A stretch of 42,944 bases of DNA from an uncultured Planctomycetota bacterium (GTDB taxonomy: Bacteria; Planctomycetota; Brocadiia; CAIUPP01). The position numbers and the translations under genes are program-made. Each line of letters begins with the position of its first letter. The first letter of the stretch is position 1. The notes below the pieces were generated by a model. It was given only the letters and a program-made list of their open reading frames with translations, ran no database searches and was not told the origin of the DNA. Positions 1 to 42,944 of the stretch are shown here, piece by piece. The stretch spans positions 1 through 42,944 of the forward strand of contig CAIUPP010000110.1 in assembly GCA_903901045.1 (NCBI GenBank). The letters are read 5' to 3'.

Positions 1-1
1 C

Positions 2-262
2 AAAGCCTACGACAGCGATCCGCTGCGCAAGCGCCTCAAACGGCGCGGCATCGAGCTGATCTGCCCGAACCGGAGCAACCGCAAGAGGAAAACGCAGGAT
101 GGACGAAAACTGCGACGATACCGACGCCGCTGGAAAGTCGAACGCACGTTCTCCTGGCTCAACAACTTTCGCCGTTTGGTCGTTCGTTGGGACCGCACCC
201 TGACGATCTATAGTGGATTCTTTCATGTCGCTTGCCTCATCATCACCTTGAGGCAGTTATGA
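2..262 (+). mobile_element. IS5-family transposase, C-terminal end (partial, runs off the left edge)
   Basis: An open frame enters from the left edge and ends at TGA 260-262, giving the last 86 residues of a DDE transposase. Near the end it shows the Y-(2)-R-(3)-E signature (YRRRWKVERTFSWL), in which the Glu is the third catalytic acid of IS4/IS5-type enzymes, followed by FRRLVVRWDRTLTIYSGFFH, the usual tail of IS5-group transposases. The rest of the gene and the left inverted repeat are outside the window. I could not identify the right inverted repeat; the 8-bp palindrome AACCGGTT sits just after the stop at 263-270. The element lies next to a tRNA fragment at the end of a long glycan-use operon, so it may mark a rearranged boundary. 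The family call is firm; the exact subgroup is not. Confidence 0.85.
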
Positions 263-351
263 AACCGGTTCTAGAACATTCATCGGGTTAGCCAGCGTTT
301 CCAGCCGTGAACAATAGCGCAAAGGATTCTCTCTCTCCGTGCAGGAAGGCG

Positions 352-375
352 GAACCGCTGGGGCCGCTGCGGTTC
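352..375. repeat. Inverted repeat (7-bp arms)
   Basis: GAACCGC at 352-358 pairs perfectly with GCGGTTC at 369-375 across a 10-nt GC-rich loop. There is no T-run on either side, so a classical intrinsic terminator is not supported. Confidence 0.5.
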
Positions 376-403
376 ACCCGTCAAAACAGCGCCGTTAAAA
401 CCA

Positions 404-453
404 CCAAGGCTTCAGTCAGCAAACCGTCAACAGTTTGCCAGCCGAAGCCTTGG
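404..453. repeat. Long two-part hairpin (10-bp + 6-bp stems)
   Basis: CCAAGGCTTC at 404-413 pairs perfectly with GAAGCCTTGG at 444-453. Inside it, GCAAAC at 419-424 pairs with GTTTGC at 433-438 round an 8-nt loop, separated from the outer stem by a symmetric 5-nt internal loop on each side. Sixteen base pairs in 50 nt is far more than expected by chance. It may be a terminator for the minus-strand operon, a structured RNA or a repeat element. Confidence 0.55.
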
Positions 454-584
454 CGAAATATGGTCAGGGCAGATGGGCTGGTGGCAACGTTCCGGTGAGT
501 CGCTGCTTTGGTTGACAGAATTGGCGGAACTCACCAATCATCCGTGCATAGTTCCGGCGACCCTATAGCAGCTTAGACGGCACG

Positions 585-631
585 TCAGCCTGGGGGGCTG
601 GCGGTCGCGGGTTCAAGTCCCGCCGCGCACG
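585..631 (+). tRNA. tRNA-Pro(GGG), 3' half only (truncated; possible att site)
   Basis: From 585 the sequence folds as the 3' half of a tRNA. The anticodon stem TCAGC (585-589) pairs with GCTGG (597-601) round the 7-nt loop CTGGGGG, with T33 at 591 and anticodon GGG at 592-594. A 5-nt variable loop CGGTC follows, then T-stem GCGGG (607-611), T-loop TTCAAGT (612-618), T-stem CCCGC (619-623), 3' acceptor strand CGCGCAC (624-630) and discriminator G631. There is no encoded CCA. A matching 5' acceptor (GTGCGCG) and D-arm are not found upstream, so the 5' half is missing or badly decayed. The T-arm and acceptor overlap the last codons and stop of the minus-strand GH36 gene. Such 3' halves are typical remnants of integrase attachment at tRNA genes. 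Confidence 0.65.
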
Positions 632-2307
632 GCCCTGACATGGACGACGCCGCCGATGGGCACGGCGACCCGGTGGCCCCCCTTGCGCAGGGTCCTCCAC
701 GCGCCGCTATTCATACCATCCAAGTCTTCTACGGCGATTGACACGCTGCGTTTGCAATCCACGTGCACTCGCGACCCAGTGCCGGCGTTCAATAGCCATG
801 TTTCTGTTTCGGTCGGCAGATCTACCGGAAACTCGGAGAACACACAGGACACGCGCTTACCGTTCAGCGATGCGTGAAAACTCTGAATGTCCCCTGCCGC
901 CCAGACCGGAAGGAATTCCCCGAAAGCCAACACGCGTTGATGCCGCCGGTAGAAGCCCAGCCACTGACGCAGCGCATGACGGTGCTCCTCAGGGAGGCGC
1001 AGGATGTCCGCCCCCACCGAGGGCACGCAGAAGACCGACGGCGCCATGTGACGATGAAGAGTCTCCAACGACGAATCCGGCCTCCATAGCGACGGATCGT
1101 AGTGTAATGCCGCGCGCCCGACGACTGCCTTGAAGGACGCCATAACCATACGGTTTGTCTCGGGGTCGTACGGCACGTCGACGCAGCGGAAAGCATTGGT
1201 AACGCTGCAGGAAAATGGGTTGGGGATGAGGTTCCACTCGAACTGCGGATTCACCTTGCGGACGGCCGCGATCAGGCGTTTGACGCACTCCGAGTAAGCG
1301 TCGCCCAAACCGCGCGCCTCGCGTCCGGGCCCCAGAAGCGCATAGTCGTAGTCCACCTTGAATCCGTCAATGGCATACCGCTGCGCCAGTCCCGACATCT
1401 TCTCCACAAGGTGAGCGACCATGTCCGGCTGGCGCGGATCGATGCAAGCAAACCCTTCGTCAAGCCATGACGAAAGAAGGCGTGGACCGAAACGGCGATA
1501 GCTCTCCGTTTCCCCGCCAACCATGAAGGGCGCCACCCAGAGCAATCGGCGCAGACCGATCTCCGCCAGATTCTTTACGAAGCCATCGAAGTCCGGGAAT
1601 TTGCGCTTCGAGGGAACGTAATCGCCGTTGCCCCGGTTCCACGCCCCGATGGGACCGGTCACACGCTGCGCCGCGTCATACATCCATCCGTCGTCGATGA
1701 TGAAACAGCCGAAGCCAATATCGCGCGCCAGCCGTGCGCAACGCATCACTTCCGCCTGTTCGAGCGCGCCGTGAAACGCGTACCATGTGCAGTAGGAGGG
1801 CTCGTAAACCGCCTCGGCGGCGTCACGCATGGCATCGTGCGGAACCGCCGCATGAAGCTGCCGCGCGACCTCGTGGACCGGCAGCGGGTCACCGCAAAAG
1901 AGGACTTCCCTGCCCCCCCCGTCCTGTTCGACCCATTGAATCGTGACGCAGTACTCCCCTCTCGCCTGATTGAGCTGCCAGGAAGTGATGCTCTCCTGAG
2001 CTGCTGGCAGCGGCAGAAGCGCTGCCACATTGCGTAATGAACGGTCTACAAAAGCGATCAATCCGGAGGCGCAGTATGGCCCTGCGACCTCCTTGCCCGT
2101 CCAGGTCACCTTCTGTAACGTGGCGCGGTTCGGCGGTGCACGCCAGATTCCGTTCACATCGGTCAGCGGAATGGTCATCCGCATTTCAACAATCTTCGCA
2201 CCGGCCGGAGGGGCCAGATGCAGCACTCCACCACGGGAGGAATCTACGGAATCGGCGATGATCCCTCCGTTGGGGGTCAGCCACTCCAGGGTCCAGATTG
2301 TGTTCAT
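613..2307 (-). CDS. GH36-type alpha-galactosidase-like glycosidase (copy 1)
   Basis: A 564-aa cytoplasmic-looking protein (no signal peptide) of the GH36/GH-D alpha-galactosidase type, expected to release alpha-linked galactose or a related sugar with retention. The (beta/alpha)8 domain starts near residue 195. It shows IIDDGW at 203-208, the nucleophile Asp319 in GFKVDYD, and the likely acid/base Asp377 in CVDVPYDPE. The N-terminal ~180 residues would be the beta-sandwich domain and the last ~100 a small C-terminal beta domain. ATG at 2307 is preceded by a GAGAGG-like site. It is the last gene of the long minus-strand operon, 130 nt after GH4. Its last six codons and TGA lie inside a tRNA-Pro 3' end, so the natural C-terminus may have been replaced. 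The exact sugar specificity is not known. Confidence 0.82.
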   Translation of the reverse strand: MNTIWTLEWLTPNGGIIADSVDSSRGGVLHLAPPAGAKIVEMRMTIPLTDVNGIWRAPPNRATLQKVTWTGKEVAGPYCASGLIAFVDRSLRNVAALLPLPAAQESITSWQLNQARGEYCVTIQWVEQDGGGREVLFCGDPLPVHEVARQLHAAVPHDAMRDAAEAVYEPSYCTWYAFHGALEQAEVMRCARLARDIGFGCFIIDDGWMYDAAQRVTGPIGAWNRGNGDYVPSKRKFPDFDGFVKNLAEIGLRRLLWVAPFMVGGETESYRRFGPRLLSSWLDEGFACIDPRQPDMVAHLVEKMSGLAQRYAIDGFKVDYDYALLGPGREARGLGDAYSECVKRLIAAVRKVNPQFEWNLIPNPFSCSVTNAFRCVDVPYDPETNRMVMASFKAVVGRAALHYDPSLWRPDSSLETLHRHMAPSVFCVPSVGADILRLPEEHRHALRQWLGFYRRHQRVLAFGEFLPVWAAGDIQSFHASLNGKRVSCVFSEFPVDLPTETETWLLNAGTGSRVHVDCKRSVSIAVEDLDGMNSGAWRTLRKGGHRVAVPIGGVVHVRAVRGGT

Positions 2308-2437
2308 CCAAACCTCTCACTCGGGACTTGCCATGATGTCCGGCGACGGCGACTTCAGCGAGGTCGTGCCGGCATCCAGCGCCAGAACATGGGACATGGC
2401 TCTACCGTCTCCACAGGCGGTGGGTCGTCGGGGGCGA

Positions 2438-3790
2438 CTACCTCCGGAAGAACTGCGGCAGCCACTTCTTATTTGCGAGCAGCAGTTCGTCCATCATCTT
2501 TTCCATCATCCGGAAGTCGCGAATGCTCCCGCATAGCGGGTCATTGAGCATGACCTGAAGAACCATGCCGCGGTCACCGGTAAGGGCGGCTTGAACGGTC
2601 ATTTCCTGATTCGCGCCGTGGCGCTGAACCTGGGTGATGACGCCCGGTGGCACGTCGCCTACGGGGAAGCCATAGACGTGATCGCGACCGATAAGCCCCA
2701 GCGTCTCGACCACGACACCTTTATCAATGCCCGGCACTTGACCGGCGTTGGGGATATTGACAATGTCTTTCCATTCGATCATTCCCGCCAGCGCGGCAAT
2801 GACCTTGGACGTCGACTCCTGCGAGACCTTCGCTTCAATCTTCTTCCTGCCGTGGGTGATATTGGCCACGTTCTTCTTCCATTCGGGGGTGTAGCATTTG
2901 CGCCGCTCCTCAATAGTCGTAAGTTTGACACCCATCGCAGCGCCCTTGCGCATCTTGTCCGTGCAAAAGTATGGGAAGAATTCCACAAGGTGCCGGTCCG
3001 CGGCAGCCGGCAGAGCGTTGAAGGCTTTGAACAATGCGAACTTCACCTGGTTGGAACCCACCAGCGTATTATCCAATGCCGTCCCCGGTCCCTTGGACCC
3101 CGTTGGCATCTTGCCTTCAGCCAACGCCTTGCGAAGGAGAGGGAAAGCATCCTGGCCGTTGTAGTGCAACTTGATGATCCAGGGCATGTGGTTCACCCCG
3201 ACACTGACGCAGTCGAGGTCCGTCCGCCAGTTACTGCACCCCAGGAGTTTTTGCATGGTGGAGAGCGTGCCGTAAAGTTCATGGCACAAGCCGATGCAAC
3301 GGATGCTCGTTTCGCGCCAGATGCACCGCGTCAGCGCGGACATTGGATTGGTGATGTTGAGCACCCAGGCATTCGGGCAATACCGTTCCATTGCCTTTGC
3401 CAAGCCGACCACGACCGGCACGTTGCGCAGTGCGCGAGAGATGCCACCGGGCCCGATCGTATCGCCGACCGGTTGCCAGATGCCGTACTTGTACGGAATC
3501 TCCAGGTCGTTCTGCATGGCATCGTAGCCGCCTGTGGTAATCGTCAAAATGACGTAGTCCGCCCGCCGGAGGGCGGCAGGCAGATCGGTCGTGGCGCGGA
3601 GCCTGAACTGACGCGTCTTGCCCAACTGCGCCAAAATGGCCTTGCAGCACGCGTGCAAATCGTCGAGATGTTTCTTGTTGATGTCCTCCAGGACGATTTC
3701 ACTGCCTTGGAGCCCGTCGGTGCAGACGATGTCGCGGAACAGCGTCGGTGTCCAACAATAGGAACCCCCTCCAACAATCGTAATCTTCAT
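2438..3790 (-). CDS. GH4-family NAD-dependent glycosidase (copy 1)
   Basis: A 450-aa GH4 enzyme. GH4 proteins bind NAD+ and Mn2+ and cleave alpha- or beta-glycosides by transient oxidation at C3 and beta-elimination, in the cytoplasm. The N-terminal GGGSYCWTP is the Rossmann dinucleotide site. ITNPMS (147-151) is the conserved NP segment. The metal ligands are Cys169 in GLCHE and His201 in GVNHMPW. Length matches the family. ATG at 3790 follows an AAGGA-type site (GAAGGAAGACAG). It is nearly collinear with a second 450-aa copy at 23988-25340, both ending in WLPQFF(R/N)R, so they are recent paralogues in two operons. Substrate could be an alpha-galactoside, alpha-glucoside or glucuronide; sequence alone does not decide. 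Confidence 0.9.
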   Translation of the reverse strand: MKITIVGGGSYCWTPTLFRDIVCTDGLQGSEIVLEDINKKHLDDLHACCKAILAQLGKTRQFRLRATTDLPAALRRADYVILTITTGGYDAMQNDLEIPYKYGIWQPVGDTIGPGGISRALRNVPVVVGLAKAMERYCPNAWVLNITNPMSALTRCIWRETSIRCIGLCHELYGTLSTMQKLLGCSNWRTDLDCVSVGVNHMPWIIKLHYNGQDAFPLLRKALAEGKMPTGSKGPGTALDNTLVGSNQVKFALFKAFNALPAAADRHLVEFFPYFCTDKMRKGAAMGVKLTTIEERRKCYTPEWKKNVANITHGRKKIEAKVSQESTSKVIAALAGMIEWKDIVNIPNAGQVPGIDKGVVVETLGLIGRDHVYGFPVGDVPPGVITQVQRHGANQEMTVQAALTGDRGMVLQVMLNDPLCGSIRDFRMMEKMMDELLLANKKWLPQFFRR

Positions 3791-3843
3791 CTGTCTTCCT
3801 TCGAATTGAAGAAGAACCCTCGTGCGTCCCGTCGGTTGTTATG

Positions 3844-5136
3844 CTACCTACGCCCTTGCGCGGCTTCCTGGAGCAACGTTACCGCCGCTTCCACCAGCGC
3901 TTCGCCTGCACCGGGAGTGACGATTGAGGAAGTCACCTCGTAGCCGCCTTCCGCGTAGTTGTGCATCTCGCCGATGTAACCACAACCGCCGTTCGCGTGG
4001 GTGCAGACAAAGGTAAACTCGAAGGGTGAGGCCCTCTTGATTCGCCGCCCCAGTTCGGTGAAGAGTTCGCAGGGCATGGTTGCGAATGCGACGTTGCCGA
4101 AGGCCAGGACGGTGACCTCCAGCGATAGATGAGGGCCGGCTTCAGCGACGCGCATGTGACGCAGGGCAATGACACGATCGAGCGTAAAGTCTACTCCCGG
4201 CGGCGGAGGCTGCCCCATCAAGACCCTTGCTTGAGCGAGTTGCTCCGGCGTGGGCATGCGCGTGGAGACCTCTACGCAACGGCGCAGGACGCGCACCGGC
4301 CCGACAGGAATGGGCTGGAGATTTCCGCAGGCTTTCAGAGCGCCGTCGCCCAGGTTGTGGCCGATGCGTTGAGTCTCGGCGAAGCCGCGCAGAGCCCCTT
4401 CGCCGAAGACGTCCCAGTGGTTGATGTCGCCTGAGGGACCGATGGGAGTGAGCAAGGCGAAGTCCTTGCCCATTTCTCCACGCATTCGCTCGCGCAGGTA
4501 GTGGATCCAGTCGGCGGAAAGTTCCGTCCCGCCCACGGTGTCACAATGCAGGGCAAAGTGTACGACCCCTCCACGGAGTTTGCCCTTCTCTTCGGCCATG
4601 AGGAGCATAAGGTCCGGGTCGGGCGTGCCGAGGGCCGTCTGGATCTCCGGATTGCCGATGCCGGGATTGGTCCTGACCGAGCCATCTTTCATCCGGTAAC
4701 GGCGGATGAACTGGACGCCGGGGTGCGGCTGCGTGCGACCGACCCTCAGGTCGCGCGGGGCCAATTTCTGGAGGGCCTGAGCCACGCACTCGGCCAGTCT
4801 CTCAGGCAGGCCGGCCGCGTACGCTTTCTCGTTACGCAGGTCGGGTGAGGTGTGGGAGTGGATCGCAGCCAGAATTACTTGCTCAGGGGGAAGCCGGCAC
4901 TTCTCTTGAACTGCCGCACGCGTGGCCGCCACCAGTTCCACTGGCGAAAAGATCAAATCCGTCACACAGAGCACAACGACCGTTTGGCCATCGCCGATAG
5001 CCATGCTGCGGGCGTACAGCCGGTCATGCACGCCCGTGGCGCGGCGCTCGTAGTAATAGCCGGCCATGAGCGGGAGTTCGGCTGGCGTGATGTCCACTTC
5101 GGCAAAGCCCACGAGAAACTGCTTCGGTGAAATCAT
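3844..5136 (-). CDS. Neutral/alkaline ceramidase-like hydrolase (N-terminal domain type), variant 1
   Basis: A 430-aa protein matching the N-terminal catalytic domain of neutral ceramidases (PF04734) but lacking the C-terminal domain. GFAEVDITP near the start and the His-x-His pair HSH (93-95, in AAIHSHTSP) are the family's metal-site motifs. Where true ceramidases have a Ser nucleophile in NAGNLSPN, this protein reads PSGDINHWD, so the Ser is absent. In PVC bacteria such proteins are common in sugar-use clusters and probably do not act on ceramide; an amide or ester of a glycan is one possibility (inference). No signal peptide. ATG at 5136 follows GGAGG. It sits between an esterase and GH4 in the minus-strand operon. 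Confidence 0.8.
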   Translation of the reverse strand: MISPKQFLVGFAEVDITPAELPLMAGYYYERRATGVHDRLYARSMAIGDGQTVVVLCVTDLIFSPVELVAATRAAVQEKCRLPPEQVILAAIHSHTSPDLRNEKAYAAGLPERLAECVAQALQKLAPRDLRVGRTQPHPGVQFIRRYRMKDGSVRTNPGIGNPEIQTALGTPDPDLMLLMAEEKGKLRGGVVHFALHCDTVGGTELSADWIHYLRERMRGEMGKDFALLTPIGPSGDINHWDVFGEGALRGFAETQRIGHNLGDGALKACGNLQPIPVGPVRVLRRCVEVSTRMPTPEQLAQARVLMGQPPPPGVDFTLDRVIALRHMRVAEAGPHLSLEVTVLAFGNVAFATMPCELFTELGRRIKRASPFEFTFVCTHANGGCGYIGEMHNYAEGGYEVTSSIVTPGAGEALVEAAVTLLQEAAQGRR

Positions 5137-5329
5137 CTCAAGGCGTCCTCCGTCTATAATGCCGTTTGCGGGACACGACTCTTCTCAGGCTATTCCCCGC
5201 ACCGGCCACCGCGACGACGTTCAGCCCTATTGCGTCCGACCCGCGCAGAGTCACAATACGGTTCCTTTCACCCGCTCCCCGGGCAAGTGCTGCTTCTCCG
5301 GGAAATCCGTAATTCCCTGCATGAGTACT
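5137..5329. other. 193-nt intergenic spacer
   Basis: This is the largest gap inside the minus-strand operon between esterase and ceramidase-like gene. It holds the GGAGG site for the downstream gene. An AT-rich patch (TATAAT on the plus strand near 5155-5160, ATTATA on the minus strand) could be a weak internal minus-strand promoter, but I find no good -35 and do not claim one. Confidence 0.4.
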
Positions 5330-6139
5330 TCATTCCTGCAAAGAACGTTCAATAAACCGCAGCACGTCCTCTTCGAACAACAGTTTATAGGGTTCGAGGG
5401 CCTTGCCCAGCGGTCCAATTTCGATCATGGTATGGCCAAGCCCGCGGGCCTCCAGATAGATGGGATCATAGCCGGCCTTCACCAGGGTGCGGGCCATGTT
5501 CCGAGACTGATCGACCGGAACCGTGCCATCGGCCGTGCCGTGAGCCATCCACACCGGGGGTACATGGTCATGAATGTGGCAAAGCGGGGAGGCTTCACGA
5601 TAGACGGACGGACTGGACTCCGGCGTCGCGTCGAGAAATGCCCTGACCATTGTGGAGTCCCGACTCATATCGAAGGCACATTGGGCCGGCATATCCATGA
5701 TGCCGCAATAATTGACCACACCCCGAATGTCCGGCATGGGAAGGTTTTCTTTCGTGGCGCGTGTCGCCAACAGCATAGCCAGGTGCCCGCCCGCAGAACC
5801 TCCCAACAGCAAGCATCCCGAAGGGGCCAATCCATGCGCAGTTCCATTCTCGCGAAGCCATGCCAGGAGATGGACAAGGTCGTCGTAGGCACAAGGGAAC
5901 CGGAACGCGGGGAGTATGCGGTAACTGGGGAGCACCAGAGGGAATCCCAGCGCACTGATTCGGGGCCATAGCCACGAATACGATGTCTGGTCGCCATTGC
6001 CCCAGCCCCCACCGTGTATCCCCACCACATACGGGCTTGGCTTCAATGGATCTCCACCAAAGACATGGATCAATCCGCGTTCGCCGATAGCGGGGTTTGT
6101 TTGGATGATCTTTGGGACAGGGGCCAATTCCTTGTTCAC
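5330..6139 (-). CDS. Alpha/beta-hydrolase, acyl-sugar esterase type
   Basis: A 269-aa serine esterase of the lipase/BD-FAE (feruloyl/acetyl esterase) group. HGGGW at 42-46 is the oxyanion-hole motif. GGSAGG places the nucleophile at Ser115. Asp204 in GTADGTVPVD and His236 in GLGHTM complete the triad. There is no signal peptide, so it likely removes acyl groups from imported oligosaccharides in the cytoplasm (inference). The start is GTG at 6139, preceded by GGGAG and GAGGA. It follows the clan GH-A glycosidase by 74 nt. The acyl group removed is unknown. Confidence 0.85.
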   Translation of the reverse strand: MNKELAPVPKIIQTNPAIGERGLIHVFGGDPLKPSPYVVGIHGGGWGNGDQTSYSWLWPRISALGFPLVLPSYRILPAFRFPCAYDDLVHLLAWLRENGTAHGLAPSGCLLLGGSAGGHLAMLLATRATKENLPMPDIRGVVNYCGIMDMPAQCAFDMSRDSTMVRAFLDATPESSPSVYREASPLCHIHDHVPPVWMAHGTADGTVPVDQSRNMARTLVKAGYDPIYLEARGLGHTMIEIGPLGKALEPYKLLFEEDVLRFIERSLQE

Positions 6140-6213
6140 TCCTCAACTCCCTTGATCCACTGATGGACGATATCAAACGACCCGTCGCACCCGAGCCGAA
6201 GTGCGACCGGCTG

Positions 6214-8250
6214 TTAGACCTGTTGAATCAGATAGTACATCGACGGATACATGCCACCGATGCTGAACTGCAGCTTGCCATCTTTATAGCTCTCCGAGAC
6301 CGGCCCAATCAGGGCGCCGGTCGAGCTGACCGCGGAAATCTTCAACCCGATAACTCGGGTTTCGAGTTCAATCGCGGCTTCGATCACCTCAATTTGGATC
6401 GGGCCATGCCCCAACTGGAGCTGGACCGTGTGGTCAGCGTCGTACTCAGCGCCGGTGTTGTCCGCGCGGCCCACTGCCGTGAGGAGCAAGTTGTTGCTGT
6501 GCGCCGTATCGGCGTCCGACAGCGAACTGATGGCAATGACCGCGAAGTCGGTAGCCGACTTCACCTTCAGTCCCCGCATGGCAACCTCGCCGGCCGCGCC
6601 CAGGAACCCGTAGGCCACCTTGGTCCGAGGCGTGTCAATGACCCCATAGCGCCGGGCTATATTCCGGTACAGTTCTCCCGTTTCCGAACGAATCTCGGTG
6701 GCGTCCGGGGGCACAATCGTTGCGTCCATTGACACCTGACGGGTTCCTCGCTCGGGCGCGCCGGGCAGGCGCATGGCAATTTTGCAGACTTCGGCAGCCC
6801 CCTTCGTCGCCGCAACCTGGCTTGCCCTGATCCACCCCGGCAAGCAAGCCGACTTGGGATCATGTAGCAGGCTCGGAAGCACAACCTCCGTCATGGCAGC
6901 GGGTTCGCTTACGTCACCCCGCCGCATGATCAGGGCGGCATGATAGAACAGGCCGAACTTGGCCGGGTCGTTGAAGGTGTCGAACACGCCGCCGCGATAA
7001 GGCACGCCGGCCAGCGCGCCGGAGGTGATGGGGGCGGCAATCTGGTCCACGTTCTCGCGGCAGTCGTAGCGATACGTGTGAATGGCCGCGCCGGACCAGC
7101 CTTGCAGGCAGGCCACTGCCGCAAGTTGAAGAGGACTTTCAGCGCGCCACTCATTGGGCCAGGGGTCATCCCATTCCGAAATGAAGAATGGCTTGTCCGA
7201 AACGCGGATGAACGAAAGCAGGCAGAGCCACGGATCGCGTTCGCCCAGCATGGACTGATTATTGAATCGCTTCTCCGTCGTCGTCCATACACCCCACTTG
7301 TACCAATAGGTGTGGCTGTCCGTGAAGTCGGCCACCCGCTGCGCGTCGAGCAGCGGGGCGCCGCCGCTCACCCAGTTGGTTCCGGCAATAGGAACACGCA
7401 CGCCGAGTTGCCGCATGTGCCGGATCATGGCGGAATAATAGGACTTCAGCAGGTCCCCCAGGAAAGCCACGGCGTTCGGGTCCTTGCCCGTCATGTCAAT
7501 CGGCACATCCGGAGTCGGCAGGCCCCGGCCCGTTGCCCACGCAACGAACCGCTCCTGCAGTTGACGGCGATAGGGCTCAATCAAGTTGCCGACAAGATCC
7601 TGAGTGAACAGGTCGTTCTCGTTGGTGATTGCGGTCAGCGCAATAGCGGGGTCGTCCTTGTAGGCCAGGCCTGTGTAGGGATTCAAGTGTGTCCAGAGTT
7701 GCTCGTTAAATGTCTTCTGGAGTTCAACGAGCCGCGGATCGAAATTGGAGTAAGGCTTAGCCGAATGGCCCAGTTCGTCCGCCGCTGCGACGCCGTCACC
7801 GCTTCGGAACTTCCGGTAGGTCAGCAGATCCATGTAGACATAGATTCCTTCCCGCTTCAGGCAATGGATCAGGTAATCGAGGCGCTCAAGGCTGACCGGG
7901 TCAAGATGCTGGGTGGCATGAAGCCGAGGGCCTTTCGTGAATTGGAATATGTTGGGCGTGGACCAGTCCCCGTCCATCTGATGAAAACGGACCAGATTGA
8001 CGCCGAACTTGGCCAAACGGCGCGCGACGATTTCGCTATACTCGTGTGAAGGGAAATTGGCGGCGCTGTTGAAATTGGTCCCCCAGAAACGGGCCGGGGT
8101 CCCATCCTCAAACACCATGCATCCGTTCCTGGCTTGCAGAAATCCATGCCGCCCCGCCGGTTTCTCATTCTCATAGAGAAATGACAGATCGATCGGGGCA
8201 TCGTTCCACGGAAGCGTAAACGGTATGGTTCGTTTCGCCGCTGTTTGCAT
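6214..8250 (-). CDS. Clan GH-A glycoside hydrolase (GH5-like)
   Basis: A 678-aa enzyme with a GH-A (beta/alpha)8 barrel over about residues 50-390. The acid/base is likely Glu211 in AITNEND and the nucleophile Glu359 in FFISEWDDP. FWGTNFN (56-61) and VRFHQMD (87-93) are typical of GH5/GH-A family barrels that start on strand 1 and 2. The remaining ~290 residues look like beta-rich C-terminal domains. No export signal is visible. ATG at 8250 is preceded by GAGG. It lies 12 nt after the ceramidase-like gene 8263-9750, so co-translation is likely. The exact GH family and the sugar are not settled; beta-linked mannose, glucose or galactose are all possible. Confidence 0.78.
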   Translation of the reverse strand: MQTAAKRTIPFTLPWNDAPIDLSFLYENEKPAGRHGFLQARNGCMVFEDGTPARFWGTNFNSAANFPSHEYSEIVARRLAKFGVNLVRFHQMDGDWSTPNIFQFTKGPRLHATQHLDPVSLERLDYLIHCLKREGIYVYMDLLTYRKFRSGDGVAAADELGHSAKPYSNFDPRLVELQKTFNEQLWTHLNPYTGLAYKDDPAIALTAITNENDLFTQDLVGNLIEPYRRQLQERFVAWATGRGLPTPDVPIDMTGKDPNAVAFLGDLLKSYYSAMIRHMRQLGVRVPIAGTNWVSGGAPLLDAQRVADFTDSHTYWYKWGVWTTTEKRFNNQSMLGERDPWLCLLSFIRVSDKPFFISEWDDPWPNEWRAESPLQLAAVACLQGWSGAAIHTYRYDCRENVDQIAAPITSGALAGVPYRGGVFDTFNDPAKFGLFYHAALIMRRGDVSEPAAMTEVVLPSLLHDPKSACLPGWIRASQVAATKGAAEVCKIAMRLPGAPERGTRQVSMDATIVPPDATEIRSETGELYRNIARRYGVIDTPRTKVAYGFLGAAGEVAMRGLKVKSATDFAVIAISSLSDADTAHSNNLLLTAVGRADNTGAEYDADHTVQLQLGHGPIQIEVIEAAIELETRVIGLKISAVSSTGALIGPVSESYKDGKLQFSIGGMYPSMYYLIQQV

Positions 8251-8262
8251 TTGCCTGCCTCT

Positions 8263-9750
8263 TCATTGCGCCGCTGGACTCTGCTTCGCCGATGGCCACA
8301 TTTCCGCGATCAGGCGAAGCGTCTCGTTGACGAGGAGATCTCCGCCGTCTGATCCGACATCGTTGCAGTAAACGCAGGCGCTGTAGCCTTCGCCAGCTTC
8401 CGCCTGCCGCGTGGGAAGGTAACTCGCGGGGCCGCCGCCGCAAAGCTGGACGACGAAAGTTTGCATCGCCGGGCTTCGAGCCTGTATTCTGATTCCGTAA
8501 TCCCCAAACAGCTCGAAAGAGTTCGTCGCAAGTGCAATGTCGTCGATCCGGACCACATGCAGCTCCATGTCGCAGGTCCTTATCCTCTCTTGCTCTTCGT
8601 AGCGTCTGAGGACCCGCCGGCACCGTTGTTTCCGGGCAAAAACGACACCGTCTTCAATCGCTCGGACATTTGCATCCGGCGCCTTGGACGCGGGGGCGCG
8701 TTCAAGCTCCGCCAGCCCCCGCCCTATGCTGAGGTATTCCTCCTCCGTGACCATTCGCCGCGGCAACTGAATGATCTTCGAGGCATGCTTGAAGACAGGG
8801 CGGTCCTTCATCTCCTTTGAAGCCCAGCCCAGCGTTTCATCGAACGCGACCTTGATGAGCCTGGCAATTTCCTCACGCGATGACATGCCCTTCATATCGA
8901 GCATGCGTTGCCTTGCTTTTCGATTGACCATTGGACGGGGCGAAAGCCCCCCCGCCGCGGACGTTTGTGGGAGCAGAAAGAGACTGGCGCCATACTGCTT
9001 TCGAAGCGCCTTCCTGGCATCTTCCCAGAAGTCCGCGGAAGTCTCCTTCAGTTGTTCGGTCTCCTGCGCGGTGCAGGCGATATTGATGACGGCCCCGGTC
9101 AATTGTCTGCTTCCGTCAAAGGTGAAAAGGAAGTGGGCGGAGTGGTCCACGTATCCTTCAATGCAGTCAAACTTCTCATCGCGGGTCGTCCCATACATGC
9201 TGGCGGTCTTTTCCGTTCTTGTGCCGGGCATCTCCTCAAACCCCGGCCTCTTCGACAGATCGTCAAAGTAAGTGGTCCGCCGACCATGACCAATCGGGGT
9301 GTACGCCATTCCCCAGGCAATATACCCGGGCTTCCGGTTCTGCCAACTCTCGGCGGCCGCCTGAGCAATCCTGTCCGTCAGAAATTCCACATACTCCCCG
9401 GGGGTCAGGACGCCTTCCGGAACAGGGGGATACCACTCTCCGGCCGTGTCGGGCGCCGTGTGCGTATGCGTGGCATTGAGAATCAGATTCTTCACGGGAA
9501 ACTCCTTGACGAGTTCCCCCAGCTTCCTTCTGCTCAATTCAAGAACCGCAGCCGGTATCCCAACGGTGTCGCAGGAGACCCAAATGAGGGACTGGGCCGC
9601 ACCCTCCCCGGCGGACATCGCCAGCGCGGTCACGGTCAATGGGTCTCTGACCGTGCCGGTGATTCGCATCACGAACTGACCGGCCAGGTTGACGGGCTTT
9701 TCCGCGGTAACATCCCTTGAGGCCCATCCCAGCAGAAGCACGTCATTCAT
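8263..9750 (-). CDS. Neutral ceramidase-like hydrolase, variant 2 (Ser motif kept)
   Basis: A 495-aa protein of the neutral/alkaline ceramidase N-terminal family. HTHTAP (95-100) carries the His-x-His metal pair. QTSAAGGLSPRP resembles the nucleophile motif QTNAGNLSPN of Pseudomonas ceramidase, with the Ser kept. It differs from the other family member in this operon, which has lost this Ser. The open frame extends upstream to 9873, but ATG 9750 is chosen because AGAGAGGAG lies 7 nt before it and the family homology begins there. Only 1 nt separates it from the GH1 stop, so translation is probably coupled. No signal peptide; true ceramide as substrate is unlikely in this setting. Confidence 0.82.
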   Translation of the reverse strand: MNDVLLLGWASRDVTAEKPVNLAGQFVMRITGTVRDPLTVTALAMSAGEGAAQSLIWVSCDTVGIPAAVLELSRRKLGELVKEFPVKNLILNATHTHTAPDTAGEWYPPVPEGVLTPGEYVEFLTDRIAQAAAESWQNRKPGYIAWGMAYTPIGHGRRTTYFDDLSKRPGFEEMPGTRTEKTASMYGTTRDEKFDCIEGYVDHSAHFLFTFDGSRQLTGAVINIACTAQETEQLKETSADFWEDARKALRKQYGASLFLLPQTSAAGGLSPRPMVNRKARQRMLDMKGMSSREEIARLIKVAFDETLGWASKEMKDRPVFKHASKIIQLPRRMVTEEEYLSIGRGLAELERAPASKAPDANVRAIEDGVVFARKQRCRRVLRRYEEQERIRTCDMELHVVRIDDIALATNSFELFGDYGIRIQARSPAMQTFVVQLCGGGPASYLPTRQAEAGEGYSACVYCNDVGSDGGDLLVNETLRLIAEMWPSAKQSPAAQ

Positions 9751-9751
9751 C

Positions 9752-11134
9752 TCAGGCTCCTCTCTCTCCGGCCATTCCACTCTCTCCGGCGACAATCGCC
9801 CCATTGCTGCGGATGATCTCCCGATATACTTGGGCTGAATCCTTTGGGGTGCGCTTCTGGGTCTTGTGGTCAACGTGAATCAAGCCAAATCGTCGCGTGT
9901 AGCCCTCAATCCACTCGAAATTGTCCAGAAGCGACCAGTGAAAATAGCCTCGGATATCTACTCCCGACTCGATCGCCTTGCGTAACTCCCCCAGGTACAG
10001 GTGCATGTGATTAACTCGACAAGCATCATGTACACGCCCCTCTCTATCCGGGAACTCCGCGTCACATATTCCATTTTCGAGAATAATGACGGGCAACTTG
10101 TAGCGCTCGAAGTAGAACGTGGGAAGCCACCGCATTGCCGCCGGGGTTATTGGCCAATTAGCCGCTGAACGGGGCGTATTGATAGGCGGGTTGACCAGTT
10201 CCATCCTCCCGTCCCCGGTCGCTCGACAGGTGTGGGCAAAATAGATATTGGTGCCGAAGTAGTCCAGCTTCTGGGCAATCATCTTCATGTCGGCCGGATC
10301 GACTTTGGGGGTGTCCTTACCCCAGAATTTGTACCAGCTATCAGGGTAGGCGCCAAAGATCATCGGATCTGCCCAGCCGGCGATGGAGCGAAACTTTTCA
10401 CATTCGAAATTCTTCCGGCGAGCGGCTTCAATGTCGGCGGAGTTGTTCTCATCGGCAGGGATATAGCCCCAGCCGGTAATCGCCGCGCCGATCTGTGTTC
10501 CCGCATCGCCGTATCGGCGCAGAATCTTGACCGCCGCCCCGTGGCACAGCAGCGCGTGGTGCCAGCCATGAAGAACGTCGCGAATTGGCAGCTTCCACCC
10601 GGGCGCGTGGCTGCCGGTCCAATACCCGCAGCAAATGTAGTTGATCGGTTCATTGACCGTCACCCAGTGCTTCACCCGTTGAGAGAATCGCTTGGCGACC
10701 GCTTCAACGTACTTCTCAAAATAACGGACAATCTCCCGGTTGAGGTAGCCTCCTTTGAGCTGCAGAGCGTGGGGCATGTCCCAGTGATAGAGTGTCACGT
10801 AGGGAGTGATGTGACCCGCCAGAAGCTCATCAATCAATTTGTCGTAAAATGCCATGCCTGGTTCGGAAACATTCTCGCCATCGGGCATGATCCTCGCCCA
10901 GGAAAAGGATAGCCGGTACGCTTTCAGACCCAGTGCGACCATCAATTGCACGTCGTCAGCGTAGCGATGAAAATGGTCGCACGCGACCGCTCCACTGCTC
11001 TTGTCAAAGATGATATCGGGCTGCCGACAGAATTCATCCCAGATGGATGTGACGCCAGTGCCTTCCCCCGTATTCCCCTCAATCTGATAACTTGCGGCGG
11101 CAGCGCCCCAAACGAAATTCTCGGGAAAGCTCAT
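9752..11134 (-). CDS. GH1 beta-glycosidase
   Basis: A 460-aa cytoplasmic GH1 enzyme (beta-glucosidase/galactosidase/fucosidase type). FPENFVWGAAAASYQIEG at the N-terminus is the GH1 signature. The acid/base is Glu162 in TVNEP and the nucleophile Glu353 in ILENG. FHWSLLDNFEW near the end lines the sugar site; the last part, FGLIHVDHKTQKR(T)PKDSA, is the usual GH1 ending. The frame opens at 11158, but ATG 11134 is chosen because AGTAGGAG stands 7 nt before it. It starts 20 nt after the GH20-like gene. A retaining beta-exoglycosidase is certain; aglycone and sugar preference are not. Confidence 0.93.
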   Translation of the reverse strand: MSFPENFVWGAAAASYQIEGNTGEGTGVTSIWDEFCRQPDIIFDKSSGAVACDHFHRYADDVQLMVALGLKAYRLSFSWARIMPDGENVSEPGMAFYDKLIDELLAGHITPYVTLYHWDMPHALQLKGGYLNREIVRYFEKYVEAVAKRFSQRVKHWVTVNEPINYICCGYWTGSHAPGWKLPIRDVLHGWHHALLCHGAAVKILRRYGDAGTQIGAAITGWGYIPADENNSADIEAARRKNFECEKFRSIAGWADPMIFGAYPDSWYKFWGKDTPKVDPADMKMIAQKLDYFGTNIYFAHTCRATGDGRMELVNPPINTPRSAANWPITPAAMRWLPTFYFERYKLPVIILENGICDAEFPDREGRVHDACRVNHMHLYLGELRKAIESGVDIRGYFHWSLLDNFEWIEGYTRRFGLIHVDHKTQKRTPKDSAQVYREIIRSNGAIVAGESGMAGERGA

Positions 11135-11154
11135 GGACGCACTCCTACTGCGGG

Positions 11155-13044
11155 TCACTTGATGAAACTCGGTGTCATCACTCGCGAGGCGTGGATAACG
11201 GGCAACTCCCCCTCCGGCAGGTTGAATACACGCTGCAGTTCCGCTTCCAACTCCGGGATCGAATCAACCCGGCCGCCCAGGTAATCCTCCAGGCGTTCCG
11301 ACACGGTCTCCAGGCGCGCGAGCAGGCCGCCGTAACGGCGGTCGATGCACTCCCAGCCGAACGGCTTGTACAATCCGAACCACAACGCACGGTGCGCCTT
11401 CCACAATGCGCGGACGCGCCTTCGCAACTCCGGCAGGTCCGTGTCGCAGAGTTGGCGCAATTGAGCGCGGTTGCCCGCCGCATAGGCGGCGGCCAATCCG
11501 CGCCGCAGATGCACCTTGAGTTCGAGCGCCGCGGCCACCTGCGCCGGAAAGCGAAGCCGCGCGGCGGTAGGTCCCTTTCGCGCCGCGACCCGCAAGTCGG
11601 CGGCGAGCTGCGCGTAATGGGCGCGCAGATTGGCCCCCTCAATGTGCGGGTCCATGATCGCCAGCAACGGGTCCTGCCAAAGCAGCCACTTGCTGACATT
11701 GGTGCCCGACTCCTGGGGCTTCTTCAGGCAGGGTATGGCATCGAGGTCCGAAGCCCTGACCCAGTCGTCGAAATCGGCGTCGCACGACCCGCGGAAGTTC
11801 GCGCGCAGACGCGCCGGGTCAACTGAGTCCGCGTAAGCGTGCTCGGCGAAGTATTGAATGCCCGGCGAAGCGCTGAACAAGTCGCACTCCGCCCCGCCAT
11901 CAGCCCACAGTGTTATGAACACCTCGCGCAGCCCCTTTTCCCGGCATGCCTCCACGCATGCGTCAATGGTCTTGAAGGTGAAGGGCAGAGCTGTCCAAAA
12001 GCGGTTCCATGTCCACGCGCCACCCGCCATGATCGGCTCCGACCCCAGCGCCCGATGCCGGTCGATCCACTCGCGGTAGAACTCCTTGTCCAGATGGTAG
12101 TAGTCCCAGTAGACAAGCTGCACGTCCTTGGGGATCCGTTTAATGACCTCCGGCGAGATCACGAGTTCCCGGTCGTAATAATCATGGCTCTTGGAACCGA
12201 GCCGGAAGTACATGTCGCTCCAGATCATCGGCTTGAGACTCAGGCGTGAGCAGATGTCGCGGACGCGCGCGAGGTGGTCGTTCAGAATATCAAAGGGCGC
12301 CTTCTCCCCATGCAGTTCCTTGTACCGACCCGACCCAATGCCGGCAGCTTCGTCCATGCCGATATGGATGCGCCGGGATCGGAAAGGCGCGCTCGCCGCT
12401 TTGATCATCTTTTCGATCAGCGCGTATGTCTTCTCCTCGTCGGCGATGAGGACGTGGTCTGTGTCCTGGTATTCGGCATAGGCGGGCCATTGCAGAACCT
12501 GCGCAAGATGGGCCAGCGTTTGGATGCATGGGCACATCTCGATGCCCAGCGCATCGGCGTAATCGTCGAGACCCTTCATCTCCTCATGAGTGTAGCGCCC
12601 GCGCAGATAGCCGAAAAAGGGCTCGCCTGGCACCTCGTAGGTGTCCTCAGCGTAGAGCATCACGAGATTGATCCCCATGAGAGCGTACTTGCGCAGCAGC
12701 GCGCGCAGCGCGTCCGGGCGCACCACGCCATTGCGCGACACGTCGATCATCACGCCCGCCATGTCGAAGCGCGACGTCTCGACGAAACCCGCACGCTCAC
12801 TTGCCCCTTCGCCCAGCAACCTTCCGAGCGCGCGGAAAGCGTCAATCCTGCGGCGGTAGCGGACGACCAGCTCCCTGCCCTTGGTCACCGCGCATCCGGC
12901 AGGCAAGGACTCGTCCCGCTGAAAGCGCAGCGTCGCCGGGCCTCCGCCCGCAGCGAAGCGTCTGGGCCGCTCATTGATGATTTCATTCAGACCGGCCCGA
13001 AGCTCTTCCGGAAGGCTGGCCATGTCAATTCTAAGTCTTCGCAT
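11155..13044 (-). CDS. GH20-like beta-N-acetylhexosaminidase family protein
   Basis: A 629-aa protein with the GH20 layout: an alpha/beta N-terminal domain (about 1-95), then a barrel beginning MAGVMIDVSRNG. The catalytic Asp-Glu pair of GH20 is seen as Asp231-Glu232 in HIGMDEA (GGDE is usual; here Gly is replaced by Met). GH20 enzymes use substrate-assisted catalysis on terminal beta-GlcNAc or GalNAc. The C-terminal ~200 residues are charged and helical, and are probably the extension seen in PVC members. No signal peptide. ATG 13044 is chosen because similarity starts there; the frame extends to 13299 without homology. It overlaps the end of the amidohydrolase by 14 nt, suggesting coupling. 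Acetylhexosamine specificity is inferred from the family. Confidence 0.8.
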   Translation of the reverse strand: MRRLRIDMASLPEELRAGLNEIINERPRRFAAGGGPATLRFQRDESLPAGCAVTKGRELVVRYRRRIDAFRALGRLLGEGASERAGFVETSRFDMAGVMIDVSRNGVVRPDALRALLRKYALMGINLVMLYAEDTYEVPGEPFFGYLRGRYTHEEMKGLDDYADALGIEMCPCIQTLAHLAQVLQWPAYAEYQDTDHVLIADEEKTYALIEKMIKAASAPFRSRRIHIGMDEAAGIGSGRYKELHGEKAPFDILNDHLARVRDICSRLSLKPMIWSDMYFRLGSKSHDYYDRELVISPEVIKRIPKDVQLVYWDYYHLDKEFYREWIDRHRALGSEPIMAGGAWTWNRFWTALPFTFKTIDACVEACREKGLREVFITLWADGGAECDLFSASPGIQYFAEHAYADSVDPARLRANFRGSCDADFDDWVRASDLDAIPCLKKPQESGTNVSKWLLWQDPLLAIMDPHIEGANLRAHYAQLAADLRVAARKGPTAARLRFPAQVAAALELKVHLRRGLAAAYAAGNRAQLRQLCDTDLPELRRRVRALWKAHRALWFGLYKPFGWECIDRRYGGLLARLETVSERLEDYLGGRVDSIPELEAELQRVFNLPEGELPVIHASRVMTPSFIK

Positions 13045-13843
13045 GGTCGGATCTTTCTGATATGCGGGTTTTTTGTCCGATGCCGAGCAATGCCGCTGCG
13101 TTGTCATACATGTGCCGGCGGCAGTCCTCGCGAGTCCTATGCATCGACAGGAAGGTCTTGTTCCACCAACGCTCCTGTCTGGAATACGCATCCCCGGCGC
13201 CATCGGTGCCGTAGAGAATCTTGCTGAAATCGAGCGTTCCGAGTCCCGGCATCCGCTGCTCGAAAACCCAGCGGCCCCAGCCGGGGCAGGTATCGGCATA
13301 GCAATTCGCCAGCCGGGTCACCAACGTGATCGTCTCCAGGTAGGACGCGCCTCCCCCGAAGTGACCGAAGATGAAGCGGATGCCCGGGAACCGCCGCGCA
13401 GGGCATTCGAAGTGCAGCGGCGTGGACAGGAGACTCGTAATTCGCTGACCTGCAAAAGGCCCCTTGTCCGTCAGCCAGCCGCAGTGGGAAAGGCACAGCA
13501 GGTTGCGCTTCTCCACAACCGCCCAGAACGGCTCAAAGCGCTCCTCATTCGGGTCGAAGCCGAGATTCGGGAAGAGCTTAATCGATCGGAACCCTTCGTC
13601 CGCATAACGCCGGACGATGGAGTTGCACTCACGAATCGGCCGGCGCAAGTCGGCGTGGACGCTGCCGAAAAGTCGGTCGGGATGGGCCTTCACCGCTCGC
13701 AGCACATCGTCATTCCCCTGTCCCTCGAATGGGGTCGCATGCACGAGCGCCGCCTCGACCTCGTGTTTGTCCATGATCCGCAGATACTTCTCAAGGGTCG
13801 GGTCGTTCGGCGGAACGTGCATATGGATATCGATCTTCTTCAT
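13031..13843 (-). CDS. Amidohydrolase-2 family metal-dependent hydrolase
   Basis: A 270-aa TIM-barrel hydrolase of the amidohydrolase 2 family (PF04909). All expected ligands are present: Asp5-x-His7-x-His9 (IDIHMH), His in LSHCG, His in FGHFGGG and the catalytic Asp in LYGTDG. Such enzymes hydrolyse lactones, amides or decarboxylate small acids; in this sugar cluster a sugar-acid lactone or acyl substrate is plausible (inference). ATG 13843 has GGGAG rather far upstream. Its last 14 nt overlap the start of the GH20-like gene. It is the third-to-last conserved member of the duplicated module (compare 41795-42691). Confidence 0.85.
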   Translation of the reverse strand: MKKIDIHMHVPPNDPTLEKYLRIMDKHEVEAALVHATPFEGQGNDDVLRAVKAHPDRLFGSVHADLRRPIRECNSIVRRYADEGFRSIKLFPNLGFDPNEERFEPFWAVVEKRNLLCLSHCGWLTDKGPFAGQRITSLLSTPLHFECPARRFPGIRFIFGHFGGGASYLETITLVTRLANCYADTCPGWGRWVFEQRMPGLGTLDFSKILYGTDGAGDAYSRQERWWNKTFLSMHRTREDCRRHMYDNAAALLGIGQKTRISERSDHAKT

Positions 13844-13998
13844 CGTGTGCCATTCTCCCGTTGGGGCTCAGCCCAGGGTCTTTTCGAACGCTTGCCGGCG
13901 TTCTGCGGTCATGAGCGATCTTTCGAAACCGCCATACTGCCGCGTTCGGATACGGTGGCCGGAACTCTCCGAGGCAGCCATGCGCGGGGACATGCGAC

Positions 13999-15954
13999 CT
14001 ATTCCTTCCGAGGTTGCGGAACGAAACGATCGGACAAACAACTCACTTCTCGACGCCACGCGCACGATTCCTTTGCAGAAAGCGGTCGTCCGGAGGGATG
14101 AACGAGGGAATTCACCTTTGTGGGACAGCGGATCAGCGCCGCGAGGAGGCTGACATCCCCCCAGCACAACATGCCCGGCACGAAAATGCTTTGCCGTTGA
14201 ACCGGGCCGCCTTCCGTAATGACGTAGGTGGACAGCAAGTTGGAGACCGTGACGCCGGCAAAGCGCTTTTCAAGGGCGGCCGCTGCCAGGGTGGCCAGAG
14301 CCGGTTCATCGAATCCCATCAGCTCGACAGGCGTGGCTCTATGAAGCTTCGCAAGTGCCGCGCGCACAGCGAACAGGTCCTTGACCCAATCGCCAAGCAT
14401 CGTGCGTCCGAGCCAGAGCGCCGCCCGGGCGGCAAAATGATACGTGATGAGAGGCTCGCCAGGGTCCCAATAACTTTCGCCGATATCGCGCAGGTCAACC
14501 AGGCACAAGGCCTTGCCGCGCGTGAGCACCGCCTGCGCTACAGGGGATTGGAGACAGGCCTCTTTGCCATCCGGATGCGCCGCGATGACTATGGATGACG
14601 GGCGTTTCCGTCCGGGCATCAGGAGCGTGCAGGGAATCAGTACGTTCGGCTCGGACTCGACGGTGAACTTCTCGTATCCAAGGCCATCCTCTTCGCCGTG
14701 GATAATCCCGCCGGAACTCACAGGATCACCGCCGCTACGCACTCGGAGCATCTCCTTGAGTTCAGCGAGCTTCTTTCGGCGGTTGATGGGCGATTGGGTC
14801 AGGAGTCTCTTCTTGGCTGCGCGGCTTCGCAGGCGGACATAGTCAGCGAGCGACTTCACCTCCGGCGGCCGGCTCTTGCCTGGGAAGCACATCAACTTTG
14901 ATTCCGGAAGTTCTGGCGACTTGGGGATCGCACAGGGCAGAGGCGAGCCCTTCCCCTGGAGCCAGTGCTTGAACCACCCAAGCATGTGTCGTCGCATCTC
15001 GGGGAAGTAGCCGTGCATTAGATCGATGGCCTGGCAAGCGATCTTCTCTTCAGCGCCATAAAGACGGTACACCTCGCGCGCTGCAGCATAGGAACGGACC
15101 ATCTCCGCAATGACAAAGGCCGGGATTTGCTCACGCAGGGCGGTTAGAATCAGCAGCGGATTCGGCGCCACGAGCGCCAGCGCCGCCCATTCCTCGGCGA
15201 TGGTTAATCCGTCAGGAAGCATCTCACACCAACAGTTGCCGTTGGTGACGTACGACTCGAAAGTGCCAACAGAGACCACCGGCACCGAAGCCTTGACCCT
15301 TGGATCGAGCGCCGAAAGCCACATCGTCTGATTCCCGCCGCCGCTGGCGCCGGTGACGCCGATGCGCGTACCGTCGACAAAGCCAAGCGACTGGAGCAGG
15401 TCGATCGCTCGCATGTTGTCGTAGACCTGCATCCCCAGGAGCGTCTCACCCACGGAGAGAAGGGAGATGCCTTGCGGACTGCCGTGGTATTCGAATTCAC
15501 CCGGAACCGTGCCGCGTTCTCCCGCGCCGATGGCATCGACGCTCAACGTAACAAAGCCTTCCGAGGCCAACGTATGGCCTCGGGCGGCGACGTTCGCGGC
15601 GATCTTGCCCTGCGGGTAATGACCATGAACGTTGAGGACTGCCGGGAATGGCCCCGCTCCGTCGGGAGCAAACAAATTGGCCGTCACCCGCAGGTCGGGG
15701 CGACTCTGGTAGGTCAACCTGACAATACGATACCCGTCCATCTTCAGCGTGCCATGCTCACGTACGTCCAATTCTGGAGGAGGGGGAAACGTTCCGGAGG
15801 CGGCCAGGAAGCGCTGCCGCAACCTTTCGCGCCCTGCGATCCAGTCCTGGAGCCGGGTGGGAGGCTGGTGCATCTGGTGCCACGCTCGCGCCTCCTGGCG
15901 CAGAGCCTCCTTCAGCAGACGCCCACCGGCCTCGGCCCACACGTTGGTATTCAT
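13999..15954 (-). CDS. Tandem alpha/beta-hydrolase (acetyl xylan esterase-like), copy 1
   Basis: A 651-aa protein with two alpha/beta-hydrolase units. The first (about 70-350) is active-looking: NVHGHYPQG supplies the oxyanion region, GASGGGNQT gives nucleophile Ser204, and DLMHGYFPEMR near the end of the unit could give the His. The second (about 440-640) keeps the fold pattern (VIAAHPDGKEA, LVDLRDIGES) but its nucleophile elbow reads LMGFDEPAL with no Ser, so it is probably not catalytic. No signal peptide. ATG 15954 is chosen over upstream 16047 because similarity to the copy at 38029-40030 begins at MNTNVW; the ribosome site is weak. Deacylation of an imported glycan is the likely role. 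This copy is intact; the other is frameshifted between the two units. Confidence 0.82.
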   Translation of the reverse strand: MNTNVWAEAGGRLLKEALRQEARAWHQMHQPPTRLQDWIAGRERLRQRFLAASGTFPPPPELDVREHGTLKMDGYRIVRLTYQSRPDLRVTANLFAPDGAGPFPAVLNVHGHYPQGKIAANVAARGHTLASEGFVTLSVDAIGAGERGTVPGEFEYHGSPQGISLLSVGETLLGMQVYDNMRAIDLLQSLGFVDGTRIGVTGASGGGNQTMWLSALDPRVKASVPVVSVGTFESYVTNGNCWCEMLPDGLTIAEEWAALALVAPNPLLILTALREQIPAFVIAEMVRSYAAAREVYRLYGAEEKIACQAIDLMHGYFPEMRRHMLGWFKHWLQGKGSPLPCAIPKSPELPESKLMCFPGKSRPPEVKSLADYVRLRSRAAKKRLLTQSPINRRKKLAELKEMLRVRSGGDPVSSGGIIHGEEDGLGYEKFTVESEPNVLIPCTLLMPGRKRPSSIVIAAHPDGKEACLQSPVAQAVLTRGKALCLVDLRDIGESYWDPGEPLITYHFAARAALWLGRTMLGDWVKDLFAVRAALAKLHRATPVELMGFDEPALATLAAAALEKRFAGVTVSNLLSTYVITEGGPVQRQSIFVPGMLCWGDVSLLAALIRCPTKVNSLVHPSGRPLSAKESCAWRREVSCLSDRFVPQPRKE

Positions 15955-16087
15955 GTCATCGTTACACCCATATTCGAACGAGAAGCGACAAAGACCATGT
16001 CGGTATCGGTGTGAGGCGCCCCGCGACAGGGACGCAAAGCTCCTCACAGTGGGACGTTGCCGAGCTTGCCCGCGCAGGGGGACCTGC

Positions 16088-16966
16088 CTACTTGGCGTCA
16101 GCCTGAACTTCCTTCAGCTTCTGCTGGAACAGCGGCTTCTGCCAATCGGCAATATCCTTCGCCGCCAATCCTGCGTTGAGTTTGGCGATGGCCTCCGCCT
16201 TCTTGCCCTGGGCGGCGTACACGTTCGCATAGGCCAGCATGAAGTTGTACTTCCAAACCCCGGTCATGGCGCTGGAATCAATCTTGCCAAGGACCGCAAG
16301 CGCCTCGTCGCATTTCTTCTGTTTGACGAGAATGTCGGACGTGGAAGTAATGCATGTCATGCGAATCCAACCATAATTGTCCTTTGACTTGGCAATGCCA
16401 TCGGCATAGACAGCCAGGGCCTGCGCATCGTCATTAAGCAGAGCGCCGTATGTTTCGCCCAGGCGCAGCCGCGCCTCGTCTCTCATGTAGCCTTCGCCAA
16501 GAGAATCGACTGCTTTCTTCAGATCGGCGACGGCGGCCTGCCCATCGCGGACGGTGATGTAGGCGATGCCACGACAATAGCCGGCGAGGCCCGCGGCCTT
16601 ATCCGGCCAGTTGGAGATATCCTCCCCCTTGAAGGCGGCAAGCAGTTCTGCGCTCTTCCGGTTGTCCAGCATAAGGCTCATCTGGACGGCTTTGGACATC
16701 TCAGGCGGGGTGATCTTCTTCGCCAGTTCGATGGCCTCGTCATACTTCTTCAGGCGGTTCGTGCAATAGGCGGCCTGCTCCAGGGCATCGCTCTTCTGCG
16801 TCTCGATGGTGGAGGCTTCGGCCATCTTGGTAAAGGCCGCCAGCGCTTCCTGATTCTTCCCGGCATTGACCAGGTCCATAGCTGCCTTCCGGTCGGCAGG
16901 GTAGTCGGCCAAGGCAGTCATTCCGAACGACAACACAACCATGAGCGCGAAAATACGCTTGAACAT
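16088..16966 (-). CDS. Secreted repeat (TPR-like) protein, module copy 1
   Basis: A 292-aa protein with a clear signal peptide (MFKRIFALMVVLSFGMTALA, cleavage after the Ala-x-Ala) and then helical repeats of the TPR/SEL type: NAGKNQEALAAFTKMAEA, LKKYDEAIELAKKI, CDEALAVLGKI, GKKAEAIAKLNAGL. The mature N-terminus begins DYPADRKAAMDL, identical to the paralogue at 40920-41792. It is probably a periplasmic scaffold that binds a partner of the DUF4838 or pseudopilin protein, but I know of no assigned function. ATG 16966 has GGAGG close upstream, and the gene starts 23 nt after DUF4838, so the two are co-translated or nearly so. Confidence 0.85.
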   Translation of the reverse strand: MFKRIFALMVVLSFGMTALADYPADRKAAMDLVNAGKNQEALAAFTKMAEASTIETQKSDALEQAAYCTNRLKKYDEAIELAKKITPPEMSKAVQMSLMLDNRKSAELLAAFKGEDISNWPDKAAGLAGYCRGIAYITVRDGQAAVADLKKAVDSLGEGYMRDEARLRLGETYGALLNDDAQALAVYADGIAKSKDNYGWIRMTCITSTSDILVKQKKCDEALAVLGKIDSSAMTGVWKYNFMLAYANVYAAQGKKAEAIAKLNAGLAAKDIADWQKPLFQQKLKEVQADAK

Positions 16967-16989
16967 AGAACGCCTCCTTGAAAAGAACT

Positions 16990-19476
16990 TTAGGGCACGA
17001 TCAGAATGCCAAATTTCAACGGGTCATGGAAGTCATATTTCCCGGTGGGAGAGAAAGCGGACAACTCCTTACTCTGGGCGCGAACCCTGTAACGGCAGAC
17101 ATTGATGTACCAGGGACGGTTGGCGTTGGGCTGCTTCCCCGCCACCCCCTTGAGCGGGTCGATATTCGCTGCCGCTTCGCCGGCGCCGGGGATCGATTCG
17201 CCGACAGCAGGGATGCGGATCTCAACCGACCAGAAGCCGTCGCCAATATATGAGGCGACCTGCGCGCCGGACATCCAGTCCATGTTGAGCCCCGTGCTTC
17301 GGTCGGCCTCCGCAATCGATCCAGCCGGGTTGATGGCGATCTGGTAGTAAGAGTGGGTCGGTGTTTCCAGGAGAATTTCGACGTTGTCGCCATCCCAAAC
17401 GCTCGAGCTTCGCGGCGCGCGGGTGGCGATCACCAGTTGTCTTGTGTCGGCATCGCGGCAGACAATGCCGACATAAAGGGCATTGTCCGACCAGGCGGCG
17501 CGGAAACTCGTGCCCCACTGCGGAGGCTGGCCTGTCGCCACCTCCTTCAAGCCATACTCGGGCAGTTCCTTCCAGAAGGGCTCGTCGAGCTTGCCGTCGA
17601 TCACAACCTCCTTGGCGTCGCGCCAAAGCGCGTTGACCTCAGGCGCATTCTCGCGCCCCTTGCCAAGCCGCTCTCGAAGGGGCGCCAATCCCTGCATATA
17701 CTTGTCCAACCGCGCAATGCGCACGCCGTAGATCGAATCGCCCGCCGCCGCCTTTGCCGAAGCAATCAATTCGAAGAATTTGTCGATCACCCTGTAGTCC
17801 TTGGTGGCGTTCATCCAGTTCGCCTCGGCATACTCGGTGAAGGACTTCATCTGCTTTGCGGCCGGGCCGTAGTATTTTTCATAGTAATCATTCAGCAGGG
17901 CGTCCACGTCCGTATTCGCGTCCCAGAGGCACGCGGCGGTGACATAAGCATTCAAGTGGTTGACCGACATCGCGTCCCAGTCCCCTTTATTGGGATCGGT
18001 TGTGACGACGTCAACATGGTTGCCCAGCGAAATCCCCTTCAGTTCCTTGAGGTCCTCTGAGATGAGGTGCGGGAAGAAGGTGGGCACGTGTACCCACGGG
18101 CTGCGGTCGTCCCAGCCGTGCAGGTAGTAGTTCCAGCTCCATAGGGTCTTCGAGGGCAGTTTCGCAAGCCAGTCGCGTTGAAGCTTACGGAAGTACTCGC
18201 GCTCGGATGGGTTGTAGAAGAGGCTGCCGCAAATGCCGACGACGGCGTTGGGGCTGAAGTTTTGGATGGCATCCGGCGGCGTCTGATATGGACAATAGGC
18301 GATGCACTGAATCCTGCGGTCGGGATGGGTCTTGTACAATTCCCGCGCTACGCGGTCAAAGTACGTCCAGACGTAATTGGAGAGGTTGCCCCGGAAGCCG
18401 TTTTGCGGCGTGTCCTTTCCCCTGCATAGCGGGCACTCGCAGAGAGCGAAACTGTCCGAAGGACCGACGCTGTACATCGGCTCATGGCAAACGTCATACG
18501 CCGCGCGAACGAACTTTACGTTCTCCTGCAAGAGTCCTTCGGAAGAGAGGCACGGTGCGCCGTAGCCTTCGAAGTTGATGGCGCGCTCTCCCTTCATCAG
18601 GGCGTAGTATTCCGGGTGAGCCTTCTTCATCTCATCGCGGCAGATCACGCCCACTATCCCATGCCCCTGACTGTGGCCCAGGATGTTGACGTCCGAGGAG
18701 AGCCCCAGCCACAACTGCCACTTGATCTTGTCGATCATGCTTTCAAGGCCGGGGCGCGCGGTGAAGAATTCCTGATAGTAAATGAGGAGGTCGCGCATCG
18801 GGAAATCCGGCTTGGAGAGAAGATCGATCTTCGGCAGCGGAATGCTTCGCATCTCCGGCACGATCAGTCCGGTTTCGTCCGGGTAGTACCAGCGGACCCC
18901 CAGCGTCTTGAGGAAGTGGTAGACGGCATTGATCGAGCCCCGGCCATCCGTGGCCCACAGGTCGAGCGACGGGCTGTAGAGCCGGTGCTCGGACATGAGG
19001 GGGTTGCCCCATTTTCCGCCTGATTTGGCGTCCCATTCCGCCATCACCCTGGCCACTTCCTCCTTGTTGCTGGGATCGCGCGGCCACGGTTCGGGCGGCA
19101 CGTAGTCCTTGTCGTCACCCATCATGGCCAGCCAGTTCTCGCCGCTGACCATGCGGAAGGCGCCGTACAGGAACCCCTCGTCGCTGAGCTTTAGGCGGTC
19201 AGTCTCGGGACTGCGGCCAACGTATATTTTCACCGGAAGATCGGCCGTCGGCTCAGTCCTGATCGGGAGGGTCGCGCCAGTCATGCGCTGGATGAAGCGC
19301 TGGAGTTCCGTCGAAGCCAGTTTGGCCGTGCGGGTGGGCTGCATGGCGATGATGATCTGGGCCTGAGGCTGGCCATCTTTCACGATATACGCATCGGCCG
19401 CCGCAGACGCTTGCAGAGCTCCCGCCGACAGGATTATGGCGACGCCAAGGTTCACGGCCGAGTTGGGACGCATCAT
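16990..19476 (-). CDS. Secreted DUF4838 glycosidase-like protein with CBM9 domain, copy 1
   Basis: An 828-aa exported protein. After a signal peptide ending ALQASAAA comes an alpha-glucuronidase-like N-terminal domain (KIYVGRSPETD, YGAFRMVSGENW), then a DUF4838 TIM-barrel region from about 190 to 560. The last ~220 residues form a CBM9-type carbohydrate-binding domain (IDGKLDEPFWKE, WDGDNVEILLE, YYQIAINPAG). A cysteine cluster CECPLC is kept in both copies and may bind metal or form disulfides. Catalytic residues of DUF4838 are not established. The frame opens at 19587, but ATG 19476 is chosen because AAAGGA stands 8 nt before it and the signal peptide follows. It sits after the pseudopilin and a strong hairpin, and likely attacks or holds the polymer outside the cytoplasm. 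Confidence 0.85.
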   Translation of the reverse strand: MMRPNSAVNLGVAIILSAGALQASAAADAYIVKDGQPQAQIIIAMQPTRTAKLASTELQRFIQRMTGATLPIRTEPTADLPVKIYVGRSPETDRLKLSDEGFLYGAFRMVSGENWLAMMGDDKDYVPPEPWPRDPSNKEEVARVMAEWDAKSGGKWGNPLMSEHRLYSPSLDLWATDGRGSINAVYHFLKTLGVRWYYPDETGLIVPEMRSIPLPKIDLLSKPDFPMRDLLIYYQEFFTARPGLESMIDKIKWQLWLGLSSDVNILGHSQGHGIVGVICRDEMKKAHPEYYALMKGERAINFEGYGAPCLSSEGLLQENVKFVRAAYDVCHEPMYSVGPSDSFALCECPLCRGKDTPQNGFRGNLSNYVWTYFDRVARELYKTHPDRRIQCIAYCPYQTPPDAIQNFSPNAVVGICGSLFYNPSEREYFRKLQRDWLAKLPSKTLWSWNYYLHGWDDRSPWVHVPTFFPHLISEDLKELKGISLGNHVDVVTTDPNKGDWDAMSVNHLNAYVTAACLWDANTDVDALLNDYYEKYYGPAAKQMKSFTEYAEANWMNATKDYRVIDKFFELIASAKAAAGDSIYGVRIARLDKYMQGLAPLRERLGKGRENAPEVNALWRDAKEVVIDGKLDEPFWKELPEYGLKEVATGQPPQWGTSFRAAWSDNALYVGIVCRDADTRQLVIATRAPRSSSVWDGDNVEILLETPTHSYYQIAINPAGSIAEADRSTGLNMDWMSGAQVASYIGDGFWSVEIRIPAVGESIPGAGEAAANIDPLKGVAGKQPNANRPWYINVCRYRVRAQSKELSAFSPTGKYDFHDPLKFGILIVP

Positions 19477-19573
19477 TTCAAGTGTCCTTTTCTCAAACAA
19501 CAACAGTTCCGCTTCCAGTGGCAACCAAGGGACCCCCTGCGGAATCGGGCGCGAAACGGCACTTCCAGACACA

Positions 19574-19613
19574 CCAGCGGCGGCCATCGCATCATCGGGA
19601 TGGCCGCCGCTGG
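19574..19613 (-). terminator. 15-bp perfect hairpin after pseudopilin gene (copy 1)
   Basis: CCAGCGGCGGCCATC (19574-19588) pairs perfectly with GATGGCCGCCGCTGG (19599-19613) round a 10-nt loop. It starts 29 nt after the pseudopilin stop on the minus strand and ends about 100 nt before the DUF4838 start. There is no U-run after it, so it may pause or protect mRNA rather than terminate. The other module copy has a different hairpin in the same place (33782-33809). Confidence 0.7.
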
Positions 19614-19642
19614 CTACAGGCGCTTAGGCGCGGTCGTCCCCG

Positions 19643-20953
19643 TTAGAACACATCCACGCCGGCGGCAGTGTCGAATCCATGCCAGACATCAGCCGCATTG
19701 TTCTGGATGACGGCGGCCGCAGAGACGCCGCTGCTGTCGCACCAGGGGCCCCATTGCCCGTAGAAGAAATTGGCGCTCAAGAGGTCGCGCGGTATTCCCC
19801 CAAGGGTCGACGGATTCGTGCCCGTGGAGTGCCAGATGATCTTCTGCTGCGGGTCGCCGAACCACTTCGCGCTCCAGTCGCCGTAGAGGACATTGTAGCC
19901 GTCGCGGTGCGCCGTGATTCCCATGCCCGCCATCGCGGAGGTGTCCGCGGCAGTCGGACTGGCCTTGTAAGGCTTCCCGAGAGCGTCCACGTAGGGGTTG
20001 ACCTGAAAAGACTTGTCGAATCCGTCCGAGACCAGCGCGCGCGCGCCAAGCTCCTTTTGCGTGCGGAAAAGCGGCGCGCCCATGTGGGCGAACTGCAAGG
20101 GGCGCGTGAAAGCCAACGCCGTCCGCTTGTCTGTGCCTTCATAAGCGGCACACCACGGCACGAACCCTCCGAGAGGAACGTCCCGGTAGGAGTAATTGGA
20201 CCAGAGTATGGTCTGGCCGTTACCCGACGACCCATACGTTTGCCACTTGCCGTACTGCATGGTCTGGGCGTCAAACCCGCCGGCCGTCTTCCAATCCGCG
20301 ATCCTGTAGCCGCCGGACTTGCTGACGTTCGCCCCCAGGGTAGGATTGATCATTCCATCGGAACTGGGACAGTAGTAGCTCTTGGCATCCGGCAGATACC
20401 CGGTCGCCAGCAGATAGCCCAGTCCGTTCGGAGCGTGCTTCAGTCCAGCACTATCCCAATTGAATCCCGTTCTCTGCCCAATGCCAATGACCCGGTAGTA
20501 AGTGTTCCAGCCTTGGCCCACTTGGGTCGGGTCATTCCCAACCGTGACGGCGGTGTCGCCGGGCCGCCCTGCATAAGGCACCGACCAATTGGTCGTCATA
20601 TCGCCGGGCGCGCCGTTGTTGGGATGGTAGATGGTCCCGGTCGTGTTGTAGGCGCAATTGCCGCTCGCCTTGGTGGTGCACTGACGGTAGCCGTTCGGGG
20701 TGGTGGTGAACCACTGGTTCGAGCCCACTCCGACCCAGGACGGGAAGTAACTGCCGTAGTCGCCGCAGTAGCTTTCCATCGCCCGGCTGAACTGACTCAG
20801 GTTATTGATGCAGGTCGTGCGGCGCGCCTTCTCCCTCGCTGCCGCAAGGGCAGGCAAAAGCATTCCGGCCAAAATAGCGATTATCGCGATTACTACGAGC
20901 AATTCGATCAGCGTAAAAGCCGAAGACAACCTTTCCCATATGCCACGTCTCAT
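19643..20953 (-). CDS. Large prepilin-type (type II pseudopilin-like) protein, copy 1
   Basis: A 436-aa protein with a prepilin N-terminus: a short basic leader, cleavage after Ala before Phe ([10 protein letters not shown]), Glu at mature position 5, then a hydrophobic helix ending at [15 protein letters not shown]. The rest is a large globular region with many Gly, Tyr and Trp, unlike small T2SS pseudopilins. Near the end is [27 protein letters not shown]-like sequence, the DUF1559/H-x9-DG style tail common in PVC bacteria. It is paralogous to 32408-33736. ATG 20953 follows AAAGGAG. It is the second gene of the operon, 40 nt after LacI. The role is probably surface or periplasmic and may be substrate capture (inference); no prepilin peptidase is in the window. 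Confidence 0.88.
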
Positions 20954-20993
20954 GACGGTCTCCTTTCCGCAAGAACAGGAATTCCAGGGACAC

Positions 20994-22007
20994 CTATCTC
21001 TTCCGCTTTACCTCCCGACGACATGGTCCGGCCGATTCCCGCTCGACCAACCGGGGCACAAGCGTCACGCTCTCGACCTCCTTTCCCGCGATGAGATCCA
21101 GAACCATCTCGACCGCCTTGGCGCCGACTTCCGCGCGCCGCGGCTGGAAAGTGGTCAACTGCGGACTCACGGCAACGGCAAACTCCGTATCGTCGAAACC
21201 GATGACGGAACATTCCTCCGGAACGCGCACGCCAAGCGCCGACAGTGTGGTCATGGCTTCAATCGCGATACGGTCGTTGCTGGCCAGGATGGCCGTGATC
21301 GTCTTGAAGAAATCTCCGCCGCGCCTCACGAACTCGCGCGTGTCACCCGGCTTCGACCCGCAGTCCAGCAGAAGCGCTTCGTCGAAAAGGCCCAGTTCCT
21401 CCATAGCTTTGCGATAACCATCCATCTTGAGCCGGTGCGTATTGGACGGATTGCGCATGGCCTCCGCATTGTCCGCACCGAGGAATGCGATTCTTCGATG
21501 CCCCCGTTCCGCCAGCCATCGCACGCCATAGGCAAATGCCTCGAAACGGTCGGTCACTACACAGGGATGGTTTGCCACGCCGATGCTTCGAATCATTACA
21601 CAGGGAATGTGATTCGGCAGAACGGCATCGCTGGTCGCATCAAGAATGATCCCGTCCACGAATCGCCCGCGCAGTTCCCGAACGGCCCGCACCTCCCCTT
21701 CCGGGTAATGGGAACACTCGCAGAACAACGGCATGTAGCCTCGCAGGGTCAGGTTCTCGGCAATCGCCTTCAGCATGGGCCCCGTGACCCCGGTGGCTTC
21801 CAAGTGCCCTGCCACTCCCACGGTGCGCGAACTTTTCCGCTGAAGGCTGCGAGCGAAGTAGTTGGGGACGAAATTGAGGCGCTCTGCCGTCTCCACAATT
21901 CTGCGGCACGTATCCGGAGAATAGCCCGGTCTGCCGCGGAGAATATCCGCGACAGTGCTGGGCGCTACACCCGCCTCGCGCGCAACGTCTGAAAGTGTGC
22001 TTGGCAA
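20994..22007 (-). CDS. LacI-family transcriptional regulator
   Basis: A 337-aa LacI regulator. The N-terminal helix-turn-helix is [19 protein letters not shown], with the hinge region [16 protein letters not shown], followed by a periplasmic-binding-like sugar domain ([33 protein letters not shown]). It starts with TTG at 22007; GGAG lies 7 nt upstream and LacI similarity begins exactly there. It is the first gene of the 21-kb minus-strand operon, so it probably controls the whole module and itself. Its promoter and a palindromic operator are described at 22031-22089. The inducer is unknown, presumably a sugar from the target glycan. Confidence 0.93.
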
Positions 22008-22030
22008 GGACGACTCCTTTGCATTCGCAG

Positions 22031-22038
22031 CGTTACGA
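22031..22038. promoter_or_regulatory. Half-operator for LacI regulator
   Basis: CGTTACGA here is an inverted copy of the half-site TCGTAACG at 22047-22054, with 8 nt between them. It lies between the main operator and the LacI start, so a second dimer could bind or the site may extend the first. It is predicted from repeats only. Confidence 0.45.
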
Positions 22039-22046
22039 TATTGCAG

Positions 22047-22060
22047 TCGTAACGTTACGA
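22047..22060. promoter_or_regulatory. Predicted LacI operator (14-bp perfect palindrome)
   Basis: TCGTAACGTTACGA is a perfect 14-bp palindrome with the central CpG and TAACGTTA core typical of LacI-family operators. It lies immediately after the -10 box, over the expected start of transcription, so binding would block initiation. Autoregulation of the LacI gene and the genes behind it is the obvious reading. Confidence 0.8.
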
Positions 22061-22089
22061 ATTATAAGTCGCAAACCGTCCATTGTCAA
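22061..22089 (-). promoter_or_regulatory. Sigma70 promoter of LacI–pseudopilin operon
   Basis: On the minus strand TTGACA (22089-22084) and TATAAT (22066-22061) are separated by exactly 17 nt: both boxes are perfect consensus. Transcription would start near 22053, inside the palindromic operator, about 45 nt before the TTG start. This is by far the strongest promoter in the window and could drive the full operon. Confidence 0.88.
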
Positions 22090-22314
22090 GTCGCCTTATT
22101 CGGTATTTCCAAATTGACGCCAGCCAAGAACCAACCGTCCCTCTGAAAACCTCCACCGCCGCCACACAGTGCATTCTCAGTCGCCTGCGAAGGAATGAAT
22201 GCCAGGCCAACCCAAAGGGGCTGGCTCGGCAGGCTTCCTACTCTAGATCATTGGTACATTCTTTGGGGGCTAGTCAGCCGTGGTAGATAATGGCAGAGTC
22301 CGGCGTCGATCTAA
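22067..22314. other. Intergenic region between two minus-strand operons
   Basis: This gap separates the end of operon 22315-30987 from the LacI start. It holds the LacI promoter at one end and a hairpin at 22206-22225. I see no further gene in it. Confidence 0.6.
22206..22225 (-). terminator. Terminator-like hairpin after amidohydrolase operon
   Basis: In minus-strand RNA GCCAGCCC pairs with GGGUUGGC (seven Watson-Crick pairs and one G-U) round the loop CUUU. It lies 90 nt after the stop of the last gene at 22315 and before the LacI promoter. There is no U-run following it, so termination strength is uncertain. Confidence 0.45.
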
Positions 22315-23133
22315 TCAAGTCAGTCCCGCAAATCGCGAGAGAAGTTTCTGCGCGTTCCGGTGTAGAATCCGGTGGCGATCTTCGTCCGTAACGTCGGCGG
22401 ACAGGATGGCACCGATACCACAGTGGGGGGCGAACCACGGCAAGTCGGTCCCGAAGAGCATGCGCTCCGACAACCCCGCTTCGACGAACTTCTCAAGCAC
22501 TCCCCGGTTATTGTCCAGCAACGCACACAGTTCGAGATACACGTTGGGAAACTCTCTGGCGACTGCAATGGCGTCGTCCCAAGCGCCATGCAGGCTATGA
22601 CCCAGCAAGAACGCGATGTTCGGATACCGCCGGGCCACTGTTCGGCATGCGTCCGTTCCGTTAAACAGGCTGGCTCCCCACGTGTGCGCGAGGACCAGAA
22701 GTTTTCGCTCGTCGGCGAACTTCAGCGCCGGCTCGTAGGCGGCAGCGGTCATGGGGACCGTGTGGTAATCCGACAGCAGTTTGACCCCCACGAACACGTC
22801 CGTGTGCTTCTCGAACATCGCGATGTCCCGTGCGACAAATTCCGGATAGTGGGGGTTGATGGCAACGTAGGCCCGAAGCCGATCAGGGAATTTTCGAACG
22901 GCTTCGATGCTTGTCGCGTTTCCGACCTCCGGGGCGAAGAGCGCGTCATGCGGCGTAAAGCAGAGCAGCCGGACGCCCGCCCGATCCATCGCTTGAATCA
23001 TCCCTTCCGACGACGGACGCGGAAACCATATTCCGGAGAACGGTCCCATGTGTCCGTGCATGTCGTATACCGGGCAGTCGTCCGCGCGCCCCTTCTCCCA
23101 AAACGCTCGCGCCAACGACGTGTCGTTAATCAT
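22315..23133 (-). CDS. Amidohydrolase-2 family hydrolase (complete active site)
   Basis: A 272-aa amidohydrolase 2 family protein. Its metal ligands are complete: Asp24-x-His26-x-His28 in YDMHGH, His in LAHTWG, His in LLGHSLHG and Asp in FGTDLPW. The open frame runs far upstream, but ATG 23133 is chosen because it overlaps the stop of the preceding gene in ATGA (23130-23133), a classic coupled start. The partner upstream is a related protein that has lost the same ligands. It is the last gene of its operon. The reaction is unknown; a lactone or amide of a sugar acid is possible. Confidence 0.85.
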   Translation of the reverse strand: MINDTSLARAFWEKGRADDCPVYDMHGHMGPFSGIWFPRPSSEGMIQAMDRAGVRLLCFTPHDALFAPEVGNATSIEAVRKFPDRLRAYVAINPHYPEFVARDIAMFEKHTDVFVGVKLLSDYHTVPMTAAAYEPALKFADERKLLVLAHTWGASLFNGTDACRTVARRYPNIAFLLGHSLHGAWDDAIAVAREFPNVYLELCALLDNNRGVLEKFVEAGLSERMLFGTDLPWFAPHCGIGAILSADVTDEDRHRILHRNAQKLLSRFAGLT

Positions 23134-23909
23134 CGCCGCACCTCCGACAGAAGGCGCTCCATGTTGCCGGAACCGATGGCCGCCTTGTCCGCGCCGGAGA
23201 TTTCCGCATGGGCAAGGTTCAGCATCGAACTGCCATGATAGCAGTCCGGATAACCGCTGCCGAAAAGCATCCTGCTCGCACCATAGCGTTCCACAAACGA
23301 CTCGATACCGCCATCGGCGAGGTAGCTGCCGGTCTCGACGAAGGTTCGCGGATACTTCTCGATCAGCGGCCGAAAGTAGCGGTCCTCCGGCCAGATGCGC
23401 AGGTCGCCAAGAATCACGGTCAGGTCTGGGAACTCGGCTAGAAGATCGTAAACATCCTCCCATTGCTTCGGAATTAGCGCGCCACCGGCGCCTCGGGTCA
23501 TGGAAAGCATGAGAGGAAACCGGCGCCGGACAGCCACGGACAAGATATCGCCAACCACTTCGGCTCGCAGGAGGTACCGATTCACTCCCGGAAACGCGCG
23601 CAGCACACGGACGCGCGCGTCATAGGCACGATTCATCCACTCGTCTGGATCGTCTGTCTCGCCGGTCTGGGTCGGAAGGATTGTCCAACTGCCGAAGAGC
23701 CGGGCATGGGACGCGATGGCCTTCGCGAGCAGCGCATCGCCGGTGATTGGATCGGCGTCAAGTTGCGAGATGTGCCACACCACCGCGCGAGAAATGCCCG
23801 CCCGGTCCATCGCCGCGAGCAACGATTCAGCGTTGTCCGGTTTGAACAGCGCGCCGTTGGCGGGCATGCCGATCCACGTATTGCAGTCGAAGAACTGCGT
23901 GATACTCAC
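23130..23909 (-). CDS. Amidohydrolase-like protein lacking metal ligands (likely non-catalytic partner)
   Basis: A 259-aa protein with the amidohydrolase 2 fold pattern (ESLLAAMDRAGISRAVVWHIS, FVERYGASRMLFGSGYPD, ending in LAHAEISGADKAAIGSGNMERLL). The usual Asp-x-His-x-His reads Asp8-Cys-Asn10-Thr-Trp12, the GHxG position reads LGDLR, and FGTD reads FGSG. Zinc or other metal binding by the normal site is therefore unlikely. GTG 23909 follows AGGAGG. It overlaps the intact amidohydrolase by 4 nt, so a heteromeric complex with regulatory or structural role is a reasonable inference. Alternatively it has a new activity. Confidence 0.75.
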   Translation of the reverse strand: MSITQFFDCNTWIGMPANGALFKPDNAESLLAAMDRAGISRAVVWHISQLDADPITGDALLAKAIASHARLFGSWTILPTQTGETDDPDEWMNRAYDARVRVLRAFPGVNRYLLRAEVVGDILSVAVRRRFPLMLSMTRGAGGALIPKQWEDVYDLLAEFPDLTVILGDLRIWPEDRYFRPLIEKYPRTFVETGSYLADGGIESFVERYGASRMLFGSGYPDCYHGSSMLNLAHAEISGADKAAIGSGNMERLLSEVRR

Positions 23910-23987
23910 CTGGCCAGCCTCCTATGAACTTGGCAAACGAACCATCAGCGCCAGGGAGCGTGCGATAGTGACCCGCGCCGCGCCACG

Positions 23988-25340
23988 CTACCTGTTGAAG
24001 AACTGCGGCAGCCACTTGCGGTTGGCCAGGAGCAGTTCATTCATCATCTTCTCCATCAGGCGGAAATCGCGGATGGCCCCGCACAGGGGGTCGTTGAGCA
24101 TCACCTGCAATACGAGACCGCGGTCGCCGGTGAGCGCCGCCTCGACGGTCATTTCCTGATTGGTGACGTGGCGTTCAATCTGGGTGAGCACCCCCGGCGG
24201 CACCTCGCCCGCGGGAAGCCCGCATACATGGTCGCGCGTAATGAGGCCCATGGTCTCGACAACGGCTCCGTTCGGGATGCCCGGCACTTGACCGGCGTTG
24301 GGGATGTTGACGACGTCCTTCCACTCGATCAGCCCTCCCAGAGCGGCAATGACCTTGGAGGTCGCTTCCTCTGAGACTTTCGCTTCGATTTGCTTCCTGC
24401 CGTGCGTGATATCCTTCACATCCTTTTTCCATAGCGGAGTCCAATGTTCGCGGCGCCGTTCAATAGTCGTGAGCTTCACACCCATCGCAGCCCCCTTGCG
24501 CGTTCTTTCCGTGCAGAAATAAGGGAAGAACTCGACAATATGCCGGTCCCCCGCTGCCGGCAGCGCGCCGAAAGCATCGAACAACGCGAACTTCACCTGG
24601 TTCGAACCCACCAGCGTTTCATCCAACGCCGTGCCCGGCCCCTTCGCGCTCGCCGGCGCCTTGCCTTCGGCCAGCGCCTTGCGCAGGACAGGGAAGGCGT
24701 CCTGGCCGTTGTAGCGCAGCTTGATGATCCAGGGCAGGTGATTGACGCCTACGCTGACGCAGTCGAACTCCTTGCGCCAATTGTCGCAGCACAGGAGTTT
24801 CTGCAAGCTGGCCAGCGTGCCGTAGAGTTCGTGGCAAAGACCGATGCAGCGGATGTCCGTCTCGCGCCAGATGCTGCGCGTCAAGGTGGACATGGGATTG
24901 GTAATATTGAGCAGCCAGGCATTCGGACAATACCGTTCCATGGCCCTGGCCAGACCGACAACGACGGGGATGTTGCGCAGAGCCCGGGAGATGCCGCCGG
25001 GGCCGACCGTGTCGCCGACCGGTTGCCAGATGCCGTACTTGTACGGAATCTTCAGGTCGTGCTCCATAGCGCCGTAGCCGCCGGTGGTGATCGTCAGAAT
25101 CACGTAATCCGCCCCGCGAAGGGCCGTGGGAAGGTTCATCGTGGCGCCGAGTTTGAACTGGTTCGTCTTGCCCAACTGCGCCAGAATAGCCTTGCAGCAC
25201 CGGTGCAGATCGTCCAGGTGCTTCTGGTTGATGTCCTCCAGAACGATCTCACTGCCTTCCAGCCCTTCGGTACAGATGATGTCGCGGAAGAGCGTGGGGG
25301 TCCAGCAGTACGAACCGCCGCCGACAACCGCTATCTTCAT
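23988..25340 (-). CDS. GH4-family NAD-dependent glycosidase (copy 2)
   Basis: A 450-aa GH4 enzyme with the same motifs as copy 1: GGGSYCWTP dinucleotide site, ITNPMS, Cys169-His170 in GLCHE and Asn200-His201 in GVNHLPW. The frame opens at 25424, but ATG 25340 matches the start of copy 1 and has GAGGATT upstream. In this operon it works beside a Gfo/Idh/MocA dehydrogenase and DUF1080, whose chemistry also runs through 3-keto sugars. Differences from copy 1 are scattered substitutions with no gaps, so both are likely active with similar or slightly different substrates. Confidence 0.9.
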   Translation of the reverse strand: MKIAVVGGGSYCWTPTLFRDIICTEGLEGSEIVLEDINQKHLDDLHRCCKAILAQLGKTNQFKLGATMNLPTALRGADYVILTITTGGYGAMEHDLKIPYKYGIWQPVGDTVGPGGISRALRNIPVVVGLARAMERYCPNAWLLNITNPMSTLTRSIWRETDIRCIGLCHELYGTLASLQKLLCCDNWRKEFDCVSVGVNHLPWIIKLRYNGQDAFPVLRKALAEGKAPASAKGPGTALDETLVGSNQVKFALFDAFGALPAAGDRHIVEFFPYFCTERTRKGAAMGVKLTTIERRREHWTPLWKKDVKDITHGRKQIEAKVSEEATSKVIAALGGLIEWKDVVNIPNAGQVPGIPNGAVVETMGLITRDHVCGLPAGEVPPGVLTQIERHVTNQEMTVEAALTGDRGLVLQVMLNDPLCGAIRDFRLMEKMMNELLLANRKWLPQFFNR

Positions 25341-25460
25341 TCTGAATCCTCTGCAATCCAACAAGAACAATGCCTTCCGGCAGGCTCCCCCGGCGTCCCT
25401 GCAAGCAGAGCCATAGCCAAGCATCGTCGAACCGAGTGCCCCGAGTCAGGCGGACCCCGC

Positions 25461-26426
25461 TTAAGCTCGGGCGCTTCCGGGAGCCTTCTGCCCGAAGACG
25501 TGGTCCACTGCCGCCAGCAGGTCGAGTTCCCGGAACTCCAGGTTCGTCGCCGGATCCTGAATCAGCACGCCGGTCTTTTGGAAGATGGCCAGCATGGCGT
25601 CGGGCAGCGTCTCTCCATCGCGTTGCCAGGGATAGCCGCTCTTCTTGATCGCCTCGCGCAGAATCTGCGCGCTCCCCGCGGCATAGGCGTTCGACGAAGA
25701 GGTCGCGATGGCCGTGACCAGCAGGTCCACGTTCGAGTAACGGTCGAGATGCGCCTCATGCTTGCCCGGAACGGTTGCCCCGATGGCAATGCAGTCCGGC
25801 TGGCAGGCGGGCCAGGAGATGCCATCGGTATAGCGGTTGTTCCCGCACGGTCCGCTGACCCAGACGCCGAGCTGGCGCAGTGCGCGGAATTCGGCGTCCA
25901 CGACCGTCGGCACCGGCGCCTGATGCGCCTGGTCGTCCAGCGGAGAAAGGTTGACGGCGGTGATGTGCAGGCGTTCCTGGTTCTCCCGGACCCAGCGCAG
26001 ACCGGCGGCCATCGTACGCGATTCGTCCTGCTTTAAATGGACGATTGTCACGCAGCGCACCTGCGCGACAAAGTTGTTGTAGGCCACCCCATGCACGCCG
26101 TTGAGATTCATCGAAGATGCATGTCCCACCGTGGTCCCGTGATAGCCCGGCGGAACAGGATGGCAGTTCTCGTCCCCATCGATGCTGTTCCATGTGGCGA
26201 TCACCTTTTTCCCCCAGGGCATCACGGCCTGCCACGCGGGGTCAGAGAGGTCGCATCCATCGTCCAGAATGGCCAGGCACTGCCCTTTGCCCCAGGTGAG
26301 CACGCCTTCATACTTGCGCCATGTGGCGGTCACCCGCATCTGTTCGAAGTTCTGCACGTTGATCGCCGAGCCGGGGGCGAAGCCGGTTTGCGGGTCGATT
26401 CCAGGCGCGTCCGAATGGGTCGTCAT
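25461..26426 (-). CDS. Subtilase-type (S8) serine peptidase, no signal peptide
   Basis: A 321-aa protein of the subtilisin fold. Asp55 in AILDDG, His96 in YHGTTVGHA, oxyanion Asn196 in GPCGNN and a Ser at 243-245 in ATSSSNAYAAG form the expected set, though the Ser motif lacks the normal GTSMA form. There is no signal peptide or propeptide, so it is probably intracellular, unusual for a sugar operon. The frame continues upstream to 26657, but ATG 26426 is chosen for its ATGA overlap with the aldolase stop (26423-26426). It may process or regulate a cluster protein, or have become a non-peptidase. Substrate unknown. Confidence 0.8.
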   Translation of the reverse strand: MTTHSDAPGIDPQTGFAPGSAINVQNFEQMRVTATWRKYEGVLTWGKGQCLAILDDGCDLSDPAWQAVMPWGKKVIATWNSIDGDENCHPVPPGYHGTTVGHASSMNLNGVHGVAYNNFVAQVRCVTIVHLKQDESRTMAAGLRWVRENQERLHITAVNLSPLDDQAHQAPVPTVVDAEFRALRQLGVWVSGPCGNNRYTDGISWPACQPDCIAIGATVPGKHEAHLDRYSNVDLLVTAIATSSSNAYAAGSAQILREAIKKSGYPWQRDGETLPDAMLAIFQKTGVLIQDPATNLEFRELDLLAAVDHVFGQKAPGSARA

Positions 26427-27211
26427 TTCTGGGTTCCCCCAACAGGGTCCGGCGGATTTTCCCGAACGCCTTTGACAAGCTCCTTCAGCTTCGCTTCCAT
26501 GAATAGGGTGGGTTCCGTGAGGCAGAAGAAGTGCAGGCCGAGTTTCTGCATCAGCGGCAGAGGCGCGATTCCCCAGAGGGTCTTCCCGCGCCGTTCGGCG
26601 GCTTCGCGGACACGGCGCAGGGCGTCGAACAGTTTCGGGCTGTCCGGGTCCCAGCATACGCCAAGGCTTGCGGAAAGATCGTACGGGCCGCAGGCCATGT
26701 GGGTCGTGATCTCGTGTCCGGCAATGGCATCCACCTCCTCCAGCCCGCGAGCGCTCTCAATCTGGGGGAGAATGATCAGATCGTCCTCGACTTCGCTCTT
26801 CCACTCCGCGTAATTGACCGACTGCACCCAGCGGTTGCCCGCCCCGCCGGGGCGGCGTCTGCCGCGCGGAGGCATGTACATTCCCTCGCGCACTTCGTCC
26901 AGTTGCCGGGCGCTTTCGACCATCGGCAGCAGAAGCCCGCAGGGTCCCAGGTCCAACGCGAGCCGGATGGCCGCCGCGTCGGTCTTGCCGGGGCGATACA
27001 GGACCGGGAAGTCCGCCCGCCGGCCTAGGGCGAATGCGTCGGAGAGGAGATCGCCGTCGTGGTGGACGTGCTCGCCATCAATGATGACGTAGTCAAACTG
27101 GGCGTTCATGCAGATTTCGAGCAATCCGAGCCAGAGATGGTCCACAATGAGCGCGCCCAGCACCCTCTGCTTCTGCGCGATCTTCTGTTTCAGAATCCTG
27201 GCTGATTGCAT
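26423..27211 (-). CDS. HpcH/HpaI-family aldolase
   Basis: A 262-aa class II (metal-dependent) pyruvate-type aldolase of the HpcH/HpaI family, which cleaves 2-keto-3-deoxy sugar acids or related compounds to pyruvate and an aldehyde. LGALIVDHLW, VIIDGEHVHHD, GLLLPMVESARQ and LPQIESARGLEEVDAI are the conserved segments carrying the catalytic His and metal-binding Glu. ATG 27211 is chosen; the frame extends to 27340 without similarity. It starts 17 nt after the GH36 gene and overlaps the peptidase by 4 nt. It could supply the final carbon-skeleton cleavage for a sugar acid released by this operon. Confidence 0.87.
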   Translation of the reverse strand: MQSARILKQKIAQKQRVLGALIVDHLWLGLLEICMNAQFDYVIIDGEHVHHDGDLLSDAFALGRRADFPVLYRPGKTDAAAIRLALDLGPCGLLLPMVESARQLDEVREGMYMPPRGRRRPGGAGNRWVQSVNYAEWKSEVEDDLIILPQIESARGLEEVDAIAGHEITTHMACGPYDLSASLGVCWDPDSPKLFDALRRVREAAERRGKTLWGIAPLPLMQKLGLHFFCLTEPTLFMEAKLKELVKGVRENPPDPVGGTQK

Positions 27212-27228
27212 GGCGTTAACCTCGGGAA

Positions 27229-29007
27229 CTATAGTGATGCCAGAACCGGGCCCCGTTGTGTCAGGCGGAGGCGCGTTTCGGACTTGCCGGAAACCAACGA
27301 CATTTCGCCCCCCTTCTCGGCGCCCGCATTGAGCACCCAAGCCCGGCGTATTCCCGGCTGAAGGTTGATCTTTGCCGGGACATGCTGCCCGGCCAGGAGA
27401 ACAAAAGCATCGCCCTTCTCAACGTTCTGAAGCGAGGAGTCGCTGAAGGAACTGTCGGCGGAATGGACTGACAACTCCGCCCTGGCCAGCGTGTCGCGAG
27501 AGCGCCGGTAGAACTCCAGCCAGCGCCCGATGATCCGGCGTTGCGCCTGGCCGCACTGCGCCAGGTTGATCGACAGCGTCGGCACGCCGCCCGAAAAAAT
27601 CTGCTGGCCGAGCATCAGGGAGATGTTTTCCGGCTTCTCCAGCGCGTGCCAGTAAGCGTAGTCGTTCCAGATGGCCGATGGGTAGTCGCAGAAGAGCCGC
27701 AGGAAGAGGTTCTCCCTGCGCATGTAGTCTGCGTCATAGGGCGCATCGTTGCCGCGATGACAATTGGCGAAAGGCAACGTGGCGAGCGTGCTGTAGCTGA
27801 TCCGGTACTCGATGGCCGCGGCAGGGTTGACGTGGAGAATGCCGTCGCGGACGGCGCGCATGAATTCGGTCACGGCCGCGCCGAAATTGCCATCACCGTG
27901 GTTGTGCGCGGGGTCCGCGCAGGCCGGCCCAAACTGGTCCAGGAAGTCCAGCTTCAACCCGTCGAGCTCATACTCTCTCATCACACGCTCAACCAGCGCC
28001 CGCGCGTACGCTTTCGATTCGTCGCAGAAGGGACAGAGTTGGTAGGAGCGAGCCTTGCCGTCCCGTACGCAGTACGCGCCCATGGCGCGGCGCTTGCGTG
28101 AATGGACCCCCACGAAGTGCGGAACGCACCAGAGCATCAGCTTGAGTCCTTCGCTGTGCAGGCGGCGCGACAGACCGGGCAGGTCGGGAAAGAGACTCAG
28201 TTCCGCCCGGTAATCACCCGATTTGCGATGATAGGCCTCGTGGGGTTTCTTGAACCAGGAGGCGTCGAGCAGGACGGTGCGGACGCCCAGCCTCTTCAAG
28301 TGCGGTATCTGCTCTTCGACCTGCCGCTGTGTGAGGCCATACAGGTGGGAATACCAGGAGCACCATACCGGATCGCGCGCCCAGTCCGGCGCGGGCAGAG
28401 GCTTGATCCCCTGCCGCTGGCGGCACAATTTCATGACGCGCCGGATCGCTTCGACAAAATGCCGTTTCTCGCGGCAGAGGACGACGGTCTCGCGAAACCC
28501 TCCGGTCCTGCGTTGGCGGCTGAACCGCGTCTGGAGCAGATGCATCGGAGGTTCTTCGATGAGCGGGCGCTGATTGACCAGCGTTGCCGTCACGTGATCG
28601 ATCAACCCGATCACGCCGCGGTTCTCGCCCGTGCGGGCGTAGTTGCATATCACGGGGAGATTGAAATTGGCGGCGGTATTGAAGCTGAAGTTCAGGGCAA
28701 TGGAGGTGAGTTCGCTCCCTCTCCAGCAATCCACCGACCCCGACCATGAGCGGTGAATGTCAATGAACGGCTGCTGGACGCTGATATGGTACTCGCCGAG
28801 CGGGCCCTTCGGGAGGTCGAAATGAACGAGCGTGGTTCCTTCGCACCGTTCGATGGAGCCGGCGGGCTTGCCTGGCCCTTTCCACTCGAGTAGGACCTTC
28901 CATCCGTCCACTGTCATTTGCAGCAGGTTCTCTTCCCGCACCTCCGCCGTGCCGGTTTCCACCAGTACCTGACTTGGCAGTCGCCTGCCGGATGCTCTCC
29001 TAGGCAT
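27229..29007 (-). CDS. GH36-type alpha-galactosidase-like glycosidase (copy 2)
   Basis: A 592-aa GH36/GH-D protein. The nucleophile is likely Asp354 in GLKLDFLDQF and the acid/base Asp421 in CHRGNDAPYD. WCSWY at 215-219 is a typical strand-1 motif of this clan and LLDASW (246-251) replaces the IIDDGW of copy 1. The first ~200 residues would be the beta-sandwich domain. It is only distantly related to the GH36 at 613-2307, so it probably acts on a different linkage or neighbour sugar. No signal peptide. ATG 29007 lacks a strong ribosome site. The gene lies between DUF1080 and the aldolase. Confidence 0.82.
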   Translation of the reverse strand: MPRRASGRRLPSQVLVETGTAEVREENLLQMTVDGWKVLLEWKGPGKPAGSIERCEGTTLVHFDLPKGPLGEYHISVQQPFIDIHRSWSGSVDCWRGSELTSIALNFSFNTAANFNLPVICNYARTGENRGVIGLIDHVTATLVNQRPLIEEPPMHLLQTRFSRQRRTGGFRETVVLCREKRHFVEAIRRVMKLCRQRQGIKPLPAPDWARDPVWCSWYSHLYGLTQRQVEEQIPHLKRLGVRTVLLDASWFKKPHEAYHRKSGDYRAELSLFPDLPGLSRRLHSEGLKLMLWCVPHFVGVHSRKRRAMGAYCVRDGKARSYQLCPFCDESKAYARALVERVMREYELDGLKLDFLDQFGPACADPAHNHGDGNFGAAVTEFMRAVRDGILHVNPAAAIEYRISYSTLATLPFANCHRGNDAPYDADYMRRENLFLRLFCDYPSAIWNDYAYWHALEKPENISLMLGQQIFSGGVPTLSINLAQCGQAQRRIIGRWLEFYRRSRDTLARAELSVHSADSSFSDSSLQNVEKGDAFVLLAGQHVPAKINLQPGIRRAWVLNAGAEKGGEMSLVSGKSETRLRLTQRGPVLASL

Positions 29008-29066
29008 TGAAGATCAGCTTTCTCGTCGAATAACGCGGGCAGTTTGGATTCGCCGGCCGCCGGGGC

Positions 29067-29813
29067 CTATTCGTCATATCCCTTCAGCGGCCGATACCAG
29101 ATGTTGCGGAAGCGAACCGGATTCCTGTGGTCCTGGAGCATCAGCGGCTCCTCGGGAGGATGTGCCTCATACTTCAGGATCGCCCTGTGACCCGTGGGAG
29201 CGAAAAGCACCTGGTCATGGTGAACTACAATGCCGTTATGGAAAAGCGTGACGCGGGCCGGGCTTGCCAGTTCGGTCCCCTTGAATCGGGGCGCGACCCA
29301 CACGATATCATAGGTCTGCCATTCTCCCGGCCTGCGGCAGGCGTTGACCAGAGGCGGGTACTCCCCGTACAGGGCAGCGGTCGTGCCATCCGCGTACGTC
29401 GGGTTGTTCCAGCAATCGAGCACTTGAATTTCGTAGCGGCACATAAGGAACACCCCGCTGTTGCCGCGTCCCTGGCTTTCCCCCTCGATCACATCAGGCG
29501 CGGCCCACTCGAGATGGATCTGACAATCGCCCAGGGACTCCTTCGTCCGGATGTTGCCGGAACTCGGGTCAACCTCCATATAGCCCCCCTTCACCTTCCA
29601 TTTTGCTGCTGCGCCGTCCAGCGACTCCCATTTCGAGAGGTCGGTTCCGTCAAAAAGGACGATGGCGTCCGAGGGCGCTATTCCAGGGGATTTCGAGCCG
29701 CAGGCTGTGCCGGGTATGACGATGCGCGGTTGGCGGCGGGTCGAGTCGTGGACGCGCCAGGGAGAGCCCGGGATAAAGGGGGTATCGTCATAGCCCAGAT
29801 TCTGCTGCGCCAT
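29067..29813 (-). CDS. DUF1080 (3-keto-disaccharide hydrolase-like) protein
   Basis: A 248-aa DUF1080 domain protein. IVLFDGTDLSKWES and the ensuing WKVKGGYMEV are the hallmark opening of this family, whose characterised members hydrolyse 3-keto-glycosides. Here no signal peptide is visible, whereas many relatives are secreted lipoproteins. The next gene upstream is a Gfo/Idh/MocA oxidoreductase, the usual partner that oxidises the C3 hydroxyl. Start: ATG 29813 is taken because AAAGG lies close upstream; ATG 29828 (five residues longer) is also possible. It begins 43 nt after the dehydrogenase. Confidence 0.83.
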   Translation of the reverse strand: MAQQNLGYDDTPFIPGSPWRVHDSTRRQPRIVIPGTACGSKSPGIAPSDAIVLFDGTDLSKWESLDGAAAKWKVKGGYMEVDPSSGNIRTKESLGDCQIHLEWAAPDVIEGESQGRGNSGVFLMCRYEIQVLDCWNNPTYADGTTAALYGEYPPLVNACRRPGEWQTYDIVWVAPRFKGTELASPARVTLFHNGIVVHHDQVLFAPTGHRAILKYEAHPPEEPLMLQDHRNPVRFRNIWYRPLKGYDE

Positions 29814-29856
29814 CTTCTGACCTTTCATTTCCGTTGAGGCCTGACCATCACTTGGC

Positions 29857-30987
29857 CTAATGGGCGAACGCCGGAAACGCGTTTCTCTGCTCGAACTTGC
29901 GAATGCGTACGCTCCGCCGAGTGTCGCCGGACTTCCTGAGCGCGTCGAGCATCTGCATAAGCATCACGGCCTGTTCGGCGGAATTCGTGGGAGTGACACC
30001 TTCGCGAATGGCGCGGAGGAAGTCCTTCGCCTGCCGGACGAACATCGGCACAGGGGCGGTATCGCCAGTCGGTTGCCACGCCGGGATCGGGCACAACCGC
30101 ACGCCGCGCCGCAGGCTGATGATCTGCTGGCCGCCGTTACCGTTGCAGATTTGCGCGCCGCCGTGCGTCCCGTAGATCATGGTCTCGCGCAGTTCCGCGT
30201 TCATCGGCTTTCCGTCCGACGTCAACGGAAGCGTACCGGGCCAATTCAGGGAGAACGAGACCGCGAAGTGCAACGTGGCTCCATTCTCGAAGCGAATCAT
30301 GCCTACCGTCGCGTCGTCGGCCGAATAGTCCTGGCCGCGCGCAGCGAAATGAGAGAATGCGCAATGCAACCCGGCCATGACCTCTACCGGCCGGGGACAC
30401 CCCAGCACAAACCAGGCCTCATCAATGGCGTGAATGCCCAGGTCAAGCAGCACGCCGCCGCCCTCCTTGCGGCTCACGCGCCAACTTCCCGCTCCCGTCG
30501 GAAGGAATCGGGTGCGGACCCATTTAGCGTCCGCGTGATACACTTTGCCAAGGCGGCCTGAGGAGGCCAGTTCACGCGCCCGCAATGAAGCGTTTGAGAA
30601 ACGGAACTGACGGCAGAACATATAGGTCAGGCCGCTCTGTTGCGCCTTTCGGGCGACTCGGGTCATCTCACCGGTCGTGGTCGTTGGGGGCTTTTCGCAC
30701 ATCACGTGCAACCCCGCATCGAATGATTCCATGCAGGCCTGGGCGTGCATCCCGGTCGGAAGCCCGATCACTACGGCATCCAGCTTCGCCTTGGCGAGCA
30801 TGTCGTGGTAATCCAGGTACTCCTCCATAGCGCCAAATTTCCGAACAAATTCCTTGCGCCTCTTATCATTCGGGTCTGCCACCGCAGCCAATTGCACCCC
30901 TTTCAACGCCTGAAAGGCCTCCCCGTGACGCAGGCAGGGGTAGCTTGTCCCCATAATTCCGAGGCGCAATTGCTTACCCAATTTCAC
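29857..30987 (-). CDS. Gfo/Idh/MocA-family sugar dehydrogenase
   Basis: A 376-aa NAD(P)-dependent oxidoreductase. The N-terminal Rossmann domain (LRLGIMGTSYPCLRHG), the EKPP motif in HVMCEKPPTTT and GIHAIDEAW in the substrate domain are standard for the family; the EKP lysine and the GxHxxD His/Asp are the expected catalytic set. GTG 30987 begins the frame, but GGAG stands only about 2 nt before it. TTG 30981, two codons on, has GGAG at 7 nt and may be the true start. It is the first gene of the operon, 214 nt from a divergent regulator, behind its own promoter and a 5' hairpin. Likely role: C3 oxidation of a glycoside for DUF1080. Confidence 0.88.
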   Translation of the reverse strand: MKLGKQLRLGIMGTSYPCLRHGEAFQALKGVQLAAVADPNDKRRKEFVRKFGAMEEYLDYHDMLAKAKLDAVVIGLPTGMHAQACMESFDAGLHVMCEKPPTTTTGEMTRVARKAQQSGLTYMFCRQFRFSNASLRARELASSGRLGKVYHADAKWVRTRFLPTGAGSWRVSRKEGGGVLLDLGIHAIDEAWFVLGCPRPVEVMAGLHCAFSHFAARGQDYSADDATVGMIRFENGATLHFAVSFSLNWPGTLPLTSDGKPMNAELRETMIYGTHGGAQICNGNGGQQIISLRRGVRLCPIPAWQPTGDTAPVPMFVRQAKDFLRAIREGVTPTNSAEQAVMLMQMLDALRKSGDTRRSVRIRKFEQRNAFPAFAH

Positions 30988-31020
30988 ACTCCTTCTGCTC
31001 TAGTGTAGCCAGTCTTCAGG

Positions 31021-31066
31021 GCATTGCCCCACACATCTTCGCAGGAATACACCACTTGGGCAATGC
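31021..31066 (-). promoter_or_regulatory. 5'-leader hairpin ahead of dehydrogenase operon
   Basis: GCATTGCCC (31021-31029) and GGGCAATGC (31058-31066) are perfect 9-bp inverted repeats with 28 nt between them. They lie in the predicted ~90-nt leader between the minus-strand promoter (31088-31117) and the dehydrogenase start. It could be an operator pair bound by the nearby regulator, an attenuator or a structured leader. I recognise no known riboswitch in it. Confidence 0.6.
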
Positions 31067-31087
31067 GGATGCCATGTGACGGCTTGT

Positions 31088-31117
31088 AATATAGCACGCG
31101 GGAATGGGGCCTGTCAA
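31088..31117 (-). promoter_or_regulatory. Predicted sigma70 promoter of dehydrogenase operon
   Basis: On the minus strand TTGACA (31117-31112) and TATATT (31093-31088) are 18 nt apart. The -35 box is perfect and the -10 is close to consensus. It is back-to-back with the GntR-gene promoter, the two -35 boxes being only 18 nt apart, so one regulator could control both directions. Confidence 0.7.
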
Positions 31118-31135
31118 GAATAAAGCTTTCCCCCC

Positions 31136-31165
31136 TTGACAAAGCCATCGCGGCGACGGTATACT
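31136..31165 (+). promoter_or_regulatory. Predicted sigma70 promoter of GntR-hybrid regulator module
   Basis: TTGACA (31136-31141) and TATACT (31160-31165) are 18 nt apart. Transcription would start near 31172, about 30 nt before the GTG start. It overlaps a possible operator at 31170-31183. Confidence 0.78.
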
Positions 31166-31169
31166 GCAC

Positions 31170-31183
31170 TGTAGTAGATTACA
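31170..31183. promoter_or_regulatory. Possible regulator operator at GntR-gene start site
   Basis: TGTAGTAGATTACA has TGTA/TACA arms in dyad symmetry and lies over the expected start of transcription. AraR-type GntR/LacI hybrids bind such short T/A-rich palindromes. The arms are only 4 bp, so this is weak evidence. Confidence 0.35.
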
Positions 31184-31201
31184 TGATTTGGATGTTCAGT
31201 T

Positions 31202-32320
31202 GTGAGCGGTCCCGTGCCTGAAGCAGTTGTGTCAAAACATCGTCAGATTGAACAAGCGCTGCGTGGCCTGATTGAGAGCGGTCGCCTGCAGCCGGGGGAG
31301 AGTCTGCCCTCGGAGCTCAAGTTGGCAGCGGAGCATGGAGTCAGCGCGGGCACGGTGCGGCGCGCCCTATCCACGCTCATTCACGAAGGCATTCTTAAAC
31401 CCCGGCGGCGCTCCGGCGTTTACGTCCAGGAGAAGCCGCGCCAGAAAATCATCGGGGTGATGGTGCCCAACGTGGACAACCCGGATCATGCCAGGTTGGT
31501 TGAGGCCGTCACGCAGGGTGCTGCGGAGCGCGGTTACTCCCCCGTTCTGTTCTGTGCCAGCAAGGACTGGCGGAACTATCAGAATGACAAGATGCCCCAA
31601 GTCCATTTCGTTGAACGGTTGGCTGCCATGGCCCCCATGGGAATCATCGCTTGTCCCACCCACGTGCCCGATGAAGAGCTCACGCGCGCGCGGATGCGGG
31701 AATTGAAGATACCCTATGTCATCACCAACGACTATTGGACCGACTGCCGCCGCGACCGTCACGTGTGCGCCGATCAGGAAGCGGCCGTACGCATGGCCGT
31801 GGATCTTCTCGCCGAGCTCGGGCATCGCAAAATGACGATGTGGATGGTGCCGGGAGACGAGTGGCCCGCGGCCGGCAAGGCCTTCCTTGAACAGGTGAAC
31901 TATCGCAGTGGCTTCGGCCAGGTGAACCTTTCGGACGATCCCGCGACCTGGGTGGCGCAGTTCCTGGCGCCGGAGGGACGAGAGAAACCTACCGCTGTCA
32001 TCGTCCCCTACTATGAGCAGGCGCAGCATCTGCTTGGCGTACTGGAATCGGCGGGCGTACGCGTGCCGGAGGATTTATCGCTGGTCTGCCTCGGTGGGCT
32101 GCCCGTCCCCAAACCGCACGAGGTTGATCTCACGGCCACGATCAGCCCTCTGAGAGAAGTCGCCGCGCGCGCGTTGAGCATCCTCATCGACGACACGGAA
32201 GAGTCCACTTGCCACTACCGGTACATGCCGACGCTGCACGTGGGGGCGACGACGGCCCCGGCGGCGCCGGATAAGAGTCCGGCGGGCACAAAGCCGGTGC
32301 TTGTTTCGTTGCAGCGATAG
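31202..32320 (+). CDS. GntR/LacI hybrid (AraR-type) transcriptional regulator
   Basis: A 372-aa regulator that joins a GntR winged helix (about 10-75: IEQALRGLIESGRLQPGESLPSE, HGVSAGTVRRALSTL, GILKPRRRSGVYV) to a LacI-type periplasmic-binding sugar domain (KIIGVMVPNVDNPDHARLVEAV, GVRVPEDLSLVCLGG). This is the arrangement of AraR. The start is taken as GTG 31202; GTG 31214 is an alternative and neither has a strong ribosome site. It is the first gene of the plus-strand module and divergent from the dehydrogenase operon. It plays the part that LacI plays in the other module copy, but from a different family. Inducer unknown. Confidence 0.9.
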   Translation: MSGPVPEAVVSKHRQIEQALRGLIESGRLQPGESLPSELKLAAEHGVSAGTVRRALSTLIHEGILKPRRRSGVYVQEKPRQKIIGVMVPNVDNPDHARLVEAVTQGAAERGYSPVLFCASKDWRNYQNDKMPQVHFVERLAAMAPMGIIACPTHVPDEELTRARMRELKIPYVITNDYWTDCRRDRHVCADQEAAVRMAVDLLAELGHRKMTMWMVPGDEWPAAGKAFLEQVNYRSGFGQVNLSDDPATWVAQFLAPEGREKPTAVIVPYYEQAQHLLGVLESAGVRVPEDLSLVCLGGLPVPKPHEVDLTATISPLREVAARALSILIDDTEESTCHYRYMPTLHVGATTAPAAPDKSPAGTKPVLVSLQR

Positions 32321-32407
32321 CGGGCGCAAGGAAGGCGTTGAGGGAGGTCATCTCTATAAACTCCCCGGACGCGAAAAGAATTCGCGGGCGGGGGAAAGGA
32401 GGGTGCC

Positions 32408-33736
32408 ATGGCGACTGCGTTGCGGCGCTTCTGCTCGGCGTTCACGTTGATCGAGTTGTTGGTGGTTATCGCGATCATAGCCATTTTGGCCGGGATGCTG
32501 CTGCCGGCTCTGGCTGCGGCGAGAGAGAAGGCGCGGCGGGCAAGTTGCATCAACAATCTGACCCAGTTCAGCCGGGCGCTGGAAAGTTACTGCGGAGACT
32601 ACGGCGGCTATCTCCCCTCCTGGACCGGCATGGGAGCGGGGGCCGGATCAAGCTGGTTCCCCAACTATCCCGGAGCTTATCGGCAATGCGCCTCGTACGT
32701 GCCGGGAGGCGCCTGTTCCTTCAGCACGAACTCGTTCAGTCACAGTTGGGCCAACTACTCAGGCACCGAGGGGTATGACGCGTGCAATTACTGGGTATCC
32801 ATGTACACGGGGAAAGGCACGGATACCGCCCTGAGGGTCTCCACCACCTCCAACAGCCTCTACCGGACCATCGGTATCGGCGTGAAGACCGCTGCCGGCA
32901 CGTACCGGTTTGCCAGCGGCCTCAGCACCGCCCCTAATGGAATCGGCTACCTCCTGACGTGCGGGTACCTTGCCGATGCCAAGACCTTCTACTGCCCCAG
33001 TTCGGAAGGGATGCGTGCCGACATCGGCACCACGCCCGCCCTGTCGTCCAGCTACGAGGCCAACAGCGCCCGGATCACCGGCGGCTTCCGTTTGAGCGAT
33101 TGGAAGAACGCGGGTGGATTCGACAGCAAGACGATGCTCTATGGCAAGTGGGATACCCTGGGGGCCGACAACGCCTATGTGAACCTGATCTCCTCGCATT
33201 ACGCTTACCGGTGCGTCCCGCTGAGCCTTCAGGGCCCCTGGTGCGCCGGCCTCGAAGGGAAGGACTCGAGGACGACGGTGTCGTTCACGAAGCCGGTGCT
33301 CTACGCCCGGTTCGGAGTGCCGCTTTTCCGGACGCAGAAGGAACTGGGGTCGCGAGCGCTGATTGTGGACACGTTCTCCAAGGGGTGGTGGGATGACGCT
33401 TTAGGAAAACGCATATACAACACCGAGACACTGGCCCAGTCCATGGCGCATCCGGGCATGGGCATTACCGGACACCGCGACGGCTACAATGTCCTCTACG
33501 GCGACTGGAGCGCCAAGTGGTGGGGCGACCCGCAGCAGAAGCTCATCTGGCACGGTCAGGGCCCCGGAGATTCCGGCGTGGCATCGGGCGGGTACGCCTA
33601 TCCGATCAATATCCTGGCATCCAACTTCTACTACAACTTCCCCTTTGGGAAGACCAATCCGACCGACGGCAATTGGATCTACAGCAGCCTGAAGGTCTGG
33701 CACGATTTCGACACCTCTGCCGGACTCGATCAATAG
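32408..33736 (+). CDS. Large prepilin-type (type II pseudopilin-like) protein, copy 2
   Basis: A 442-aa protein with a short leader, cleavage before Phe ([10 protein letters not shown]), Glu5 and the hydrophobic helix [15 protein letters not shown]. It shares the N-terminus closely with copy 1 (19643-20953) and the tail [23 protein letters not shown], while the middle differs much more. ATG 32408 follows GGGAAAGGAGG, the strongest ribosome site in the window, fitting high expression. It is followed by a strong hairpin at 33782-33809, then by DUF4838. It is probably an exported, filament- or membrane-anchored protein; a role in substrate binding is inferred from its position and variable middle. 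Confidence 0.88.
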
Positions 33737-33781
33737 CGATAGGGCGTGGCGTTGTTTCGTCAAAATCGTTGGCTGGCTGAT

Positions 33782-33809
33782 GCATGGCGCGCCTTCGGGC
33801 GCGCCATGC
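33782..33809 (+). terminator. 12-bp perfect hairpin with TTCG loop after pseudopilin gene (copy 2)
   Basis: GCATGGCGCGCC (33782-33793) pairs perfectly with GGCGCGCCATGC (33798-33809) round TTCG, giving the extra-stable C(UUCG)G tetraloop. It begins 45 nt after the pseudopilin stop and 65 nt before the DUF4838 start. No U-run follows. It stands exactly where copy 1 has a different hairpin, so the position is kept though the sequence is not. Confidence 0.72.
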
Positions 33810-33874
33810 TCCTATAGGGCCTCCAATTGGGCGCGCGGCAGAGGGCTCCTCCAAGAACGAAAGGATGTGGCGGG

Positions 33875-36325
33875 ATGAAGCGAACGAGCGGGATGCTGTG
33901 GGCCGCAATGCTGGGGATGTTCTGCCTGCCGACAGCGTTCGGCCAGTCTTTCATCATCCGGGAGTCGAAGCCCTGCGCGGAGATTATCATCGCCGAGCAG
34001 CCGCCGCGCATGGTGAAACTTGCAGCGGAGGACTTGCAGACTTACATCGAGCAGATCACCGGAGCGAAGCTGCCAATCACGACCGCGCCAGGTCAGGATG
34101 TGCCGGTTCAGATCTATGTGGGGAAGAGCCCTTTCACCGACAAACTCGGGGTCACCGACGTGGGGCTGAAGTACGGCGCCTTCCGCATGGTGTCGGGCGA
34201 CAAATATCTGGTGCTGCTCGGCCACGACAGCGACTTTACGCCCATGCAGCCATACCTGCGCAACTACGGGGATATTCCCCGACTGATGGCGGAATGGGAC
34301 AAGGTCACCGGAGAGAAATGGGGATTCCCGCTTTCCAATCTCTACAAGCAATACAACGGCGACCTGAAAATATGGGAGAAGGATGAGCGCGGTTCCTTCA
34401 ATGCCGTCTGCGAGTTCCTGCGCATGCAGGGAGTGCGCTGGTATCTGCCGGGGAAGCTGGGCGAGATTGTTCCGAAGAAGGGGACGATCGAACTCCCCCG
34501 CATAGACAAGACGGTCCGGCCGGACTTCGCGCTACGCTATCCGTATCAGGCTTTCCACATGTTCGCCCACGAACAGGCGACGCGGGACGAGGTGCTGTGG
34601 CAATTGCGGCTGGGGCTGAATCAGGCGCCGGACCTCATCGGCGACTTTGAGATGTCTCTGGGCCACGGAATCACCCCAGTCCACGCCCGCGATGAGGTGA
34701 AGCAAGCCCATCCGGAGTACTATGCCCTGTTCAATGGCAAGCGCGACACAACCACTTACGGCGAGGGCCGGCCCTGCCTTTCCTCCCAGGGACTGTTCGA
34801 GGAAAACGTGAAGTACGTCCGCAAGATGTTCGACCTTTACGACGCGCCGATGGTCTCCGTCATGCCGCAGGACGGTTACAGCAGCGCCTGCGAGTGCCCC
34901 TTGTGCGCGGGCAAATCCACGCCGGAGCGCGGCTGGAGCGGACAGATTTCCGACTACGTCTGGGACTACGTCAACCGCGTGGCCATCGAGGTGTACAAAA
35001 CGCACCCGAACAAGAAGATCTCCTGCCTGGCCTACGGCACTTACGCGCTGCCCCCGACGAAGATCGCCAAGCTCAGCCCCAACCTGGCCGTCGGCATCGC
35101 ACAGGCCCGGATCCATTTCCATGACCCCGAGAAGCAACGGCAGTTCGAGCAACTCCGCAAGGCCTGGCTCGACAAGATGCCGGGGAATGACAAGCAGTTG
35201 TGGACCTGGGAGTATTACCTGTACGGGAGGCCCGGCGTGCCCACGGTCTATATGCCCGTGGTATTCCCACATACCATCGCCCGCGACCTGCGCTCGCTCA
35301 AGGGCGTTTCAATGGGCGACTTCATCGAGGTCTATCGTGATCAGAAGGTGGGCATAAGCGACCTGGCTACGAGCCACCTGAACATTTACGTGACTTCCCG
35401 GCTCTGGTGGGACGCCGACCAGGATATCGACGCATTACTCGAGGAGTATTACACCCTCTATTACGGTCCAGCCCGGGAGGAGATGAAGGCGTTCCTCCAA
35501 TACGCCGAAGCCAACTTCATGGACATGGGAAAGAAAGCGGAGAAAATTCAGAAGGTCTTCGACCTGTTGGGGAAGGCGCAGCAGAAGGCGCCGCCGGATT
35601 CCGTCTACGCGCAGCGGATTGCGCTGATCGCCGACTACATCAAACCCATGAAAGACCTGCAGGCACAACTGGGCAAGGGCCGCGAGAATGTTCCCGAGGC
35701 GCGGGCCATCATCCACGACGGCGCGAAGCTAACGATAGATGGCCGCCTGGATGAAGAGGCCTGGCAAGGGCTGGCCGCCTACGGTTTGAGTGAACTGCAG
35801 ACCGGGCGAGTCCCGGTGTTCAAGACCTCGTTCAAGGCTTTGTGGATCGGCGACTCGCTTTACCTCGGCATCACGTGCGAAGACGTGGACACGAAACGCC
35901 TGGATCCGCAGGCAAAGAAGAGGGACGACATGAGCGTGTTCAACGGCGACTGCGTGGAAATTGAACTCGAGACGCAGAACCACTCCTACTACCAGTTTGC
36001 GGTCAGCCCCGCCGGAACGCTGGTGGACCTCGACCGGGAGGATGGTCTCAACCCGCTCTGGACATCCGGCGCCGAGGTGGCCACTCAGATCGGTGAGAAA
36101 TCCTGGACCATTGAGATTCGCATCCCCGTGGCGGCGCCCAATCAGACGGAGATCGACGCGCTCAACGGCGTGTCCGGCCGCAAGCCGACGGAAGCTTATC
36201 CCTGGTACGTCAACGTCTGCCGGCAGCGCATCCGCGAGAATGACGCGGAACTCTCCGCCTTCTCCCCCACCGGCAAGGAGGATTTCCACGTGCTTTCGAA
36301 GTTTGCCAAATTGTACGCGTGGTGA
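33875..36325 (+). CDS. Secreted DUF4838 glycosidase-like protein with CBM9 domain, copy 2
   Basis: An 816-aa exported protein with signal peptide (MLWAAMLGMFCLPTAFG), alpha-glucuronidase-like N-terminal domain (QIYVGKSPFTD, YGAFRMVSGDKY), DUF4838 region and a C-terminal CBM9 domain (IDGRLDEEAWQG, FNGDCVEIELE, YYQFAVSPAG). The CECPLC cysteine motif and WTWEYYLYG-type segments are shared with copy 1. The frame opens at 33827, but ATG 33875 begins the signal peptide. It follows the pseudopilin and the TTCG hairpin. It is likely the polymer-facing enzyme or binding protein of this module. The reaction is not known. Confidence 0.86.
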   Translation: MKRTSGMLWAAMLGMFCLPTAFGQSFIIRESKPCAEIIIAEQPPRMVKLAAEDLQTYIEQITGAKLPITTAPGQDVPVQIYVGKSPFTDKLGVTDVGLKYGAFRMVSGDKYLVLLGHDSDFTPMQPYLRNYGDIPRLMAEWDKVTGEKWGFPLSNLYKQYNGDLKIWEKDERGSFNAVCEFLRMQGVRWYLPGKLGEIVPKKGTIELPRIDKTVRPDFALRYPYQAFHMFAHEQATRDEVLWQLRLGLNQAPDLIGDFEMSLGHGITPVHARDEVKQAHPEYYALFNGKRDTTTYGEGRPCLSSQGLFEENVKYVRKMFDLYDAPMVSVMPQDGYSSACECPLCAGKSTPERGWSGQISDYVWDYVNRVAIEVYKTHPNKKISCLAYGTYALPPTKIAKLSPNLAVGIAQARIHFHDPEKQRQFEQLRKAWLDKMPGNDKQLWTWEYYLYGRPGVPTVYMPVVFPHTIARDLRSLKGVSMGDFIEVYRDQKVGISDLATSHLNIYVTSRLWWDADQDIDALLEEYYTLYYGPAREEMKAFLQYAEANFMDMGKKAEKIQKVFDLLGKAQQKAPPDSVYAQRIALIADYIKPMKDLQAQLGKGRENVPEARAIIHDGAKLTIDGRLDEEAWQGLAAYGLSELQTGRVPVFKTSFKALWIGDSLYLGITCEDVDTKRLDPQAKKRDDMSVFNGDCVEIELETQNHSYYQFAVSPAGTLVDLDREDGLNPLWTSGAEVATQIGEKSWTIEIRIPVAAPNQTEIDALNGVSGRKPTEAYPWYVNVCRQRIRENDAELSAFSPTGKEDFHVLSKFAKLYAW

Positions 36326-36366
36326 AAACATGCGGCCGTACGGGCCGCTTCCATAAGGATTGGATT

Positions 36367-36855
36367 GTGAGGATACGGAGATTCAGGCCTGAAGATGCTC
36401 CGGCGGCATCCCAGGTTATCAACGAGTCATTCAAGACCTTTCTGGGAGACAGGGTCAACCCCAGGAAGCCGTTAGCGCCGCCTCGACGCCTGAAACAAGT
36501 CAGCCACGCCAGGAGCTATGATGGCAGAATGGTTTCCTACGTTGCCGTGGAAGATGGCCGGGTGATCGGCTACATCAGGGGATCGGTCAAGAAATGCGGC
36601 TTGGGTTCCCTGGAAGTCGTGGGCGTCAGCCCCAACGCTTTCAGCAAAGGGGTGGGAACCGCCCTTATGAAGGAATTGGAAAAGTTCTGGCGTCGGCATA
36701 AGATGCGCAAGGTGTATACTTGCGTGTCGGCTCATAATACCAAGGCGCTCATTTATTACATCAGGAACGGCTTCGTGCCGGAGGGATACCAGAGGAACCA
36801 CTTCAGAGACGGCGTGGATGAGATCATGCTGGGAAGGTTCCTGAAATATAAGTGA
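36367..36855 (+). CDS. GNAT-family acetyltransferase
   Basis: A 162-aa GNAT protein. RIRRFRPEDAPAASQVI is the usual start, VVGVSPNAFSKGVGTALMKEL carries motif A with the acetyl-CoA-binding loop (SKGVGT), and ALIYYIRNGFVPEG is motif B. It transfers acetyl groups to an amine, which could be on protein, amino sugar or small molecule. GTG 36367 is chosen because AAGGA stands about 8 nt upstream; the frame extends back to 36319 without similarity. It has no counterpart in the other module copy, so it may be a passenger. It lies 41 nt after DUF4838 and 83 nt before the sialidase gene. Confidence 0.85.
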   Translation: MRIRRFRPEDAPAASQVINESFKTFLGDRVNPRKPLAPPRRLKQVSHARSYDGRMVSYVAVEDGRVIGYIRGSVKKCGLGSLEVVGVSPNAFSKGVGTALMKELEKFWRRHKMRKVYTCVSAHNTKALIYYIRNGFVPEGYQRNHFRDGVDEIMLGRFLKYK

Positions 36856-36938
36856 GCGAGTTTGGCGAGGAATAGGTTGACACGAACCGGCAGAGGCTGG
36901 GAAGCGACGCTTGCTCTGGAAGAACGAAGGAGAACCGT

Positions 36939-38051
36939 GTGACAGTATGCATCGAGGTGGGTGAGCACCAGATCGTCACCCGCCTGGGTCTGCGCGAGCC
37001 GCAGCTTCTCAATCTGCACTCCGGCGACCTGCTGCTGACCTACCACGTCCAGGCGGATATGCATTTCTCCGAGCGGCATGGACTGCGGTCGAAAGACGGC
37101 GGACGGACTTGGCAGCCGGAACCGCGGCGTGGGCACCGGGAACAGGCCATCGGGCAGGGCGCAAATGGCCTGGTGCTTGCCCCCGATATTCACACTTTCG
37201 AGCGCCGGGCGGGCGAATTCTGCGGGTCATATTATCGCTCCGATGACGGCGGCGTTACGTTCACCGGCCCGCACGACCTGACGCTCTTCGTAAACAGCGT
37301 CGCCGCCCCCGAGTACCCCACGCCGGAACACATTCCGCCCGAAGGTCATTCCTTGCGCAAGTTCTATCAACCGCTCCCGGCCTACTACGGTCCCATCGTG
37401 CAGCGGAGTTCCCGCCGGATGGGGCCGATCTTCTGGCGCTACCTGGTGGAACACCGCGGGCGCTGGCTGGCGCCCATGCAGTGCAAGTTCCATGGCGACC
37501 AGAAGAACCGTTCGATCCTGGCCTCCTCCGATGATGGCGGGCGGACGTGGCGCTACCTCAGCACGATCGCCTATGTCTACGACCGGTTCGACGGCGACGG
37601 CTACTGCGAGCCGGCGCTGGTTGAAACGCCCGATGGCGGTCTGCTGTGCGTGATGCGCTGGGGCGGCGGCGCGCCGCTGGGCCAGTGCCGCTCGCTCGAC
37701 GGCGGGGCGACCTGGAGCGAACCGGAGAAGCTTGCCGGCCACGGCGTGGACCCGGACCTTGTTCTCATGTCCAATGGCGTGCTCGCCTGCACCTACGGAC
37801 GGCCCGACCTGCACATCATGTTCAGTGAAGAGGGTTGCGGCTATTCCTGGGGATACCGCACGAAGATCGGCGACTGGCAGAGTTCCTGCTACATGGCCAT
37901 CGCCGAAGTGAGCCCCGGCGAACTGCTGCTGGTGTATGATCACTGCGAGAGCAATGAGGAGGGGTCCGGCCGCGACCCTGAGAAATGCAGTATCGGCGGC
38001 GCCAGGATCAAGGTCCAAAGGGAATCGCGTGAACACGAACGTCTGGCTTGA
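36939..38051 (+). CDS. BNR/Asp-box sialidase-family protein
   Basis: A 370-aa six-bladed propeller-type protein. Four Asp-boxes are visible: SKDGGRTW (51-58), SDDGGVTF (101-108), SDDGGRTW (197-204) and SLDGGATW (252-259). LREPQLL near the start resembles the sialidase RIP motif and YCEPALVE could hold the catalytic Glu. It may remove terminal sialic acid or a related residue, or belong to a non-sialidase propeller subgroup. No signal peptide. GTG 36939 follows AAGGAG. Its last 23 nt overlap the start of the esterase gene, so the two are coupled. Confidence 0.75.
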   Translation: MTVCIEVGEHQIVTRLGLREPQLLNLHSGDLLLTYHVQADMHFSERHGLRSKDGGRTWQPEPRRGHREQAIGQGANGLVLAPDIHTFERRAGEFCGSYYRSDDGGVTFTGPHDLTLFVNSVAAPEYPTPEHIPPEGHSLRKFYQPLPAYYGPIVQRSSRRMGPIFWRYLVEHRGRWLAPMQCKFHGDQKNRSILASSDDGGRTWRYLSTIAYVYDRFDGDGYCEPALVETPDGGLLCVMRWGGGAPLGQCRSLDGGATWSEPEKLAGHGVDPDLVLMSNGVLACTYGRPDLHIMFSEEGCGYSWGYRTKIGDWQSSCYMAIAEVSPGELLLVYDHCESNEEGSGRDPEKCSIGGARIKVQRESREHERLA

Positions 38052-40030
38052 ACCGGGCGGGCACCTCCTGAAGGAAGCGCTGCTTCAGGAAGCGCGGACG
38101 CTGAACCGGTTGCACCGGCCGCCCACACGGCTTGATGACTGGCTCGCGTATCGAGAGCGGCTGCGCGAGCGTCTCATGGCCGCGGCCGGCACATTTCCCG
38201 ACCCGCCCGCGCTCGACCTGCGCGAGCATGGGACGGTCCGGATGGACGGCTATCGAATTGTCAAACTGACCTACCAGAGCCGCCCCGGCCTGCGCGTGAC
38301 CGCCAACCTTTTCGTTCCCGACGCGCCGGGCCGCCATCCGGCGGTGCTCAATGTCCACGGACACTTCCCGCAGGGAAAGGTCGCCGTCGAGGTTGCCGCC
38401 CGCGGACACACGCTGGCCCCGGAAGGCTTCGTCGTACTCAGCGTCGACGCCATTGGTGCGGGGGAGCGGGGACCGGCGCACGGGAAACCGGGCGCAAGCC
38501 TCCTGTCCGTGGGTGAGACGCTCCTGGGCATGCAGGTCTATGACAACATGCGCGCAATCGATCTCCTGCAGTCCCTCGACTGCGTGGACCCCGGGCTTAT
38601 CGGCGTCACCGGCGCCAGCGGCGGCGGCAATCAGACGATGTGGATCTCCGCGCTGGACCCCCGCGTCAAGGCCGCCGTACCGGTAGTTTCCGTGGGCACA
38701 TTCGAAGCATACGTCACGCATGGCAACTGCTGGTGCGAGACGCTCCCCGACGGACTGAACATTGCTGAGGAATGGGGAGTCCTGGGGCTGATCGCGCCGA
38801 ATCCGCTCCTGGTGCTAACGGCGCACCGCGAGCAGATCGACGCCTTCGTCGAGGCGGAAATGCTGCGCGCCTACGCCGATGCGCGACGAATATACTCCCT
38901 GTACGGCGCGGAGGAGCGGTTGGCCTATCAGATACTGGACCTTCCGCACGGTTACTTCCCCGAGATGCGGCGCCACATGCTCGGGTGGTTCAAGCACTGG
39001 CTCCAGGGCCAGGGCCCCCCCCTGCCGCGGACATTGCCAAAGGATCCCGCGCTGCCGGAATCCGCGCTGAAGTGCTTTCCCGGGAAGTCCCGCCCGAAGG
39101 ATATCAAGCCGCTGATCGAATACGTGTCCTTCCGGTCAAAGGCGCTCAAGAAGGTGTTCCTGCATCCGGGCAAACTTGATCGCAACGACAAGAGGCGGGA
39201 GTTGGCCCGCCTGCTCCGGCGGCGCGATGGCCCGCACCACGTTCGTCTGAGCGAGGTTGTCTCCGGCGAAGAGGAGGGACGGCGCTATCAGAAGTTCACC
39301 GTCGAGTCGGAGCCGGGAGTTCTTCTCCCCCTGCCTCCTCATTCAATCGGGAAAGCGCGCCTCGTCGGTTGTCATTGCCGCTCATCCGGACGGGAAAGAG
39401 GCCTGCTTTCGGGAGGCGGCGGCGAAAGAAGTCCTGACGAAGGGCAAGAGCCTTTGCCTGGTGGACCTGCGGAACACTGGCGAGACCCGCTGGGCGCCCC
39501 CAGACGATGAGATGGACCATTTCACGGCCCGAAGCGCTCTCTGGCTGGGACGGACCATGGTGGGAGACTGGACAAAAGATCTGTCGGCCGTTCGCGCGGC
39601 ATTGAGCAAGATAACGCCCTCCACGCCTCTGGAACTGCTGGGCTTTGGCGGAACCGTCGCAGCGGAGGCCAATGACCCTGCCGCGCTGGCGCGCGGAGCG
39701 TTCTTCGGCTTGGGCGATGCGGCCATCGCCGCACTGGCCGCCGCGACTCTTGACAATCGTTTTGCGGGCGTCACGGTCGTAGGGCTGCTGTCGACCTATG
39801 TTCTGGACGGGGCCATGCCGGCCTATCGCTATGGCGTCCTGGTCCCAGGCATCCTGCGCTGGGGCGACATCAGTCTCATCGCAGCGCTTGCCCATTGTCC
39901 GGTGCGAGTCGAATCGCTGGTCCATCCGGCGGGCCGACCGCTCTCATCGAAGGAACGAGCCGCATGGGTTCGAGAGGTGCGACAACTGTCTCGCCGGCTG
40001 ACTCAAGAACGAAAGGACGATATCCATTGA
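38029..40030 (+). pseudogene. Tandem alpha/beta-hydrolase (acetyl xylan esterase-like), copy 2, frameshifted
   Basis: Begins at GTG 38029 (RBS AAAGGGA, 23 nt inside the sialidase gene) and matches copy 1 from NTNVW onward. The first alpha/beta-hydrolase unit is intact, with GASGGGNQT as the nucleophile elbow. After VESEPGVLLP the frame shifts by +1 at a run of five C (39327-39331), where the reading frame would pass to CLLIQSGKRASSVVIAA; the rest, through AHPDGKEA and LVDLRNTGET, continues in the new frame to TGA 40028-40030. In the original frame translation would stop at 39510, giving a 493-aa protein with the active unit plus about 60 foreign residues. It may be a true mutation, an assembly error or +1 frameshifting at CCC-C. 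The lost part is the non-catalytic second unit. Confidence 0.75.
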
Positions 40031-40869
40031 ACCAGTCCATCATGGTGGTAGGCGCGCACGCAGACGACATCGAGGTCGCTGTCGGCGGCACGTGCCTCAA
40101 GTATCGCGCGGTGGGCTATGAGATCGTCTACGTCATGGCCACCAACAACATGTCCGGTGGAGTCAGCGAACTGCTCAACGACGGGACGGTCCGAACCACC
40201 ATGGAAACGACCCTCCCCATGATGGCGCGGCGCAAGCGTGAGTGCAATGATGCGGCCCGCGCGCTGGGGACCACGCCGATCCACCTTGACCACCCCCAGC
40301 GTCATTACACTGGGCCTGACGGAAAGACGCCTCTGGAATTGCGCTATGGCTGCGTCTTGCCCGATGGAGTGCCGCCGAACGCGCCCACGATCTTGACAGC
40401 CTGCGAGGATCCGGCCAGCATCGACCGACTGGTACGGCTCATCCTGGAGAAGGACCCGGAGGTGGTCTTGACATTCGGCGTCAGCCAGATGAACATCGAG
40501 CACTTTGCCACTTCCCTCCTGGCTACGCAGAGCTATTGGCAAGCTGTGGAGAATGGCTTCCGCGGCGCTCTGCTGCACTGGCGCGATGCGCACACGCGCC
40601 ATGGCGAGTTCAACTGCCGGTGGGAGACGTTCGTGGACTACACCCCCTACCTGGACCGGAAGATGAAGCTCATCGGCCTGCACCGCTGTCAGATGCCCAA
40701 TGCCCACCTGCCGGAGTTTGGCCATCGGTTGCTGGGGGTCCGCTGGGGGCAAGCATGCGGCTGCGGCGCCGCCGAAGTCTTCACCTGGGTCCGGCATGCC
40801 GATTATCGTGACACTCAGGGGATCGTCTACCCACCCCTGACGTTGGAACTGATCCAGAACACAAAATAG
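40027..40869 (+). CDS. PIG-L/LmbE-family deacetylase
   Basis: A 280-aa PIG-L family protein. Members are zinc-dependent N-deacetylases of GlcNAc-type sugars. GAHADDIEVAVGG is the family's AHPDDE motif with Ala in place of Pro, which is common; the His and Asp metal ligands are kept. Near the end TWVRHADYRDTQG and GQACGCGAAEVF fit the usual C-terminus. The TTG at 40027 is taken as start because AAAGGA lies about 9 nt before it and TTGA overlaps the esterase stop; ATG 40042 is an alternative. It fits deacetylation of amino sugars, in keeping with the GH20-like and sialidase genes. Confidence 0.87.
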   Translation: MNQSIMVVGAHADDIEVAVGGTCLKYRAVGYEIVYVMATNNMSGGVSELLNDGTVRTTMETTLPMMARRKRECNDAARALGTTPIHLDHPQRHYTGPDGKTPLELRYGCVLPDGVPPNAPTILTACEDPASIDRLVRLILEKDPEVVLTFGVSQMNIEHFATSLLATQSYWQAVENGFRGALLHWRDAHTRHGEFNCRWETFVDYTPYLDRKMKLIGLHRCQMPNAHLPEFGHRLLGVRWGQACGCGAAEVFTWVRHADYRDTQGIVYPPLTLELIQNTK

Positions 40870-40919
40870 CGTTTGGCGAAGTATCAACCTGTTGGGTTAT
40901 TGAGGAAGGAGACTGCGTC

Positions 40920-41792
40920 ATGAAGAAACAGTGCCTGGCCGTCCTGGCGATTACGTTGTTTGCGGCAAGCGCCCTCGCGGATTATCCGGCGGACCGCAAG
41001 GCCGCGATGGACCTGAGGAATGCCGGCAAGACGGAGGAGGCGATGGCTGCCTTCGTCAAGCTGGCCGGAAGCGAAGTCACGGATGTCCAGAAGTCCGACG
41101 CGCTGGATCAAGCGGTTCGATGCGCACTCCGCTTGAGTCAGAATGACCGGGCCATGGAACTGGCGCTCCAGATTCCCATCAAGCCCGCCTCGATCACGGC
41201 CCAGATGACGGTGATGGATCAGACATATAAGTCGCTGGAGATCGTCACGAAGTTCAAAGAGGAAAACATCGACGCTTGGCCGGATGTCTACAAGGGGGAT
41301 GGGTTTCTTCGTCGCGGATACGCCGCTCTCATTTCCAAGGATGCCGCAATGGCCGAGGCGGACCTGAAGAAAGCCGTTGAATACCTTACGAATGATGATG
41401 CGAAGGGGGATGCGGAAAACCACCTGGGGGATACGTACCGCACGCTTCTCAACGACAATGCCAAGGCTATGGAAACCTATCGCCTGGTGTATAAGACTCG
41501 CAACGAGTACAAGCAGGCCTATGCCGCAATTGCCGTAGCCGGCATTCTGACAAGCCAGAAGGAATTCGATGCGGCCATCCAGGAGTTGCAGAAGGTCCCG
41601 CTGGCGAAGATGGACACGCCGCAGTGGCGTGGCACCATGCTGATCGCCTACGGAAACACCTATGCCGCCCAGGGAAAAAAGCCCGAGGCGATTGCAAAGT
41701 ACCAGGAGGCGCTGCAAGTCAAGGGCCTTCCTGCCTATCACAAGACAACATGCGAGAAGGCGCTTCAGGAACTTCAGTCAGGTGGAAAATAG
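40920..41792 (+). CDS. Secreted repeat (TPR-like) protein, module copy 2
   Basis: A 290-aa protein with a signal peptide (MKKQCLAVLAITLFAASALA) followed by the same DYPADRKAAMDL start as the copy at 16088-16966. The rest is helical repeats (NAGKTEEAMAAFVKLA, AKAMETYRLVYKTRN, GKKPEAIAKYQEAL). Two gaps in homology lie in the middle. ATG 40920 follows AAGGAG with an ideal spacing. In this module it sits after the PIG-L gene rather than straight after DUF4838, so gene order was shuffled, though the pair persists. Function unknown, probably periplasmic scaffold. Confidence 0.86.
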   Translation: MKKQCLAVLAITLFAASALADYPADRKAAMDLRNAGKTEEAMAAFVKLAGSEVTDVQKSDALDQAVRCALRLSQNDRAMELALQIPIKPASITAQMTVMDQTYKSLEIVTKFKEENIDAWPDVYKGDGFLRRGYAALISKDAAMAEADLKKAVEYLTNDDAKGDAENHLGDTYRTLLNDNAKAMETYRLVYKTRNEYKQAYAAIAVAGILTSQKEFDAAIQELQKVPLAKMDTPQWRGTMLIAYGNTYAAQGKKPEAIAKYQEALQVKGLPAYHKTTCEKALQELQSGGK

Positions 41793-41794
41793 AG

Positions 41795-42691
41795 ATGTTC
41801 ATTGACATTCATGCCCATGCGTATCGAAGGCCTGTCCCGTTCGTAGTCCAATTCTGCACCGCCGAGCAGGTGCTCAAGCGCTACGATGAAGCCGGGATCG
41901 AGCAGGGAGTGCTCCTGCCGATCGTCAGCCCGGAAATCTATCTGCCCCAGGCTAACGAGGACATCCTGGAGATGGCCCAGCAGCACCCGAAGCGGTTCAT
42001 CCCCTTCTGCAACATCGATCCGCGCGCTCTCACCAACTCATGGGATGCTCCCCTCGACCGGCTCCTGCGCTACTACCGCGACCAAGGCTGCAAAGGTCTC
42101 GGGGAAGTGATGCTCAACGTTCCCATGATGGATCCCTTCGTCCAGAACCTCTTCAAGCATGCCGAGGATGTGGGCCTGCCGGTAACCTTCGACGGCTCCG
42201 ACCGCGTGGGCGGAGATTTCGGACTCTATGACGACCCCGGATTGCCGCAATTGGAGCACACCCTCCAGCGGTTTCCCAAACTCATCCTCATTGCCCATGG
42301 GCCGGTCTTCTGGGCGGAACTTGGGCGTCTCGAGACGCCCGCTCAACGTAAGTCGGTCTTCCGCCCCAATGGCGAGCAGGTGGGGTGGAATCCTCCGAGC
42401 GGGCCGATCCGCGAGGAGGGGGTCGCACCCAAGCTCTTCCGGCGCTATCCTAATCTCTATGGCGAGTTATCGGATGCTTTTCGCGCGCTGAGTCGCGATT
42501 CGGAGTACGGTCCCAAGTTTCTTGCCGAATTTCAGGACCGCCTCTGCTTTGGCACGGACATCTGCCATTTCGAGCAGCCTTTCCGCCTGCGGCAACTGCT
42601 TCTGGACTGGCGCGACAGCGGCAGGATCAGCGAAACGGTCTTCCGAAAGGTGGCCCGCGAGAATACGATGAAGCTACTTGGCCTGACCTAA
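41795..42691 (+). CDS. Amidohydrolase-2 family metal-dependent hydrolase (module copy 2)
   Basis: A 298-aa amidohydrolase 2 protein with Asp4-x-His6-x-His8 (FIDIHAH), His in LIAHGP and Asp in CFGTDICHF. The metal site is complete. The frame opens at 41624, but ATG 41795 is chosen, two bases after the stop of the repeat protein, which marks them as co-translated. It is the counterpart of 13031-13843 in the other copy, though only family-level similar. It may hydrolyse a lactone or amide in the same pathway. Confidence 0.87.
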   Translation: MFIDIHAHAYRRPVPFVVQFCTAEQVLKRYDEAGIEQGVLLPIVSPEIYLPQANEDILEMAQQHPKRFIPFCNIDPRALTNSWDAPLDRLLRYYRDQGCKGLGEVMLNVPMMDPFVQNLFKHAEDVGLPVTFDGSDRVGGDFGLYDDPGLPQLEHTLQRFPKLILIAHGPVFWAELGRLETPAQRKSVFRPNGEQVGWNPPSGPIREEGVAPKLFRRYPNLYGELSDAFRALSRDSEYGPKFLAEFQDRLCFGTDICHFEQPFRLRQLLLDWRDSGRISETVFRKVARENTMKLLGLT

Positions 42692-42738
42692 GGCATAGGC
42701 CCGCAGGAATTATTCCATACGAAATCGGAGATTGAGGC

Positions 42739-42944
42739 ATGAGCGACATCACCCGTCCGGAGTTCCAATCGCGCCTGAAGAAGTTCCAGCAGAACATCCG
42801 TTTGGCCGGCTTGGACGCCGCGCTGGTGCATGGGAACGAAGCGGACTTTGCGAACGTCCGCTACCTTTCGGAGTACTGGCCGACGTTCGAGGCGGGCGGG
42901 GTGTTCGTCCCGGCGCAGGGCAGTCCGGTCCTCATCATCGGTCC
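42739..42944 (+). CDS. M24/creatinase-type peptidase, N-terminal part (runs off right edge)
   Basis: The first 68 residues of a protein that starts at ATG 42739 (GGAG 8 nt upstream). MSDITRPEFQSRLKKFQQ and AGLDAALVHGNEADFANVRYLSEYWPTFEAGG are typical of the creatinase/Xaa-Pro aminopeptidase N-terminal domain (PF01321). The catalytic M24 domain would lie outside the window. It follows the amidohydrolase by 47 nt and probably belongs to the same operon; some relatives act on creatine-like amides rather than peptides. Confidence 0.75.
   Translation, partial: MSDITRPEFQSRLKKFQQNIRLAGLDAALVHGNEADFANVRYLSEYWPTFEAGGVFVPAQGSPVLIIG

Follow-up and report, generated by a model that had tools for sequence, protein, structure and literature searches.

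Two paralogous gene sets on a planctomycete contig as possible members of a genome-wide series of regulator-pilin cassettes

The window analysed here, a stretch of 42,944 nucleotides that makes up an entire contig of a draft planctomycete genome (4.77 Mb, 154 contigs, 94% complete), carries two gene sets of similar composition on opposite strands, and it raises the question of whether these are two copies of one module and what they may do for the cell. An earlier note had described them as a double module of seven elements (regulator, pilin, hairpin, DUF4838-CBM9 protein, repeat protein, tandem esterase and amidohydrolase). Genes were called with a codon-usage caller trained on the same genome, and domains were assigned with Pfam. 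The minus-strand set was made up of LacI, pilin, DUF4838-CBM9, TPR, esterase and amidohydrolase genes, and the plus-strand set of GntR-PBP, pilin, DUF4838-CBM9, GNAT, BNR, frameshifted esterase, PIG-L, TPR and amidohydrolase genes. The relevant features are:

20994..22007, minus: LacI-family regulator, LacI HTH + Peripla_BP_3 (Pfam)
19643..20953, minus: large type IV pilin-like protein, copy 1, N_methyl + SBP_bac_10/DUF1559
16990..19476, minus: exported DUF4838 + CBM9 protein, copy 1, putatively with a GH115/GH67-like barrel, as in the homologous, modelled copy 2
16088..16966, minus: exported TPR protein (DYPADRKAAMD), copy 1, partner of the DUF4838-CBM9 protein
13999..15954, minus: two-domain acetyl-xylan-esterase-like hydrolase, intact copy
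13031..13843, minus: amidohydrolase (PF04909), having only the superfamily in common with that at 41795-42691
31229..32320 (open frame from 31202), plus: regulator with GntR HTH + Peripla_BP_3
32408..33736, plus: large type IV pilin-like protein, copy 2
33875..36325, plus: exported DUF4838 + CBM9 protein, copy 2
36939..38051, plus: BNR-repeat (sialidase-like) protein, cargo (Pfam)
38029..40030, plus: esterase copy 2, frameshift near 39330
40027..40869, plus: PIG-L family deacetylase, cargo (Pfam)
40920..41792, plus: exported TPR protein, copy 2
41795..42691, plus: amidohydrolase PF04909 (Pfam)

Sequence comparison confirmed that four of the proposed pairs are paralogous: the pilins (50% identity, 451 columns), the DUF4838-CBM9 proteins (47% over 811 columns), the TPR repeat proteins (42% over 293) and the tandem esterases (67%; 70% and then 55% across the frameshift). 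The hairpin was also found in both sets, in each case as a perfect stem between the pilin stop and the DUF4838 start. However, the amidohydrolases matched over just 100 residues at 26% identity, and the two regulators showed a weak match of their effector domains (23%, E 2e-5). Since these similarities are at the superfamily level only, both pairings are class coincidences, and the seven-element description holds for the four gene pairs and the hairpin but not for the other two elements. Similarly, the order regulator-pilin-hairpin-DUF4838 was common to both sets but did not extend beyond DUF4838, where the TPR and esterase genes were permuted and GNAT, BNR and PIG-L genes were inserted in the plus-strand set. 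The frameshift in the plus-strand esterase (39257-39510, near 39330) may reflect either a genuine lesion or a fault of the assembly. The window harbors one more paralogous pair, two GH4-family genes on one strand (2438-3790 and 23988-25340).

Upstream of both regulator-pilin operons we found strong sigma-70 promoters, the one of the LacI operon being followed by a candidate operator, and behind both pilins the above-mentioned stem-loops:

22061..22089, minus: promoter TTGACA-17-TATAAT (12/12) of the LacI-pilin operon
22047..22060, minus: candidate LacI operator, the perfect 14-bp palindrome TCGTAACGTTACGA, directly after the -10
22025..22038, minus: second, imperfect operator copy, TCGTAACGCTGCGA, 8 bp further on
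31136..31165, plus: promoter TTGACA-18-TATACT (11/12) of the GntR-pilin operon
31088-31117, minus: divergent promoter, back to back with the GntR promoter
19574..19613, minus: stem-loop after the pilin stop, perfect 15 bp, 10-nt loop, no T-run
33782..33809, plus: stem-loop after the pilin stop, perfect 12 bp, 4-nt loop, no T-run

The LacI regulator scored over the cut-offs of both PF00356 and PF13377. Between the divergent promoter and the LacI promoter lies a minus-strand gene run (22315-30987) with genes for a GH4 protein, two amidohydrolases, a subtilase-like protein, an HpcH aldolase, a melibiase-like protein, a 3-keto-disaccharide hydrolase and a GFO/IDH/MocA protein, possibly an oxidised-sugar pathway.

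The promoters and stem-loops proved to be general features of the pilin loci of this genome. Promoters matching at least 10/12 positions were present upstream of 20 of 29 pilin-adjacent regulators, while random stretches of this genome gave 18 such cases among 169 genes (p 1e-10). Perfect stems of 9 bp or more stood behind 28 of 52 pilins; in randomly drawn same-strand gaps they numbered 14 in 126 (p 5e-9), and shuffles led us to expect 0.2. In a second genus, such a stem was found behind only 3 of 13 pilins. The stem-loops vary in sequence and are thus not one copied element, no Rfam family was detected in the window, and the absence of a T-run after both window stem-loops led us to discard the idea that they are intrinsic terminators. 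Palindromes with arms of at least 6 were not enriched genome-wide upstream of regulators (9/29 versus 57/247), so that the candidate operator is to be taken as a local finding only. Considering the strong, presumably repressible promoter together with the stem-loop behind the pilin, these data suggest that the pilin may be made in excess over the enzymes.

To ascertain how far this arrangement extends, we combined family searches of the source genome with fetched surroundings and neighbourhood windows of 1.5 kb. When one of the window pilins was used as the query of a translated search, 108 stretches matched; they correspond to about 57 different large pilins and some twenty smaller pilin-like proteins. 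Among 52 genes upstream of pilins, Pfam identified Peripla_BP_3 in 29, GntR in 17, LacI in 10, FCD in 4 and ROK in 2. The genome encodes 44 Peripla_BP_3 regulators over the cut-off, and for 29 of them a large pilin followed within 1.5 kb downstream, where 0.8 would be expected (binomial p ~1e-39). About half of the approximately 57 large pilins are directly behind a sugar-type regulator of their own, and roughly one third have no recognisable regulator as a neighbour. This coupling was also found in a draft genome of a second genus of the same family (G294), with 18 of 27 regulators upstream of a pilin (0.45 expected, p 3.6e-26). At some loci (L080, L102 and L144) a tandem pair of large pilins follows a single regulator.

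We also inspected seven more distant genomes, five reached through Lentisphaerae-type or other contigs and two further ones of the phylum, which contain related, mostly shorter pilins (1 to 122 matches each). A sugar regulator beside the pilin was found in none of about 25 upstream neighbourhoods (1.5 kb flanks only), Pfam disclosing there single GntR-FCD and AraC matches. The genomes G303, G306 and G048 display 91 to 122 pilin N-terminus matches each, in frames of mostly ~200-370 aa, and the pilins sampled in them are apparently without adjacent sugar regulators.

The two exported partners of the window pilins showed a different distribution. The genome carries ten copies of DUF4838 and two of the TPR protein, and among the contigs bearing DUF4838 relatives (labelled Lentisphaerae, Planctomycetes or Verrucomicrobia), a TPR relative adjoins DUF4838 on ten others (L046, L047, L048, L054, L055, L057, L058, L059, L060 and L061). 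Seven further genomes of the phylum (L124-L130) have DUF4838-CBM9 followed by TPR as a single reading frame. Since just two of the ~57 pilin loci have the TPR protein, it is a partner of DUF4838 and not of the pilin. Thus, the exported proteins do co-occur elsewhere as far as TPR and DUF4838 are concerned, but the pilin is an independent partner, and the seven-part module was rejected as one unit. It is instead composed of two units, a regulator-pilin cassette and a DUF4838-CBM9 plus TPR cargo pair. The cassette almost certainly has, as judged from sequence, the layout of a strong promoter, a sugar-type regulator, a large DUF1559-type pilin, often a stem-loop, and then enzymes; these are by prediction both exported and cytoplasmic, and vary between loci. 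On the basis of this layout, it is well supported that glycan loci have pilins of their own, which are probably inducible by sugars. A search of openly licensed papers, with subscription journals mostly outside its scope, found no report of regulator-pilin coupling; expanded N_methyl + SBP_bac_10 families were already known.

We then asked what the exported cargo may be. The AlphaFold model of DUF4838-CBM9 copy 2 (pLDDT 87) was compared with known folds by Foldseek and VIA-align. The C-terminal domain matched CBM9 (Z 19-21), and residues 22-602 matched a GH115 alpha-glucuronidase (Z 18, rmsd 4.6, 455 residues), followed by GH84 and GH67 (Z 13.8 for GH67). The barrel fold of the GH115/GH67 group is thus present in the model, and invariant Asp and Glu residues occur in DUF4838, whose sequence yielded no match in a search against the PDB. 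The likeness to GH115/GH67 alpha-glucuronidases is one of modelled fold alone, as the identity is ~12% and, unlike them, the DUF4838 protein ends in a CBM9 domain. With its modelled GH115/GH67-like barrel plus CBM9, the protein looks less like a simple binding protein than like an enzyme; a role in capture alone is not supported, and we believe that it is a candidate for an exported GH115/GH67-like glycosidase.

Both window pilins have a prepilin N-terminus (A^FTLIE, with Glu at +5) and score over the cut-off of N_methyl. The cut-off of TIGR02532 was likewise exceeded, and a sequence search of the PDB gave matches to geopilin, GspG and PilA. A motif previously read as H-x9-DG is in fact H-x9-DW. 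An alignment of 55 paralogues showed a near-invariant N-terminal helix (residues 21-40 98% conserved), one further conserved motif and DPQQ near the C-terminus, along with highly variable stretches around 81-160, 201-220, 241-300, 321-345 and 385-425. At the sequence level, this pattern suggests variable loops set on a constant framework. The AlphaFold model of the pilin, obtained from five sequences, had a pLDDT of 30, too low to show a lectin-like fold of the head. We know of no established role for the large DUF1559-type pilin families. Pilus machinery is present in the genome, with PilC/GspF, a PilQ-like secretin, several PilB/GspE-like ATPases and several PilT-family ATPases over the NCBIfam curated cut-off, and we consider it rather probable, judging from these sequences, that the large pilins are assembled into pili.

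With regard to uptake, the statement that the window contains no visible transporter proved correct, as no gene has three or more predicted TM segments and no transporter was found by Pfam. SusD (PF07980) was absent from the source genome (G000; draft, 94% complete) and TonB-dependent barrels (PF00593) from this and the second-genus genome, so that by both components the source genome falls outside the SusC/D-type PULs. The genome has 13 ABC permease matches. Proteins with at least 6 predicted TM segments, among them five MFS and a few other transporters, made up 16 of 605 genes at pilin loci versus 17 of 314 in random stretches, a mild shortage (2.6% versus 5.4%, p 0.04).

Considering that the pilins lie behind sugar regulators and that uptake receptors were not found, the cell may use its pilins to capture glycans, each pilin being specific for a substrate. 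We believe that the most plausible explanation, to which we give a probability of about 0.45, is that the two sets in the window belong to a series of probably sugar-induced pilin cassettes that extends through the whole genome. Each cassette would be derepressed by a sugar, and the stem-loop would hold the pilin mRNA above that of the enzymes behind it. A common PilB/PilC/PilQ/PilT machine would then assemble the induced pilin by way of the near-invariant helix at the pilin's N-terminus, and the variable loops of the large head would bind the inducing glycan at the cell surface, where it would be kept near the exported enzymes or drawn to the cell. The exported part in both window cassettes is DUF4838-CBM9 with its TPR partner. 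Capture of glycans by the large pilins is itself a tentative proposal. Some help for it comes from excerpts of the literature on planctomycetes, in which pili-like fibres of Planctopirus limnophila and Gemmata obscuriglobus are described as carrying gold-labelled dextran (PMC5394234) and type IV pili of Fimbriiglobus as enhancing adhesion to chitin (cited in PMC11131199). We are more hesitant about a new kind of glycan acquisition in which one sugar sensor controls one pilin per polysaccharide, the common machine extends this pilin, PilT retracts it, and its variable head draws the polysaccharide to the cell in place of SusC/SusD. If true, the cell would possess some fifty interchangeable pili. 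The suggestion that the pilin stands in for SusC/D agrees with the pilin behind a regulator, the variable cargo and the lack of SusD and TonB barrels; the single module in which it had been framed is not supported. The regulator-pilin link bears on how bacteria lacking SusC/SusD seize large polysaccharides: it predicts an inducer and a ligand for each pilin and makes the question testable locus by locus.

One alternative is that the large pilins are dedicated pseudopilins of type II secretion, each acting as a piston or adaptor for its own locus, whose enzymes it would export or display without binding glycans. The gene behind the pilin was signal-peptide-like, by a crude predictor, in 26 of 50 cases versus 12 of 50 length-matched genes (LamG, CBM9, GH and lyase domains being represented), several of the ATPases are of the GspE/PilB type, and GspG was the best NCBIfam match of both window pilins, although at 36 bits it remained far below the equivalog cut-off of TIGR01710, the major pseudopilin (88.85). 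We consider this unlikely, because the very strong promoters and the stem-loops suggest a subunit made in abundance, because cytoplasmic enzymes seem to be numerous at the window loci, and because GspG does not typically have a large variable head. Enrichment of LamG itself behind the pilins was tried and dropped (11/51 versus 4/50 length-matched genes of the same loci, not clearly above). An equally improbable alternative is that the pilin-type signal serves as an inner-membrane anchor only, the head being a periplasmic oligosaccharide-binding protein for transport or sensing. This is what the name of the SBP_bac_10 family implies, and both window pilins exceed the PF07596 cut-off (35.3 and 35.1 bits versus 23.3), with a match that covers just the first 46-52 of 268 profile positions; in addition, the excerpt of PMC8567305 places the SBP_bac_10 + N_methyl proteins of Tuwongella mostly in fractions S2 and S3. 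However, the near-invariant N-terminal helix with Glu5 is a need of filament assembly, and permeases are few near the pilins. Finally, a catabolic cluster that was merely duplicated locally, its copies having no capture function in common, would account for four gene pairs at 42-67% identity on one contig and for a TPR protein found nowhere else in the genome, but it is most improbable as a full explanation, which is contradicted by the recurrence of regulator-pilin coupling in a second genus and, within the source genome, at dozens of loci that are not linked.

Compared with known systems, the series of pilin cassettes proposed here resembles the Bacteroidota SusC/SusD PULs in having a regulator beside exported and cytoplasmic carbohydrate enzymes and a single surface component per locus, with dozens of loci per genome. 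It differs from them in that SusD and the TonB barrel are lacking, a pilin occupies that place, and the regulators are LacI or GntR-PBP. The DUF1559 family of the Planctomycetales has both Pfam domains and dozens of copies around the genome; the excerpt of PMC8567305 reports its expansion (N_methyl + SBP_bac_10), fractionation and even spread, and the same excerpt carries no report of coupling to sugar regulators. As for the fibres of P. limnophila and G. obscuriglobus, the excerpted account in PMC5394234 neither names the fibre protein nor describes a series of pilins and regulators for each substrate, but these fibres are, like those that the cassettes would encode, pilus-like and polysaccharide-carrying, capture in our case being what the layout leads us to infer.
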